A stretch of 55,725 bases of DNA, taken from contig JAFWNM010000042.1 of assembly GCA_017510335.1 (NCBI GenBank), positions 1-55,725 on the forward strand, read 5' to 3'. Of the stretch, positions 1 to 55,725 are shown one piece after another. Within the stretch, counting starts at the first letter, position 1; each line of letters begins with the position of its first letter. The stretch comes from Paracoccaceae bacterium. GTDB taxonomy: Bacteria; Pseudomonadota; Alphaproteobacteria; Rhodobacterales; Rhodobacteraceae. The notes under the pieces are model-generated. The model was not told the origin of the DNA. It did not search any database and worked only from the letters and a program-made list of their open reading frames with translations. The translations under genes were made by a program, and so were the position numbers.

Positions 1-372
1 AAACCTGTCCCTAAATCTCAACCCTCAAACAACCAACCAATCTCTCAATCAGCCGCCCAAGGCATCCAACCGCGTTCCCGCCGCCGGTGAAGCGCTATCT
101 AGGCAATCAAACAAATACACGCAACAACAAAATCAAAGAAAATTAAAAAAAATAGCGTCGGAGCGTGGCCGGCGCCGTTTAATGCCAATTAAGTCATTGT
201 AATATATATACAAAACCAAAACCAAAAGAATCCGCCATTGCGCGCGGCTGTGACTGGCACGGGTTTCGGGCGGGTGAAGTGATTCCCCGCCCCACCGACA
301 CCATGCTTGTGAGGGCCAAGGACGCATGCTAGCGATGAGCGCCTGCTTGAGGGTCTGGGAGGGACTTGAGCC
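1..372. other. Intergenic region left of coxC, A/C-rich and G-poor
   Basis: No gene is supported here. The first 240 bases are markedly AT-rich, and G-poor on the + strand, compared with the rest of the window, with runs such as aaaattaaaaaaaatag. A short inverted repeat, TTGTA-N7-TACAA, lies at 197-213. A purine-rich stretch (gggaggga, about 358-365) just before the GTG at 373 fits a ribosome binding site for the next gene. The promoter of the cox cluster may lie here, but I see no clear -35/-10 pair. A small minus-strand reading frame (133-390) looks like chance. Confidence 0.4.
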
Positions 373-1482
373 GTGCTTGACTATACACATGACGCCACAC
401 TGGTCATCGCCTCGTTTGCGGTGGCGTTGATGGCGGGGTTTACCGGCCTTTCGCTGACGCGCGGCGCATCAGAGCTGCCGCTGGGGCAACGCAAGCTTGC
501 CGTGGTGATGGCGGCCATTTCCCTTGGCGGGGGCATCTGGTCCATGCATTTCGTCGCCATGCTGGGCCTGCAGCTTCCCATTCCCTTCTATTATGATGCG
601 CTGACCACATTGATGTCCGCCTTGCTGGCCGTGCTTATGACGGGTGTGGCGCTGCTGGTTGTGCATTTCGGTACCCGCACGCGGGCGCGCATCGTTCTGG
701 CCGGGGTCGTCGTGGGCATTGGCATTCCCGCAATGCATTATATCGGCATGTCGGGGATGCAGTTGTGCAGGCCGGTATATTCGGTCGCGGGTGTGGGCGC
801 GGCGCTGGTGATTTCGGTGATGCTAAGCATCCTGGCCTTTCTGGTGACCTATTCCAGGCGGGAACGGCAGAATATCATCATGGGCACCCTTGGCTTCGGG
901 CTGGCGGTCTTTGCGGTGCATTTCATCGCGATGGCGGGCACCGGATTCGTGGCGCAGGGCGGTGTATCGGGTGCAGGCCCCATCATCAGCAATTCCGCGC
1001 TGGCTTTCGGGGTGACGGTGGCGGTGTTCCTGATCTCGGGGGCGTTTTTGCTGACAGGGGTGACGTTCCTGCCCGCCCCCGCCAGCGCGGCCCCGGCACC
1101 TGATACGGCCCCGCCACGCCCCGCCGCAATGGACCCCCTGCCCCGCGACGCTGTGAAAGTGCCTTATGAAAAGGACGGGCGCACGCAGTTCATTGATGCG
1201 CAAGACATCGCCGCCATCCGCGCCGAGGGGCATTACACCTTGCTTTATGCACAGGATCAGAAGCTGTTTTGCCCCTGGCCCATCACCATGGCGGAAGCGC
1301 GCCTGCCCGTGGAGGATTTCATACGCACCCACCGCAGCTATCTGGTGAATCGCCGCCATGTGACGGGCTTTGAACGCAAGAAGGATACGGGCGTGTGTTA
1401 TTTCGACAAAATGACCGCCCTGGACAAGGTGCCGGTCAGCCGTGCCCGGCTGGGACAGTTGCGCGAATTTCTGGGGGTGTAA
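373..1482 (+). CDS. coxC: MHYT-LytTR membrane sensor/transcription regulator, CoxC-like
   Basis: A 369-residue membrane-bound regulator. The N-terminal two thirds is hydrophobic and carries the three repeats of a MHYT domain, with histidines in MHFVAM (about 58-63), MHYIGM (about 121-126) and VHFIAM (about 182-187). MHYT domains are proposed to bind metal and sense gases such as O2, CO or NO. After a Pro/Ala-rich linker (about 235-255) comes a C-terminal LytTR DNA-binding domain (about 260-369). Oligotropha carboxidovorans CoxC and CoxH have this same architecture, and coxC also precedes coxM there. The GTG start at 373 follows gggaggga. The gene is separated from coxM by 221 bp that look regulatory. 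A role as CO- or redox-responsive activator of the cox genes is inferred, not shown. Confidence 0.85.
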   Translation: MLDYTHDATLVIASFAVALMAGFTGLSLTRGASELPLGQRKLAVVMAAISLGGGIWSMHFVAMLGLQLPIPFYYDALTTLMSALLAVLMTGVALLVVHFGTRTRARIVLAGVVVGIGIPAMHYIGMSGMQLCRPVYSVAGVGAALVISVMLSILAFLVTYSRRERQNIIMGTLGFGLAVFAVHFIAMAGTGFVAQGGVSGAGPIISNSALAFGVTVAVFLISGAFLLTGVTFLPAPASAAPAPDTAPPRPAAMDPLPRDAVKVPYEKDGRTQFIDAQDIAAIRAEGHYTLLYAQDQKLFCPWPITMAEARLPVEDFIRTHRSYLVNRRHVTGFERKKDTGVCYFDKMTALDKVPVSRARLGQLREFLGV

Positions 1483-1575
1483 GCGCCGCCCGGACACCTG
1501 CTTTCGCCACCACCTACGCACCGGGGCGCGCGCACCCGCCGGGGCGGCGCTGGATTGCTGCAGGTGCATACGCCA

Positions 1576-1602
1576 TTCATGCGCAGAATTCGCATTTCGT
1601 GC
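1576..1602 (+). promoter_or_regulatory. Candidate LytTR direct repeats upstream of coxM
   Basis: Two similar heptamers, TTCATGC (1576-1582) and TTCGTGC (1596-1602), occur in the same orientation with a period of 20 bp. LytTR proteins, including the CO sensor RcoM, bind short direct repeats on one DNA face about two helical turns apart. Because the neighbouring CoxC has a LytTR domain, these are plausible binding sites. The motif is short and could be chance. Confidence 0.25.
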
Positions 1603-1635
1603 AAATGGCCGCGAAACTGGCGCGGGGGCATTCGA

Positions 1636-1660
1636 TTGACAAAATGTCGCAGGCTAGCGT
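1636..1660 (+). promoter_or_regulatory. coxM upstream element with motif TGACAAAATGTCGCAG
   Basis: The sequence TTGACAAAATGTCGCAG begins at 1636, about 67 bp before the coxM start. It contains the dyad GACA-AAA-TGTC. The 16-mer TGACAAAATGTCGCAG recurs exactly at 24394-24409, in front of the ECF sigma gene. TTGACA alone resembles a -35 hexamer, but there is no matching -10 at 16-18 bp. A common regulator or sigma factor acting on both sites is the simplest reading. It is an inference. Confidence 0.5.
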
Positions 1661-1703
1661 CCCGCCATGGTGGCGACAGCCGCCCCACATCTGGGAGGAA
1701 GAC

Positions 1704-2558
1704 ATGATACCAGCCGCGTTCGAGTATCACCGGCCATCGGAAATCGGTGCCGCACTTGACCTGTTGCAAACCCATGGCGACGAGGCCCGCGTTCTGGCCG
1801 GTGGCCACAGCCTGATTCCAATGATGAAGCTGCGCATGGCCGCCATCGAACACCTGATCGATCTGCGCGACATTGCCGACCTGCGCGGCATCCATATTGA
1901 CGGCACCCGCATTCGCATTGGCGCAATGGTCACACAGGCGGAACTTATCACGCATGAAGGGCTGGCCAGCGCCGCCCCCATCCTGCGCGAGGCAGCGTTG
2001 CAGATTGCCGACCCGCAAGTGCGCTATATGGGCACTGTTGGCGGGAATGTCGCCAATGGCGATCCGGGCAATGACATGCCCGGCCTGATGCAAGCCCTTG
2101 GGGCCGAATTTGATCTGGCAGGCCCGTCCGGCACACGCACAGTTGCCGCGCGGGATTTTTATGAGGCCGCGTATATGACCGCGCGCGAGGATGACGAGAT
2201 TCTGACCGCCATCCGTTTTGACGCCACAACAGGCGGCTTCGCCTATGAAAAACAGAAGCGCAAGATCGGGGATTATGCGACCGCAGCCGCCGCTGTGCTG
2301 ATCACGCGCGACGGCGACAGCGTTGCCACAGCGTCCGTGGCGATGACAAACCTTGCCGACACGCCCATCTGGTCACAAGCCGCCGCTGACGCCCTGACCG
2401 GCACGACATGCGACGCACACGCCATTCGCGCCGCAACTGACGCCGCGCTGGCCGATATTGACCCCACCGAAGACAACCGCGGCCCCGTTGAATTCAAACG
2501 CCATGTGGCGGGAATTATCATTTCACGCGCGATTGCCCGCGCCTGGTCGCGCGCCTGA
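1704..2558 (+). CDS. coxM: Aerobic carbon monoxide dehydrogenase, FAD-binding medium subunit
   Basis: The 284-residue flavoprotein subunit of the CoxLMS molybdenum hydroxylase, which passes electrons from the Fe-S subunit through FAD to the quinone pool. Both FAD pyrophosphate-binding motifs are present where expected: AGGHS at 32-36 and TVGGN at 111-115. A C-terminal CODH-type domain follows. The ATG at 1704 was chosen because GGGAGGAA lies at 1693-1700 and the product then matches the family length of about 288. The frame stays open further upstream without a good start. coxS starts 14 bp downstream, so M, S and L form one transcription unit. Confidence 0.97.
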
Positions 2559-2572
2559 AAGGAACAGCCATC

Positions 2573-3064
2573 ATGTCCAAGACAGCCATCAAACTGAACG
2601 TCAACGGCAAGACCGAGGAACTTCTGGTCGAACCGCGCGAATTGCTGATTTATGTATTGCGCGAAAAACTGAACCTGACCGGCCCGCATGTGGGCTGCGA
2701 AACCAGCCATTGCGGTGCCTGCACAGTGGAAATTGACGGCAAGTCCGTCAAATCCTGCACCATGTTCGCCGTGCAGGCCGATGGCGCGCAAATCACCACA
2801 GTCGAAGGGCTAAGCACCCCCGACAATCTGCATGTGTTGCAACGCATGTTCCGCGAACATCACGGGCTGCAATGCGGCTATTGCACACCGGGCATGATTA
2901 CCCGCGCCCACCGCCTGTTGCAGGAAAACCCCAACCCCACCGAAGCAGATGTGCGGTTCGGGATTGCGGGCAATCTGTGCCGCTGCACCGGATACCAGAA
3001 CATCGTCAAATCCATCCTTGCCGCCGCGGCAGAGATCAACGCAGCACAGGAGGCCGCAGAATGA
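2573..3064 (+). CDS. coxS: Aerobic carbon monoxide dehydrogenase, [2Fe-2S] small subunit
   Basis: A 163-residue iron-sulfur subunit that relays electrons from the Mo-Cu site in CoxL to FAD in CoxM. The plant-ferredoxin-like N-terminal domain has Cys42, Cys47, Cys50 and Cys62. The helical C-terminal domain has Cys101-x-x-Cys104 and Cys136-x-Cys138, giving the eight ligands of two [2Fe-2S] clusters. The start ATG follows aaaggaac. The stop overlaps the coxL start in an ATGA, which indicates translational coupling. Confidence 0.97.
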
Positions 3065-5478
3065 ACGACATGACCCCGGACCGCGACGACCGTATTGCCA
3101 ACCTCAAGGGGATGGGCTGCGCGCGCAAGCGCGTCGAGGATGTCCGCTTTACCCAAGGCAAGGGCAATTATGTCGATGACATCAAGCTTGCGGGCATGCT
3201 GCATGGGGACTTCGTGCGCTCCCCCTATGCGCATGCGCGGGTGAAATCCATCAACGCCGAAGCGGCCCTTGCCCTGCCCGGCGTGATTGCCGTGCTGACC
3301 GCCAAGGATCTGGAACCGCTGAACCTGCACTGGATGCCCACGCTTGCGGGCGACAAACAGATGGTTCTGGCCGATGGCAAAGTGTTGTTCCAGGGGCAGG
3401 AAGTGGCCTTCGTGGTGGCCGAGGACCGCTACATCGCCGCCGATGCCGTGGAACTGGTTGAAGTGGAATACGAGGCCCTGCCCGTTCTGACCGACCCGTT
3501 TGCCGCGCTGGAAAGTGACGTTGTCCTGCGCGAGGATCTGGCAGGACAGGACAGCGGCGCCCATGGCCCCCGCCGCCACCACAACCACATTTTCCTGTGG
3601 GAAGAAGGCGACAAGGACGCCACCGAACAAGTGCTGGACAGCGCCGAGGTGGTGGCCGAGGAAATGGTCTATTACCACCGCACCCACCCTTGCCCGCTGG
3701 AAACCTGCGGGTCCGTGGCCAGCATGGACAAGGTCAATGGCAAACTGACCCTTTGGGGCACCTTTCAGGCCCCGCATGTGGTGCGCACAGTGGCGTCGCT
3801 GCTGTCGGGGATCGAGGAACACAATATCCGCGTCGTCTCGCCCGATATTGGCGGCGGGTTTGGCAACAAGGTGGGGGTGTATCCCGGCTATGTCTGTTCC
3901 ATCGTGGCCAGCATTGTGACAGGCCGCCCCGTCAAATGGGTCGAGGACCGGATGGAAAACCTGATGGCCACCGCATTTGCGCGCGATTACTGGATGAAAG
4001 GCAAGATTGCCGCCACCAAGGACGGCAAGATCACCGGCCTGTGGTGCCATGTGACCGCAGACCACGGCGCATTTGACGCCTGCGCGGACCCGACCAAGTT
4101 TCCCGCCGGCTTCTTTCATATCTGCACGGGCAGCTATGACATTCCGGTGGCCTATGTGGGCGTTGACGGGGTCTATACCAACAAGGCACCGGGGGGCGTG
4201 GCGTATCGCTGTTCCTTCCGTGTGACCGAAGCGGCCTATTTCATCGAACGCATGATCGAAGTGCTGGCGATTGAACTGGGCATGGACGCGGCCGAACTGC
4301 GCGCCAAGAACTTCATCCGCGCGGACCAGTTTCCCTATACCTCGGCGCTGGGGTGGGAATATGACAGCGGGGATTACCACACCGCCTGGACCAAAGCACT
4401 GGACGCCGTGGACTACCCCGGTTTGCGGCGCGAACAGGCCGAACGCGTGGCGGCCTTCAATCGTGGCGAAACCCGCAAGCTGATGGGCATTGGCCTGACG
4501 CATTTCACCGAAATCGTGGGCGCAGGGCCAGTCAAGAATTGCGACATTCTGGGCATGGGCATGTTCGACAGTTGCGAAATCCGCATCCACCCCACCGGCA
4601 GCGCGATTGCCCGCCTTGGCACCATATCGCAGGGGCAGGGCCACGCCACCACCTTCGCGCAAATTCTGGCAACCGAAATCGGCATTCCCGCCGATTCCAT
4701 CACCATTGAAGAAGGCGACACCGACACGGCACCTTACGGCCTTGGCACTTACGGGTCACGCTCTACGCCCGTGGCAGGGGCCGCCACCGCCATGGCCGGG
4801 CGCAAAATCCGCGCAAAAGCGCAGATGATCGCGGCCTATCTGCTGGAAGTCCATGACAATGACGTGGAATTCGACATTGACCGTTTCGTGGTCAAGGGCG
4901 CGCCCGAACGGTTCAAAACCATGAAGGAAATTGCCTATGCGGCCTATAATCAGGCCATTCCCGGCCTTGAACCGGGGCTGGAAGCCGTAAGCTACTATGA
5001 CCCGCCCAACATGACCTATCCGTTCGGGGCCTATATCTGCGTCATGGAGGTGGATGTGGACACTGGCGAACATGAAATCCGCCAGTTCTATGCGCTGGAT
5101 GATTGCGGCACGCGCATCAACCCCATGGTCATCGAAGGGCAGGTGCATGGCGGTCTGACCGAAGCGCTGGCCATCGCAATGGGTCAGGAAATTGCCTATG
5201 ACGACATGGGCAATTGCAAGACCGGCACCTTGATGGACTTTTTCCTGCCCACCGCATGGGAAACGCCCCATTACACCACCGACCACACGGAAACCCCGTC
5301 CCCCCATCACCCGATCGGGGCCAAGGGGGTGGGCGAAAGCCCCAATGTTGGCGGTGTGCCCGCGTTTTCCAATGCTGTGCATGACGCGTTCCGCGCGTTT
5401 GGCCTGCGCCAGTCGCATATGCCCCATGACCATTGGCGCATCTGGAAAATTGCCAACCAGCTTGGCCTGCACGGCTGA
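3061..5478 (+). CDS. coxL: Aerobic carbon monoxide dehydrogenase, molybdenum-copper large subunit (form I)
   Basis: The 805-residue catalytic subunit that oxidises CO with water to CO2, two electrons and two protons. The active-site loop is AYRCSFR at 381-387, with Cys384 as the expected copper ligand. This is the form I signature; form II enzymes have a different loop. The catalytic glutamate is in GVGES (Glu759). Both residues are shifted by four relative to O. carboxidovorans Cys388 and Glu763, so the register is intact. QGQGH-type and GGGFGNK molybdopterin motifs are also present. The ATG at 3061 overlaps the coxS stop. No frameshift is seen. The enzyme should be a true CO oxidase if copper and MCD cofactor maturation work. 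Confidence 0.98.
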
Positions 5479-5523
5479 AAGGACAGGGGGCGCGCGCGCA
5501 AGTGCCGCGCCCCCGTTTGACCC

Positions 5524-6402
5524 ATGAAAAACCCTCAGAACCTGACTGACAAACTGCACGCACAGGGCTATGTCGCGCATCCTGATCTGGCCATGGCGCT
5601 GCATCTGGCGCTAACGCTGGGCCGCCCGCTTCTGCTGGAAGGGGCGGCAGGCGTGGGCAAGACCGAAATCGCGCGTGCCCTGGCCGCAATGCTGGGCACC
5701 GAATTGTTGCGCCTGCAATGCTATGAAGGGCTGGACGCCGCGCAGGCCATCTATGAATGGAACTACCAGCGGCAATTGCTGTCCATCCGCGCAGCCGTAG
5801 AAGATGGCGAATCCGCCCGTCAGGCCGAATCGCGCATTTTTTCAGAAGACTACCTGCTGGAACGCCCGCTTCTGGCGGCCATCCGGCGCGAACGGCCCCC
5901 CGTGCTGCTGATCGACGAAATCGACCGCGCAGATGAGGAATTCGAGGCCTATTTGCTGGAAGTGCTGTCGGATTTCCAGATCACCATTCCCGAATTGGGC
6001 ACCATCACCGCCACATCGCGCCCCCATGTCATTCTAACCGCCAACGGCACGCGCGATCTGTCGGACGCGCTGCGCAGGCGGTGCCTGTATGCCTATGTCG
6101 ATTATCCCGACCGCGACACCGAACTGGCCATCCTGACCACCCGCTGCCCTGAAATAGAAGCAGCCCTTGGCCGCCAGATCGTGGGGTTTGTCCAGGCCCT
6201 GCGCGCCGAGGATCTGGAAAAGAAACCCGGCATTGCCGAAATGCTGGATTTTGCTGCCGCCCTTGGCGGGCTTGGCGTCAATGATCTGGGCGCGGACCCG
6301 GCTGCATTGGCGGCGGCATTGGCCACATTGCTGAAAACCCAGTCCGACCGCGCCGCCATCCCGCCTGAAGTGGCTGCGCGCCTTGCAGGTCGGGCCGCAT
6401 GA
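5524..6402 (+). CDS. coxD: MoxR-type AAA+ ATPase, CoxD
   Basis: A 292-residue AAA+ chaperone of the MoxR family, required in O. carboxidovorans for building the [CuSMoO2] centre of CoxL. Walker A is GAAGVGKT at 40-47 and Walker B is VLLIDE at 127-132; sensor and arginine-finger regions follow. It starts 45 bp after coxL, and its stop overlaps coxE in ATGA. MoxR ATPases typically work with a VWA-domain partner, and CoxE is encoded directly downstream. Confidence 0.95.
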   Translation: MKNPQNLTDKLHAQGYVAHPDLAMALHLALTLGRPLLLEGAAGVGKTEIARALAAMLGTELLRLQCYEGLDAAQAIYEWNYQRQLLSIRAAVEDGESARQAESRIFSEDYLLERPLLAAIRRERPPVLLIDEIDRADEEFEAYLLEVLSDFQITIPELGTITATSRPHVILTANGTRDLSDALRRRCLYAYVDYPDRDTELAILTTRCPEIEAALGRQIVGFVQALRAEDLEKKPGIAEMLDFAAALGGLGVNDLGADPAALAAALATLLKTQSDRAAIPPEVAARLAGRAA

Positions 6403-7607
6403 CACGCGACCTGACCCTGAAGCGCCCGTCGCGCGCCACCCGCTTTGCCGCGCGCGACCCCGGCCCCGCCGCACGGCTGGCGGGGTTCATGGCGCATTTG
6501 CGCGGCGCGGGGTTCCATCTGGGCGTGGCGGAAACCGGCCTTGCCATGGACGCGCTGACCACGCTGGACGATATGGCCCCCGAAACCGTGTGCCGCGCGC
6601 TAAAGGCAGTCTGCGCCAGCGATGCGGACCAATTCGCGCGCTTTGACGATATGTTCAACGCCTTCTGGCTGAATAACGGGCGCGTGCGCGCGCGCCTCGC
6701 ACAATCGCGCAGCACCGGCACGGACCGCCAGCGCGCGGGCCGCACAGGCGACGGCATGGCCACAGGCACCGGCAAGGCCCACGCCCCGGATGACGGGCAC
6801 GACAGCGGCGAAAGCGAAAGTGGCGGGACGGGGCGGTTAATGGCCACAGGGGTGGCCAACCTGATGCGCCGCGACCTGCGCGAACTGGTCAGCCCAGATG
6901 ATATTCGCCACGCCGAAACCCTTGCCGCGCGGTTGGGGGCGGCCATCCGCGACCGCCGGTCCCGGCGCAGGCGCGCCGCACGACGCGGGCGCGGCGTGGA
7001 TTTGCGCCGCACGCTGCGCTCGGCCTTGTCCACAGGCGGCGAACCCTTGCACCTGCACCGCCGCACCCGCCCTGACCGGCCCGTGAAACTGGTGGTGCTA
7101 TGCGATGTGTCGGGGTCCATGCTGGCCTATACGCGCCCCTATCTGGCGTTTATCACCGGGCTTACGCGCGCGGACCCCACCGCTGACGCCTATCTGTTTC
7201 ACACGGGTCTGGTGCGCATTACCACTGCACTGCATGATGACGACCCGCTGCGCATGCTCAACCGGCTGTCGCTTCTGGCCGAAGGGGTTGGGGGCGGGTC
7301 GCGCATCGGGGCCAATCTGGACCTGTTCGCGCGCAGCTATGCGCGCCGCTTCGTCAACGGGCGCAGCGTGGTTGTCATTTTTTCCGACGGGTATGACAGC
7401 GCCAGCCCCGACCAGCTTGGCCCGGCGTTGGCGCAGTTGAAAAAGCGCGGGTGCCGTATCATCTGGCTGAATCCGCTGAAGGGGTGGCGCGACTATGCGC
7501 CAATTGCGGGCGGCATGGCCGCCGCCCTGCCCCATCTGGACCTGTTCGCCCCCGCCACCACCCTGGCCGATCTGGCCCGACTGGAACCGGAGCTTGCCCG
7601 CCTATGA
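6399..7607 (+). CDS. coxE: VWA-domain CODH maturation protein, CoxE
   Basis: A 402-residue CoxE-like protein, partner of the CoxD ATPase in maturation of the Mo-Cu cofactor. The von Willebrand A domain occupies roughly the last 170 residues. It has an intact metal-ion-dependent adhesion site, DVSGS, at 236-240, a later threonine region and FSDGYDS. The middle (about 105-200) is rich in Arg, Gly and Ser and probably flexible. Overlaps of four bases at both ends (coxD and coxF) show tight coupling. Confidence 0.94.
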   Translation: MTRDLTLKRPSRATRFAARDPGPAARLAGFMAHLRGAGFHLGVAETGLAMDALTTLDDMAPETVCRALKAVCASDADQFARFDDMFNAFWLNNGRVRARLAQSRSTGTDRQRAGRTGDGMATGTGKAHAPDDGHDSGESESGGTGRLMATGVANLMRRDLRELVSPDDIRHAETLAARLGAAIRDRRSRRRRAARRGRGVDLRRTLRSALSTGGEPLHLHRRTRPDRPVKLVVLCDVSGSMLAYTRPYLAFITGLTRADPTADAYLFHTGLVRITTALHDDDPLRMLNRLSLLAEGVGGGSRIGANLDLFARSYARRFVNGRSVVVIFSDGYDSASPDQLGPALAQLKKRGCRIIWLNPLKGWRDYAPIAGGMAAALPHLDLFAPATTLADLARLEPELARL

Positions 7608-8434
7608 CCCTGTCCGCAACTGCCCATGCCCGCCTGAACCATGAAATGGACCGCCTGCGCCGCGCAGGCCAGCCATTTGCCATTGCCACCATCGTGCGCA
7701 CGGTTGACGCCACATCTGCAAAACCGGGCGCCAAGGCGCTTATCCTTGCGGACGGCACATTGACCGAAGGCTGGGTTGGCGGGGGCTGCGCGCGCGCCGC
7801 TGTCGCCCGCGCCGCACTCGACGCGCTGCGCGAAGGCACGCCGCAATTTGTGTCGCTGCGCCCGTCCGACCTGCTGGATGCCGAAGGCGTCAGCGCAGGC
7901 GAGCACCGCGACGGCATACGCTTTGCCCGCAATGGCTGCCCATCCAAAGGTTCGATGGATATTTTCGTCGAACCTGTCCTGCCGCTGCCGCAACTGGTTA
8001 TCTGCGGGGCGGGGCCTGTGGCGCTGGCGCTGGCCGATCTGTCGGCGCGGTTCGACATGCACCGCACGCTTTGCGCGCCCGGTGCCCTGCCCGCCCCCCT
8101 GCCCGATGTCGAGGATTGCGTGGACAGTTTCGCCTTCGACACCGCGCCTGACCGCCAGCGTTTTGTCGTCATCGCCACACAGGGCAAGGGCGATGAAGCC
8201 GCCCTGCGCGCCGCGCTGGCCTGCGGGGCCGAATATGTCGCATTTGTGGGCAGCAAGCGCAAATTCGCCACATTATCCGCGTGCCTGCAGTCCGATCATG
8301 GCATTTGCGCGCAAACGCTGGCGCGCGTTCATGCGCCTGCGGGGCTTGACCTGCACGCCATAACCCCCGAAGAAATTGCCTTGTCGATCCTTGCACAAAT
8401 TGTCGCAACCCGTCGCGCAGGGCGGCGCACATGA
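7604..8434 (+). CDS. coxF: XdhC/CoxF family molybdenum-cofactor maturation protein
   Basis: A 276-residue protein of the XdhC/CoxI family, which binds and modifies molybdenum cofactor for insertion into hydroxylases such as CODH. The N-terminal domain has the GWVGGGCAR motif (about 55). The C-terminal Rossmann domain starts at VICGAGPVALALADL and ends with the ITPEEIALSILAQIVA segment typical of the family. The start overlaps the coxE stop in ATGA. The stop in turn overlaps a 31-codon reading frame. Confidence 0.93.
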   Translation: MTLSATAHARLNHEMDRLRRAGQPFAIATIVRTVDATSAKPGAKALILADGTLTEGWVGGGCARAAVARAALDALREGTPQFVSLRPSDLLDAEGVSAGEHRDGIRFARNGCPSKGSMDIFVEPVLPLPQLVICGAGPVALALADLSARFDMHRTLCAPGALPAPLPDVEDCVDSFAFDTAPDRQRFVVIATQGKGDEAALRAALACGAEYVAFVGSKRKFATLSACLQSDHGICAQTLARVHAPAGLDLHAITPEEIALSILAQIVATRRAGRRT

Positions 8435-8526
8435 CAACCCTGCGCAAGTTCCTGTCACGTTGCTGGCCACGGCTCAGCGCCGAACACGCCGAATTGCTGG
8501 CCAAGATCAAGTTTCCCTGCTGTTAA
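8431..8526 (+). CDS. Putative 31-residue protein between coxF and coxG
   Basis: A short frame begins at an ATG overlapping the coxF stop (ATGA at 8431-8434), exactly as the other cox genes overlap. The predicted product is MTTLRKFLSRCWPRL followed by SAEHAELLAKIKFPCC. The peptide is basic and amphipathic and ends in a Cys-Cys pair. Codon choice resembles the neighbours. The conserved style of coupling favours a real gene, but the length is too short to judge from coding statistics, and I do not recognise a family. Confidence 0.5.
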   Translation: MTTLRKFLSRCWPRLSAEHAELLAKIKFPCC

Positions 8527-8554
8527 AACACCCAAGAAAAGAAAGAGGCATCCC

Positions 8555-9010
8555 ATGGACCTGCAAGACGAAATCCTGATTCCCGCACCGATTGAAACAG
8601 TCTATGCGGCGCTGAATGACCCCGAAATCCTGCAAGCCAGCATTCCGGGCTGTGAAGAACTGGTCAAACATTCCGACACCGAACTGGAAGCGAAGGTCAC
8701 GCTGAAAGTCGGGCCGGTCAAGGCGCGTTTTGGCGGCAATGTCACCCTGAACCCCGAAGACCCGCCGCGCCGCTTTTCGTTGACAGGCGAAGGGTCGGGC
8801 GGGGCTGCGGGCTTCGCCAAGGGCGGCGCGACCGTGGAACTTGAAGAACAGCCCGACGGGCAAACCCTGCTGCGCTATGAAGCCCGCGCCGAAATTGGCG
8901 GCAAGCTGGCGCAGCTGGGCAGCCGGTTGATTCAGGGCACCGCCAAGAAACTGGCGACAAAATTCTTCGCTGATTTTTCCGAAGCTGTGCAGGCCCGCGA
9001 AACAAGCTGA
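8555..9010 (+). CDS. coxG: CoxG, SRPBCC-fold carbon monoxide dehydrogenase subunit G
   Basis: A 151-residue CoxG-family protein with the START/SRPBCC fold. In O. carboxidovorans CoxG helps anchor CODH to the cytoplasmic membrane. Family features visible are the N-terminal strand with IPAPIETVYAALNDPEIL, then IPGCEEL, and the C-terminal helix with GSRLIQGTAKKLATKFFADF. The longer C-terminal extension with a membrane segment seen in some CoxG proteins is absent. The gene follows the 31-codon frame by 28 bp, with an aaagaaagagg ribosome-binding stretch. A GC-rich hairpin follows the stop. Confidence 0.93.
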   Translation: MDLQDEILIPAPIETVYAALNDPEILQASIPGCEELVKHSDTELEAKVTLKVGPVKARFGGNVTLNPEDPPRRFSLTGEGSGGAAGFAKGGATVELEEQPDGQTLLRYEARAEIGGKLAQLGSRLIQGTAKKLATKFFADFSEAVQARETS

Positions 9011-9021
9011 CGCCACCCCCT

Positions 9022-9043
9022 GCGCGGCCAGAACCGGCCGCGC
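9022..9043 (+). terminator. GC-rich hairpin after coxG
   Basis: GCGCGGCC (9022-9029) pairs perfectly with GGCCGCGC (9036-9043) across a six-base loop. No strong T tract follows, so termination efficiency is uncertain. The following 250 bp up to the next gene hold no gene that I can support, only a weak dyad GATATG/CATATC near 9222-9243. Confidence 0.45.
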
Positions 9044-9300
9044 GACCTTGTCCTGTTTCAACCACATCACGCCATCTGCGAAAATGCCCGGCGCGACCAT
9101 GCGCGGGGCCAAAACGGGTTTCCATTTGGTCCGGTTTTGCGATAGCGATGATGCAACCTTGCCCTGTGCCCCGGTGAAGCGGCGTGTTTCGCATGTGACC
9201 CGCGCCGCGCTATCGCTTGTGATATGCGGCGCGTCACATATCGGGCTTTGGCTATTGGACAGGTGGACCGCACGCGCACCGCGCGCACCGTGGCCATCAG

Positions 9301-10134
9301 ATGAAAGGACATGGATTGACAGTTCCGACAATTGGCGCGGCAATGCTGCTGCACAACATGGACATTCTGCGCGACTGGCTTTTCGACATGGACCGCCCCA
9401 TCGAGATTCAGGATTTCGTCGGCCCCGATGTCATTGCAGGCGACACCACCGCCCTGGTGCAGGACTGGCAGGCAGCGCTTCGGGGCCATAAGGGTGCGCG
9501 TGGCATTCACGGGCCGTTTTTCGGGCTGGACCTGTCCAACCCCGACATGGACATGCGCGCCATCATTCAAACCCGCCTGAACAAGGGCGTGGATATTGCC
9601 CATGCGCTTGGGGGGCAGTGGATGGTTGTGCATTCGCCCTTCACCTTCTGGCACAGCCTGAATTACACGAACTACCCGTTTTTGCGCGAAAGCCTGTTTG
9701 ATGCTGTCGCGGATTGCCTTGCCCCCGTGCTGCAACGCGCGGCAAACGCGGGTGTCACACTTGTGGTCGAGAATATCGATGACACAGCCCCCGCCGACCG
9801 CAGCGATCTTGTTGCGCAGATCGACCACCCCAACCTGAAACTGTCGGTCGATACTGGCCATGCCGATCTGGCCCATGCCAATTACGGCGCGCCGCCGGTT
9901 GTTGATGTGTTGCACCATGCAGGCAACAATCTGGCCCATGTCCATTTGCAAGATGTCGACGGCCATGCCGACCGCCATTGGCACCCCGGCGACGGGCGCA
10001 TCAACTGGCGCCCGGTGATGGACCTTCTGGGCGCGCACCCCTCTGCGCCCCCGCTGTTGTTGGAAGTGCGCAACAACCAGCACCGCTTTCCGCAGACAGC
10101 GGCATTTCTGGAAGGGCTGGCCGCACGAGGGTAG
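9301..10134 (+). CDS. Sugar phosphate isomerase/epimerase-like TIM-barrel protein
   Basis: Up to 277 residues of the AP endonuclease 2 superfamily (xylose isomerase-like TIM barrel). Expected metal-binding residues are visible in VVENIDD, LSVDTGHAD, HVHLQD and LLEVR. The substrate cannot be told. The ATG at 9301 gives the longest product. A TTG at 9316, preceded by AAAGGA at a good distance, would give a product starting with TVPTIGAAM and is equally plausible. It is on the cox strand but about 290 bp past coxG and a hairpin, so membership of the cox operon is uncertain. Confidence 0.8.
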   Translation: MKGHGLTVPTIGAAMLLHNMDILRDWLFDMDRPIEIQDFVGPDVIAGDTTALVQDWQAALRGHKGARGIHGPFFGLDLSNPDMDMRAIIQTRLNKGVDIAHALGGQWMVVHSPFTFWHSLNYTNYPFLRESLFDAVADCLAPVLQRAANAGVTLVVENIDDTAPADRSDLVAQIDHPNLKLSVDTGHADLAHANYGAPPVVDVLHHAGNNLAHVHLQDVDGHADRHWHPGDGRINWRPVMDLLGAHPSAPPLLLEVRNNQHRFPQTAAFLEGLAARG

Positions 10135-10155
10135 CGACAGCAGACAACGCGCGGG

Positions 10156-10390
10156 TTTGGCCTTTTTCGGACATTCGGGGGAATGCCCAAGGTGCGGAGC
10201 AAAGGCCGCAGGCCGCCGCACCATCGGCGGGCCGTCCTGCGGCCTGCCGATTTCGCCAGTTCCACGCCAAGCCTTTGAACTCAGGAGTATGCCGCCCGAA
10301 TAAAGTGCGTCCCCTATGACGCCGGATCGGCAGACCCCGGCCCGCCGATCGCGCGGGCTTGATCCAAGCTCGAATGTCCGCTTCAGGCCA
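10156..10390. repeat. Intergenic palindromic repeat, family 1, copy A (with 98-bp insertion)
   Basis: This copy matches the element at 34841-34975 from TTTGGCCTTTTTCGGACATT onward. The internal GCAAAGGCCGCAGGCCGCC segment and the end CTCGAATGTCCGCTTCAGG are also shared. Between them, positions 10252-10349 hold 98 bp absent from the other copy. GCCGAT stands on both sides (10246-10251 and 10344-10349), as if an insertion or local duplication had occurred. It sits between two convergent genes. Confidence 0.75.
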
Positions 10391-10424
10391 AGCCCGCGCA
10401 TGGCCCACCGCGATCACATCGCTT

Positions 10425-11303
10425 TTACCGCACCAGCATCCGGTTGCGGCGCAATTGCAGCATCACCACCAGATTGGACAGCAGCAACACCACAATGACC
10501 ACCGCGCCCCCCACCAGCGTCAACTGTCCCGGGTCCTCGCCCAACAAGACCCAGACCATAATCGGCGCAAGAATGGATTCCAGCAAAATCAGCAACGTCA
10601 CCTCTGCCGAGGTGATGTAGCGCGGCCCAAGTGTCATCAGCGAACTGGCGAAAGTGATGAACGCTCCATGCCCCAGCAGCAGCCACCATTGCCCCGAAAC
10701 CGGCGCCATGATGTCGGCAAACGGTGCCAGCACCAACGCAGACCCGATCAGCGCCACCGGCAATAACGGCAGGGTCGGACGCCCGCGCAATTTGCGCAAG
10801 GCGGTCATGGCGGTCGCAAAACAAAAGGCAACACCCACCGCCATCAGATCGCCATGCCAATGCGCGCCCGCAGTCTTTTGCGACCCCGCCAGAATGATGG
10901 CCATGCCCACGAACACGCCCCCCATCGTCCACATCATGCGCCGGCTGATAAGCTCGCCCAGGAAAATACGGCTCAGGATGGCCGCGAAAACCGGCATTGT
11001 GGCAATGATGAACACCACATTGGCCACACTGGTCAATGTGACCGCCAGCACAAACCCCGTGGCCGATGTGCCGAAAAACACCACATATGTCAGCCCCGCG
11101 CTGCCACTGCGCACCACACTGGCAACAGCGCTGCCCCCTTGGGTGGCCAGCACAAACAGCATGATGAAAACACCCGAAGTCAGGTTGCGCCAGAACGCAA
11201 TCGTCAGGCCGTCTGCATCAATCAGCCGCACAAACAGGGAATCGGGCACAATGAACAGGACACCAAGGCCCGTGATCAGCAACCCTTTCAGGTGATCATT
11301 CAT
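10425..11303 (-). CDS. EamA/DMT-family inner-membrane transporter
   Basis: A 292-residue protein with about ten predicted membrane helices in two EamA halves, typical of the drug/metabolite transporter superfamily. Each half contains the usual conserved segment, for example SVANVVFIIATMPVFAAILS in the first and TSAEVTLLILLESILAPIMV in the second. Substrate is unknown. It lies 36 bp downstream of the ABC permease gene on the same strand and could be the last gene of that operon. Confidence 0.9.
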   Translation of the reverse strand: MNDHLKGLLITGLGVLFIVPDSLFVRLIDADGLTIAFWRNLTSGVFIMLFVLATQGGSAVASVVRSGSAGLTYVVFFGTSATGFVLAVTLTSVANVVFIIATMPVFAAILSRIFLGELISRRMMWTMGGVFVGMAIILAGSQKTAGAHWHGDLMAVGVAFCFATAMTALRKLRGRPTLPLLPVALIGSALVLAPFADIMAPVSGQWWLLLGHGAFITFASSLMTLGPRYITSAEVTLLILLESILAPIMVWVLLGEDPGQLTLVGGAVVIVVLLLSNLVVMLQLRRNRMLVR

Positions 11304-11339
11304 AACGCCATGAAGCGCCTGCGGCGCGGCAGTGTCAAC

Positions 11340-12107
11340 CTAACCCGGCGCACGTTCTGCCCAGCCTGCAAAAATCTTCTCCAATGCGACGACAAAATAA
11401 TACAGAACAATGCCCAGAAACGCCAAGGCAATCAGCACTGCGAACATCAGCGGGAAATCCGAATTGGTGCGCCCGCTGTCAAACAACGCGCCCAAACCCC
11501 GCCCGTGCGGGCTGACAATTTCCATCAGGTTGGTGCCGATGAAGGCCAGCGTCACGGCCACCTTCAGCGCGCCAAAAAATTCCGGCAGCGTTTTTGGCAA
11601 CGCAATTTTCCAGAAAATCGTGGCCTGCGACGCGCCAAGGCTGCGCAGGATGTCGCGGTATTCCGGCTCCAGCGTCGACAGGCCAATGCTGACCGACACT
11701 GCAATCGGAAAGAAGGAAATCATGAACGCCAGCAGCACTGTGTTGAAATCATGCTGGCCCACAAACATCAGCGCGACAATGGGCACCACCGTGGCCTTCG
11801 GGATAGCATTGAACCCCACCAGTAGCGGATACAACGCATCGCGCATGGTGCGCGAAAACCCCATGATCATGCCCAGAAGCGTGCCAAACACCACCGCCAG
11901 AAACAGGCCCACCACAGTGCGCCACAGCGTCTGCCAGCCCATGGACAGGAATAGCGGCCAATGGCGTTCAAACGCAGGCGGCAGGTCCGACGGCGCGGCC
12001 ATCTTGAACCGTGGCCAGCCATTGAACCACACCAGCCATTCCCAAAACAACAAGAACACCACCACCGCAATAACCGGCACCACAAAAGCGCGAATATGCT
12101 TGTTCAT
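11340..12107 (-). CDS. ABC transporter permease, NitT/TauT (SsuC/TauC) type
   Basis: A 255-residue inner-membrane permease with six predicted helices. The cytoplasmic EAA loop reads YRDILRSLGASQATIFWKIA, which docks the ATPase. It belongs to the family that imports nitrate, taurine, sulfonates or pyrimidine precursors. The ATG overlaps the stop of the ATPase gene in ATGA, so the two are translated together. Substrate cannot be deduced from the sequence. Confidence 0.92.
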   Translation of the reverse strand: MNKHIRAFVVPVIAVVVFLLFWEWLVWFNGWPRFKMAAPSDLPPAFERHWPLFLSMGWQTLWRTVVGLFLAVVFGTLLGMIMGFSRTMRDALYPLLVGFNAIPKATVVPIVALMFVGQHDFNTVLLAFMISFFPIAVSVSIGLSTLEPEYRDILRSLGASQATIFWKIALPKTLPEFFGALKVAVTLAFIGTNLMEIVSPHGRGLGALFDSGRTNSDFPLMFAVLIALAFLGIVLYYFVVALEKIFAGWAERAPG

Positions 12108-12901
12108 TCCGCGCCCTCCTCGGCGGGGCTGCGCCCTTGGGCAATCTGGATCTGGTGGCGCAGAATATTCAGCTGTTCAGCAGCCACAGGGGTATAAAGA
12201 TCATCCAGCGTGCGCGGCCCGCGCGACGGCACCTCCAGCACATATTGCGTACGCGCGGGGCGGCCCGACAGCACCACCACCTGATCCGCCAGAAAAATGG
12301 ATTCGCGCAGATCATGCGTAATCAGCACGCCGGTAAAAGGTTCGCGTTCCTTCACGCGGTGCATGGTCTGCCACAGGTCTTCGCGCGTAAACGCATCCAG
12401 CGCGCCAAAAGGTTCATCCAGAATCAACACATCGGGCTGGTGGATCAGCGCGCGGCACAGGCTGGCGCGCTGGCGCATCCCGCCGGACAATTCCGACGGG
12501 CGCTTGTCTTCAAACCCTTCCAGCCCCACCAGCGACAACAGGAACCGCGCGCGTTCCTCGGCCTGTTTGCGCGTCAGTTTGCTGGGCACAATTTCCAGCG
12601 GCAGCAGCACATTCTTCAGGATCGTGCGCCATTCCAGCAAAACAGGGTTCTGGAATGCCATGCCCACAGTGGACCGCGGGCCCTTGACCTTCTCGCCATG
12701 CAGCCACACCTCGCCGTGATCGGGCTTCATCAACCCCGCAATCAGCCGCGTCAATGTGGACTTGCCACAGCCGGATGGGCCAACCACGGCCACAAATCCC
12801 CCCTCGGGAACGGCAATCTCCAGCCCGTCCAGCACCGGCAAGGGACCGGCATCTGTCTGATAGGCGTGTTTCACGCCTTTGATTTCGATAAGGTTCTGCA
12901 T
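12104..12901 (-). CDS. ABC transporter ATP-binding protein, NitT/TauT type
   Basis: A 265-residue ATPase subunit of the importer. Visible are Walker A GPSGCGKST, signature LSGGMRQRASLCRAL, Walker B VLILDEPFGALDA and the switch histidine in LITHDLRES. The start at MQNLIEIKG (12901) was chosen over an upstream in-frame start because it follows GGGGGCAGG and matches family N-termini. The substrate-binding protein gene ends 63 bp upstream. Confidence 0.93.
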   Translation of the reverse strand: MQNLIEIKGVKHAYQTDAGPLPVLDGLEIAVPEGGFVAVVGPSGCGKSTLTRLIAGLMKPDHGEVWLHGEKVKGPRSTVGMAFQNPVLLEWRTILKNVLLPLEIVPSKLTRKQAEERARFLLSLVGLEGFEDKRPSELSGGMRQRASLCRALIHQPDVLILDEPFGALDAFTREDLWQTMHRVKEREPFTGVLITHDLRESIFLADQVVVLSGRPARTQYVLEVPSRGPRTLDDLYTPVAAEQLNILRHQIQIAQGRSPAEEGAE

Positions 12902-12964
12902 CCTGCCCCCGAAGCTGTGGTCACCAGCGCGGACCACCGGGCCGCGCTGGCCATCGCGCCTTTA

Positions 12965-13972
12965 TCAGTCCAGCTTGAACCCGCCTTCGGGCAGGAACGC
13001 ATCCGTGAAATAAACCGACGCATCCGGTTCGATCTGATACTCATAGGTCAGCTTGATCTGTTCCAGCGAATTGGCAAATCGGTCGGCATCGATAATGCCC
13101 ATCCCGTTTTCCATCACCCAATCGGTCACAACCGTATCGGCCAGCGCCAGTTCCAGACGGCGCAATTCCAACGCGCCATCCATCGCGGGGTTGCGGCTGA
13201 CCAGCGCTTCAATCGCTGCAGCGGGGTCTGCAATCGTATCCACCCAGCCCTTGGCCACGGCTTCAAGGAAGGCAGAAACCGCCTCGGGGTTTTCCGCTGC
13301 GAAATCCGTGTTAACGATGATCACATTGCCATACAGATCAACACCATGATCCGCCATCAGAATAACCGTCAGGTCGTCTTCAGGCACGCCCAGCCGCGCA
13401 GTGCTCAGAAACGATGTGAAGGAAAACCCGGTCACCGCGTCAACAGTGCCTTCCGCCAGGGATGGCTCGCGCGTGGGAAAGCCCACAGGCTCAATGGTGA
13501 CAGCACTGGCATCAATGCCCGTTTCGGCCACAAAGATCGGCCATTGCGCAAAGGCCCCATCGGGGGGCGGTGCGCCCAGAATGCGCCCTTCAAGGTCAGA
13601 TGGCGCCTCAATGCCCAGCGACTTGCGCCCCACAATGGCAAAGGGCGGCTTGTCATACACCATCATCGCCCCGATCACCGGCGCATCAGGGTTCTGGTCA
13701 AGGAATTTGATCAGGCTGTTGATATCGGCAAACCCTACGGGAAACGCGCCCGTGGCCACTTTGGGAATGGCATCCAGACTGCCCTGCCCTGCGGTCACTT
13801 CCACCTCCAGGCCCGCATCCGCGAAATAGCCCTTGTCGATGGCCACGAAATAGGGCGCCGACGGCCCCTCGAACCGCCAGTCCAGTGCGAATGGCATGCT
13901 TGTCTGCGCATGCGCAGAAACTGCAAGGACCCCAAGGCCGATTGCAGCACTCATAGTGCGGTGGAACATCAA
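12965..13972 (-). CDS. ABC transporter substrate-binding protein, NMT1/THI5-like
   Basis: A 335-residue periplasmic binding protein with a Sec signal peptide (hydrophobic AAIGLGVLAVSAHA, cleavage after about residue 22). The mature part begins with the family pattern FALDWRFEGPSAPYFVAIDKGYFADAGL. It belongs to the NMT1/SsuA-like group that binds small nitrogen- or sulfur-containing organics. The ligand is not predictable here. It is the first gene of the importer operon. An inverted repeat lies just upstream. Confidence 0.92.
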   Translation of the reverse strand: MMFHRTMSAAIGLGVLAVSAHAQTSMPFALDWRFEGPSAPYFVAIDKGYFADAGLEVEVTAGQGSLDAIPKVATGAFPVGFADINSLIKFLDQNPDAPVIGAMMVYDKPPFAIVGRKSLGIEAPSDLEGRILGAPPPDGAFAQWPIFVAETGIDASAVTIEPVGFPTREPSLAEGTVDAVTGFSFTSFLSTARLGVPEDDLTVILMADHGVDLYGNVIIVNTDFAAENPEAVSAFLEAVAKGWVDTIADPAAAIEALVSRNPAMDGALELRRLELALADTVVTDWVMENGMGIIDADRFANSLEQIKLTYEYQIEPDASVYFTDAFLPEGGFKLD

Positions 13973-13989
13973 AGAACCCTCCTGTTGAT

Positions 13990-14008
13990 CTTACGTCTTT
14001 TGCGTAAG
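13990..14008. promoter_or_regulatory. Inverted repeat upstream of the ABC importer, candidate operator
   Basis: CTTACG (13990-13995) and CGTAAG (14003-14008) form a dyad with a seven-base spacer, 18 bp upstream of the binding-protein start on the minus strand. The position fits a repressor operator overlapping the promoter or leader. The cognate regulator is not encoded next to it. Confidence 0.4.
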
Positions 14009-14149
14009 TGGTGTTTCACACAGTGTCATCGCGCGGCTGCAACCGCCACCGCGCACATCACCACATCGCTGCATTCTTGGGCATCTGCGGGGCGGATGCA
14101 AGAAAATTGATCACATAAAAAACAGGGGCGAATGCGCCCCCTGCCACGT

Positions 14150-14253
14150 CACTTGGCTTTCATTCTGGTAAAAATATCCACCGGGGTTTCTGAAGGGGGG
14201 CGTGGCCCCCTTCAGGCAGGGGGTTTGGGGGGCAGCTGCCCCCCAAGCCACCC
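14150..14253. repeat. Intergenic repeat, family 2, copy A, with two strong hairpins
   Basis: The block CTTTCATTCTGGTAAAAATATCC near 14154-14179 resembles the one at 25775-25796 (ATTTCATTCTGG...AAATATCC). It continues into GC-rich palindromes: CTGAAGGGGG pairs with CCCCCTTCAG (14190-14215), and a perfect 22-bp palindrome centred on CAGCTG lies at 14225-14246. It separates two minus-strand genes and may act as a terminator for the small membrane gene at 14254. Confidence 0.55.
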
Positions 14254-14541
14254 TCAGGACACACCACGCCGCGCGCGCAACCATCCCCCTGCGCCCCCAA
14301 GCAGTACTCCCACTATGGCAGGCAGCACAAAAACCGACAGCAATATCGCCATTCCCAGCCCGTCCATCTGCCCCGCACTGCCGCGCAGCGACACAAACAT
14401 CCCTGCTGCGGCCAGAACATGGCCCAGCACAACCGCACCAAATGCCCGCCACCAGCCATTGCGCAGCAGCACATAGCCCAACACCGCGCCCGCGAAAACT
14501 GCCGCCGCCATGAACAGATAGATACGCGCTTCCGGTCCCAT
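14254..14541 (-). CDS. Small hydrophobic membrane protein downstream of murC
   Basis: A 95-residue protein with three predicted membrane helices and an Arg-rich C-terminus (RARRGVS). I do not recognise a family with confidence. The start ATG overlaps the murC stop (TGATG), so it is translationally coupled to the peptidoglycan genes, which suggests an envelope role. It is followed by the family 2 hairpins. Confidence 0.7.
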   Translation of the reverse strand: MGPEARIYLFMAAAVFAGAVLGYVLLRNGWWRAFGAVVLGHVLAAAGMFVSLRGSAGQMDGLGMAILLSVFVLPAIVGVLLGGAGGWLRARRGVS

Positions 14542-15953
14542 CAGGCCGCTTTCGCCTGCAGGCGTGGCAGCAATGCATGCGCCCAGCCCGAAATCGTTCC
14601 CGCCCCAAGGCAGATGACCATATCGCCCTTGCCTGCATGCGCGCGCACCAGTGCTTCCAGGTCATCCTCGGTGGTTACGGCAAACGCCGCGCGATGCCCG
14701 TGCGCGGCCAACCCTGTCAGCAAATCATCGCGGCTTGCCCCTGCAATCGGGTCTTCCCCGGCGGCATAGACTGGCGCAATCCCTACCACATCGGCTTCAT
14801 TGAAGCAGGTGCAGAAATCCTCGAACAGGCTGGACAGGCGCGAATAGCGGTGCGGCTGGTGCACGGCAATCACGCGCCCCTGTCCGCCCAGCGCCTGCCG
14901 CGCCGCGCGCAGCACGGCGGCAATCTCAACCGGGTGGTGTCCGTAATCGTCAATAATCGTCACACCGCCCACTTCGCCCACACGGGTAAAGCGGCGGTTC
15001 ACGCCAGCGAAACCGGCAAGCGCTGCGCGGATTTCCGCGCCATTCATCCCCAGATGGCGCGCGGCTGCCACAGCGGCCAGCGCATTGGACACATTATGGT
15101 CCCCCGGCATGGGCAGGCTGCACCCTTCGATCACGCGGCCTTCATCCTGATACGCAATATCGAAATGCGCGACGCCCTTTTCATAGCGCAGGTTGATCGC
15201 GCGGATATCGGCCTGCGCATTGAACCCGAAGGTCACCACACGCCGGTCGGTGATCTTGGCAACCAGCGCCTGCACTTCGGCATGATCGGTGCAGCAAATG
15301 GCCAGCCCGTAGAACGGAATACCTTCGACAAAATTCAGGAACCCGCGCCGCAGCGCGTCAAAACTGCCCCAATGCTCCATATGTTCGGGGTCGATATTTG
15401 TGACAATGGCAATGGTTGCAGGCAGCCGGTTGAACGACCCGTCGGATTCATCGGCTTCCACCACCATCCATTCACCTGCGCCCGCGCGCGCATTGGACCC
15501 GTAGGCATGGATCACGCCACCATTTATCACCGTAGGGTCCAGCCCGCCACGGTCCAGCAGCGTGGCAACCATCGTGGTGGTGGTGGTCTTGCCATGCGTG
15601 CCCGCCACGGCAATATTGGACCGCAGGCGCATCAGCTCCGCCAGCATTTCGGCGCGGCGCACCACCGGCAGGCCCGCGCGGCGTGCCGCCGCCAGTTCGG
15701 GGTTGTCGGGCTTGATGGCGGTGGACACGACAATCACCTCGGCATTGTCAACATTCTCGGCACGTTGGCCAATGAACACTTCTGCGCCCAGTTCGGCCAG
15801 CCGGTCGGTTATGGCCGTGGCCTTCAGGTCCGACCCCTGCACGCGGTAGCCATGCGTCATCAGCACTTCTGCAATACCGGACATGCCAATGCCCCCGATC
15901 CCGATAAAATGGATCGGGCCAATATCGGTCGGCAGTTTTGTGGCGGGGCTCAT
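14541..15953 (-). CDS. murC: UDP-N-acetylmuramate--L-alanine ligase
   Basis: A 470-residue cytoplasmic ligase adding L-Ala to UDP-MurNAc, the first step of the peptide stem. The N-terminal nucleotide domain begins [17 protein letters not shown]. The ATP-binding loop is [11 protein letters not shown] and the central segment is [10 protein letters not shown]. Length is normal for MurC. The start overlaps the murG stop in ATGA, giving the order ftsW-murG-murC as in many dcw clusters; murB and ddl would be expected next but are replaced by unrelated genes here. Confidence 0.97.
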
Positions 15954-17050
15954 GGCTTTTCCTTTCGGGCAAGGGCTTCGACCAGCGCAACCAGATGCTC
16001 GGTCGCATCTGCACGACCCGCAGACAGCGCGGCGCGCGCCATCGCATCGGCCGCTTTGGGGTTGGACAGGATGGAAATCAGGCTTTCGGTCAATGCGGCC
16101 ACATTGAATTGCGATTCAGGAAACACCACCGCGGCATCCACCCGCGACAGCATTTTGGCATTCGCCGCCTGATGGTTGCCTGTGGCCGCAGCATAAGGCA
16201 CCAGCACCGACGGGCGCCCTATGACCGAAATATCCGCGACAGACGACGCGCCCGCACGGCTGATGACAAGCTGGCATTCCGACAGGCGGCGGGGAATATC
16301 GCTGAAAAACGGCGCCACTTCGGCACGCACACCGCCAACTTCATAGGCGGCGATCACGCGCGCGATATCTTCTTCGCGGGCCTGATGGGCCACTGTCAGG
16401 TTGCGTTTCACCCCCTCTGGCAGGGCGGCAATGGCACCGGGCACCACATCCGACAGGATGCGCGCGCCTTGTGATCCGCCGATCACCAGCAGGTCCATCG
16501 GGTAATCCCCCGGCGCAATATAGCCTGCGCCCGCGCGTTCGCGCACAGCAGCGCGCACGGGGTTTCCGGTAAACACCGCATCTACCCCGTCGGCGCCCTG
16601 TATAGGCCATGTTCCGCAGGCCAGTGCAGTGACCCGCTTTGCAAAAAACGCGTTCACCTGCCCCAGAACACCGTTTTGTTCGTGGATCATGCGCGGCACA
16701 CGCAGCACCACCGCTGCCGCCAATGCCGGCACGGACGGATAGCCGCCAAACCCAACGACCACGCGCGGCCGGTCCAGCACCATGCCCGCCACCGCGCGCA
16801 ATATTCCCAACCCCAGACGCAATGGAACCAGCACTTTCGCCGCAAGTCCCCCGCGCGCGAATGTCGCGGCGCTGACCGTGTCAACCCGCACCGCCTGCGG
16901 AAACCCGCCCGCATAGCGCGCCCCGCGTGCGTCAGTGGACAGCTTCACCCGCCAGCCCCGCGCCAGCAGCGCTTCGGCCAGGGCCTGTGCAGGGAACATA
17001 TGCCCGCCGGTGCCCCCTGCGGCAATCAGAACAAGCGGTGGTTTGGCCAT
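15950..17050 (-). CDS. murG: UDP-N-acetylglucosamine--N-acetylmuramyl-(pentapeptide) pyrophosphoryl-undecaprenol GlcNAc transferase
   Basis: A 366-residue peripheral membrane glycosyltransferase making lipid II from lipid I. Diagnostic loops are [10 protein letters not shown] near the N-terminus and GGSQGA in the C-terminal donor domain, followed by SRAGASS. The start [17 protein letters not shown] (17050) was preferred over a longer frame because it gives the canonical N-terminus one base after the ftsW stop. Confidence 0.97.
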
Positions 17051-17051
17051 A

Positions 17052-18230
17052 TCAGCCCCCTGACCCCAGACCACGACGCGACAGGATTTCGCCAATCTCG
17101 CCCTGCGGTCTGGTGCGTGTGAATGCCAGCAGCATACCAATTGCCATGCCTGTCGCAAGCAGGGACGACCCGCCATAGGACACGAACGGCAAAGTCATGC
17201 CTTTGGACGGCAGCAGGCGCACGGCAACGCCCATATTGATCATGGCCTGAATGGAAAATACCGCGACAATGCCCGTCCCCGCCAGACGGATGAACACATC
17301 GCGTTCGCGCATCAGTCGAAACAGCGACCGCAGCAGGATCATGGCGTATAGCCCGATGATAAACAAAACCAGAATGAACCCGTATTCTTCGGCGGCCACG
17401 GCGATGATGAAATCTGTATGCGCATCCGGCAAGGACCATTTCACGCGCCCTTCGCCCACACCGGCCCCGAAAAACCCGCCTTCCGATATGGCGTTTTGCG
17501 CATAGCCCATCTGGGTGCGCGGGTCCACATCAGGGGCCAGAAACCCGTCAATACGGCGGGCGAAATGTTCGGATGAATTATAGGCCGCCCAGCCCCCGGC
17601 AACCACCAGCCCCGCAAACCCCACCAACAGCGCCATTGGCGCACCGGCCACGAAATACATGATCATCCAGCCTGCAGCAATCAGCGCGGCCTGTCCGAAA
17701 TCCGGCTGAAGCGCCAGCATCGCCACCACCAGCAGCGTAAACCCGAAGGACAGTGCGCGCCCCGGCGGCCCGTTCAGGTCTTGCGATGACGCCATAAGCC
17801 ATGCGGCAAACACGGCCAGCATGGGTTTCAAAAACTCGGACGGTTGGAACGACCCGAACCCAAGGCTGAACCAGCGCGTGGCCCCCTTGCCGAAATCCGT
17901 GCCGAAAAAGGGCAGCAGCATCAGTGCCAGCAAACTGGCGAAAAACCCCACCACAGCGAAACGGCGTATGCGTTCGGGCGAACACATGGACAGGCCCAGC
18001 ATGGCCACCAGCCCCAGAACGCCGAAAAACACCTGTCGCTGGACATAGTAGAACGGCGCCAAGCCGTTGCGCGTGGCCAGTGGTGGCGATGCCGCAAGCC
18101 CCAGAAGCAGCCCCACCGCCATCAGCAACAGAACCCCTGTCAGGGTCATCTTGTCGATTGTGCGCCACCAGCGTGGAAGGATAGGGTCCACCACGCGCAT
18201 GGGCGCGGTGCCATAAACCATTTCTGTCAT
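17052..18230 (-). CDS. ftsW: Septal peptidoglycan glycosyltransferase FtsW (SEDS family)
   Basis: A 392-residue integral membrane protein with about ten helices, the SEDS polymerase of the divisome. The conserved C-terminal part has [26 protein letters not shown], the family signature; the loop [26 protein letters not shown] lies before it. The first 25 residues are cytoplasmic. No mur gene lies upstream in the window; 222 bp separate it from a divergent P-loop gene, and I see no clear promoter there. Confidence 0.96.
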
Positions 18231-18452
18231 GCGACTGCCTCGATAGAACCGCTGATTTGCCTGTTTGCGCCCGATTTTCCGGGTCTGTGTCCAAGTCTAA
18301 CCCGAACGTGTGGTTCAATCCAGCACAAACACGCGCCACCGCGTCACAGCCGCGTGCGTGAATCGGGCGCGAACCGGCCCTGAACGGCAACTAATGCTTG
18401 AACGCAGGACCACACAGGCCCACAAAGGCGCAGGGATTGAAAGCAAGTTTTT

Positions 18453-19226
18453 ATGCAGATCAGAAGGCATATTCAGGACATATGGCTGCAGGTGTTTCCG
18501 CCGCCGCCCTTCGATATGCGCGATGATTTGCCCGTGCTGCCCCTGCCGCGAGGCGGGCCGGCGCAAACCAGGGCCGCGCTGGATGCCTATGTGCAAGTTC
18601 TGCTGGCCGATATTGCTGCCTATGCCCCTGCCCCTGTGCCCTCGCTGATTGTCACAGGCGCCATGCGCTGCGGCAAGACGCTGGTGGCGCGCAGGGTCGC
18701 GCGGCGCAACGGGCTGTATCATGTGCCCGGCGACAGGCTGCGCAAGGCGACCTTCCGAAACTGTGACCAGGCCACGAAACTGCGCATCCTCAAGTATATC
18801 TGCAAACGCCTGCTTCTGGCCCATCCGACAGGGTTGGTGCTGGACAGCACCATCTTTCTGGACCGCGGCGTGACGTTGCCGCATTGGGCCAGCAAGCGCG
18901 GCATGCACTGCGTGGCCATCGGCTATTCCCAGGATGACCCCGCGCGCAAGGCCCAAAGCATGATCGCCTTTCGCAAAACTGCCAAATGCTGGACATCACG
19001 CAGCAAATCAGATGCGGATATGCACAAACTTGCGCGCCAGATCATCTTTCGCAGCAAGGAAATCAAGGCCCTGTGCGCCACACAGGGCTGGCCCTATTTC
19101 GATCTGGAAGCAGATGCGTTCAGCCGCGAAAAGCGCCGGGTCGTCTATGCCATCGAAACGCTTTTGCACCGTGAACAGACTGCCCCGCAAGGACGCGGGG
19201 CAGCGCGCGACAAACCGGCCCTATAG
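18453..19226 (+). CDS. P-loop protein of unknown function
   Basis: A 257-residue protein with a Walker A motif GAMRCGKT near residues 70-77, followed by LVARRVARRNGLYHVPGDRLRK, which resembles small nucleotide or sugar kinases. A later VLDSTIFLDRG segment could be Walker B-like. The C-terminal half is Lys/Arg-rich. I do not recognise the family. Its stop codon lies inside the palindrome CTATAG at 19221-19226, which also holds the stop of the convergent beta-helix gene. Proximity suggests, but does not prove, a shared role in surface polysaccharide. Confidence 0.75.
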   Translation: MQIRRHIQDIWLQVFPPPPFDMRDDLPVLPLPRGGPAQTRAALDAYVQVLLADIAAYAPAPVPSLIVTGAMRCGKTLVARRVARRNGLYHVPGDRLRKATFRNCDQATKLRILKYICKRLLLAHPTGLVLDSTIFLDRGVTLPHWASKRGMHCVAIGYSQDDPARKAQSMIAFRKTAKCWTSRSKSDADMHKLARQIIFRSKEIKALCATQGWPYFDLEADAFSREKRRVVYAIETLLHREQTAPQGRGAARDKPAL

Positions 19227-21509
19227 CGGGCGGTCCACACGCATGGTCACAATCGCGCGCCCGCGTGTGGCCACCGGCCAGCGCAACCGCGCCTGATTGC
19301 TGTCCGGCCCCTGATTGACCTGCACATAGGGCGCATCATAGCGGATTGCGTCACTGCCATCGCGCGCGGCATCTTCCATGACCACCGATGTCACTGTGCG
19401 CACACGGCCCCCGAAGGGCATTTTATCCCCTGAAGTGATGGTCCATGTCGTGGCTTCGGTGTTTTGTTCATGAATAATGACAGCCGGGCTTTCGGTCGGG
19501 AAATCCACACCATTATAACTGTTGTCCTGAAACAGCACATTGCGGAAACGGTTGTATTCGAGGCCCGCAAAGGTGGTGTCCACGGCCTCGACCCGGTTGA
19601 TGGCATTGCCCGACAGGCGGAAGACATTGCCCTGCACCACCAGTCCCTGAATGAAATGCCCCGCGCCATAAGGTTTGAACACGATATAGCGGAACCATGG
19701 CGCCACGCTGATGGCAAAGAAAATATTGCCCGTCACCGTCAGCCCCCCGAAAGAAAAGCCGCTGCCGTGGTCGGGGTAGGCGTCATGTTCATTGGTCATT
19801 TCAATGAAACAATTATCGATGTAATTGCCTGTCACGGTGGTTTTGACATTGCCCGCGCTTAGCACAAGCCCCGCTTGCCTTATGCCCGCCGCAGTGGTGT
19901 CGCCCTGGAAAAAATGGTTGCCGCTGACAATATGACCGCTGCCCGCCATCACCCCGAAATGCGCCCATAACACCACGCGGTTGTTGCGGATCTTGGCGTC
20001 GTTGTTGTTGACATTGAACGCGATGACTGTGCGATCCTGGGAATTGAGGGGCATTTGCGAACTGCTGAACTGGCAATTGTCGATCATCAACCCCTGACAG
20101 GCCACCCCGATGGATGTGATGGCCCTGTCGCGCGGGCGGTTGAAATCGCATTGATGGAAGCGGAAGATACGCCCCCCTTCGGCCAGCATGACCGCAGATG
20201 CGCGGCCCCGGCAAATGAATTCCAGATTGTGGAATTCAAAGTTGCGCAGGCTGGAAAAGCCCGAAAAATCCAGCCCGTAGCGGTAGCGCTCGAAGGTGAA
20301 TTCCTGCGTCATGGCCCCGCCATGCAGCGGCAGGCTTAGCGTCAGGGTGCCCGCCGCCACATTGCGCGACCGCACATAGACTTCGCGCCCCACGCCCACA
20401 CCACTGACGCGCGCGCCGACCGGAATGGCCGCCACATTGCTGATACCGCCCAGCAAAAGCGGGCTGGCAGGGGAATAGGTGGCAACAGCCGTTGTCGTTT
20501 CGGTGGCCCATGCGGGGTTGTCGATAAAATCCAGCTGGCCATCCGCCAGCACCCTGCGCCGGGATGTATCGTCATAGCCCGCCAGCGCGAACACATCGAC
20601 AGGGCCGGTAAGCGGCACGCGCCGCCCCTTCAGGTTGAATTCCATATGTTCATTGCTGTGAAACAGCGCCTGCAGCCCTTTGCGAAAGCCCGCCTCGGCA
20701 CTGCCGAAGGCCGCTTCATAGCCGGTCAGGTCGAAATTCTGCTGCAAGATCAGGACGGTCTGGGGGTCCATGGCCAGCGTGCCACGAAACACCGCCTGCA
20801 TGGGGATGGTCAGGTCATCGCCAATGGCAAACACGCCATCAGGCACCAGCAGGCTGCGCCCGTTTGCCGCCGCCATTGCCGCCAGAAAGGCCGCGCGATC
20901 ATCACTGACCCCATCGCCCTGCGCGCCGAAATCGCGCACATCGACAAGGCCCAGCAAGTCGCGGGTATACAGGGCCGAGATATCCTCGATGATCAGGTCG
21001 TCAATGCGCACCACGCCGCCTGTGGGGCCGGTCAGGTCCAGCCCCAGATGCGCGATGTTGACCGAAAGCGGCCAGACCATATCGACCGACGGGCGCGCGC
21101 CGGTGCCGATGATGGCCTGCACCTCCACAACCTGGCCAAAGCTGGTCAGGGTGGTTTGCGCCCCTGTGGTGGTCAGGCCGGTAATTTCGGTGCCGCCACT
21201 GTCCCCTGCCCAGGCCGCGATGCGCACATTCGGCATGACACCGGCCATTGCCTTGATGCGGGCGCGCACGCGCAGGTAACTGCCCGGCAGGACGGGCACT
21301 TCGCCCATCCAGCGCAGGCGCGTGGTGGCGCTTATTTTCTGCACTTCCAGCGCACCGCCAAAATCAGGGTCGGCGGGCACAAAGGCCGCGAAGACCGCCG
21401 CGTCATAGGTGGGCGTTCCGGGGCGGCCGGTGGTTTGTGACCACTGGTCCAGACCTGCCGAAAACGGCGGGGGCGTGATTGCCTGCGGGTTGGTAACGGC
21501 CAGGTTCAT
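19221..21509 (-). CDS. Right-handed parallel beta-helix protein, pectate-lyase/tail-spike-like
   Basis: A 762-residue protein. An N-terminal domain of about 180 residues (jelly-roll-like, FSAGLDQWSQTTGRPGTPTYD) precedes the pectate lyase superfamily signature DVRDFGAQGDGVSDDRAAFLAAM. Next come many short repeating beta-helix rungs rich in Asn, such as GLMIDNCQFSSS and VTGNYIDNCFIEM. Family members bind or cleave polysaccharide. No signal peptide is seen. The ATG at 21509 follows AAGGG at a good distance; longer in-frame starts have none. It may be an exopolysaccharide-modifying enzyme or a phage or GTA tail-fibre relative. Confidence 0.85.
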   Translation of the reverse strand: MNLAVTNPQAITPPPFSAGLDQWSQTTGRPGTPTYDAAVFAAFVPADPDFGGALEVQKISATTRLRWMGEVPVLPGSYLRVRARIKAMAGVMPNVRIAAWAGDSGGTEITGLTTTGAQTTLTSFGQVVEVQAIIGTGARPSVDMVWPLSVNIAHLGLDLTGPTGGVVRIDDLIIEDISALYTRDLLGLVDVRDFGAQGDGVSDDRAAFLAAMAAANGRSLLVPDGVFAIGDDLTIPMQAVFRGTLAMDPQTVLILQQNFDLTGYEAAFGSAEAGFRKGLQALFHSNEHMEFNLKGRRVPLTGPVDVFALAGYDDTSRRRVLADGQLDFIDNPAWATETTTAVATYSPASPLLLGGISNVAAIPVGARVSGVGVGREVYVRSRNVAAGTLTLSLPLHGGAMTQEFTFERYRYGLDFSGFSSLRNFEFHNLEFICRGRASAVMLAEGGRIFRFHQCDFNRPRDRAITSIGVACQGLMIDNCQFSSSQMPLNSQDRTVIAFNVNNNDAKIRNNRVVLWAHFGVMAGSGHIVSGNHFFQGDTTAAGIRQAGLVLSAGNVKTTVTGNYIDNCFIEMTNEHDAYPDHGSGFSFGGLTVTGNIFFAISVAPWFRYIVFKPYGAGHFIQGLVVQGNVFRLSGNAINRVEAVDTTFAGLEYNRFRNVLFQDNSYNGVDFPTESPAVIIHEQNTEATTWTITSGDKMPFGGRVRTVTSVVMEDAARDGSDAIRYDAPYVQVNQGPDSNQARLRWPVATRGRAIVTMRVDRPL

Positions 21510-21662
21510 GAAAGACCCTTTCTTGTCAGTCGATGTGCTGCAATCGGATGACAGGTCAGGGCGTTTGCCTGCCTGACCGATCATCCGGACAGCGCAGACT
21601 TTACCAAACATGCGTTAAACCCCGCTAAGGGCAGCGTGCGCTGCACTGACGAGGGGGCGGGG

Positions 21663-21750
21663 ACGGGGGGACATTCGGGAAAATCCCCCAGTGCGGACTC
21701 AAGGCCGAAGGCCGCCGCACACTCGGCGGGCCCTCCCGCAGCCAGCCGAT
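21663..21750. repeat. Intergenic repeat, family 1, copy C (diverged)
   Basis: A degenerate copy that keeps GGACATTCGGG, then CCCAGTGCGGACTCAAGGCC, GAAGGCCGCCGCAC, CTCGGCGGGCC and GCCGAT in the same order as the copies near 10.2 and 34.9 kb. The right-hand end present in the other copies is not recognisable. It lies upstream of the beta-helix gene and downstream of the DUF4864 gene. Confidence 0.6.
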
Positions 21751-21787
21751 GACCCACGCGCAGCTCAAGCCTACGCAACCACGCGCA

Positions 21788-22189
21788 TCAAACCCCTGTT
21801 TCAGGCGCCCTTAGCAACTGCACCCCATTGATTTGCCAGCCATCACCCGCCGGCACCATCTGGTAGGCCAGAAAATGCAACCGCCCCTGTGCATCGCGGA
21901 TCATGACGCGCTGAACAACACCCGAAGGGGTTTGCGACTGCTCCAGCATGGTGACATCTGAGGGGCGATACACCATCGGATACCCATCCTGGACCATCGC
22001 GCCAAAGCGGTCGGGCGTTCCGAACAGGCGTTTTATATCAGGGCTGGCATAGCTGAAGGCGCGGTCAAAATCATCGGCCTGAAGCGCTGCAATCTGGTCT
22101 TCGATAATCCGGCTTATGCCGGCGCTGTCTTGTGCCGGGGCAAGGGTCGCTGCCAGCATCAGACCCAAAGCTGCAATCATGGTGCGCAT
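21788..22189 (-). CDS. DUF4864 family exported protein
   Basis: A 133-residue protein with a Sec signal peptide (MIAALGLMLAATLAPAQ) and a single small alpha+beta domain of the NTF2-like kind known as DUF4864, starting IIEDQIAALQADDFDRAFSYASP. Function is unknown in the family. It is probably periplasmic. It lies 59 bp downstream of the lysK stop on the same strand. Confidence 0.82.
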   Translation of the reverse strand: MRTMIAALGLMLAATLAPAQDSAGISRIIEDQIAALQADDFDRAFSYASPDIKRLFGTPDRFGAMVQDGYPMVYRPSDVTMLEQSQTPSGVVQRVMIRDAQGRLHFLAYQMVPAGDGWQINGVQLLRAPETGV

Positions 22190-22248
22190 GGTGTCCCCCT
22201 TTCACGCAAGGATACCATCCTTACGCAAAAGGGGTGCGCGCAGATCAC

Positions 22249-23832
22249 TCAGGCCAGATCACCCGCCAAGGCGCGGTCAATCAGCGCAACTGTTTCATCC
22301 ACGCCATACAGCGCAATGAACCCACCAAAACGCGGTCCCTGGGACTGGCCCAGCAACACTTCATACAGGGCCTTGAACCAGTCGCGCAGGTTTTCAAACC
22401 CGTGATCCTTGCCCACAGCGAACGCCAGCGTCTGCAATTCCTCGGCGTCCAGCCCGCCTTGCCAGTCGCGCAACCGTGCGGCCAGATCTTCCATTGCCGT
22501 GCGTTCCATATCGCCGGGCGCGCGGAACTGGCGCGCAGGGGCCACAAAATCACGGAAATAGGCCAGCGCGAACCCTGCCGCCTGATCCAGATCGGGGTGG
22601 GTTTCGGGGGCTGCGTCCGGCGCATAGCGGCGGATAAAGCCCCAAAGCCCCTCTTTGCCCGTGGACCCTGCAACAGATGCCAGGTTCAGCAACATCGCAA
22701 AACTGACCACCATATTCGACACAGGCGGCGTGCCCCCGTGAATATGCCACACAGGGTTGGCCACTTGCTGTTCCAGCGTCTGGTCAGGAAAGGCACGCAA
22801 CTGCTGATGATATTCATCCACCGCCTTCGGGATCACATCCCAGGACAGGCGCTTGGCGGTGCGCGGCTTCAGGAACATGTAATACGACAGCGATTCCGTG
22901 CTGGCATAGGTCAGCCATTCATCAATCGTCAGGCCATTGCCCTTGGATTTGCTGATCTTCTCGCCATTCTCGTCCAGAAACAACTCATAGACATAATGCT
23001 CTGGCTTTTGGCCCCCCAGAATTTCGCAAATGCGGTCATAGATGGGGGTGTTGGTCGAATGGTCCTTGCCATACATTTCGAAATCGACATCCAGCGCCGC
23101 CCAGCGCGCGCCGAAATCGGGCTTCCATTGCAGTTTCACATTGCCGCCCGTAACCGGCAGCGTCCATTCGCGCCCGTCTTCATCCTCAAATGTGATAGTG
23201 CCATTCTTGCCGTCGACATGCTTCATGGGCACATACAAAACGCGGCCCGTTTCGGGGTGGATGGGCAGGAAAATGGAATAGGTCTGCTGGCGTTCATCGC
23301 GCAGGCTTTTGAGCATGACCGCCATGATGTCGTCATAGCGTTCAGCGGCACGCAACAGCACTGCATCGAACTGGCCGGATTTATAGAATTCTGTCGCGCT
23401 GATGAATTCATACTCAAACCCGAACGTGTCCAGAAACCGGCGCAGCATGGCATTGTTATGATGGCCGAAACTCTCATATTTGCCGAACGGGTCGGGCACC
23501 GATGTCAGCGGCCGTTGCAAATGCTCGCGCAGCGCCACCGGGTCGGGCACATTCTCGGGCACTTTGCGCATGCCGTCCACATCATCGGAAAAACAGATCA
23601 GCCGCGTGGGCACATCACAAATCGCCTCGAACGCGCGCCGGACCATGGTGGTGCGGGCCACTTCGCCAAAGGTGCCGATATGCGGCAGGCCGGACGGGCC
23701 ATAGCCCGTCTCGAACAGCACATAGCCCTTCTGCGGCGCCTTGCCCTTGATGCGCGCGACCAGTTTGCGGGCCTCCTCAAAGGGCCAGGCTTTGGATGTC
23801 AGGGCAGCATCGCGCAGTGCAGACATGGGCAC
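22249..23832 (-). CDS. lysK: Lysine--tRNA ligase, class I
   Basis: A 527-residue class I lysyl-tRNA synthetase, the archaeal-type enzyme also used by alphaproteobacteria. It has the HIGH-like motif [10 protein letters not shown] near the N-terminus and KISKSKGNG as the KMSKS loop. The GTG at 23832 is five to six bases after AAGGAAG; an ATG at 23826 is the alternative. No class II lysyl-tRNA synthetase is seen in the window, so this is probably the housekeeping enzyme. Confidence 0.96.
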
Positions 23833-23935
23833 ATCACTTCCTTGTGGGGGGACAATAACACCCCCACTCCCTATTGCTCCTTGGCGGCCACGTCAATATT
23901 CTGCGCCCGAAACAGGTATCCCGAAGGACCGCATC

Positions 23936-24358
23936 ATGCAGCCTCTGCCCCAACCCCTGTCCCCGCAGGATTGTCTGGTCGCCCTGATGATCGCCGTCTC
24001 GGCGGCCGATCAGGAAATCCGCACGGCCGAACTGGTGGCCATACAGGCGCTGGTGAACCATCTGCCCATCTTCGCGGAATATGACGCAGACCGCATCAAA
24101 ACCATTGCCCAGACCGTGTTTGACCTGCTGGAAGAAGAAGACGGGCTGGACGCGCTGTTTGGGCTGGTGCGCGAAAACCTGCCCGACAAACTGAATGAAA
24201 CGGCCTATACCATCGCCTGCGATGTGGCCGCCTCTGATGGCAAGCTGTCGCAGGCCGAATTGCGCCTGCTGGAAGAAATCCGCCATGAATTGCAGATCGA
24301 CCGCCTGCATGCTGCCGCCATCGAACGCGGCGCGCGCGCGCGCCACATGCGGCTCTAA
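23936..24358 (+). CDS. TerB-like (tellurite-resistance B domain) protein
   Basis: A 140-residue all-helical protein of the TerB-like superfamily. It has the typical acidic repeats SAADQEIRTAEL and AASDGKLSQAELRLLEEI, which in TerB bind divalent metal. It is cytoplasmic with no signal peptide. The ATG at 23936 follows gaagga. There are no other ter genes, so a tellurite role is not implied. It ends 36 bp before the promoter motif of the ECF sigma gene. Confidence 0.8.
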   Translation: MQPLPQPLSPQDCLVALMIAVSAADQEIRTAELVAIQALVNHLPIFAEYDADRIKTIAQTVFDLLEEEDGLDALFGLVRENLPDKLNETAYTIACDVAASDGKLSQAELRLLEEIRHELQIDRLHAAAIERGARARHMRL

Positions 24359-24393
24359 GGCAGGCAGGCCCGCATTTCGCACCAGAAACAGGC

Positions 24394-24418
24394 TGACAAA
24401 ATGTCGCAGCCACGCTAC
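24394..24418 (+). promoter_or_regulatory. ECF sigma upstream element with motif TGACAAAATGTCGCAG
   Basis: TGACAAAATGTCGCAG at 24394-24409 is identical to 1637-1652 upstream of coxM, and lies 52 bp before the sigma factor start. A similar short GC-rich block containing GCTA or GCGT follows at the same distance in both places. It could be the autoregulated promoter of the sigma factor or an operator for a shared transcription factor. Confidence 0.5.
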
Positions 24419-24445
24419 CCTCCCTCAGAAGGAGGAGCGCCGCCC

Positions 24446-24985
24446 ATGTCGAACCAGCGCCACCACAGCGCGCTTCTGGCTTTGCGCCGGCGCCTGTTCG
24501 GATATGCCTGCGCCCTGTGCCCGGATATGGCCAGCGCCGAAGACCTGTATCAAGACGCCATGCTGCGCGCGATGTCGGCGCGCAGCGTCCCCGTTGACCA
24601 GACCGCATTTCGCGTCTGGGTGTTTCGCATCATGCGCAACCTGTGGATCGACCGGCTTCGCGCCGCAGGGCGCCTGCCGGAACTGACAACCGATGACGAT
24701 ATCGACACCCATATCGCCATCAACCGCACGGATGATCTGACCGTCAACCGGCTGGCGGTGCGACAGGCCTTCATGAAACTCGCCAAACCCCACCGGGACG
24801 TTCTGGCACTGGTGGATATCGCGGGTTTCAGCTATGCGGAGGCATCAGAACTGCTTAACGTGCCGCAAGGAACCATCATGTCCCGCATCAGCCGCGCCCG
24901 CGCCAGCCTTGCGCACAGCCTGCAAGACAACGACAAGGTCGTTGCACTGCCGCTGGCGCAGGGCAAACAGGGCTTCAGGGGCTGA
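24446..24985 (+). CDS. ECF-family RNA polymerase sigma factor
   Basis: A 179-residue extracytoplasmic-function sigma factor. Region 2 includes AEDLYQDAMLRAM and FRVWVFRIMRNLWIDRLR. Region 4 has the helix-turn-helix AGFSYAEASELLNVPQGTIMSRISRAR. GGAGGA at 24431 precedes the ATG at good spacing. It is followed by its likely anti-sigma factor after four bases, then by a sulfite-oxidase-type operon. Sinorhizobium meliloti rpoE4 has a comparable neighbourhood with sorT, so a response to sulfite or related sulfur compounds is the best guess. Confidence 0.93.
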   Translation: MSNQRHHSALLALRRRLFGYACALCPDMASAEDLYQDAMLRAMSARSVPVDQTAFRVWVFRIMRNLWIDRLRAAGRLPELTTDDDIDTHIAINRTDDLTVNRLAVRQAFMKLAKPHRDVLALVDIAGFSYAEASELLNVPQGTIMSRISRARASLAHSLQDNDKVVALPLAQGKQGFRG

Positions 24986-24989
24986 CAGA

Positions 24990-25739
24990 ATGGCCGGCCA
25001 TTCCTTCTCCAGCGAAACACTCAACGCCTTCGTCGACGGGGCCTTGCCCCCTGCACGCACAGCCGACCTGCTGGCCGCAATGGCCCATGACGCCAGCCTT
25101 GCGCGCCACGTCGCCATGTTGCAACGGCTCAAAACCGCTGTCGGCACCCTTGATGACGCAGTGGAACCGCCGCCCCTGCCCGCCCCCCCGGCCCGCAAGC
25201 CAGCGCGCGTGCGGCACGCATTGGCCGTCGCTGCGCTGCTGGCCCTCGTTGCGGGCATGGTCTGGCACAGCCAGCCGCGCATGCCCGCCAGCCCCGACAC
25301 CAGCCCCCCCGCCACCGCGCTGGCGGCACATCACGACTGGGCCAGCGCACCTGCCCCGCAGACCCGCGCCCGGATGCCCGAAACCTTCGCCTGGCTTACT
25401 CCGGTCATGCACGCCACAGGGCTGCAACTGGCCCGCGCGCAACAGGGACCAAACGGCCTGCATCTGGGGTTTATCGGGGCCAATGCCTGCAGGCTCAGCC
25501 TGTTCATCCAGCCACATGACCAGCCCGACACGGCACTGGACATGCAACTGGACGCACATCTGCAACAGGCGGGCTGGACCACATCGGGGCTACAATTCCG
25601 CATTATCGCCCTTGACATGGACCTGTCGCGCTTTGCCACCATCGCAACCACGGCACATGCCAAAAGCCGCGACCACCTGCCCGCCAGCGCGGCCCAGATC
25701 GCGCTGATCAATGCCGCGCGGCTGCCCTGTCTGGCCTGA
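24990..25739 (+). CDS. Membrane-anchored anti-sigma factor
   Basis: A 249-residue protein. The N-terminus (SSETLNAFVDGALPPARTADLLAAMAHDASLARHV) is the zinc-free anti-sigma helical domain. A single membrane helix (about 74-92, ALAVAALLALVAGMVW) follows a Pro-rich linker, and the remaining 150 residues are periplasmic. It should bind the ECF sigma encoded immediately upstream until a periplasmic signal releases it. The sensed signal is unknown. Confidence 0.87.
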   Translation: MAGHSFSSETLNAFVDGALPPARTADLLAAMAHDASLARHVAMLQRLKTAVGTLDDAVEPPPLPAPPARKPARVRHALAVAALLALVAGMVWHSQPRMPASPDTSPPATALAAHHDWASAPAPQTRARMPETFAWLTPVMHATGLQLARAQQGPNGLHLGFIGANACRLSLFIQPHDQPDTALDMQLDAHLQQAGWTTSGLQFRIIALDMDLSRFATIATTAHAKSRDHLPASAAQIALINAARLPCLA

Positions 25740-25774
25740 CCCTGCAGCGCCCCCGGCCCTGACCCTGCCGCACA

Positions 25775-25850
25775 TTTCATTCTGGCCCAAATATCCTCAG
25801 GGGGTGAGGGCCGCAGGCCCGAGGGGGCGCGAGCGCCCCCTTCTTCCACC
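25775..25850. repeat. Intergenic repeat, family 2, copy B, with terminator-like hairpins
   Basis: Starts with ATTTCATTCTGGCCCAAATATCC, like the copy at 14150. Two hairpins follow: GGGCC-GCA-GGCCC (25808-25820) and GGGGGCGC-GA-GCGCCCCC (25823-25840), then TTCTTCC. It lies between the anti-sigma gene and the molybdoenzyme gene and probably separates their transcription. Confidence 0.55.
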
Positions 25851-25922
25851 CAGTCCCCCCCCCTGACCTGCCCCCCCATGCCCTGCCCCGGGCACCCGGC
25901 GCGATTTTTATTTTCCCGCGCA

Positions 25923-25950
25923 GGGAATAATATGCACCTCACACTCGTCT
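25923..25950 (+). promoter_or_regulatory. Candidate ECF-type promoter for the sulfite oxidase operon
   Basis: GGGAATAA (25923-25930) is separated by 15 bases from CGTCT (25946-25950). A GGAAT-like -35 with a CGTC-like -10 about 17 bases apart is typical of ECF-sigma promoters. It is 62 bp before the chosen start of the molybdoenzyme. Recognition by the neighbouring sigma factor is inferred. Confidence 0.5.
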
Positions 25951-26011
25951 TTACTCGTATGGGCGTCTGCACGGTGCCCATATGGCTCTGGACATGGGAG
26001 GATGGAACAGC

Positions 26012-27319
26012 ATGCCACATAAAGAACGCGGGCTTATCGAACTTTACAATGACGATCCCGAACGCGCGGAATATCTGGTTTTCGGGCGCAAGGCGGGACC
26101 GGACCGGCGCGGGTTCCTGCGCGGCGCGGGGCTGGCCTCGATGGGGGCGGTGCTGGGCACGACAATTCCGTTCAGCGCCAATATGCCTGCGGGCCTGATG
26201 CCCGCTGCGCTGGCCGAAACCATCAACGAATTCAGCATCGATTCCAAACATGCCGATATGATCGTGCATAACGACCGGCCCATGAATGTCGAAGCGGCCG
26301 CGCATCTGCTGGATGACGACATCACACCGGCGGCGCATCATTTCATCCGCAACAACGGGTCCATGCCCATGCCCATGAGCAAGGCCGACTGGCGGCTGAA
26401 AATCGACGGCGAGGTGAATGAAGAACTTGAGCTGTCCTATGACGAGTTGATGAATGATTTTGAACTGGTCACCATGCAGGCGCAGCTTGAATGTGGCGGC
26501 AACGGGCGCGCGGGCTTCAACCCGCTGCCGCGCGGCAACCCCTGGTCCATCGGCGCCATTGGCAATGCCGAATGGACGGGTGTTCGGGTGCGCGATGTTT
26601 TGCGCCGCGCGGGGCTGAAGCCGTCGGCAGTGTATACGGGCCATTTCAGCTATGATGATCACCTGTCGGGCGATCCTGACCGCCAGTCCATTTCGCGCGG
26701 TGGCCCTGTCGACAAGATGATGGACCCCGGCACCATCATCGCGCTGAAAATGAACGGCGCGGATATTCCCATCGAACACGGCTATCCCGCACGCATTGTT
26801 GCGCCCGGTTGGGCGGGGTCGGTCAGCCAGAAATGGGTCACCCGCATCTGGGTGCGCGACCGTGAACATGACGGGCCGGGCATGACGGGGCTAAGCTACC
26901 GCATCCCGCGCTATCCGGTCGAAGCGGGGGCGGAAGTCCCGCATGAGGATATGATGGTCATGGGGTCGATGATCGTGAAATCCGCCATCACCAACCCTGT
27001 GGCGGGCGCGGAAACCCGCGCGGGTGCCCCTTTTGCCATTCGCGGGCAGGCCTGGGCCGGGGACAATCATGTGGTGAAGATGGAAACATCGATCGATTTC
27101 GGCGCAACATGGCAGACGGCACAGATCCACGCGCCCGCCAACCGCTATGCATGGCAGCGCTGGGAACAGACCGTCATTCCGCCCATGGCCGGCTATTACG
27201 AAGTCTGGGCACGCGCGACCGACAATCAGGGCAACAGCCAGCCCATGGTTGTGCCCGGCTGGAACCCGCGCGGGTATCTGAACAATGCCTGCCACCGCAT
27301 CCACTTTACGGCCGTGTAA
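26012..27319 (+). CDS. Periplasmic sulfite dehydrogenase molybdenum subunit (SorA/SorT-like)
   Basis: A 435-residue sulfite-oxidase-family enzyme, expected to oxidise sulfite to sulfate in the periplasm. A twin-arginine signal, DRRGFLRGAGLASMGAVLG, lies at about residues 30-48. The molybdopterin domain has the catalytic cysteine in LECGGNGR (Cys161). The C-terminal dimerisation domain starts near SMIVKSAITNP and ends at ACHRIHF. The ATG at 26012 follows GGGAGGA; an ATG at 25982 would add ten residues. SoxC is related, but the small monohaem partner and absence of sox genes favour SorAB or SorT. Confidence 0.9.
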   Translation: MPHKERGLIELYNDDPERAEYLVFGRKAGPDRRGFLRGAGLASMGAVLGTTIPFSANMPAGLMPAALAETINEFSIDSKHADMIVHNDRPMNVEAAAHLLDDDITPAAHHFIRNNGSMPMPMSKADWRLKIDGEVNEELELSYDELMNDFELVTMQAQLECGGNGRAGFNPLPRGNPWSIGAIGNAEWTGVRVRDVLRRAGLKPSAVYTGHFSYDDHLSGDPDRQSISRGGPVDKMMDPGTIIALKMNGADIPIEHGYPARIVAPGWAGSVSQKWVTRIWVRDREHDGPGMTGLSYRIPRYPVEAGAEVPHEDMMVMGSMIVKSAITNPVAGAETRAGAPFAIRGQAWAGDNHVVKMETSIDFGATWQTAQIHAPANRYAWQRWEQTVIPPMAGYYEVWARATDNQGNSQPMVVPGWNPRGYLNNACHRIHFTAV

Positions 27320-27334
27320 GGACAGCAAACCAAC

Positions 27335-27688
27335 ATGAAAATCCTGACTTCAACTTGCGGGGCGGCCCTGGCCGCCGCCCTGCTAACTCTGGGCGCACCA
27401 CTACAGGCCAGCCCCGAGGAGCCGCGGATCACCTCTCTTGCCGATGTCCCCGAAGATTTCGAGTTCTACCCCCTGCCCCCCGGCGAAGGTGTCGATGAGG
27501 TGTATTACAGCTGCATTGCCTGCCACAGCCTGCGCACTGTCACCAATGGCGGCTATTCGCGGCGGGTATGGGATGAATTGCTGGACTGGATGGTTGCAGA
27601 TCAGGGCATGATGGACCCTGAACCCGACGTGCGCGAAGTGCTGCTGGACTATCTGTCAACCTATATCGGCGAAGACTGGGAAGGGTAG
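27335..27688 (+). CDS. Small c-type cytochrome, partner of the sulfite dehydrogenase (SorB-like)
   Basis: A 117-residue exported monohaem cytochrome c. A Sec signal peptide covers about residues 1-25. The haem motif is CIACH at 60-64. The C-terminal half is acidic with several methionines that could be the sixth ligand. It starts 15 bp after the molybdoenzyme and should accept its electrons and pass them to the respiratory chain. A strong terminator follows, closing the operon. Confidence 0.88.
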   Translation: MKILTSTCGAALAAALLTLGAPLQASPEEPRITSLADVPEDFEFYPLPPGEGVDEVYYSCIACHSLRTVTNGGYSRRVWDELLDWMVADQGMMDPEPDVREVLLDYLSTYIGEDWEG

Positions 27689-27723
27689 CCGCGCCTGTCA
27701 CCGCCAAGGCCATGGCCAAGGCA

Positions 27724-27761
27724 CAGGCGCGCCCCGTTTGCAGGGGCGCGCCTGTTCTTTT
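27724..27761 (+). terminator. Rho-independent terminator after the sulfite dehydrogenase operon
   Basis: A perfect 12-bp stem, CAGGCGCGCCCC with GGGGCGCGCCTG, a seven-base loop and the tail TTCTTTT. Confidence 0.9.
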
Positions 27762-27855
27762 ATGTCAGGCCAGCCGCAGAACACTTGCACGAACGCCAGC
27801 GCCGCGCGATATGGGATAGGGAACAGCACGCCCGCAACCAGACTGGAACGCCTTG

Positions 27856-28890
27856 ATGCCTATGCGCACACAAATCGCCTATTGGGGTATTGCCTGCCTT
27901 GGCTTTATTGCGCTGCTTTGGGTGATGGGCGATGTGTTGCTGCCGTTTGTGACAGGCGCGGCAATTGCCTATTTCCTTAACCCGGTGGTGTTGCGTCTGA
28001 CACGGTCAGGCGTGCCGCGTGTGCTGGCCGTGGCCGGGTTGATGTGCCTGGCGCTGGGGGCGGTTGTGCTGGCGGGGCTGCTTGTCATTCCTGCCGTGAT
28101 CGCGCAACTTGTGCAGTTCAGCGAAACCGCGCCCGACCTGCTGCGGCAGGCGCAGGCGTTTCTGACGCAATATTTCCCCGATCTGGAAGAAACACTGCAA
28201 ACATCACTTGCCACAATGGGCGAAGCCATCCGCGACCGGGGCGCGGCACTTGCGCAAGGTGTGCTGCGCGGGGTGTCGGGCGTGGTCAGTGCAGTTGTGT
28301 TTCTTGTCATCACGCCAGTTGTCGCGTTTTACCTGTTGCTGGACTGGCCGCGCGTCATGCGCGGGGCCGATGACCTGTTGCCGCGCCAGCACGCGCCCAC
28401 GCTGCGCAGCCTTGGCGCGGATGTGGACCGCGCCATTGCGGGGTTTGTGCGCGGACAGGTGACCGTGTGCCTGATTCTTGCGGCCTATTACGCCACCGCG
28501 CTGGGGCTGGTGGGGCTGCAATTCGGGCTGGCCATCGGGGTGGTGGCGGGGCTGATTTCCTTCATCCCCTATATCGGCGCGATTGTGGGCGGGGTTCTGG
28601 CCATTGGCGTGGCGCTGTGGCAATTCTGGGGGGAACCGGGCATGATTGCCGCAGTGGTGGCCATTTTTGCCGTGGGCCAGGTGCTGGAGGGCAATATTCT
28701 GGTGCCGCGCATCGTGGGAAATTCGGTGCGGCTGCACCCTGTGTGGCTGTTGTTCGCAGTATCGGCTTTTGGCAGCATGTTCGGGTTTACCGGCATGTTG
28801 ATCGCTGTGCCGGTTGCGGCGGCCATCGGGGTGCTGGTGCGCTTCGGGATCGCGCAATACCAAGACAGCGCGCTATACGGGCGGGAGTGA
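27856..28890 (+). CDS. AI-2E family transporter (PerM-like) membrane protein
   Basis: A 344-residue protein with about eight membrane helices and the PerM/AI-2E pattern: GDVLLPFVTGAAIAYFLNPVV early, FLVITPVVAFYLLLDWPRV in the middle and GFTGMLIAVPVAAAIGVLVRF near the end. The family includes transporters of varied or unknown substrate. No strong ribosome binding site is seen; TTG 27853, ATG 27856 and ATG 27862 are all possible. It is directly followed by hdaA, as in many Rhodobacterales. Confidence 0.9.
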   Translation: MPMRTQIAYWGIACLGFIALLWVMGDVLLPFVTGAAIAYFLNPVVLRLTRSGVPRVLAVAGLMCLALGAVVLAGLLVIPAVIAQLVQFSETAPDLLRQAQAFLTQYFPDLEETLQTSLATMGEAIRDRGAALAQGVLRGVSGVVSAVVFLVITPVVAFYLLLDWPRVMRGADDLLPRQHAPTLRSLGADVDRAIAGFVRGQVTVCLILAAYYATALGLVGLQFGLAIGVVAGLISFIPYIGAIVGGVLAIGVALWQFWGEPGMIAAVVAIFAVGQVLEGNILVPRIVGNSVRLHPVWLLFAVSAFGSMFGFTGMLIAVPVAAAIGVLVRFGIAQYQDSALYGRE

Positions 28891-28896
28891 CAGACC

Positions 28897-29595
28897 ATGA
28901 CATCCCCGCCCCTGCGCGCCGGACAAATTCACCTGCCCCTTGCACTGCCCGCATCCTACGGGCGCGCGGATTTTGTGGCCGCGCCCTGCAATTCCCATGC
29001 GCTGCACATGATCACCCAGGGCGGCTGGCCAGCGGGCAAACTGGTGCTGACCGGGCCGGAAGGGGCAGGTAAAACCCATTTGCTGCATGTCTGGGGCGCA
29101 GAACAGACCGCGGTATTGCTGCGCGCCCCCGATCTGGACAGCGCTGATGTGCCTGCATTGGCCCAACAGGGGCGCGTGGCGCTGGATGATGCCCATCAGG
29201 TTGCAGGCCACCCCGCGCGCGAAGCGGCGTTGTTTCATTTGCACAACCTGCTGGCCGCAGGGGGCGGGCAACTGTTGCTTGCGGCACGCGCGCCGGTACG
29301 CGACTGGGGGCTGCGCCTGCCTGATGTGGCGTCGCGCCTGCAGGCGGCGGCGCATGTGGGGCTGGCCGCGCCGGATGACGCATTGCTGGCGGCGGTGCTG
29401 ACGAAATTGTTTGCAGACCGGCAAGTGACTGTGCCCGACACGCTGATCCCGTATATGCTGGCGCGGATGGAACGGTCCCTTGGCGGCGCGCAGCAGCTTG
29501 TCGCACGGCTGGATGCAGAAGCGCTGGCGCGCAAGAAGCCCATTTCGCGCACCCTCGCCGCCGAAATTCTGAACGATCTGGACGATCCCGAATAA
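28897..29595 (+). CDS. hdaA: HdaA, DnaA regulatory inactivator homologue
   Basis: A 232-residue DnaA-like AAA+ protein without the DNA-binding domain of DnaA. Walker A is GPEGAGKTH, and the Walker B region is VALDDAH. HdaA works with the sliding clamp to stimulate ATP hydrolysis on DnaA and prevent over-initiation. The N-terminal QIHLPLALP is the expected clamp-binding (QxxLPL) motif. It begins six bp after the PerM-like gene, with GGGAG as ribosome binding site. Confidence 0.92.
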   Translation: MTSPPLRAGQIHLPLALPASYGRADFVAAPCNSHALHMITQGGWPAGKLVLTGPEGAGKTHLLHVWGAEQTAVLLRAPDLDSADVPALAQQGRVALDDAHQVAGHPAREAALFHLHNLLAAGGGQLLLAARAPVRDWGLRLPDVASRLQAAAHVGLAAPDDALLAAVLTKLFADRQVTVPDTLIPYMLARMERSLGGAQQLVARLDAEALARKKPISRTLAAEILNDLDDPE

Positions 29596-29688
29596 GTGAG
29601 CGTGGCGCTTTTCGCGCGCCCCCCCTCTTGTGTGCGGCAAGGACGCTGCATAAGCTTCGTGCTGTCCATTCTCATGCCGGAGGCCGCC

Positions 29689-30639
29689 TTGATCCGTTTC
29701 TTTGCATTATGCATTTTGCTGCTGTCCGGCCTGTCCAGCGCGACCCCGCTTGGCGCCGAAGACACCCTTCGCGTGATTTCCGGCCAGCTTACTGTGCTGG
29801 AACGCATGGCCCTGCCGGATGACGCGGTGCTGATGGTCGATGTCAGCGACCAGACCGATACCAGTCTGGCCAGTTTCCGCCAGACAACCGATGGCGCGCA
29901 AAGCCCGTTCGCGTTCCAGATTGAAGCCCCCACCGACACGGCGCTGGTGTTGCGCGCGGGGTTGCGCGCGATGGATGATGTGGTCTGGCTGACCGAACCT
30001 GTGGTTGTTGCGGCCGGACCAGATGCGCTGGATCTTGGGCCAATCCGTGCCATGCGCACCCCGCCCATGGGGTTTGCATCCCTTCTGGCGTGCGGCAACC
30101 AGCTGGTCGAGATGGGCTTTTTGCCTGATGATGTGCGCCTGCGGTTCAATGAACAGCTGATCACCATGACCCCGGCGCCCGCCGCATCGGGCGCGCTGTA
30201 TGCTGTTGCCGATGCGCCCGCAACGTCCATTCACATCAAGGCAGACACTGCGCTGTTGCGTATTGACGGGGCGGAACTGGCCGAATGCGCGCTGATGCGC
30301 CCGGAATTTGACATCACCCAAGGGGTCTGGAACATTACCGCAATCGGGGACAAGGCGGCCGTCTTTCCGTCACGCACGGAACTTGTGTTCTACCCAGACG
30401 GACGCATGAGTGCGACAGTCGGGTGCAACAGGCTGATTGGCGGGTATCGCCGGCATGGCGGCATTTTGTCTTTCGGGCAGATCGCCAGCACGAGGATGGC
30501 CTGCCCTGACGGGATGATGGACCAGGAACACCGCTTTAGCGCGATGTTGCGCCGCGTGGACGGCTACCGCGTTGCCCCCGATACCGGCAGGCTAACATTG
30601 CTGGCCGGGGGGCAGCCCGTCATTTCCGCCCGCCGTTAG
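29689..30639 (+). CDS. Exported YbaY-, MliC- and META-domain protein
   Basis: About 316 residues with a hydrophobic signal segment (FFALCILLLSGLSSATPLGA). Three small beta domains can be seen in order: a YbaY-like domain (about 25-120, VISGQLTVLERMALPDDAVLMVDVSD), a lysozyme-inhibitor-like (MliC) segment starting near LLACGNQLVEM, and a C-terminal META/HslJ domain (WNITAIGDKA, TVGCNRLIGGY, STRMACPDGMM). The TTG at 29689 is preferred because GGAGG precedes it by six bases; the reading frame extends upstream to 29596. Likely envelope stress or lysozyme protection. Confidence 0.82.
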   Translation: MIRFFALCILLLSGLSSATPLGAEDTLRVISGQLTVLERMALPDDAVLMVDVSDQTDTSLASFRQTTDGAQSPFAFQIEAPTDTALVLRAGLRAMDDVVWLTEPVVVAAGPDALDLGPIRAMRTPPMGFASLLACGNQLVEMGFLPDDVRLRFNEQLITMTPAPAASGALYAVADAPATSIHIKADTALLRIDGAELAECALMRPEFDITQGVWNITAIGDKAAVFPSRTELVFYPDGRMSATVGCNRLIGGYRRHGGILSFGQIASTRMACPDGMMDQEHRFSAMLRRVDGYRVAPDTGRLTLLAGGQPVISARR

Positions 30640-30673
30640 CGCAGGCACCCCCTGCGCGCGCTCGCTACCTTCG

Positions 30674-30691
30674 CCGCTATAAAACTGTCAC
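30674..30691 (+). promoter_or_regulatory. Candidate PHO box upstream of ppk1
   Basis: CCGCTATAAAACTGTCAC matches the PhoB consensus (CTGTCATAAAACTGTCAC) at 15 of 18 positions and lies 22 bp before the ppk1 start. The second half-site is perfect and the first is weak. Phosphate-starvation control of ppk is known in other bacteria. Confidence 0.45.
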
Positions 30692-30713
30692 ATTCCAGCG
30701 CTATCAGGACGCC

Positions 30714-32897
30714 ATGACCCAGACCATTCCATCCGCAAATTTCCTGAACACCCCGTTTCCTGCGGCGCAGACGCTTGAGGGGTTTGACCCCAGCGGGCCA
30801 GAGCGGTTTTTCAACCGTGAAATGTCATGGCTGGCCTTCAACTGGCGGGTGCTGGAAGAAGCCATGAACACCCGCGTTCCCCTGCTGGAACGGGTGCGGT
30901 TCCTGTCGATTTCAGCCGCCAATCTGGATGAATTCTATACTGTGCGGGTGGCGGGCTTGCGACAACTGGCGCGGGCGGGCAACAGCACCCCATCCGATGA
31001 CGGGCGCACCCCGGCGGAACAGTTGGTCATGATCAATGACGACGCCCGCAGCCTGATGGAAAAACAACAAGAGGTGTGGTCCGTTCTGCGCCCCCTTCTG
31101 GCAGAAGCGGGCATGGCCATCCTGTCCCATCAGGACCTGACATCGGGCGATCACGCTGCAGTGGCGCAGTATTTCCTTGAAAACGTCTTTCCGGTGCTGT
31201 CGCCCCTGGCGATTGACCCCGCGCATCCGTTTCCGTTCATCCCCAATGCCGGGTTTTCGCTTGCCATGGAACTGGAAGACAAGCGCGGGCGCAAGCTGAA
31301 TGCGCTGGTGCCTGTGCCCGGCCAGATTGACCGTTTCCTGCGCCTGCCCGGCGACAGCATCCGCATGCTGCCCCTGGAGGAACTGATCCTTGCGGAAATG
31401 AACAGTCTGTTTCCCGGCTACAGGTTGCTGGGGTCATGCACATTTTCGGTGCTGCGCGACAGCGATCTGGAAGTCGAGGAAGAAGCCGAAGATCTGGTGC
31501 GCGAATTTGAAGTGGCGCTGAAACGCCGCCGCAGGGGCGAAGTCGTGCGAATGAAGATTTCCGCAGGCGCCCCGCGGGATTTGCGCGACATGGTCATGGA
31601 AGAACTGGAAGTGTCCGACACCGAAGTGGTCGAGGTGCAGGGCATCATGGGGATTTCCACCTTGAAGGAACTGGTGGTGGATGACCGCCCCGACCTGATG
31701 TGGCCCGGCTTCACGCCGCGTGTGCCCGAACGGGTGCAGGACCACCATGGCGACATGTTCGCCGCCATCCGCCAGAAGGACATGCTGCTGCACCACCCCT
31801 ATGAGACATTCGACATGGTGGTGCGCTTTCTGGAACAGGCCGCGCGCGACCCTGATGTGCTGGCCATCCGGCAAACGCTGTATCGCACATCGCGCAACAG
31901 CCCCATTGTGGCCGCCCTGTGCGAAGCCGCCGAAGCGGGCAAATCCGTTACCGCGCTGGTCGAATTGAAAGCGCGGTTTGACGAAGCCGCCAATATCCGG
32001 CAGTCGCGCAGGTTGGAACGTGCGGGCGCGCATGTGGTTTACGGCTTCGTGAACTACAAAACCCATGCGAAAATCAGCGCTGTGGTGCGCCGCGAAGGCG
32101 ACAAGCTGGTAACCTATACCCATTTCGGGACCGGAAATTACCACCCCATCACCGCGCGTATCTATACTGACCTGTCGCTGTTTACCTGTGACGCGGCGCT
32201 AGGGCGCGATGCCACGCGCGTGTTCAATTATGTTTCGGGCTACGCGGAACCCGCGTTGCTGGAAAACCTGTCGATTTCGCCCATCAGCCTGAAACAGCGC
32301 CTGTTGCAGATGATCGCCGCCGAGGCAGAGCATGCCCATGCCGGCCGGCCCGCGCAGATTTGGGCCAAGATGAATTCGATCATCGACCCCGATGTGATTG
32401 ACGCGCTGTATGATGCCAGCCGCGCAGGCGTGGAAATCAGCCTTGTTGTGCGCGGCATTTGCGGGTTGCGTCCGGGCATCAAGGGCTTGTCCGACACTAT
32501 TCGCGTCAAATCCATCGTCGGGCGGTTTCTGGAACATTCGCGCATTGTGTGTTTTGGCAATGGCGCGGGCCTGCCATCGGAACAGGCGCGGGTGTTCATG
32601 TCCTCTGCGGACTGGATGGGGCGCAATCTGGTGCGGCGGGTGGAAACGCTGGTGGAAATCATGAACCCCACTGTCAAGGCGCAGATCGTGCGGCAGGTGA
32701 TGGCGGCCAACCTGGCGGATGAGGCGCAAAGCTGGGTGCTGCAACCCGACGGCCCCGCGCTGCGCGTTCTGCCCCGCGAAGGCGAAGACCGCCGCCTGTT
32801 CAATTGCCACCGCTTCTTTATGGAAAACCCGTCACTTTCGGGGCGCGGGTCGGCGGGGGCCGAAGATGTGCCCGAACTGACGCATGAAGATGACTGA
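30714..32897 (+). CDS. ppk1: Polyphosphate kinase 1
   Basis: A 727-residue enzyme reversibly polymerising the gamma-phosphate of ATP into polyphosphate. The N-terminal domain has RFFNREMSWLAFNWRVLEEA. The phospholipase-D-like catalytic domains contain the autophosphorylated histidine in THFGTGNYHP (His470), with a second conserved block near IWAKMNSIIDPDVIDALYDAS. Length is normal for Ppk1. The usual partner ppx is not seen downstream. AGGA precedes the ATG. Confidence 0.97.
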   Translation: MTQTIPSANFLNTPFPAAQTLEGFDPSGPERFFNREMSWLAFNWRVLEEAMNTRVPLLERVRFLSISAANLDEFYTVRVAGLRQLARAGNSTPSDDGRTPAEQLVMINDDARSLMEKQQEVWSVLRPLLAEAGMAILSHQDLTSGDHAAVAQYFLENVFPVLSPLAIDPAHPFPFIPNAGFSLAMELEDKRGRKLNALVPVPGQIDRFLRLPGDSIRMLPLEELILAEMNSLFPGYRLLGSCTFSVLRDSDLEVEEEAEDLVREFEVALKRRRRGEVVRMKISAGAPRDLRDMVMEELEVSDTEVVEVQGIMGISTLKELVVDDRPDLMWPGFTPRVPERVQDHHGDMFAAIRQKDMLLHHPYETFDMVVRFLEQAARDPDVLAIRQTLYRTSRNSPIVAALCEAAEAGKSVTALVELKARFDEAANIRQSRRLERAGAHVVYGFVNYKTHAKISAVVRREGDKLVTYTHFGTGNYHPITARIYTDLSLFTCDAALGRDATRVFNYVSGYAEPALLENLSISPISLKQRLLQMIAAEAEHAHAGRPAQIWAKMNSIIDPDVIDALYDASRAGVEISLVVRGICGLRPGIKGLSDTIRVKSIVGRFLEHSRIVCFGNGAGLPSEQARVFMSSADWMGRNLVRRVETLVEIMNPTVKAQIVRQVMAANLADEAQSWVLQPDGPALRVLPREGEDRRLFNCHRFFMENPSLSGRGSAGAEDVPELTHEDD

Positions 32898-33024
32898 CAC
32901 TGCCGAAAGCATGTCGCGTTCATTCGCCTTCACGGGACATGCGTTAACTTATTGAATTTGCACGGCCAAGCAGCGCAAAACCGGCTGCCGCTTTTGGATA
33001 ACATTCGCTTACAGGCGCATAAAG

Positions 33025-33052
33025 AAGGCGCGCCGCTTTGGCGCGCCTTTTT
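33025..33052. terminator. Bidirectional terminator between ppk1 and dapD
   Basis: AAGGCGCGCC and GGCGCGCCTT form a perfect 10-bp stem with loop GCTTT. TTTT follows on the + strand, and the minus strand has a short CTTT, so it can serve both convergent genes. Confidence 0.85.
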
Positions 33053-33076
33053 GTGGGCTGCGGTCTGGCGGTGCGA

Positions 33077-33907
33077 TCAGTCGCGCAGCAATTCGTTAAT
33101 GCCGGTTTTGGACCGCGTTTGCGCATCCACGCGCTTGACGATGACGGCGCAATACAGGTTCACCCCGCCCTTGGACGGCATGGTGCCCGACACGACCACC
33201 GAATAGGGCGGCACTTCGCCATAGCTGACAACCCCTGTTTCGCGGTCCACGATCTTGGTGGATTTGCCGATATAGACGCCCATCCCCAGAACGGACCCTT
33301 CGCGGATGATGCACCCTTCCACCACTTCGGACCGTGCCCCGATGAAGCAGTTGTCTTCAATGATGGTGGGACCGGCCTGCATGGGTTCCAGAACCCCGCC
33401 AATGCCCACACCACCTGACAGATGCACGTTCTTGCCGATTTGCGCGCAGCTGCCCACAGTGGCCCATGTGTCCACCATGGTGCCGCTGTCAACATACGCG
33501 CCAAGGTTCACGAAGGACGGCATCAGCACCACACCCGGCGCGATATAGGCGGATTTGCGCACCACGCAGTTGGGCACGGCGCGAAAACCTGCTGCGCGCC
33601 ACTGCGCGGCATCCCAGCCCTTGAACTTGCTGTCGACCTTGTCCCACCAGCCGCCGCCCTGCGGCCCGCCCGAATGGGGTTCCATATCCTTGATGCGGAA
33701 GCCCAGAAGCACGGCTTTCTTGGCCCATTGGTTCACATGCCAGTCGCCAGTGTCGCGCCGTTCGGCCACGCGCAATGTGCCGTTGTCCAATGCGTCCAGT
33801 GTCGCTTCAATGGCGTCGCGCGTCTGCCCTTTGGTGTCGGGGGTAATGCTGTCGCGGGCATCCCACGCGGCTTCTATTGCGGTTTCAAGCGCGGCAGTGT
33901 CGGTCAT
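33077..33907 (-). CDS. dapD: 2,3,4,5-tetrahydropyridine-2,6-dicarboxylate N-succinyltransferase
   Basis: A 276-residue acyltransferase of the succinylase branch of lysine and diaminopimelate synthesis. The left-handed beta-helix hexapeptide repeats are clear in [19 protein letters not shown] and in the ICRS-like [19 protein letters not shown] segment. The start [16 protein letters not shown] at 33907 was chosen because GGAG lies six bases upstream; the long frame continues upstream without a family match. Confidence 0.96.
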
Positions 33908-33997
33908 CGGGGACTCCATTCCTCTGGTCATCGGTTGGGCTTGGCTATAGCGTTGGGGCGAACAAACCGCAACTTCCCCGCGCGATCGGAGGCCCTT

Positions 33998-34825
33998 TTG
34001 AACGAGAACCCCAAATACCGTATCTTTCCTGACGCAAGCGAAGACATCCAGCACTGGGACGACATTCCCGACACGGCACAAACGCGCCACCCCGCCTATC
34101 GTCTGGCATTTGCCGACAAGGATTTCATGCTGCGCGATGAATTGCGCCCTGTGCGGCTGCAACTGGAATTGCTGAAGCCCGAATTGCTGATGAATGAACG
34201 CGGTATCCGGTCAACAATCGTCATGTTCGGGGGCGCGCGCATTCCCCGCCCCGAAGCCGCCGATCAGGCCAGCACCCCCACCCTTGCGGGCCTTGCGCGG
34301 TTTTACGACGAAGCGCGCGAATTCGCCCGCCTGATGACATTGCGATCTGTGCAAAGCTATGGGCGCGAGGATGTGATTGCCACAGGCGGCGGCCCCGGTG
34401 TGATGGAGGCAGGCAATCGCGGTGCCAAGGATGCGGGCGGCATGTCCATTGGCCTGAACATCGTATTGCCGCATGAACAGGCCCCCAACGCCTATGTGAC
34501 GCCCGACCTGTGCTTCAACTTCCATTACTTCGCTATCCGCAAGATGCATTTCCTGATGCGCGCCAAGGCGATTGCGGTGTTTCCGGGGGGGTTTGGCACG
34601 CTGGACGAATTGTTTGAAACGCTGACATTGATCCAGACAGACCGCATGCGCAAAATGCCCTTTGTGCTGTTCGGGCGCGAATTCTGGCAGAAAATCATTA
34701 ACTGGGACGCGCTGGCAGACGCGGGCACCATCAACCCCGAAGACCTGTCATTGTTTCATTTCGTTGAAACGGCGGCCGAGGCGATCGAGATTATCGACAA
34801 TTTCAAACCTGACGGGTGTGATTAA
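33998..34825 (+). CDS. LOG-family (TIGR00730) protein
   Basis: A 275-residue Rossmann-like protein of the lysine decarboxylase-like LOG family. The signature [13 protein letters not shown] is present, with [15 protein letters not shown] upstream of it. Family members hydrolyse nucleoside monophosphates such as AMP, and some release cytokinin bases; biochemical role here is not established. The start is TTG at 33998, with GGAGG at 33988. It is divergent from dapD, with 90 bp between. Confidence 0.9.
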
Positions 34826-34840
34826 CAAAAAGGGGCGGAT

Positions 34841-34975
34841 TTTGGCCTTTTTCGGACATTGGGGAGTGCCCAAGGTGCGGAGCAAAGGCCGCAGGCCGCC
34901 GCACCATCGGCGGGCCGTCCCGCGGCCCGCCGATGGTGCGGGCTTGATCCAAGCTCGAATGTCCGCTTCAGGCCA
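34841..34975. repeat. Intergenic palindromic repeat, family 1, copy B (most complete)
   Basis: About 135 bp. The ends are imperfect inverted repeats: GGCCTTTTTCGGACATT on the left against the complement of GAATGTCCGCTTCAGGCC on the right. The centre is a perfect 18-bp stem, CCGCACCATCGGCGGGCC (34899-34916) with GGCCCGCCGATGGTGCGG (34924-34941), and a seven-base loop. Copies occur near 10.2 kb and 21.7 kb. No coding capacity. It resembles REP or MITE-type elements. Confidence 0.8.
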
Positions 34976-35010
34976 TTTCCAACAAGCTTGCACCACAAGC
35001 CAGCATTCCC

Positions 35011-35436
35011 CTAGCCCTTGGCCAACTGTTCCAGTGTCGGGCGGAAAGGTTCCAGCGCGTAGCCGAATTTGGCGGGAATTGCGATCAGTTCATCCGTGGG
35101 GCGCGTGCCTGCCTGGCTAAGCGCCCAAACAATCGAAGACCGGTTGCCCGACGCGCAATAAGCCAGCACAGGGCCAGTGCTGGCCGTCAGGGCGTCCCCT
35201 TGCGCAGTGACATTTTCCATAGTGATGGCCCCGCCCACCACCGGGTTGACCACGAAGCGCAGGCCCGCCGCTTCCACCGCGCGGCGCAGGGCATCAGCCT
35301 GCACGTCCGGGGGAATTTCGCCATCGGGGCGGTTACAGATAACCGTGGTAAACCCTGCCCCGGCGATGGTGGCCACATCATCGGGGGTAATCTGGGGCGA
35401 TACGGCGTAAGTGTCGGTCAGGTGGCGAATGTCCAT
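35011..35436 (-). CDS. TIGR01244 (DUF442) family sulfur transferase/phosphatase-like protein
   Basis: A 141-residue protein of the beta-lactamase-hydrolase-like (Blh) N-terminal family, a tyrosine-phosphatase fold. The P-loop-like catalytic motif is YCASGNRSS. The family is linked with sulfide and persulfide detoxification, where it is proposed to act as a sulfurtransferase. It is the last gene of the minus-strand operon. AGGAG lies before the ATG at 35436. Confidence 0.88.
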   Translation of the reverse strand: MDIRHLTDTYAVSPQITPDDVATIAGAGFTTVICNRPDGEIPPDVQADALRRAVEAAGLRFVVNPVVGGAITMENVTAQGDALTASTGPVLAYCASGNRSSIVWALSQAGTRPTDELIAIPAKFGYALEPFRPTLEQLAKG

Positions 35437-35453
35437 CAAGTGCTCCTGCAAGG

Positions 35454-35888
35454 TCAGAGTGCGGCAAATTTATCTATGCGCACGCGAAGTGGCGGTGTGA
35501 TCAACATACCCCCGATCATGGCAAGGATAAAGACGATCCCGCCTGTCCCCCCCCAACTGAGCGATGCAATCGCAGGACCGGGGCACAACCCCACCAGCCC
35601 CCAGCCTGCGCCAAACAGCACTGACCCCACAACAAGGTTATGGCCCAGTCGGGGGTCCGGCCGCGCTGGAAAGGGCAGACCAACCAGCGATTGCGCGCGC
35701 CGTGTTGTCATGTTCCACGCCAGCAACATGGGCAGGATCGCCCCGCCCAGCACAAAGGCCAGCGTCGGGTCCCATGCGCCGAAAATGTCCAGCCAGCCCT
35801 GAACCTTGGTTGTGTCGGTCATGCCCGACACCAGTAAACCCGCGCCAAACAGCCCGCCAGATGCAGCGGCAAGAAGTATACGTTGCAT
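35454..35888 (-). CDS. YeeE/YedE-type membrane protein, second half (DUF6691)
   Basis: A 144-residue membrane protein with four predicted helices, including SGGLFGAGLLVSGMTDTTKVQGWLD and GAGWGLVGLCPGPAI, with a cysteine in the channel-lining motif. YeeE family proteins import thiosulfate or other reduced sulfur. Bacteria with two half-size genes are thought to assemble one transporter. Its ATG shares one base with the stop of the preceding half gene. Confidence 0.9.
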   Translation of the reverse strand: MQRILLAAASGGLFGAGLLVSGMTDTTKVQGWLDIFGAWDPTLAFVLGGAILPMLLAWNMTTRRAQSLVGLPFPARPDPRLGHNLVVGSVLFGAGWGLVGLCPGPAIASLSWGGTGGIVFILAMIGGMLITPPLRVRIDKFAAL

Positions 35889-36319
35889 CAGATTACCCCC
35901 AGAAGGTGGCGAAACAGCACCATCACGATACCGCCTGCCAGCAGATAGAACACAGTCGACACGATCCCGCGCAGCGAAAAGCGCGAAATACCGCACACCC
36001 CGTGACCGGACGTGCAGCCATTGGCCAGCCTTGTGCCAATGCCCACCAACAGCCCGCCTGCAACGATAACCCACAGGTTATTGGTGATATTGGTCGTCAC
36101 CTCGACATTGTAGAAGGGCAGCAACAATGCCGGCACCACCACCAGCGCAGCCAGAAAGGCCAAGCGCTCGTCCCAGTTGGACAGGCCGCTGCGGTCCACA
36201 AGCCCGCCGATAATGCCGCTTGCGCCCATGATGCGCCCGTTGCCCAGCAGGAATATGGCCGCAGACACCCCAATCATCAGGCCGCCCGCAAGGCCCCAGA
36301 TCCAGTCAGTTTCAATCAT
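35888..36319 (-). CDS. YeeE/YedE-type membrane protein, first half
   Basis: A 143-residue membrane protein with four predicted helices. Motifs GNGRIMGASGIIGG and GCTSGHGVCGISR are typical of the sulfur-compound transporter family, including the conserved cysteines. Together with the next gene it would form a full-length YeeE-like transporter. It lies 72 bp downstream of the metallo-hydrolase. Confidence 0.9.
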   Translation of the reverse strand: MIETDWIWGLAGGLMIGVSAAIFLLGNGRIMGASGIIGGLVDRSGLSNWDERLAFLAALVVVPALLLPFYNVEVTTNITNNLWVIVAGGLLVGIGTRLANGCTSGHGVCGISRFSLRGIVSTVFYLLAGGIVMVLFRHLLGVI

Positions 36320-36391
36320 CTTGTCAGTCCTGTTCGCATGAAAGCACGGCAGATGTGACTGCCGCGCCTGTGTCCGTGTTGGACGCTGAAA

Positions 36392-37255
36392 TCAAAGCTT
36401 GTTGACGGGCACTTTCAGATAGACTGTGCCGTTTTCTTCCGCAGGGGGCATCTGGCCTGCGCGCATATTCACCTGCAGCGATGGCACGATCAGGCGCGGC
36501 ATGGCCAGTTGTGCATCGCGTTCATTGCGGGCGCGCACGAAATCATCTTTCGATTTCCCTTCGCCGACATGTTTGTTCAGGCGTTTTTGCGCGCCGACAG
36601 TGGTTTCCCAAGCATAGGTGTCGCGCCCTTCGGCCTTGTAATCATGGCCCACAAAAATGCGGGTGTCATCGGGCAGGGACAGGATTTTCTGGACCGAATC
36701 CCACATGGTTTCCGCAGAACCGCCGGGGAAGTCACACCGTGCCGTGCCGAAATCGGGCATGAATAGCGTGTCGCCCACAAAGGCCGCATCACCAATCACA
36801 TAGGTCAGGCAAGCCGGCGTATGGCCGGGCGTGTGCATGACATCGCCGCGCATCTGGCCAATATGGAAGCTGTCGCCATGTTTGAACAGGGCGTCAAATT
36901 GCGACCCGTCGCGCTGGAACTCGGTGCCTTCGTTGAACACCTTGCCGAATGTGTCCTGCACAATGCGGATGTTTTCGCCAATGGCAATCTTGCCGCCAAC
37001 CCGTTCCTGAATATAGGGCGCGGCGGACAGGTGGTCGGCATGGACATGGGTTTCCAGCAGCCATTCAACCTCATAGCCCTTCTCGCGCACAAACGCGACG
37101 ACGGCATCTGCCGAACGTGTGTCGGTGCGGCCAGAGGCATAGTCGAAATCCAGAACCGAATCCACGATTGCACATTTCGCACTGTTGGGGTCGCGCAGGA
37201 CATAGGTAACTGTGAAGGTGGCTTCATCAAAAAAGGCGGTGACTTCGGGGGCCAT
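36392..37255 (-). CDS. MBL-fold hydrolase, persulfide dioxygenase-like
   Basis: A 287-residue metallo-beta-lactamase-fold protein. Metal-binding motif THVHADHL, then HTPGHTPACL and GDTLFMPDFGTARCDFPGG, match the ETHE1/Blh group that oxidises glutathione persulfide to sulfite. The operon continues with two YeeE halves and a TIGR01244 protein, the usual sulfide-detoxification set. The ATG at 37255 follows GGAG. Product sulfite could feed the sulfite dehydrogenase encoded near 26 kb. Confidence 0.88.
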   Translation of the reverse strand: MAPEVTAFFDEATFTVTYVLRDPNSAKCAIVDSVLDFDYASGRTDTRSADAVVAFVREKGYEVEWLLETHVHADHLSAAPYIQERVGGKIAIGENIRIVQDTFGKVFNEGTEFQRDGSQFDALFKHGDSFHIGQMRGDVMHTPGHTPACLTYVIGDAAFVGDTLFMPDFGTARCDFPGGSAETMWDSVQKILSLPDDTRIFVGHDYKAEGRDTYAWETTVGAQKRLNKHVGEGKSKDDFVRARNERDAQLAMPRLIVPSLQVNMRAGQMPPAEENGTVYLKVPVNKL

Positions 37256-37302
37256 GGTGGTTTCTCCGTTTTCATGTCTTGCCCCCAATATAGTCACCGC
37301 AG

Positions 37303-37326
37303 AACATATTGCAATAATAGAATGTT
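37303..37326. promoter_or_regulatory. AT-rich dyad upstream of the MBL/YeeE operon, candidate operator
   Basis: AACAT (37303-37307) and ATGTT (37322-37326) flank the perfect palindrome ATTGCAAT (37308-37315). The region is much richer in AT than its surroundings and lies about 50 bp upstream of the operon start. In related bacteria such operons are controlled by an ArsR-type persulfide sensor (BigR or SqrR), but no such gene is present here. Confidence 0.4.
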
Positions 37327-37359
37327 TATTTATCCTTTTGGCCGTGTGGAACAGGGCGC

Positions 37360-38478
37360 TTAAACCTTCAACGCCATGGACGGGGACAACACATCAATTC
37401 CCTGCGCCTTGCCAACGGCGTAATAGGTCAGATGTCCCGCATGGGTGTTCAGACCGGCCAGCAAATGCGCGTCATCTTCGCAGGCCCGGCGCCACCCTTT
37501 GTTGGCCAGCGCCAGCATGAAGGGCATGGTGGCGTTGCCCAGCGCGATGGTGGAACTGCGCGCCACCGCACCGGGCATATTGGCCACGCAATAATGCATG
37601 ATGCCATCGACGGCATAAATCGGATCGGCATGCGTGGTGGCGCGCGAGGTTTCAAAACACCCGCCCTGATCGATGGCCACATCGACCAGCGCCGCGCCGG
37701 GCTTCATTCGGCCCAACTGCGCGCGGGTTATCAGCTTGGGGGCTTCGGCACCGGGGATCAGCACTGCCCCAATGACCATATCGGCCTGTTCGACCAGTTC
37801 AGCCGTGTTCCCCTTGGACGCATAGCTGGTTTTGAACACCCCGCCGAACACATCATCCAGATAGCGCAGCCGCGCCAGCGACATGTCCAGCACTGTGACA
37901 TCCGCCCCCATTCCGGCGGCAATGCGCGCCGCATGGGTGCCCACAACGCCCCCCCCGATCACGACCACCCGCGCGGGGGTCACACCGGGCACGCCGCCCA
38001 TCAGCACGCCGCGCCCGCCATTGGCCTTTTGCAAGGTCCATGCGCCCACCTGCGGGGCCAGCCGCCCCGCCACTTCGGACATGGGCGCAAGCAGCGGCAA
38101 ACCACCTGCGCGGTCCGTCACAGTTTCATAGGCAATGGCCGTCACGCCGCTGTCCAGCAGATCGCGGGTTTGCGACGGGTCGGGGGCCAGATGCAGATAG
38201 GTGAACAACACCTGCCCTTCGCGCAATTGCTGCCGTTCACCCGCCTGCGGTTCCTTGACCTTGACCACCAGTTCCGCGCGGGCAAAGATTTCTTGCGCCG
38301 TATCCACAACCCGCGCCCCCGCCGCGCGATAGGCGTCATCGTCAAACCCTGCGCCCTGCCCTGCGCCGGTTTCGACAATCACTTCATGGCCATGCGCAAG
38401 CGCTTCTTGTGCGGCAACAGGTGTCAGGCCGACACGGTATTCCTGCGGCTTTATTTCCTTCGGGCACCCAATCAACAT
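37360..38478 (-). CDS. ald: Alanine dehydrogenase
   Basis: A 372-residue NAD-dependent enzyme interconverting L-alanine and pyruvate plus ammonia. The N-terminus MLIGCPKEIKPQEYRVGLTP is diagnostic, as is the NAD-binding GGGVVGTHAARIAAGMGADVTVLD. Length is typical. It is divergent from an Lrp/AsnC-family regulator, which probably controls it. Confidence 0.97.
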   Translation of the reverse strand: MLIGCPKEIKPQEYRVGLTPVAAQEALAHGHEVIVETGAGQGAGFDDDAYRAAGARVVDTAQEIFARAELVVKVKEPQAGERQQLREGQVLFTYLHLAPDPSQTRDLLDSGVTAIAYETVTDRAGGLPLLAPMSEVAGRLAPQVGAWTLQKANGGRGVLMGGVPGVTPARVVVIGGGVVGTHAARIAAGMGADVTVLDMSLARLRYLDDVFGGVFKTSYASKGNTAELVEQADMVIGAVLIPGAEAPKLITRAQLGRMKPGAALVDVAIDQGGCFETSRATTHADPIYAVDGIMHYCVANMPGAVARSSTIALGNATMPFMLALANKGWRRACEDDAHLLAGLNTHAGHLTYYAVGKAQGIDVLSPSMALKV

Positions 38479-38547
38479 TCTGAACCTCCCTTTTTTCTAT
38501 ACAACGCACAATATCGTCCTATCCGGGTGAATTCTTGACATTTCCGC

Positions 38548-38561
38548 GTATCAGACGATAC
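38548..38561. promoter_or_regulatory. Candidate Lrp/AldR operator between ald and its regulator
   Basis: GTATC-AGAC-GATAC is a perfect dyad. A related ATATCGTCC lies at 38511-38519, giving two TATCGTC-like elements in the 138-bp divergent intergenic region. Confidence 0.45.
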
Positions 38562-38616
38562 ATCACAACAGATTTTCGCGCGAATGGCCCCTTTTCCGGA
38601 ACAGGATTGCGCTGCA

Positions 38617-39075
38617 ATGCAGCTAGACGACACAGACCGCCGCATCCTGCGTGTCTTGCAAAAACAGGGGCGCGTGACGAATGCGGAACTGGCCGACCTG
38701 GTCAACCTGTCGCCATCGGCATGCCACAGGCGGGTGCAGCGGCTGGAAGCGGACGGCATCATTGCCGGTTATGTTGCGCTGCTGGACCGCAAGCGCATTG
38801 GCCGTGCGACAGTGGTGTTTGTGGAAATCAAACTGTCGGGGCAAAGCGATGAAATTCTGGACGCGTTCGAACGCGAAGTGGCGCGTGTGCCCGACATTGT
38901 GGAATGCCACCTGATGGCGGGCAGTGCTGATTACCTGCTGAAGGTCATTGCCGCAGACAGTGACGATTTCGCGCGCATTCATCGCCGCCACCTAAGCCGG
39001 TTGCCCGGTGTGGTGCAGATGCAATCTTCCTTTGCCTTGCGCAACGTGGTCCAGACAACCGCCATTGATATATGA
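38617..39075 (+). CDS. Lrp/AsnC family transcriptional regulator (AldR-like)
   Basis: A 152-residue regulator. The N-terminal winged helix-turn-helix (LDDTDRRILRVLQKQGRVTNAELADLVNLSPSACHRRV) is followed by the RAM ligand-binding domain ending near SFALRNVVQTT. The ATG at 38617 gives the standard N-terminus; an in-frame ATG at 38584 adds 11 residues. Being divergent from ald, it probably activates ald in response to alanine. Confidence 0.92.
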   Translation: MQLDDTDRRILRVLQKQGRVTNAELADLVNLSPSACHRRVQRLEADGIIAGYVALLDRKRIGRATVVFVEIKLSGQSDEILDAFEREVARVPDIVECHLMAGSADYLLKVIAADSDDFARIHRRHLSRLPGVVQMQSSFALRNVVQTTAIDI

Positions 39076-39105
39076 TCACAGGCGGCACCAAACGCCGCCC
39101 GTGAT
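39075..39105. terminator. Bidirectional hairpin between the Lrp regulator and mscL
   Basis: ATCAC-A-GGCGGC pairs with GCCGCC-C-GTGAT across loop ACCAAAC, with one mismatch. No T tract is present. It lies at the junction of convergent genes. Confidence 0.55.
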
Positions 39106-39126
39106 GGAACGCTGGCCGCGCGGTCG

Positions 39127-39510
39127 TTACCGCGCCTTCAGGGAGTCGCGAATTTCGATCAGAAGTTCCTCTGTCGTGGGGCCTTTGGGCGCTTCGGGTG
39201 CGGGCGCTTCCTTTTTGCGGCCCAGCGCGCTGATGCGGTTCACGGTTCTGACCAGCAGGAACACAACCCAGGCAACGATCACGAACTTGATGACCGCGTT
39301 GATGAAATTGCCGATCATGAACTGGGCTTCTCCCAGCCCGAAGCTGACTTCGCTGAAATCAACGCCACCCACGAAAATACCGATAAGCGGGTTTACCAGA
39401 TCATCCACCAGCGATGTGACAATCGCGGTGAAGGCCGCGCCGATGATGATACCCACAGCCATGTCCATGACATTGCCGCGCGTGATGAAGGTTCTGAACT
39501 CTTTAAGCAT
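39127..39510 (-). CDS. mscL: Large-conductance mechanosensitive channel
   Basis: A 127-residue inner-membrane channel with two helices that opens under hypo-osmotic stress. The N-terminal [35 protein letters not shown] is characteristic, as is the second helix with [17 protein letters not shown]. The C-terminal helix is acidic. AGGAGA precedes the ATG at 39510; an upstream in-frame start adds only seven residues. Confidence 0.96.
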
Positions 39511-39715
39511 TCGCTTCTCCTGTCGATACACTATTGTGTTATATGCACCGGCGAAGGCCGCGCTGGAAGGCCGAATTAACCAGATTTATGGCCAAATCAT
39601 TGCCCCCCGCCGCGCTATTGTTCGCGCAATCGCGTTTTCCCCGCGACGGATATTGCGAGGACGCGCGTTCTGTGGCAATGAACTCTTACGCAAACCAAAC
39701 TGGAAAGTTCAGTAG

Positions 39716-40369
39716 ATGCCGGATTATGCAGCGCGCCGCACCATCATGGTTGATACCCAAGTGCGTCCCTCGGATGTCACAAAATTCCCCATCATCGACG
39801 CCATGCTGCGCACCCCGCGCGAATTGTTTGTTCCAGATGCGCTGCGCGAAACAGCCTATATGGGTGAAAACATCGCGCTGGGCGACGGGCGCGTTATGCT
39901 TGATCCGCGCACCTTCGCAAAAATGCTGGATGCGCTGGCGCTAACGTCGGGGGAACTGGTGCTGGATATCGGCTGCGGGTCGGGGTATTCTGCGGCCATT
40001 CTGGCGCTGATTGCGCAGGCGGTTGTCGCGGTGGAATCGGATGAAGCGCTGGCGCATGATGCCGAAACAGTGTTGCCGCAGGTTGGCGCAGAAGCCGTTG
40101 TTGTCCACAAAGGCCCGCTGACAGCAGGTGCGCCCGATCACGCCCCCTATGATGCCATGATCGTGCAAGGGGGGGTGTCGGAATTCCCCCAAACCCTGGT
40201 CGGGCAATTGCGCGAAGGCGGGCGGGTGATCTGCCTGTTCATGCAAGGGCAGTTGGGGGTTGTGCGCCTTGGTGTGCGTCAGGGCGACCAGATTTCTTGG
40301 CGCGATGTGTTCAACGCTGCGGCGCCCGTGTTGCCGGGATTTGAAAAGCAGGAAGCCTTCACTTTCTGA
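39716..40369 (+). CDS. pcm: Protein-L-isoaspartate O-methyltransferase
   Basis: A 217-residue SAM-dependent methyltransferase of the PCMT family, repairing isoaspartyl residues. SAM motif I is VLDIGCGSGYSAAIL. The N-terminal segment with VRPSDVTKFPIIDAM is the usual one in alphaproteobacteria. The substrate role in this subgroup is less well tested. It sits 63 bp upstream of tolC, as in other Rhodobacterales. Confidence 0.88.
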   Translation: MPDYAARRTIMVDTQVRPSDVTKFPIIDAMLRTPRELFVPDALRETAYMGENIALGDGRVMLDPRTFAKMLDALALTSGELVLDIGCGSGYSAAILALIAQAVVAVESDEALAHDAETVLPQVGAEAVVVHKGPLTAGAPDHAPYDAMIVQGGVSEFPQTLVGQLREGGRVICLFMQGQLGVVRLGVRQGDQISWRDVFNAAAPVLPGFEKQEAFTF

Positions 40370-40432
40370 CCGGGTCGGGCGGCGATCAATTCGCCCGATC
40401 AAGATAATCGAGCAAAGCTTGAAAGGGCAGAA

Positions 40433-41815
40433 ATGTTCAGACCCACACTTGCCGCATTTGCCGTTGCGTGCAGCACCGCGCTGGCAGGGGCACCCGCTGT
40501 TGCGCAGTCCCTGGCGGACACATTCATAAACGCCTATCAAAATTCCGACCTTCTGGAACAGAACCGCGCGGTTCTGCGCGCCGCGGATGAAGATGTGGCC
40601 CTTGCGGTTGCATCACTGCGTCCGGTCCTGAACTTCGTGGCGCAGGCGCGCGGACAGAAACAAAGCGCAGGCCAGCAGCGCGAATCCCTGACCGCGTCGG
40701 TCAATCTGTCAGCAGAAATTACACTTGTGGATTTTGGACGCGGCGCGCTTGCACGCCAATCCGCCGAAGCGCTGGTCATGGGAACGCGGCAGGCGCTTTT
40801 GAATGTGGAACAGCAGGTCTTGCTGGATGCCGCGCGCGCCTTCATGGATGTGCGCAGTGCCGTGGAAACTGTGACCCTGCGGCAAACCACAATGCGCCTG
40901 ACGCAACAGGAACTGAACGCGGCGCAGGAACGCTTTGAACTGGGCGAGATTACGCGCACGGATGTGTCGCTGGCCGAAGCCCGCCTTGCTGCGGCGCGCA
41001 GCCAGCTTGCCGCCGCCGAAGGGGATCTGGCTGTCGCCCGCGAGGAATACAAACTGGTCACCGGGCGTCACCCCGGTCAGTTGCGCCAGCCCCCTGCCCT
41101 GCCCGCGCTGCCCGCAACACTGCAGGCCGCGCAGGACATTGCGCGCCTGACGCACCCATCGGTCAAACAGGCCCAGTTCGAGGTTACGGCCGCCGAACTG
41201 AACGCCGAACGCACTGCCGCCCAACGCCATGGCAGCGTCACAGCCGATGCCAGTGTGGGCGTGACCACCGATCTGCTTAATAGCGGGCCGGCCACGCGGT
41301 CTGCCTCGGCGGGGGTGCAATATCGGCGCCCGCTGTATCAGGGCGGCGCAATAAGTGCGCAGCACCGTCAGGCATTGGCACGCCGCGATGCCGCGCGTTC
41401 CGGCCTGCACCGCAGCGTTGCGCAGGTTTTGCAAAATGTCGCTGTGCAATGGGCCAATCTGGATGTGGCCCGCGCACGCATTGCCGCAGGTCAGCAACAG
41501 GTGCGCGCCGCCCAAAGCGCCTTTGACGGCACGAGAGAGGAAGCCCGCCTTGGCGCGCGCACAACACTGGACGTTCTGAATGCCGAAAACGACCTGATGG
41601 ATGCCCGCACAGTGCTGTTGCAATCGCAAGCCGGTGTGCAGGTGGCCAGCTACGGGTTGATGGCGGCTATGGGCCTGCTGACAGTGGATCATCTGCGCCT
41701 TGGCATTCCGACCTATGACCCGGAAGCCTATTTCAACGCAGTGCGAAACGCCCCTGTCACCTCTCAGCAAGGCGAAGCGCTGGACCGCGTTCTGCGCGCG
41801 ATCGGGCGGGAATAA
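40433..41815 (+). CDS. tolC: TolC-family outer-membrane efflux/secretion protein
   Basis: A 460-residue protein with a Sec signal peptide (AAFAVACSTALAGAPAVA) and two OEP repeats of long coiled coils, each with a conserved Asn/Asp-rich turn (ITRTDVSLAEARLAAA and RTTLDVLNAENDLMDARTVLL). It forms a trimeric outer-membrane channel for type I secretion or RND efflux. AAAGGG precedes the start. No partner pump genes are nearby. Confidence 0.94.
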   Translation: MFRPTLAAFAVACSTALAGAPAVAQSLADTFINAYQNSDLLEQNRAVLRAADEDVALAVASLRPVLNFVAQARGQKQSAGQQRESLTASVNLSAEITLVDFGRGALARQSAEALVMGTRQALLNVEQQVLLDAARAFMDVRSAVETVTLRQTTMRLTQQELNAAQERFELGEITRTDVSLAEARLAAARSQLAAAEGDLAVAREEYKLVTGRHPGQLRQPPALPALPATLQAAQDIARLTHPSVKQAQFEVTAAELNAERTAAQRHGSVTADASVGVTTDLLNSGPATRSASAGVQYRRPLYQGGAISAQHRQALARRDAARSGLHRSVAQVLQNVAVQWANLDVARARIAAGQQQVRAAQSAFDGTREEARLGARTTLDVLNAENDLMDARTVLLQSQAGVQVASYGLMAAMGLLTVDHLRLGIPTYDPEAYFNAVRNAPVTSQQGEALDRVLRAIGRE

Positions 41816-41914
41816 ACCCGCCCGCCCCGACCGACCACAAGTTGTTGTGATTTGCCGATACAGCCTGACATGTCATGTTTTGGGGGGACGATCCCCACAA
41901 CACAGAGGATAGAC

Positions 41915-43066
41915 ATGCGCAAATCAACATACACCTTCCCGACCGCCTGTGCGGTTGCGGCCGTATTGGCGATGCCTGCAAGTGCCCAACCCGCGTTTGA
42001 AGTGGACACAATTGCCACTGGCCTAACCAACCCCTGGGCCATGGCGTTCCTGCCCGACAGTGATGAGATGATCATCACCCTGCGCGGCGGCGAGATTGTC
42101 ATACTGGACCCCGGCAGCGGCGATATGCAGCCCATCAGCGGCGCACCCGATGTCGACACCCGCGGACAAGGCGGGTTGCTGGACATCGCGCCCGCCCCCG
42201 ATTTTGCACAATCAGGGCTGGTCTATATGACATGGGCGGGCCGCGTTGGCGGGCAGAATTCGACAACCCATCTGGGCCGCGCGCGGCTGGACCGGGATGC
42301 GCATGCGCTGGTGGATCTTGAAGTTCTGCACGCTGTTGGCCCCGCCATCGACTCGGGCGCGCATTTCGGGTCGCGCATTGTGTTTTCTGACGGGCATGTT
42401 TTCGCGGGCTTTGGTGACCGCGGGTCCAAGGAATTCGGGCCGGACCATATTTCGCAAGACCTGTCCAGCGAGAATGGCGCGGTCATTCGCCTGACACTGG
42501 ACGGGGATATTCCCGCCGACAACCCGTTTGCAGGTGATGACGGCGCGGCAGGGGCGATCTGGTCCTATGGCCACCGCAACATCCAGGCCATGACCCTGCA
42601 CCCCGACACCGGCGATATCTGGCTGGCCGAACATGGCGAGGCGGGCGGCGATGAGGTGAACATCGTTGAACGCGGCGGCAATTACGGCTGGCCGCTGGCG
42701 GCCAATGGCGTGACCTATCGCGGCGGGCAGCGCTTTGCCGAACCCCATCAGGACGGGGACGGGTTCGTTTCCCCCGCCCATGTCTGGCCCGCCGGGCGCG
42801 ATGACCATTTCCCGCCATCGGGCATGACCTTCTACAGCGGCGATGCGTTCGCGGACTGGCAGGGCCATTTGCTGATCGGCAATCTGTTTCACGAATATCT
42901 GGGGCTGTTTTCGGAAAATAACGGCACGCTGGAACCCGTTGCCCGCCTGCTGGATGGCGAAGGGCACCGCATTCGTGATGTGGTCATAGGCCCGCAGGAC
43001 GGGTTTATCTATGTGCTGGCCGACGGGGAGAATGCACCGCTGATGCGGCTTGTCCCGCCATCCTGA
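41915..43066 (+). CDS. Periplasmic PQQ-type aldose sugar dehydrogenase-like protein (YliI-like)
   Basis: A 383-residue secreted six-bladed beta-propeller. A signal peptide ends near ASAQP. The mature part has the family pattern LTNPWAMAFLPD, then WSYGHRNIQAMTLHP, WLAEHGEAGGDEVN and NYGWPLAANG, including the catalytic His and Arg regions of soluble glucose/sorbosone dehydrogenases. It needs PQQ, for which no synthesis genes are seen here. AGAGGA precedes the ATG. Confidence 0.88.
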   Translation: MRKSTYTFPTACAVAAVLAMPASAQPAFEVDTIATGLTNPWAMAFLPDSDEMIITLRGGEIVILDPGSGDMQPISGAPDVDTRGQGGLLDIAPAPDFAQSGLVYMTWAGRVGGQNSTTHLGRARLDRDAHALVDLEVLHAVGPAIDSGAHFGSRIVFSDGHVFAGFGDRGSKEFGPDHISQDLSSENGAVIRLTLDGDIPADNPFAGDDGAAGAIWSYGHRNIQAMTLHPDTGDIWLAEHGEAGGDEVNIVERGGNYGWPLAANGVTYRGGQRFAEPHQDGDGFVSPAHVWPAGRDDHFPPSGMTFYSGDAFADWQGHLLIGNLFHEYLGLFSENNGTLEPVARLLDGEGHRIRDVVIGPQDGFIYVLADGENAPLMRLVPPS

Positions 43067-43201
43067 CCGCTGGTCTGACCGGACCGGGGCGGTTTGGTCA
43101 ATTCTTCGGGGATTCAGGAAGCTCTGTCTGGAAATTCGTTGCTGGCATGGCCCGTTGCGGCCATGCTACGCATGAATACCCCACCCGAAGGAGCGCCGGA
43201 A

Positions 43202-44038
43202 ATGACCCAAGATGCCCGCCAACGGCCCAGCTACCATGTTCCCGCCGGCGGGTTGCCGCCCCAGTCGCAACTGACAACCGACCGGGCCATGTTCACCGAA
43301 GCCTTCGTGGTTATTCCCAAAGGCACCCTGTCGGATATTGTGACCAGTTCGCTGCCCTTCTGGACAGGGGCGCGGTTCTGGGTGCTGGCCCGCCCGCTAA
43401 GTGGGTTTGCCGAGACATTTTCGCAATATATCGTCGAACTGGCCCCTGATGGTGGCAGTGACCGCCCCGAAACCGACCCACAGGCCGAAGGGGCGCTGTT
43501 TGTCGTGGAAGGGGGGCTGTCGCTGACGGTGGACGGGACCACGCATGCCCTGACGGCGGGCGGCTTTGCCTTTGTGCCTGCTGGCAGCGACTGGACAGTG
43601 CACAACCCCAACGGGGCGAACGCCGTGTTTCACTGGATTCGCAAACGCTATCAGGCGCTGGAAGGGTTGGCCCATCCTGAAGCGTTTGTTGCGCAGGACC
43701 AGGACATCCCCCCTGCCGCCATGCCAGATACAAACGGCGCATGGGCCACAACCCGTTTCATGGACCCCGCAGATATGCGCCATGATATGCATGTCACCAT
43801 CGTGACCTTGCAACCGGGCGCAAGCATTCCGTTTGACGAAACCCATGTCATGGAACACGGGCTGTATGTATTGCAGGGCAAGGGTGTTTATCACCTGAAC
43901 CAGCAATGGGTGGAAGTGGAAGCCGGTGATTTCATGTGGCTGCGCGCCTTCTGCCCGCAGGCCTGTTATGCAGGTGGCCCGCAGCCGTTCCGATACCTGC
44001 TTTACAAGGACGTGAACCGCCACGCGCCGTTGCCCTGA
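43202..44038 (+). CDS. allE: (S)-ureidoglycine aminohydrolase-like bicupin
   Basis: A 278-residue protein of two cupin barrels. The pattern matches bacterial YlbA/AllE: HVPAGGLPPQSQLTTDRAMFTEAF at the start, and HVMEHGLYVLQGKGVYHLNQQWVEVEAGDF with the metal ligands in the second cupin. AllE hydrolyses ureidoglycine to ureidoglycolate and ammonia in purine/allantoin degradation. AAGGAG sits eight bases before the ATG at 43202. No other allantoin genes are adjacent. Confidence 0.88.
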   Translation: MTQDARQRPSYHVPAGGLPPQSQLTTDRAMFTEAFVVIPKGTLSDIVTSSLPFWTGARFWVLARPLSGFAETFSQYIVELAPDGGSDRPETDPQAEGALFVVEGGLSLTVDGTTHALTAGGFAFVPAGSDWTVHNPNGANAVFHWIRKRYQALEGLAHPEAFVAQDQDIPPAAMPDTNGAWATTRFMDPADMRHDMHVTIVTLQPGASIPFDETHVMEHGLYVLQGKGVYHLNQQWVEVEAGDFMWLRAFCPQACYAGGPQPFRYLLYKDVNRHAPLP

Positions 44039-44050
44039 AGCGGGCAGCGA

Positions 44051-45292
44051 TCATGGCACCCCGTCAGCATTTGTCGAGAACGGGTCTGATTCGGCGTCTT
44101 GCAGACCGGCCATGGGGTCATCAGGGGTGAACATCCCGTCAAGGTTCATTTCTGGGGCGGCCATGTCGGGCGTGGACATGCCATCAAGGGCCGCATCATA
44201 GGGCGCGTCCAGCCCATCGCCATCGGGTAACGCAAAATCCGGGGCGCTGTCTGCTGTGCCATACGCGGGCGCGTCATCGCCCGCGAAGGAAATTTCCCCC
44301 GACAAGACACGCGCAGCGGAAACCGGCAGCGTGAAGGGCACATCATGGTCGTCAAGAACTTCGCCCGGCTGCGTGGTCAGGCGCACCGCACGCTGGCCGC
44401 GCGCTTGCCCCAGACGCGCCTTGGCAACGACATGGCCGTTCAGCGTTTCCAGCGATAGCGCTTCCAAGGCACTTTCAGGCAGGCACAGCACATCCCCGCG
44501 CGTCAGGGTCGATACGGCGGAAAGCTTCATCTGCATGCGGCATAAAACAGCGTCAAGCTGCACTTCGCTGGCCGTAACCGTCGCGGCCAGACGCGTGCCC
44601 CAATCTTCTTTCTGTGCATCATTCTGCGATGCGCCTGTGGGTTCGTGCACGAAGGCCGCATCGGGCAGGATAAGATACAGGCTTCCTTCGCGCGGACCTT
44701 GGCCGAATTGCACCGCCAAACGCACAATCTGATAAGGCACGTCTTCCAGCAGCACACCAAGGGGGCGCGGGTCATCCAGAAACGAGCTGTAAACATACCC
44801 GTCAAACTGGTCCCGCTGTGGCGCCCCGTCCAGACGCTGGGCAATTTGCTGGAACAACAAATCGATCAAGGGGGCCAGAAGCGCGGCATCGGTGCGCGTG
44901 GGTTTGCGCAACGCCGGCACAGCGTCGGAGACACGCGCCGTTGTCACTGCTTCCACCAGACCCGCCATAAGGTTGTGGCACATCAGCACCAGACCAATCT
45001 GGTCCTCCGCCCCGTCCAGCAATGACAGGAACATGCCCGGTTCCGCAATATCCACCACCTCTGCCAAGCTGGCGGCAGACATTTTCACTGATGTCGCGGT
45101 TGCATCCAGACCACGGCGCGACCGCGCCATACGCCCGAACGCAACACGAACTGCCCCTTCGAACACCGCGGATTCAGCACTGGCCGCAGCCCGCGCACGC
45201 GTTGCCATCCTCGCCAAAGGATTTTGCCGGTCTGTCCGGTTGGTATGTTCCGCTTCTGCCTGATCCATTGTGCATTGCCACCCGTTTGCCAT
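44051..45292 (-). CDS. FliM/FliN-type C-terminal (SpoA) domain protein, orphan
   Basis: Up to 413 residues; a start at 45268 (MDQAEAEHTN) is as likely. The first 230 residues resemble the CheC-like middle domain of FliM. A SpoA domain follows (LDAVLCRMQMKLSAVSTLTRGDVLCLPESALEALSLETLNGHVVAKARLG). The last 75 residues are an acidic, low-complexity tail with repeated DGMxTPD. FliM forms the flagellar switch, but no flagellar gene is near. It may be a roseobacter-type FliM or a specialised homologue. Confidence 0.75.
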   Translation of the reverse strand: MANGWQCTMDQAEAEHTNRTDRQNPLARMATRARAAASAESAVFEGAVRVAFGRMARSRRGLDATATSVKMSAASLAEVVDIAEPGMFLSLLDGAEDQIGLVLMCHNLMAGLVEAVTTARVSDAVPALRKPTRTDAALLAPLIDLLFQQIAQRLDGAPQRDQFDGYVYSSFLDDPRPLGVLLEDVPYQIVRLAVQFGQGPREGSLYLILPDAAFVHEPTGASQNDAQKEDWGTRLAATVTASEVQLDAVLCRMQMKLSAVSTLTRGDVLCLPESALEALSLETLNGHVVAKARLGQARGQRAVRLTTQPGEVLDDHDVPFTLPVSAARVLSGEISFAGDDAPAYGTADSAPDFALPDGDGLDAPYDAALDGMSTPDMAAPEMNLDGMFTPDDPMAGLQDAESDPFSTNADGVP

Positions 45293-45381
45293 TGATCATT
45301 GGCGCAAAAAGGTTAGCAAAAACTGAAATTCCCGTCAGTTAAGTGCAATTTTCCGGCGTCCTTGCACCACGGCGGTGCAGC

Positions 45382-45987
45382 TTATACCTGACACGCTGGC
45401 AAGGCGCGTGTGAAACCCGCGATATCATTGCGTTTGCTTGCGTCACGCAAGGGCGGCCAGTCCTTGGCCACGCCCCCCCACTGGCCGGGGCTGCCTGCAA
45501 CCACCTGATCGCGTTCCACGGCCTGCGCTGCAATGCGCGCCGCACAGCGCAGATTCGTCGCGCCGTCATAAAGCCCGTTGGGATGGCTAAGGTCACAGCC
45601 ATAAAACCGCGCCGATGTCGGCCAGATTTGCAGCAAACCGCGATACCGGCCCCCGGCACCGGCAGCGTCCGGCCGCCATGTGCTTTCATACCCGGCCAAC
45701 CCCGAGAAAAGCGCGGTCCAGAATGCCTTGCGCCCGTCCGCATCCGCAGATTCGTATCCCGGGCAGAAGGTGTTGATATCGTCGGGAACTGTCTCGACCA
45801 ATGCGCGCCCTTCGTGGTCAAGGGCGTCAAACTTGGCGGCTGTCCACAATGTCGCCTCGGGGCGGTGGTCCCAGCGGGTGACAATTTCAGCCCCCTCGCT
45901 TTGGTCGGTGGCCTGAACCATGCAGCCCCCAAGAAGTGTCACCATTCCGGCAACAGCCAGCAGGCGCATAGGCATTAAACGGGTCAT
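45382..45987 (-). CDS. Lytic transglycosylase-like lipoprotein
   Basis: A 201-residue exported protein with a lipobox LLGGC near residue 22. The SLT-type lysozyme domain has GLAGYESTWRPDAAGAGGRYRGLLQIWPTSARFYG, with the catalytic Glu in YES. It is probably an outer-membrane-bound murein hydrolase. Three in-frame ATG codons (45987, 45975, 45969) can serve as start, none with a strong ribosome binding site. Confidence 0.88.
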   Translation of the reverse strand: MTRLMPMRLLAVAGMVTLLGGCMVQATDQSEGAEIVTRWDHRPEATLWTAAKFDALDHEGRALVETVPDDINTFCPGYESADADGRKAFWTALFSGLAGYESTWRPDAAGAGGRYRGLLQIWPTSARFYGCDLSHPNGLYDGATNLRCAARIAAQAVERDQVVAGSPGQWGGVAKDWPPLRDASKRNDIAGFTRALPACQV

Positions 45988-46177
45988 CTGATGTCCGAAG
46001 GTTGCACAGCGCCATTCTGCGCTGCAGCGCGGCAATGTCCGATTCGGCAGTGAAACACAATTCACGCCCCCGCGAAGCCCCCGCAATAGGCGAAACCTTG
46101 CCCAAGCCTGCCCCCTTGCTGCGCGCGCGCACTGCCGCTAGAAGGCACAAACAGGACAGCCACAGGAATATGCACCC

Positions 46178-47692
46178 ATGCTTGATCTGACCTATGACGC
46201 ACCCGAAATCAAAACCATATCCGGCGCAACCGGAGAATGGGAACTGGTCATCGGTATGGAAATTCATGCACAGGTGTCCAGCCGGTCCAAGCTGTTTTCA
46301 GGGGCCTCGACCCGCTTTGGGGCGGAACCCAATTCGAACGTGGCCTTCGTGGATGCCGCCATGCCCGGCATGCTGCCGGTTGTGAACGAATTTTGCATCG
46401 AACAGGCCGTGCGCACCGGACTGGGCCTGAAGGCGCAGATCAACCTTCGGTCTGCTTTTGACCGCAAGAATTATTTTTATCCCGATCTGCCGCAGGGCTA
46501 CCAGATCAGCCAGCTGTATCATCCGCTTGTGGGCGAGGGCGAGGTTCTGGTGGAAATGGGGCCGGGAATTGCGCGGCTGGTGCGGGTTGAACGTATCCAT
46601 GTCGAACAGGACGCGGGCAAATCCATCCATGACATGGACCCGAACATGTCTTTCGTGGACCTGAACCGCACGGGCGTGGCGCTGATGGAAATCGTCAGCC
46701 GCCCCGATATTCGCGGGCCGGAAGAAGCCGCCGCCTATGTCACCAAGCTGCGCCAGATCCTGCGGTATCTGGGCACCTGTGATGGCAATATGCAAAACGG
46801 CAACCTGCGCGCCGATGTGAACGTGTCCGTTTGCCGCCCCGGCCAGTATGAAAAATATCAGGCCACGCAGGATTTCAGCCATCTGGGCACACGCTGCGAA
46901 ATCAAGAACATGAATTCCATGCGCTTCATTCAGGCCGCGATCGACTATGAGGCCCGCCGCCAGATTGCCATTCTGGAAGATGGCGGCAGTGTGGTGCAGG
47001 AAACCCGCCTGTATGACCCCGACAAGGGGGAAACCCGGTCCATGCGGTCCAAGGAAGAAGCGCATGATTACCGCTACTTCCCCTGCCCCGACCTGCTGCC
47101 GCTGGAAATTGAACAGGCCTGGGTCGATGATATTGCCGCCACCCTGCCCGAACTGCCCGATGACAAGAAAGCGCGTTTCATGCGCGATTTCGGCCTGACG
47201 GATTATGACGCCAGCGTGCTGACCGCCGATGTCACCAATGCCGCCTTTTTCGAGGCTGTGGCCGCACTGGCAGGCGACGGCAAACTGTCCGCGAACTGGG
47301 TCATCAATGAATTGTTCGGGCGCCTGAAAAAGGAAGGGCATGACATCAATGAAAGCCCCGTATCCGCCGAACAGCTTGCGGGAATCATCAAGCTGATCAA
47401 ATCAGGCGATATTTCCGGCAAGATTGCCAAGGATGTGTTTGAAATTGTCTATACCGAAGGCGGCGACCCTGCGCAGATTGTGGACAGCCGCGGTCTGAAA
47501 CAGGTGACCGACACCGGCGCGATTGAAAAGGCCGTGGAAGACATCATCGCCGCAAACCCCGCGCAGGTCGAAAAGGCCAAGCAAAACCCCAAACTTGCCG
47601 GCTGGTTCGTGGGGCAGGTCATGAAATCCACAGGCGGCAAGGCCAATCCGCAGGCCGTGAACGAGATTGTCGCGGCAAAACTGGGCCTGTAG
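46178..47692 (+). CDS. gatB: Aspartyl/glutamyl-tRNA(Asn/Gln) amidotransferase subunit B
   Basis: A 504-residue subunit of the GatCAB amidotransferase, which converts Glu-tRNA(Gln) and Asp-tRNA(Asn). The N-terminal motif [20 protein letters not shown] and [15 protein letters not shown] are diagnostic. The C-terminal YqeY-like tail ends [16 protein letters not shown]. The gene stands alone; gatA and gatC are elsewhere. A terminator follows. Confidence 0.97.
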
Positions 47693-47760
47693 CACGCGCA
47701 ATGATGTGTTTCACTGCTGCGGCGGGGCACCCATCGCAGACACGGAATAGTTGCAAAAAA

Positions 47761-47790
47761 AACACCGCCCCCGGGCGGTGTTTGTGATTT
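47761..47790 (+). terminator. Rho-independent terminator after gatB
   Basis: AACACCGC pairs with GCGGTGTT (47761-47768 and 47775-47782) with a GC-rich six-base loop, followed by TTGTGATTT. Confidence 0.75.
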
Positions 47791-47916
47791 AATTGTTTGC
47801 TAACCATTTTTGGCGTATCCAATAGCGTCGCGTCGCGGGTTTTATCCGCGTTGGCATATCAGAGCAGCACACCATCCCGGCGCGGGACATGCGCCCAAAA
47901 AGTCGAGTTTTATATA

Positions 47917-48387
47917 ATGAACCTGTTCAAATCCGCGCTACTCGCGCTTGCCCTATTCGCCCAACCCGCAATCGCAGAAAGCCCGCGGCTGTTTGGCAGC
48001 ATTGGAACCCAGCTTTCGGTCAATTCCGCAGAAGCCCAACTTCGCTACATCGGAGAGCCGTATTTCTGGGGCCTGCAGCCCGTTATCGGCCTGTCGATGG
48101 CGCGCAACAATTCCGGCTATGTCGGCGTGGGGGCCGCATATACATTGCGCGCCCAAGATAGCGGTCTGTTTGCCCGGTTCACGGGAATGGCCGGTATTCA
48201 CAAACGCGGAAGCGGGCGCAATATGGGCGGGCCTATGCAGTTTCGCACAGCGCTTGATGTGGGCGTGACCGCTGCATCGGGCATGGAATTCGGCATCGGT
48301 ATAGACCATCGTTCCAGCGCGGCCATTTACAGGCCCAATCCTGGGCTGAACACGGCCTATCTTTTCACGACTGTGCCATTGCGCTGA
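47917..48387 (+). CDS. Lipid A deacylase (PagL)-like outer-membrane protein
   Basis: A 156-residue protein with a signal peptide (ALLALALFAQPAIA) and a pattern of alternating short beta strands. The C-terminal GIDHRSSAAIYRPNPGLNTAYL resembles the catalytic His-x-Ser region of PagL/acyloxyacyl hydrolases. It would act in the outer membrane on lipid A. Identification rests on that motif and size. The start ATG at 47917 has no clear ribosome binding site. Confidence 0.72.
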   Translation: MNLFKSALLALALFAQPAIAESPRLFGSIGTQLSVNSAEAQLRYIGEPYFWGLQPVIGLSMARNNSGYVGVGAAYTLRAQDSGLFARFTGMAGIHKRGSGRNMGGPMQFRTALDVGVTAASGMEFGIGIDHRSSAAIYRPNPGLNTAYLFTTVPLR

Positions 48388-48481
48388 ACTTCGGGGGCCA
48401 TATTGTTGCACCTTGCTGCTGTCTGACATAGACGCAGCAAGGACTATGCCCCCTTGGTGACGAGTTAAGGACAGGAATGCC

Positions 48482-48889
48482 ATGCAGTCTTATGAATATC
48501 TTGCAGTGCCCGCACCCGTGAAGGGGCAGAAGGTCAAAGGCCTGAAAACCCCCGCCGAGCGGTATGCCCATCAGCTGACACTTCTGCTGAATGATCTGGC
48601 CCGCGAAGGGTGGGAATACTGGCGCGCGGATTGCTTGCCCAGCGAGGAACGCAAGGGCCTGACCGGCACCATGACTGTTCACAACAACATGCTTGTGTTT
48701 CGCAGACCAAGCGCCGAAACGCTGGCAGAACACCCGCAATTTGCAGAAACACGCATGGCCCCGACCCTGCCCGCCGAGCCGGTTCTTGGCCTGCAATCGG
48801 GCGCGCGCCCCATACACGAATCGCGGCGCGAACCACAGTTTCGCGACATGGCCGCGCGCCCCGACCCGAACGACACCACTGATCGCTGA
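48482..48889 (+). CDS. DUF4177 family protein
   Basis: A 135-residue cytoplasmic protein. The N-terminal 75 residues (SYEYLAVPAPVKGQKVKGLKTP...REGWEYWRADCL) match DUF4177, a small alpha+beta domain of unknown function. The C-terminal half is Pro/Arg-rich and probably disordered. Convergent with the BolA gene, which ends at the next base. Confidence 0.82.
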   Translation: MQSYEYLAVPAPVKGQKVKGLKTPAERYAHQLTLLLNDLAREGWEYWRADCLPSEERKGLTGTMTVHNNMLVFRRPSAETLAEHPQFAETRMAPTLPAEPVLGLQSGARPIHESRREPQFRDMAARPDPNDTTDR

Positions 48890-49147
48890 TCAGGCCCCGA
48901 TATCCAGCGATAGCGCATGAATGCGGGCCACAAGGTCCGCGCCCAATGCCGCATGAACCGCACGGTGGCGGGCCAGCCGGGACTGGTCACGAAACACATC
49001 TGCACGGATGACAACATTGAAATGCGTTTGCCCCCCCTCGCGCCAGCCCGCATGGCCCCGATGGCTTTCGCTGTCATCGACGACTTGCAAATGCCCCGGA
49101 TTGAACGCCGCTTGCAGATTTGCCTCGATCTGATCACGAATATGCAT
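48890..49147 (-). CDS. BolA family transcription/iron-sulfur regulator
   Basis: An 85-residue BolA/IbaG-type protein with the class II KH-like fold. Recognisable segments are HLQVVDDSESHRGHAG, THFNVVIRADVF and ARHRAVHAALGADL...IHALSLDI. BolA proteins work with monothiol glutaredoxins in iron homeostasis and stress. Divergent from a J-domain protein, a common pairing in alphaproteobacteria. Confidence 0.93.
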   Translation of the reverse strand: MHIRDQIEANLQAAFNPGHLQVVDDSESHRGHAGWREGGQTHFNVVIRADVFRDQSRLARHRAVHAALGADLVARIHALSLDIGA

Positions 49148-49281
49148 GGTTTCTCACAGCCCTCTTCTAACCTGACGAAAATATAACTAAGCTGCTGCCT
49201 CCGAGTCGGAAAGGGCTGCGCTGCATTTTCACGACAAAACACCCGACCGAGATTAGACACAGGCAACAGCAGGTTTTAAGC

Positions 49282-49917
49282 ATGGATCGCAAATCCCCTT
49301 TTGATTTTGATATTCGCGCGTCCAGCGACAAGAAGAAACGCACGCGCGGGCGGCGCGGCATGTCGGGGGCGTGGGAAACCTCGGTCCGGCAATGCGAACA
49401 TCCAGGCTGCGAGGAGTCGGGCCAGTATCGTTGCCCGAAATCGCCTGACCAACTGAGCGAATACCTTTGGTTTTGCAAAGAGCACGCCCGCGAATACAAC
49501 CTTAAGTGGAACTATTTTGATGGCCAGAGCGAAACCGAAATGCTGGACGCGATGGAACATGACCGCGTCTGGGGGCGCGCCACGCAGCCGCTGGGCAGCA
49601 AGGACGAACGTATGGCCTGGCAGCGCCTTGGCATCGAAGACCCCCATCAGGTGCTGGGCGACAAGGCCACACGCAACCCCGGCAGACCGACAAGCGGCGC
49701 AGCGTCACGCAAACTGCCGCCGACCGAACGGCGCGCGCTGGAAATTCTGGACGCCCGCGACACCTGGACCCGACCAGAGATTCGCAAACAGTATAAAAGC
49801 CTTGTGAAAGACCTGCATCCCGACCGCAACGCAGGCGCCAGAACCGACGAGGACCGTCTGCAAGAAGTCGTCTGGGCCTGGGACCAGATCAAGGAAAGCC
49901 GGAATTTCCGCGACTGA
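49282..49917 (+). CDS. DnaJ-like protein with C-terminal J domain
   Basis: A 211-residue protein. The N-terminal part has a Cys/His cluster (CEHPGCEESGQYRCP and WFCKEHARE) that may bind zinc. The last 65 residues form a J domain with the HPD motif (DLHPDRN). It should be a co-chaperone that stimulates DnaK ATPase. The substrate is unknown. In related bacteria cobS follows; here it does not. Confidence 0.92.
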   Translation: MDRKSPFDFDIRASSDKKKRTRGRRGMSGAWETSVRQCEHPGCEESGQYRCPKSPDQLSEYLWFCKEHAREYNLKWNYFDGQSETEMLDAMEHDRVWGRATQPLGSKDERMAWQRLGIEDPHQVLGDKATRNPGRPTSGAASRKLPPTERRALEILDARDTWTRPEIRKQYKSLVKDLHPDRNAGARTDEDRLQEVVWAWDQIKESRNFRD

Positions 49918-50093
49918 CCGGCATGATTTTCAGTGATTCACGCATAGGCTGACCGCCCGGAAAACAAGGGCTGGCGGCACAGCACAACCGGGGCGGGCCA
50001 TCCCGCCCCCGCTTTCAGGGTCGTGTGCCATATGCAGCCATGCCAATGCCCCTGCGCAACACGGGTTTTGCGCCGGCCCGCCGCCGTTGCATG

Positions 50094-50291
50094 TCACCCC
50101 GCGCGGCGGGATGTCCAGGGCCATAAGGCGGCAAGGGCGGTGCCGGTGTCCCCCGGACGCCCGCTGCCCGCCATATCCAGACCGTCAAGAACCCCTTCCA
50201 GCTGGCGTATGGCGCGCAGGTCGGTGATGATGTCGGTGGCCGTGATCCGGCGATTTGAAAATACACTATCCGTGGCATCACGTTCAGGCAT
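50094..50291 (-). CDS. Putative small protein of 65 residues
   Basis: Starts MPERDATDSVFSNRRITATD with AAAGGGA seven bases upstream. The product has a helical, hydrophobic-heptad middle (IITDLRAIRQLEGVLDGLDM) and a short C-terminal extension. I do not recognise it, and it could be chance. An in-frame ATG at 50306 is an alternative start. The 176 bp before it (49918-50093) hold nothing I can support. Confidence 0.4.
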   Translation of the reverse strand: MPERDATDSVFSNRRITATDIITDLRAIRQLEGVLDGLDMAGSGRPGDTGTALAALWPWTSRRAG

Positions 50292-50465
50292 GACAATCCC
50301 TTTCATGTTCGGGGGCGAATCCCCTGCTTCCAGTGTGGACGAGGAAGCTTGTGAATTGGTTATCGCTGCGAATTCTGACAGCCGGATGAAAATTTAATGG
50401 ATTATCGGCTTTTCCCTCTTGCGGCGGCAAACGATAGTTTGTAAATCGCGCTTACCGAAAACGGG

Positions 50466-50540
50466 GCGGGCGTAGCTCAGGGGTAGAGCATAACCTTGCC
50501 AAGGTTAGGGTCGTGAGTTCGAATCTCATCGCCCGCTCCA
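50466..50540 (+). tRNA. tRNA-Gly (GCC)
   Basis: A 75-nt cloverleaf including encoded CCA. The acceptor stem is GCGGGCG with CGCCCGC. The D arm has TAGCTCAGGGGTAGAGCA, the anticodon loop is TTGCCAA with anticodon GCC, and the T arm is GTGAGTTCGAATCTCAT. It is followed by a terminator. Confidence 0.97.
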
Positions 50541-50551
50541 ATTTCGAAAAC

Positions 50552-50579
50552 AGGCGGCCTTCGGGCCGCCTTTTTCGTT
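50552..50579 (+). terminator. Rho-independent terminator after tRNA-Gly
   Basis: AGGCGGCC pairs with GGCCGCCT around TTCG, followed by TTTTCGTTTTT. Confidence 0.92.
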
Positions 50580-50708
50580 TTTCGCCCCGCAATCCCGCCC
50601 CGCCGTCGCTAACTTTTGAGTCTGCCCGCAAGGATGGCAGTGCAGAAAAAGGTCAAGGTGTTTTTCAATCTAAGCGGGCAAATATTTCCGTTGACGGACC
50701 CCCCCTGA

Positions 50709-50755
50709 ATACGTCAGATTGTGGATGTCGCCGCAAGACCCACTAGATGTAGTGA
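50709..50755 (+). promoter_or_regulatory. Tandem NrdR-like boxes upstream of nrdJ
   Basis: The box CCACTAGATGTAGTGA (50740-50755) matches the NrdR consensus (ACACTATATATAGTGT) at 12 of 16 positions and is a good palindrome. A weaker box, ATACGTCAGATTGTGG (50709-50724), matches 10 of 16. They start exactly 31 bp apart, three helical turns, as is usual for NrdR. NrdR represses ribonucleotide reductase genes. Confidence 0.6.
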
Positions 50756-50943
50756 AACCATCCACGACATTAAGGTGGGCAACGGGACAGGGAATAGGAA
50801 AAGCAGATGCACAGGACACCGGGTGACACAGCCGGTGATGCCCGTGTTTCATGCCATGACTGCCCCTGGCCCTTGATATTGCGGCAAATTCAAGCGGGCA
50901 CCGCCCGGAAAACAGTGAAGCGAAAAAAAGGGACGTCAGGCAG

Positions 50944-53900
50944 ATGATCATCGAGCGGCACTTTACCAATGCAGGACAAGACGCCTATGCGGCGCTGGAA
51001 TTCACCACAACCGTGTCGGAGATTCGCAACCCCGACGGCACAGTGGTGTTTCGCAATGATGCGGTAGAAGTGCCCAGCACCTGGTCGCAAGTGGCCTCTG
51101 ATGTGATTGCGCAAAAATATTTCCGCAAGGCGGGTGTGCCTGCCCGCCTGAAACGTGTTGCCGAAAAGGGCGTGCCGGAATTCCTGTGGCGGTCGGTCCC
51201 GGATGAAAAAGCACTGGCCGAATTGCCCGAAAACGAACGCTTTGTCGGGGAAACATCGGCCAAGCAGGTTTTTGACCGGCTGGCGGGTGCCTGGGCCTAT
51301 TGGGGCTGGAAAGGCGGCTATTTCAAAACCGATTCTGATGCGCGTGCCTATTTCGACGAAATGCGCTTCATGCTGGCCGCGCAGATGGCAGCCCCCAACA
51401 GCCCGCAATGGTTCAACACAGGGCTGCATTGGGCGTATGGCATTGACGGCCCCAGCCAGGGCCATTTCTATGTGGACCCCTTCACCCATAAACTGGTGAA
51501 GTCGAAATCCAGCTATGAACACCCCCAGCCGCATGCCTGCTTCATCCAGTCTGTCAGCGATGATCTGGTGAATGAAGGGGGCATCATGGACCTTTGGGTG
51601 CGCGAAGCGCGCCTGTTCAAATATGGTTCTGGCACCGGGACCAATTTCAGCTCACTGCGTGGTGAAGGTGAGAAACTGTCGGGCGGCGGTAAATCCTCTG
51701 GGTTGATGGGTTTCCTGAAAATCGGTGATCGGGCTGCAGGCGCGATCAAGTCGGGCGGGACCACGCGCCGCGCGGCCAAGATGGTCATTTGCGACATGGA
51801 CCATCCCGATATTGAGGAATTCATCAACTGGAAGGTGATCGAAGAACAAAAGGTCGCCTCTCTTGTTGCCGGTTCCAAACTGCACTCGGCGCGTCTGAAC
51901 GACATTTTCGGCGCGATCCGGGCATGGGACGGCAGCACAGAGGATGCCGTTGACCCGGCAAAAAACCCGGCACTGAAAGCGGCCATCAAGGCGGCCAAAA
52001 ATTCCATGATCCCCGAAACCTATGTCGGTCGCGTGCTGCAATATGCCCGTCAGGGGTATGAAAGCATCGAATTCCCGACCTATGACACCGATTGGGATTC
52101 GGAAGCCTATATCACTGTGTCAGGCCAGAATTCGAACAATTCCGTCCGTGTCACAGATGCGTTTCTGAAGGCCGTGAAGGATGATGCCGATTGGGAATTG
52201 CTGCGCCGCACGGATGGCAAACCCGCCAAGACCATCAAGGCACGCGATCTGTGGGACCAGGTGGGTCATGCCGCATGGGCCTGCGCCGATCCGGGCATCC
52301 AGTTCCACGATACAGTGAACGCATGGCACACCTGCCCTGCCGATGGCGCGATCCGCGGGTCGAACCCTTGCAGCGAATACATGTTCCTTGATGACACCGC
52401 CTGCAACCTGGCGTCCATGAACCTGCTGAAATTCTATGACAGCAAGTCGTTCAACGCCGAAGGCTACATGCACGCCACCCGCCTGTGGACCATCACGCTG
52501 GAAATCAGCGTGATGATGGCACAGTTCCCATCCAAGGAAATCGCGCAGCGGTCCTATGAATTCCGCACGCTGGGGCTGGGCTATGCCAATATCGGTGGGT
52601 TGCTGATGAATATGGGCTTTGGCTATGATTCCGCCGAAGGCCGCGCGCTGTGCGGTGCGCTGACTGCACTGATGACCGGCGTAAGCTATGCCACATCTGC
52701 AGAAATGGCGTCAGAACTGGGCGCGTTCCCCGGCTACAAGAAAAACGCCGATCACATGCTGCGTGTCATGCGCAACCACCGCCGCGCGGCATATGGCGAT
52801 GACAGCTATGAAGCGGTGAACGTGGCCCCTGTGGCGCTGGATGCGCGCAATTGCCCGGATGCGCGCCTTGTCGACCTTGCGCGCGCTGCCTGGGACGAGG
52901 CCCTGACCCTTGGGAAAAAGCACGGCTATCGCAACGCGCAATCCACTGTTATTGCGCCCACCGGCACCATCGGGCTGGTCATGGATTGCGACACCACCGG
53001 CATTGAACCCGATTTCGCGCTGGTCAAGTTCAAGAAGCTGGCAGGCGGCGGGTATTTCAAAATCATCAACCAGTCGGTTCCTGCAGCCCTGCGCAAACTG
53101 GGCTACCGCGACTCCGAGATTGCCGAGGTTATCGCCTATGCGGTGGGCCATGGCAGCCTTGGGCAGGCACCGGGCATCAACCATACCAGCCTGATTGGTC
53201 ACGGTTTTGGAGAGGCCGAGATTGCCAAGATCGAAAAAGCCCTGCCTTCGGCGTTCGATATCCGGTTCGTGTTCAACCAATGGACCCTGGGCGAGGCTTT
53301 CTGCCGCGAAACGCTGGGCATTCCGGCGGCTGAACTGAACAACCCCGGCTTCGACCTGCTGCGCCATCTGGGCTTCACCAAGGCACAGATTGAAGCCGCC
53401 AATGACCATGTCTGCGGCACCATGACCCTGGAAGGCGCGCCCTACCTGAAGGAAGAGCATATCTCGATCTTCGATTGCGCCAACCCGTGCGGCAAGAAAG
53501 GCAAGCGCTTCCTGTCGGTGGACAGCCATATCTACATGATGGCGGCAGCGCAGTCCTTCATTTCCGGCGCGATTTCCAAGACCATCAACATGCCCAACAC
53601 GGCAACAATCGAGGAAACGCTGGCGGCCTATGAACTCAGCTGGTCGCTGGGCATCAAGGCGAATGCGCTGTATCGTGACGGGTCCAAACTGTCGCAACCG
53701 CTGGCCGCAGCCCTGATCGACGATGACGAGGAAGCCGAGGAAATTCTGGCATCCGGCTCGCCACAGGAAAAAGCGCAGGTTCTGGCCGAAAAGATTGTCG
53801 AGAAGATCATCATCAAGGAAGTCATCCGCCGCGACCGCGCAAAACTGCCGGAGCGCCGCAAAGGCTACACCCAGAAAGCTGTTGTCGGCGGCCACAAGGT

Positions 53901-54591
53901 GTATCTGCGCACCGGCGAATATACCGATGGCAAACTGGGCGAGATTTTCATCGACATGCACAAGGAAGGTGCAGGCTTCCGCGCGATGATGAACAATTTT
54001 GCCATCGCCGTGTCGGTTGGTCTGCAATACGGTGTGCCGCTGGAAGAATTCGTCGATGCCTTCACCTTCACCCGCTTTGAACCGGCAGGCATGGTGCAGG
54101 GCAATGACAGCATCAAGAACGCAACCTCGATCCTTGACTATATCTTCCGCGAACTGGCCGTCAGCTATCTGGACCGCACCGATCTGGCCCATGTCAAACC
54201 CACAGGCACCAGTTTCGACGATCTGGGCGCGGGCGAACATGAAGGCGTGCGCAATGTCGCCGAACTGTCCGACGCGGCCGCGTCCCGTTCGCTGGAAGTG
54301 CTGCGCCAGATCAGTTCAACCGGCTATCTGCGCAAGCGCCTGCCACATGAACTGACCGTGCTGCAGGGCGGCCAATCCGTCACGGCCTACGCAACCGACG
54401 GCACCGCCGCAGTCGCGATGGAAACCACCAAGTCCGAAACCATGACCGTCGCATCCCTGGACCCGCGCGCAAAGGCCCGGATGCAAGGCTACGAGGGCGA
54501 CCCCTGCGGCGAATGCGGCAACTACACACTGGTGCGCAACGGGACTTGCATGAAATGCAACACCTGCGGCGGGACGAGCGGGTGTAGCTGA
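50944..54591 (+). CDS. nrdJ: Vitamin B12-dependent ribonucleoside-diphosphate reductase (class II)
   Basis: A 1215-residue adenosylcobalamin-dependent enzyme reducing ribonucleotides to deoxyribonucleotides. Active-site residues are Cys199 (HACFIQS), and Asn474, Cys476 and Glu478 in NPCSE. The C-terminal end is a Cys-rich zinc-ribbon tail, [20 protein letters not shown], containing the thioredoxin-reducible cysteines. No other nrd gene is near. NrdR-like boxes lie upstream; I see no cobalamin riboswitch. The start ATG follows aaaaaaaggga. Confidence 0.97.
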
Positions 54592-54628
54592 GGCGGAATG
54601 ACTATGTGTCCCTGGGGGGATAGTTTCT

Positions 54629-54661
54629 CCCGAATAGGGGGGTAAATCCTCCCATTCGGGG
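54629..54661 (+). terminator. Long hairpin after nrdJ
   Basis: CCCGAAT pairs with ATTCGGG, continuing inward as AGGGGGG with CCTCCC (one mismatch), around loop TAAAT. It begins 38 bp after the stop. The T tract is poor, so it may be a weak terminator or another kind of structured element. Confidence 0.5.
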
Positions 54662-54686
54662 CAAAATTTCTCCGAGTGTCTGTCAG

Positions 54687-54716
54687 ATTTCAAAATCTTG
54701 TACGAATTTTTGAAAT
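54687..54716. repeat. 9-bp perfect inverted repeat in the post-nrdJ region
   Basis: ATTTCAAAA (54687-54695) and TTTTGAAAT (54708-54716), with a 12-base spacer, in a markedly AT-rich stretch. Confidence 0.5.
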
Positions 54717-54782
54717 CGCGGCGAAAAAAATCCGGGCCGAAATCCCGTTTTGTGAAATGGTATCAACCACTTGAATTGATAT

Positions 54783-54829
54783 CGCCCGGTCAAAGGGCCT
54801 GATTCACAACGAAAAACCTTGACCGGGCG
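54783..54829. repeat. Inverted repeat in the post-nrdJ region
   Basis: CGCCCGGTCAAAGG (54783-54796) and CCTTGACCGGGCG (54817-54829) are inverted with one extra base. Another short GC hairpin (GGCGGAGGAAACTCCGCC) follows immediately. Possibly the trace of a mobile element end. Confidence 0.4.
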
Positions 54830-54930
54830 GAGGAAACTCCGCCCGCTTTCGCGTGGACGGGGCCCGGCGCTGCACGCAAAGGTCGGGCTCACCCTGATGA
54901 TGCTGTAGGATCAGGGAGGTTCAGAAAAGG

Positions 54931-55062
54931 GTGGAACAGGCGGGACTCGTTCCGATCGAGGTGTCTGCGGACGGAAAAGAGTTCCTATTCCACGTGGGTG
55001 AGGTCCTGCCGATCTCGCGTCTGAACCGTGGGCTGGAGAGCCGTGTACGCCCTCCGGGGTGA
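54931..55062 (+). CDS. Very short reading frame, possible gene remnant
   Basis: GTG start at 54931, 43 codons, product beginning MEQAGLVPIEVSADGKEFLF and ending SRVRPPG. GGGAGG lies about 11 bases upstream. It could be the stub of a truncated gene. No family recognised. Nothing else supportable lies between 54830 and 55260. Confidence 0.2.
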   Translation: MEQAGLVPIEVSADGKEFLFHVGEVLPISRLNRGLESRVRPPG

Positions 55063-55260
55063 GCAAAGGGAGCTCAGATGTTTCCCCAGATGCGAGGTCT
55101 TGGGCTTGTCCCTTGGTTTCCGGGGTGGTCGTTGCCCCGGGGATGATCCGTATGTCATGTTCTTCCGGAGAGTCAGGGCGAGTGTGACCGCTTTGCGGGA
55201 CCTTGCCGCCGTTCGTTATCCATGCCAGCAAAGCACCCATCATGTGAAAGGCTTCCTTCA

Positions 55261-55566
55261 ATGGCTGACAAAATGGTTAACAAGACGGGGCATGTGCGCC
55301 TAACGGGTCGCCTAGTTTGCAGAGATACGAGCGACATCGAGCTTGTGCAAACACATCTTGCCGAGCATGTCCGGCTTACCAGAGCCGAAACCGGTTGCGT
55401 TTCTTTCGAGGTATTTCAGTCGGAAGACCCGTTGATCTGGTATGTGGAGGAGTGTTTCCTCGGCAAGGAGGCTTTCGAGTTTCACCAGAAGCGAACCCGT
55501 GCTTCATTGTGGTGGACTGCCACAGCCGGCATACCTCGCGACTATACAGTTACTGGGCTTGAGTGA
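55261..55566 (+). CDS. ABM-domain protein, putative quinol monooxygenase
   Basis: A 101-residue protein with the antibiotic biosynthesis monooxygenase fold: HVRLTRAETGCVSFEVFQSEDPLIWYVEECFLGKEAFEFHQK matches the family core, followed by TRASLWWTATAGIPRDYTVT. These small dimers oxidise quinols or degrade other substrates without cofactor. Codon use looks less GC-biased than in the upstream genes, suggesting a different origin. The ATG at 55261 follows aaagg; 55273 is an alternative start. Confidence 0.8.
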   Translation: MADKMVNKTGHVRLTGRLVCRDTSDIELVQTHLAEHVRLTRAETGCVSFEVFQSEDPLIWYVEECFLGKEAFEFHQKRTRASLWWTATAGIPRDYTVTGLE

Positions 55567-55725
55567 ACTGCTGAACGTCCGCTGTGGTGAAGGTTTTCTG
55601 ATGCGGGTCGCGGCGATCCGCTGCGCACTGGCGCGACCACGACCCGCGTTGGAAAACCTCCCAAGGAGGAAGCCGCGTGGGTCTTGGTGCGATCTATGGG
55701 GAAAGTGCGCAGACGGTTGGTGCGA
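55567..55725. other. Unassigned right edge of the window
   Basis: No reading frame, RNA gene or repeat copy is supported. An aaggagg stretch occurs near 55670, which could precede a gene beginning beyond the window. Confidence 0.3.

Follow-up and report, generated by a model that had tools for sequence, protein, structure and literature searches.

In Sinorhizobium meliloti, the sigma factor of the RpoE4-EcfR4/SorT module (ECF26) is described as controlling only its own operon and the sorT operon (PMC3511301). The S. meliloti sorT promoter carries GGAAT..CGTCT. CO dehydrogenase genes have a regulator of another kind in Afipia carboxidovorans, where CoxC, an MHYT-LytTR protein encoded beside cox, is described as a repressor acting at a triple LytTR-type direct repeat that overlaps the coxB -35 element. 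The operator consensus reported is TTNNNGCN for CoxC and TTCNNGCA, with 12-13 bp spacers, for RcoM1 (PMC11347149). A third system is the global redox response regulator RegA (PrrA/RegR/ActR). A ChIP-seq table lists 33 RegA sites in Rhodobacter capsulatus (PMC5359404), and a ChIP-seq study of PrrA in R. sphaeroides obtained no strong consensus. RegA is also reported to bind genes for the oxidation of inorganic donors (iron and sulfur) in At. ferrooxidans, mostly at sites upstream of the -35 element (PMC5506826). In the literature that we searched, neither cox nor an RpoE4-like sulfite module was named as a RegA target.

We analyzed a 55,725-nucleotide stretch of Rhodobacteraceae DNA (the window), in which a cox locus and an ECF sigma/sulfite dehydrogenase module share a 16-bp element, TGACAAAATGTCGCAG. 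We propose, with a probability of roughly 0.6, that this element is a RegA operator; binding is suggested by resemblance to mapped sites.

The cox locus and the sulfite module

The cox end of the window has the following features.

373..1482, + strand: coxC-like gene for an MHYT-LytTR regulator (Pfam MHYT 1.4e-32, LytTR 8.4e-18)
1555..1603, + strand: three TTNNNGC direct repeats (at 1555, 1576 and 1596; steps of 21 and 20 bp), putative CoxC/RcoM-type operator
1609..1623, + strand: possible second RegA-like site for cox, CCGCGAAACTGGCGC (window rank 9 by the reduced RegA matrix)
1637..1652, + strand: predicted RegA-type box before coxM, TGACAAAATGTCGCAG (RegA matrix rank 1 of 111,422)
1704..2558, + strand: coxM, CO dehydrogenase FAD subunit (Pfam FAD_binding_5, CO_deh_flav_C)
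2872..5478, + strand, start probably at 3061: coxL, CO dehydrogenase large subunit (TIGR02416, 1391 bits; cut-off 991)

The MHYT-LytTR protein beside cox and the three TTNNNGC direct repeats at 20-21 bp steps suggest CoxC-type regulation, as described in A. carboxidovorans. The repeats here begin some 100-150 bp ahead of coxM and precede the box, whereas the Afipia operator is reported to overlap a -35 element. The box stands directly before GCTAGCG, between these operator-like repeats and the start codon. At the second possible site, CGCGAARCTGGCGC is also present in congeners G177 and G182.

The sulfite module is arranged as follows.

23936..24358, + strand: gene for a TerB-domain protein, preceding the ECF gene (Pfam TerB 2.4e-08, scored on a longer frame, 23741-24358)
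24394..24409, + strand: predicted RegA-type box before the ECF sigma gene, TGACAAAATGTCGCAG (RegA matrix rank 2 of 111,422)
24416..24421, + strand: possible -10 element (TACCCT), 17 bp after the CTGACA of the box (TAnCyT at equal spacing in G177, G182 and G180)
24446..24985, + strand: ECF sigma factor whose gene order and promoter are RpoE4-like (Sigma70_r2, Sigma70_r4_2; TIGR02937 sigma70-ECF over cut-off)
24990..25739, + strand: probable anti-sigma factor with one hydrophobic segment (assigned from its position and by eye from its sequence; Pfam gave no family over cut-off)
25924..25950, + strand: probable ECF promoter GGAATA-N16-CGTCT (single match in the assembly and window, exact patterns only)
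26012..27319, + strand: periplasmic sulfite dehydrogenase, SorA/SorT kin (Oxidored_molyb 3.7e-50, Mo-co_dimer; SorA and SorT models match below cut-off)

Gene order (sigma, anti-sigma, sulfite dehydrogenase) and the GGAAT..CGTCT promoter before the dehydrogenase are what this module and that of S. meliloti have in common. The ECF search gave 19 matches in the genus, and we used 17, from 16 genomes (G164 has two); the others, L212 (40% identity) and L213 (35%), have no dehydrogenase match. GGAATA-N16-CGTCT precedes all 17 dehydrogenase orthologues (13 exactly, 4 with one mismatch). Its count is not enriched genus-wide (84 versus 106 for the reversed pattern). The evidence for this promoter is its placement before 17/17 dehydrogenase genes, which fits a sigma factor with one target. 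Unlike in S. meliloti, the ECF gene here shows no exact match to this promoter; in its place stands the predicted RegA-type box.

The sequence-only reading had allowed for a shared sigma factor. In that case the ECF sigma factor itself would recognize the 16-mer and transcribe cox as well as its own gene. The element does precede both genes on the coding strand, followed by GCTA. However, the likely ECF promoter lies elsewhere: its one match in the assembly is before the dehydrogenase, and there is no exact match before coxM or the ECF gene. Furthermore, the gap between box and GCTA is unequal (0 bp at cox, 4 bp at the ECF gene), and the dyad within the box also occurs in genomes where the ECF search found nothing at E 1e-20; G149, for example, has it at other places. 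We therefore rejected shared ECF sigma control as very improbable. A shared CoxC half-site, GCATTTCG (1592 and 24372), was also dropped because the 83% ECF orthologues do not retain it.

The shared element and its conservation

Both copies are on the + strand at the positions first reported, 22.7 kb apart. Each contains the dyad GACA-AAA-TGTC, and each is followed by GCTA (1653-1656 and 24414-24417). The distances first given, 67 bp to coxM and 52 bp to the ECF gene, are right if measured from the element's first base; from its end, the start codons are 51 and 36 bp away. The two exact copies in the window are also the only two in the 3.61-Mb assembly, which bears out the observation that there is no third. 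A looser pattern has 5 copies in the assembly, and sites with up to three mismatches number 45, the two exact ones included, compared with 25 for the reversed pattern. A search of a plasmid collection gave no match.

An exact 16-bp match had been called unlikely by chance. That wording was too strong for 16-bp matches in general, because random order-3 Markov windows contained a mean of 7.45 repeated 16-mers (40 simulations). However, only 1 of 60 simulations produced a repeated 16-mer with both copies in intergenic space, which a crude codon-usage gene finder set at 7,419 bases. In the window, the four other shared stretches with both copies intergenic all lie within one longer repeat (10.16-10.39 and 34.84-34.98 kb). 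The pair thus exceeds chance, and the element behaves like a genuine regulatory site.

We searched for the motif before coxM and ECF orthologues. The box is found before the ECF gene in four genomes, in which TGACAA..TGTCGCAGCC is constant and the dyad center varies; its arms are retained in G177, G182, and G180. At cox, it occupies the equivalent place in three of the five genus genomes with a true coxM, this one included. Where it is kept, the entire leader is conserved as well. The cox box is exact in G182 and has a single center change in G177. The centers at the cox and ECF boxes are AAA and AAC in G182, and AAT and AAC in G177. Congeners keep the arms and vary the center, so the 16-mer as such is not conserved in its exact identity. 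G180 has the box before its ECF gene but lacks a true coxM (best match, 30% identity). In a matrix scan of 33 coxM upstream regions from the genus and family, 8 had a best site with P < 0.05, and the positions of these sites were scattered. Of the 35 family genomes with coxM, five had no locus and fell outside the scan, and L243 was excluded because its upstream stretch is coding. In the matrix test, some orthologue start codons were set too early, and the G164b dyad, which the other searches did show, therefore lay outside it.

The dyad pattern across the genus

We searched 38 congeneric genomes for TGACANNNTGTCGCA and found 80 sites, versus 12 for the reversed control. That control is overlenient for this motif, because the other eight arm spacings (range, 1 to 9) together gave 210 sites, versus 65 reversed for nine spacings. 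Those eight average 26 sites each, compared with the 80 found here (290 for all nine). The right arm is most frequent at one spacing, both among the 150 matches listed and in the full table when summed. By a crude codon-usage script, which also called the window gene starts, 63 of the 80 sites are intergenic, and the GC fraction of the dyad center is 0.41 in these versus 0.75 in coding sites.

Might the shared part be a housekeeping -35 element (TTGACA or CTGACA) with a match extended by chance? In four genomes, the ECF gene is indeed preceded by TGACA and TAnCyT spaced like a -35 and a -10 element, although our promoter scan did not report the TACCCT there. At coxM, the scan was empty and there is no -10-like hexamer 17 bp downstream. 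Across the 63 intergenic sites, T precedes TGACA in only 24 and TANNNT follows at 17 bp spacing in 4, and the right arm is commonest at one spacing. These counts make this explanation improbable.

Promoters with the pattern include those of groES (with CIRCE), amtB, sulfite oxidase, a DUF2189 gene, a succinate-CoA ligase-like gene, and presumably panC. A similar dyad precedes the sulfite oxidase gene in several congeners. Redox genes are also in the set, namely, a cytochrome c gene and one that we take to be ccoG-like (Pfam finds only a 4Fe-4S domain). Therefore, the element is not private to CO and sulfite oxidation. Of the joint control first suggested, a dedicated CO and sulfite switch finds no support: the outcome named beforehand as refuting it, a motif frequent in unrelated intergenic regions, largely holds across the genus (63 of the 80 sites), although this assembly has just two exact copies and five of the looser pattern. 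Control of both by the ECF sigma factor is likewise unsupported. That a single DNA-binding protein works at the two promoters is plausible. A single shared 16-mer should not be taken for a private circuit. The box looks like one of many sites of a known redox regulator.

A different dyad-binding protein could recognize the box. Here the dyad would be the operator of another global regulator of the genus, with a GACA-N3-TGTCGCA site, and would resemble RegA sites by convergence. The housekeeping promoters point that way, since groES, amtB, the succinate-CoA ligase-like gene, and panC are, to our knowledge, not typical RegA targets. In addition, the site is asymmetric, with a longer right arm, and is stricter than published RegA motifs. 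On the other hand, 13 of its bases are identical to a mapped RegA site, and the set does contain redox genes. We consider this regulator rather unlikely, and RegA is the reading that we prefer.

Fit to RegA sites and proposed regulation

The RegA reading rests on likeness to the RegB/RegA (PrrB/PrrA, RegS/RegR) regulon in site sequence, in the regB-regA cluster, and in the DNA-binding domain. The closest ChIP-seq site in the R. capsulatus table is peak 27, CGGACAAAATGTCGC, which has the 13 bases GACAAAATGTCGC in common with the box; peaks 17 (CTGCCAAAATGTCGC) and 29 (GTGACAATTTGTCCC, cydA) are also close (PMC5359404). We built a matrix from all 33 tabulated sites and scored 111,422 window positions on both strands. 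The cox and ECF boxes ranked 1 and 2. Leaving out the two closest training sites (peaks 27 and 17) moved them to 6 and 15, and leaving out peak 29 as well moved them to 13 and 28; several further window positions score equally high with the reduced matrix. Symmetric matrices, in which every site scores on both strands, placed them lower: 3 and 17 when built from the full table of 33, 15 and 33 after removal of peaks 27 and 17, and 35 and 61 once peak 29 was dropped too. Published consensus strings are weak tests: the boxes match the RegA string at 13 or 14 of its 15 positions, a level also reached at thousands of places in the window. The exact 13-mer is barely above its control in 149 family genomes (17 matches, or 14 without this genome, versus 10 reversed), which is not a clear enrichment.

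In the genome, a gene for a RegB-type kinase (520 bits; cut-off, 350) is adjoined by regA and by a senC-like gene, the latter named by eye. The RegA DNA-binding domain aligns nearly identically with PrrA (1UMQ). Between regB and the senC-like gene, the matrix found no strong site (best score, 7.5).

In our proposal, a Fis-like dimer of RegA would occupy the dyad GACA-N3-TGTCGC. At the ECF gene, the box takes in the -35-like CTGACA; at cox, it lies between the repeats and the start codon. These positions would suit repression, and they differ from the reported At. ferrooxidans sites, mostly upstream of the -35 element (PMC5506826). RegA~P, made when the quinone pool is reduced, may then restrain extra electron-donor pathways, while the specific inducers would use their own regulators: CO through CoxC, and sulfite through the ECF/anti-sigma pair. 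Tentatively, RegA might thus hold a redox veto over both, with both donors off when the quinone pool is reduced and the sulfite-side veto point shifted within the genus between the ECF and sulfite oxidase promoters. We think this full scheme somewhat doubtful; RegA binding, its sign, and its physiological role are what we infer from these positions and likenesses.

If RegA does bind, aerobic CO oxidation and the RpoE4-like sulfite response become candidate members of its redox regulon in this Rhodobacteraceae group, and TGACANNNTGTCGCA offers a sharper, searchable version of the motif left unresolved by ChIP-seq in R. sphaeroides. The nearest named relatives of the group are Roseinatronobacter and Natronohydrobacter.

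The 16-bp element and its spread in the genus

The sequence-only reading had placed identical copies of a 16-mer on the same strand before the CO dehydrogenase gene coxM and before an ECF sigma gene. Exact matching confirmed both.

Copies of element TGACAAAATGTCGCAG (exact matches)
1637-1652, + strand: before coxM, last base to start codon 51 bp
24394-24409, + strand: before the ECF sigma gene, last base to start codon 36 bp

Only two copies had been claimed, and a search of the whole assembly (3,614,859 bases in 43 contigs, the window being contig C41) likewise found no third exact copy. The exact 16-mer was present in 4 of 149 family genomes drawn, the window's own among them, with one copy in each of the other three; its reversed control had no matches in the same draw. 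The claim that an intergenic repeat of this kind is unlikely by chance held, but not for 16-mers in general. Random sequences of window size contained a mean of 7.45 repeated 16-mers (40 order-3 Markov windows), whereas a pair with both copies intergenic arose in 1 of 60 simulations.

The dyad within the element, TGACANNNTGTCGCA, occurred at 80 sites in 38 congeneric genomes; reversed, it gave 12. When the arms were allowed to stand 1 to 9 bases apart, the total was 290 matches. The eight spacings other than 3 averaged 26 each, compared with 65 matches for the reversed pattern in all nine, so the latter is a lenient control. Even so, a spacing of 3 was approximately threefold above its neighbours (among the 150 matches listed, 35 had spacing 3 and other spacings had 8 to 22). 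A crude gene finder placed 63 of the 80 sites in intergenic regions and 17 in coding sequence.

Repeated promoter groups with TGACANNNTGTCGCA (both neighbours counted at divergent pairs; gene names from Pfam or recall; other groups exist beyond these twelve)
DUF2189 membrane protein: 8
groES with presumed CIRCE: 6
amine-oxidase-like protein: 5
succinate-CoA ligase-like protein: 4
MaoC-like protein: 4
ECF gene: 4
CBS protein: 3
sulfite oxidase: 3
panC: 3
amtB: 3
coxM: 3
ccoG-like protein: 2

The sites are a wide promoter set rather than a CO-sulfite pair, and the proposed private link between the two pathways is not supported. At groES, the dyad sits in a -35-like position some 82 bp upstream, immediately before an element that we take to be CIRCE-like (six genomes; loci L245, L247, L282, L292, L293, and L297).

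Specific control of each pathway

In the window, an ECF gene is followed by an anti-sigma candidate and a sulfite dehydrogenase gene, the same order in which Sinorhizobium meliloti has rpoE4, the corresponding anti-sigma gene, and sorT. RpoE4 responds to sulfite-generating compounds, and its regulon is described as its own and the sorT operon only (available portion of PMC3511301). The sorT promoter has GGGAAT and CGTCT (PMC6180224, in excerpt), spaced almost as in the window's GGAATA-N16-CGTCT. Among 17 congeneric dehydrogenase genes adjoining an ECF orthologue, this likely ECF promoter was exact before 13 and had one mismatch before 4. It matched once in the whole assembly, and a search of the window did not find it before cox. 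Therefore, the suggestion that one sigma factor serves both pathways is unsupported.

In Afipia, CoxC acts at three direct repeats to repress cox until CO releases it (PMC11347149, in the part available). The window has a similar arrangement, with an MHYT-LytTR protein encoded upstream of coxM and three repeats.

TTNNNGC repeats in the window (pattern matches)
1555: first repeat
1576: second repeat
1596: third repeat

CO-specific control of cox is therefore, by analogy, already supplied by a putative CoxC-like system. By eye, and uncounted, TTCGTGC-like repeats precede many family coxM genes.

RegA as the candidate binder

We consider the redox response regulator RegA (PrrA/RegR) to be the binder of the box, with a probability of roughly 0.6. 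A matrix was built from all 33 sites of the R. capsulatus RegA ChIP-seq table (PMC5359404, available portion), and both strands were scored (111,422 window positions). The cox and ECF boxes ranked 1 and 2. Peak 27 of that table, CGGACAAAATGTCGC, is close to the box itself, so the matrix was rerun without peaks 27 and 17, giving ranks 6 and 15; removing peak 29 as well gave 13 and 28. Symmetric matrices gave lower ranks: 3 and 17 with all sites, 15 and 33 without peaks 27 and 17, and 35 and 61 without 29 too.

Additional RegA-matrix site
1609-1623: rank 9 with the reduced matrix

The reverse complement of the box, CTGCGACATTTTGTCA, is similar to the RegR box GNGRCRTTNNGNCGC (as printed in the accessible text of PMC5506826), but RegR-type consensus strings match loosely and are a weaker link than the ChIP-seq table. 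The genome encodes a RegB-type kinase (above the family cut-off), whose gene adjoins regA and a senC-like gene, and the DNA-binding domain of RegA matches PrrA 1UMQ nearly residue for residue.

Two loci from other genera carry related sequences. L128 has the exact 16-mer at 1500-1515, 101 bp upstream of the gene for a hydrogenase maturation protease; RegA is a classical regulator of hydrogenase genes. In L125, GCGACATTTTGTC at about 1501 is followed by CTAGCGT, the same as at the window's cox, and the downstream gene is presumably DmdA-like.

RegA on the dyad would be a second, general layer above the two specific regulators. The box covers -35-like and leader sequences, which suggests repression at both promoters; we give this less weight than binding itself. 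R. capsulatus RegA is both activator and repressor (PMC5359404, in part). CO and sulfite oxidation may share a common redox layer, but a dedicated link and sigma co-control are not supported. A listing-level literature search, with most subscription journals outside its scope, found no publication on joint RegA control of these pathways. We judge the box to be a genuine regulatory element with partial conservation; its kind is already known, and the two targets are new candidates.

Conservation among congeners

Of the 38 genomes of the genus, 5 have a true coxM orthologue (at least 71% identity), counting the window's own. The box before coxM was exact in genome G182, had one dyad-centre change in G177, and was absent from the corresponding place in G184 and G160, where the best RegA-matrix sites were further upstream (p 0.024 and 0.058, respectively). 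The coxM leader is conserved throughout, up to the start codon, in the three box-bearing genomes, so conservation there does not single out the box.

The ECF orthologues of G177 and G182 (83%) and G180 (70%) bear TGACAAACTGTCGCAGCC and TGACAACTTGTCGCAGCC, with arms retained, a different centre, and then TAnCyT at -10 spacing. G180 has no true coxM orthologue. The ECF-gene box is therefore probably older than the cox box and independent of it. Distant ECF orthologues mostly share a different upstream pattern, by eye CTTGAT-N17-GCAGSATG or near (L200, L201, L203-L205, L207, L209-L211, and L214).

Congeners frequently have a RegA-like dyad close to the ECF-type promoter of the dehydrogenase gene. 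Before the 17 congeneric dehydrogenase genes, the best RegA-matrix site had p < 0.05 in 6, lying behind the ECF-type promoter in G167, G184, G166, G163, and G183 and just upstream in G180. The best sites in G170 and G172 had p values of 0.066 and 0.069, and no significant matrix site was found before the dehydrogenase in G157, G161, G164a, and G181. A looser dyad pattern matched behind the promoter in 9 of the 17, G169 and G164b being additional. In the window's own genome (G000), G177, and G182, no dyad was seen near this promoter, and the box stands at the ECF gene instead; both arrangements are present in G180.

Separately, a palindrome-rich repeat has two intergenic copies in the window (10156-10390 and 34841-34976). 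The copies match exactly over several segments, and the second includes an internal inverted part near 34899-34941.
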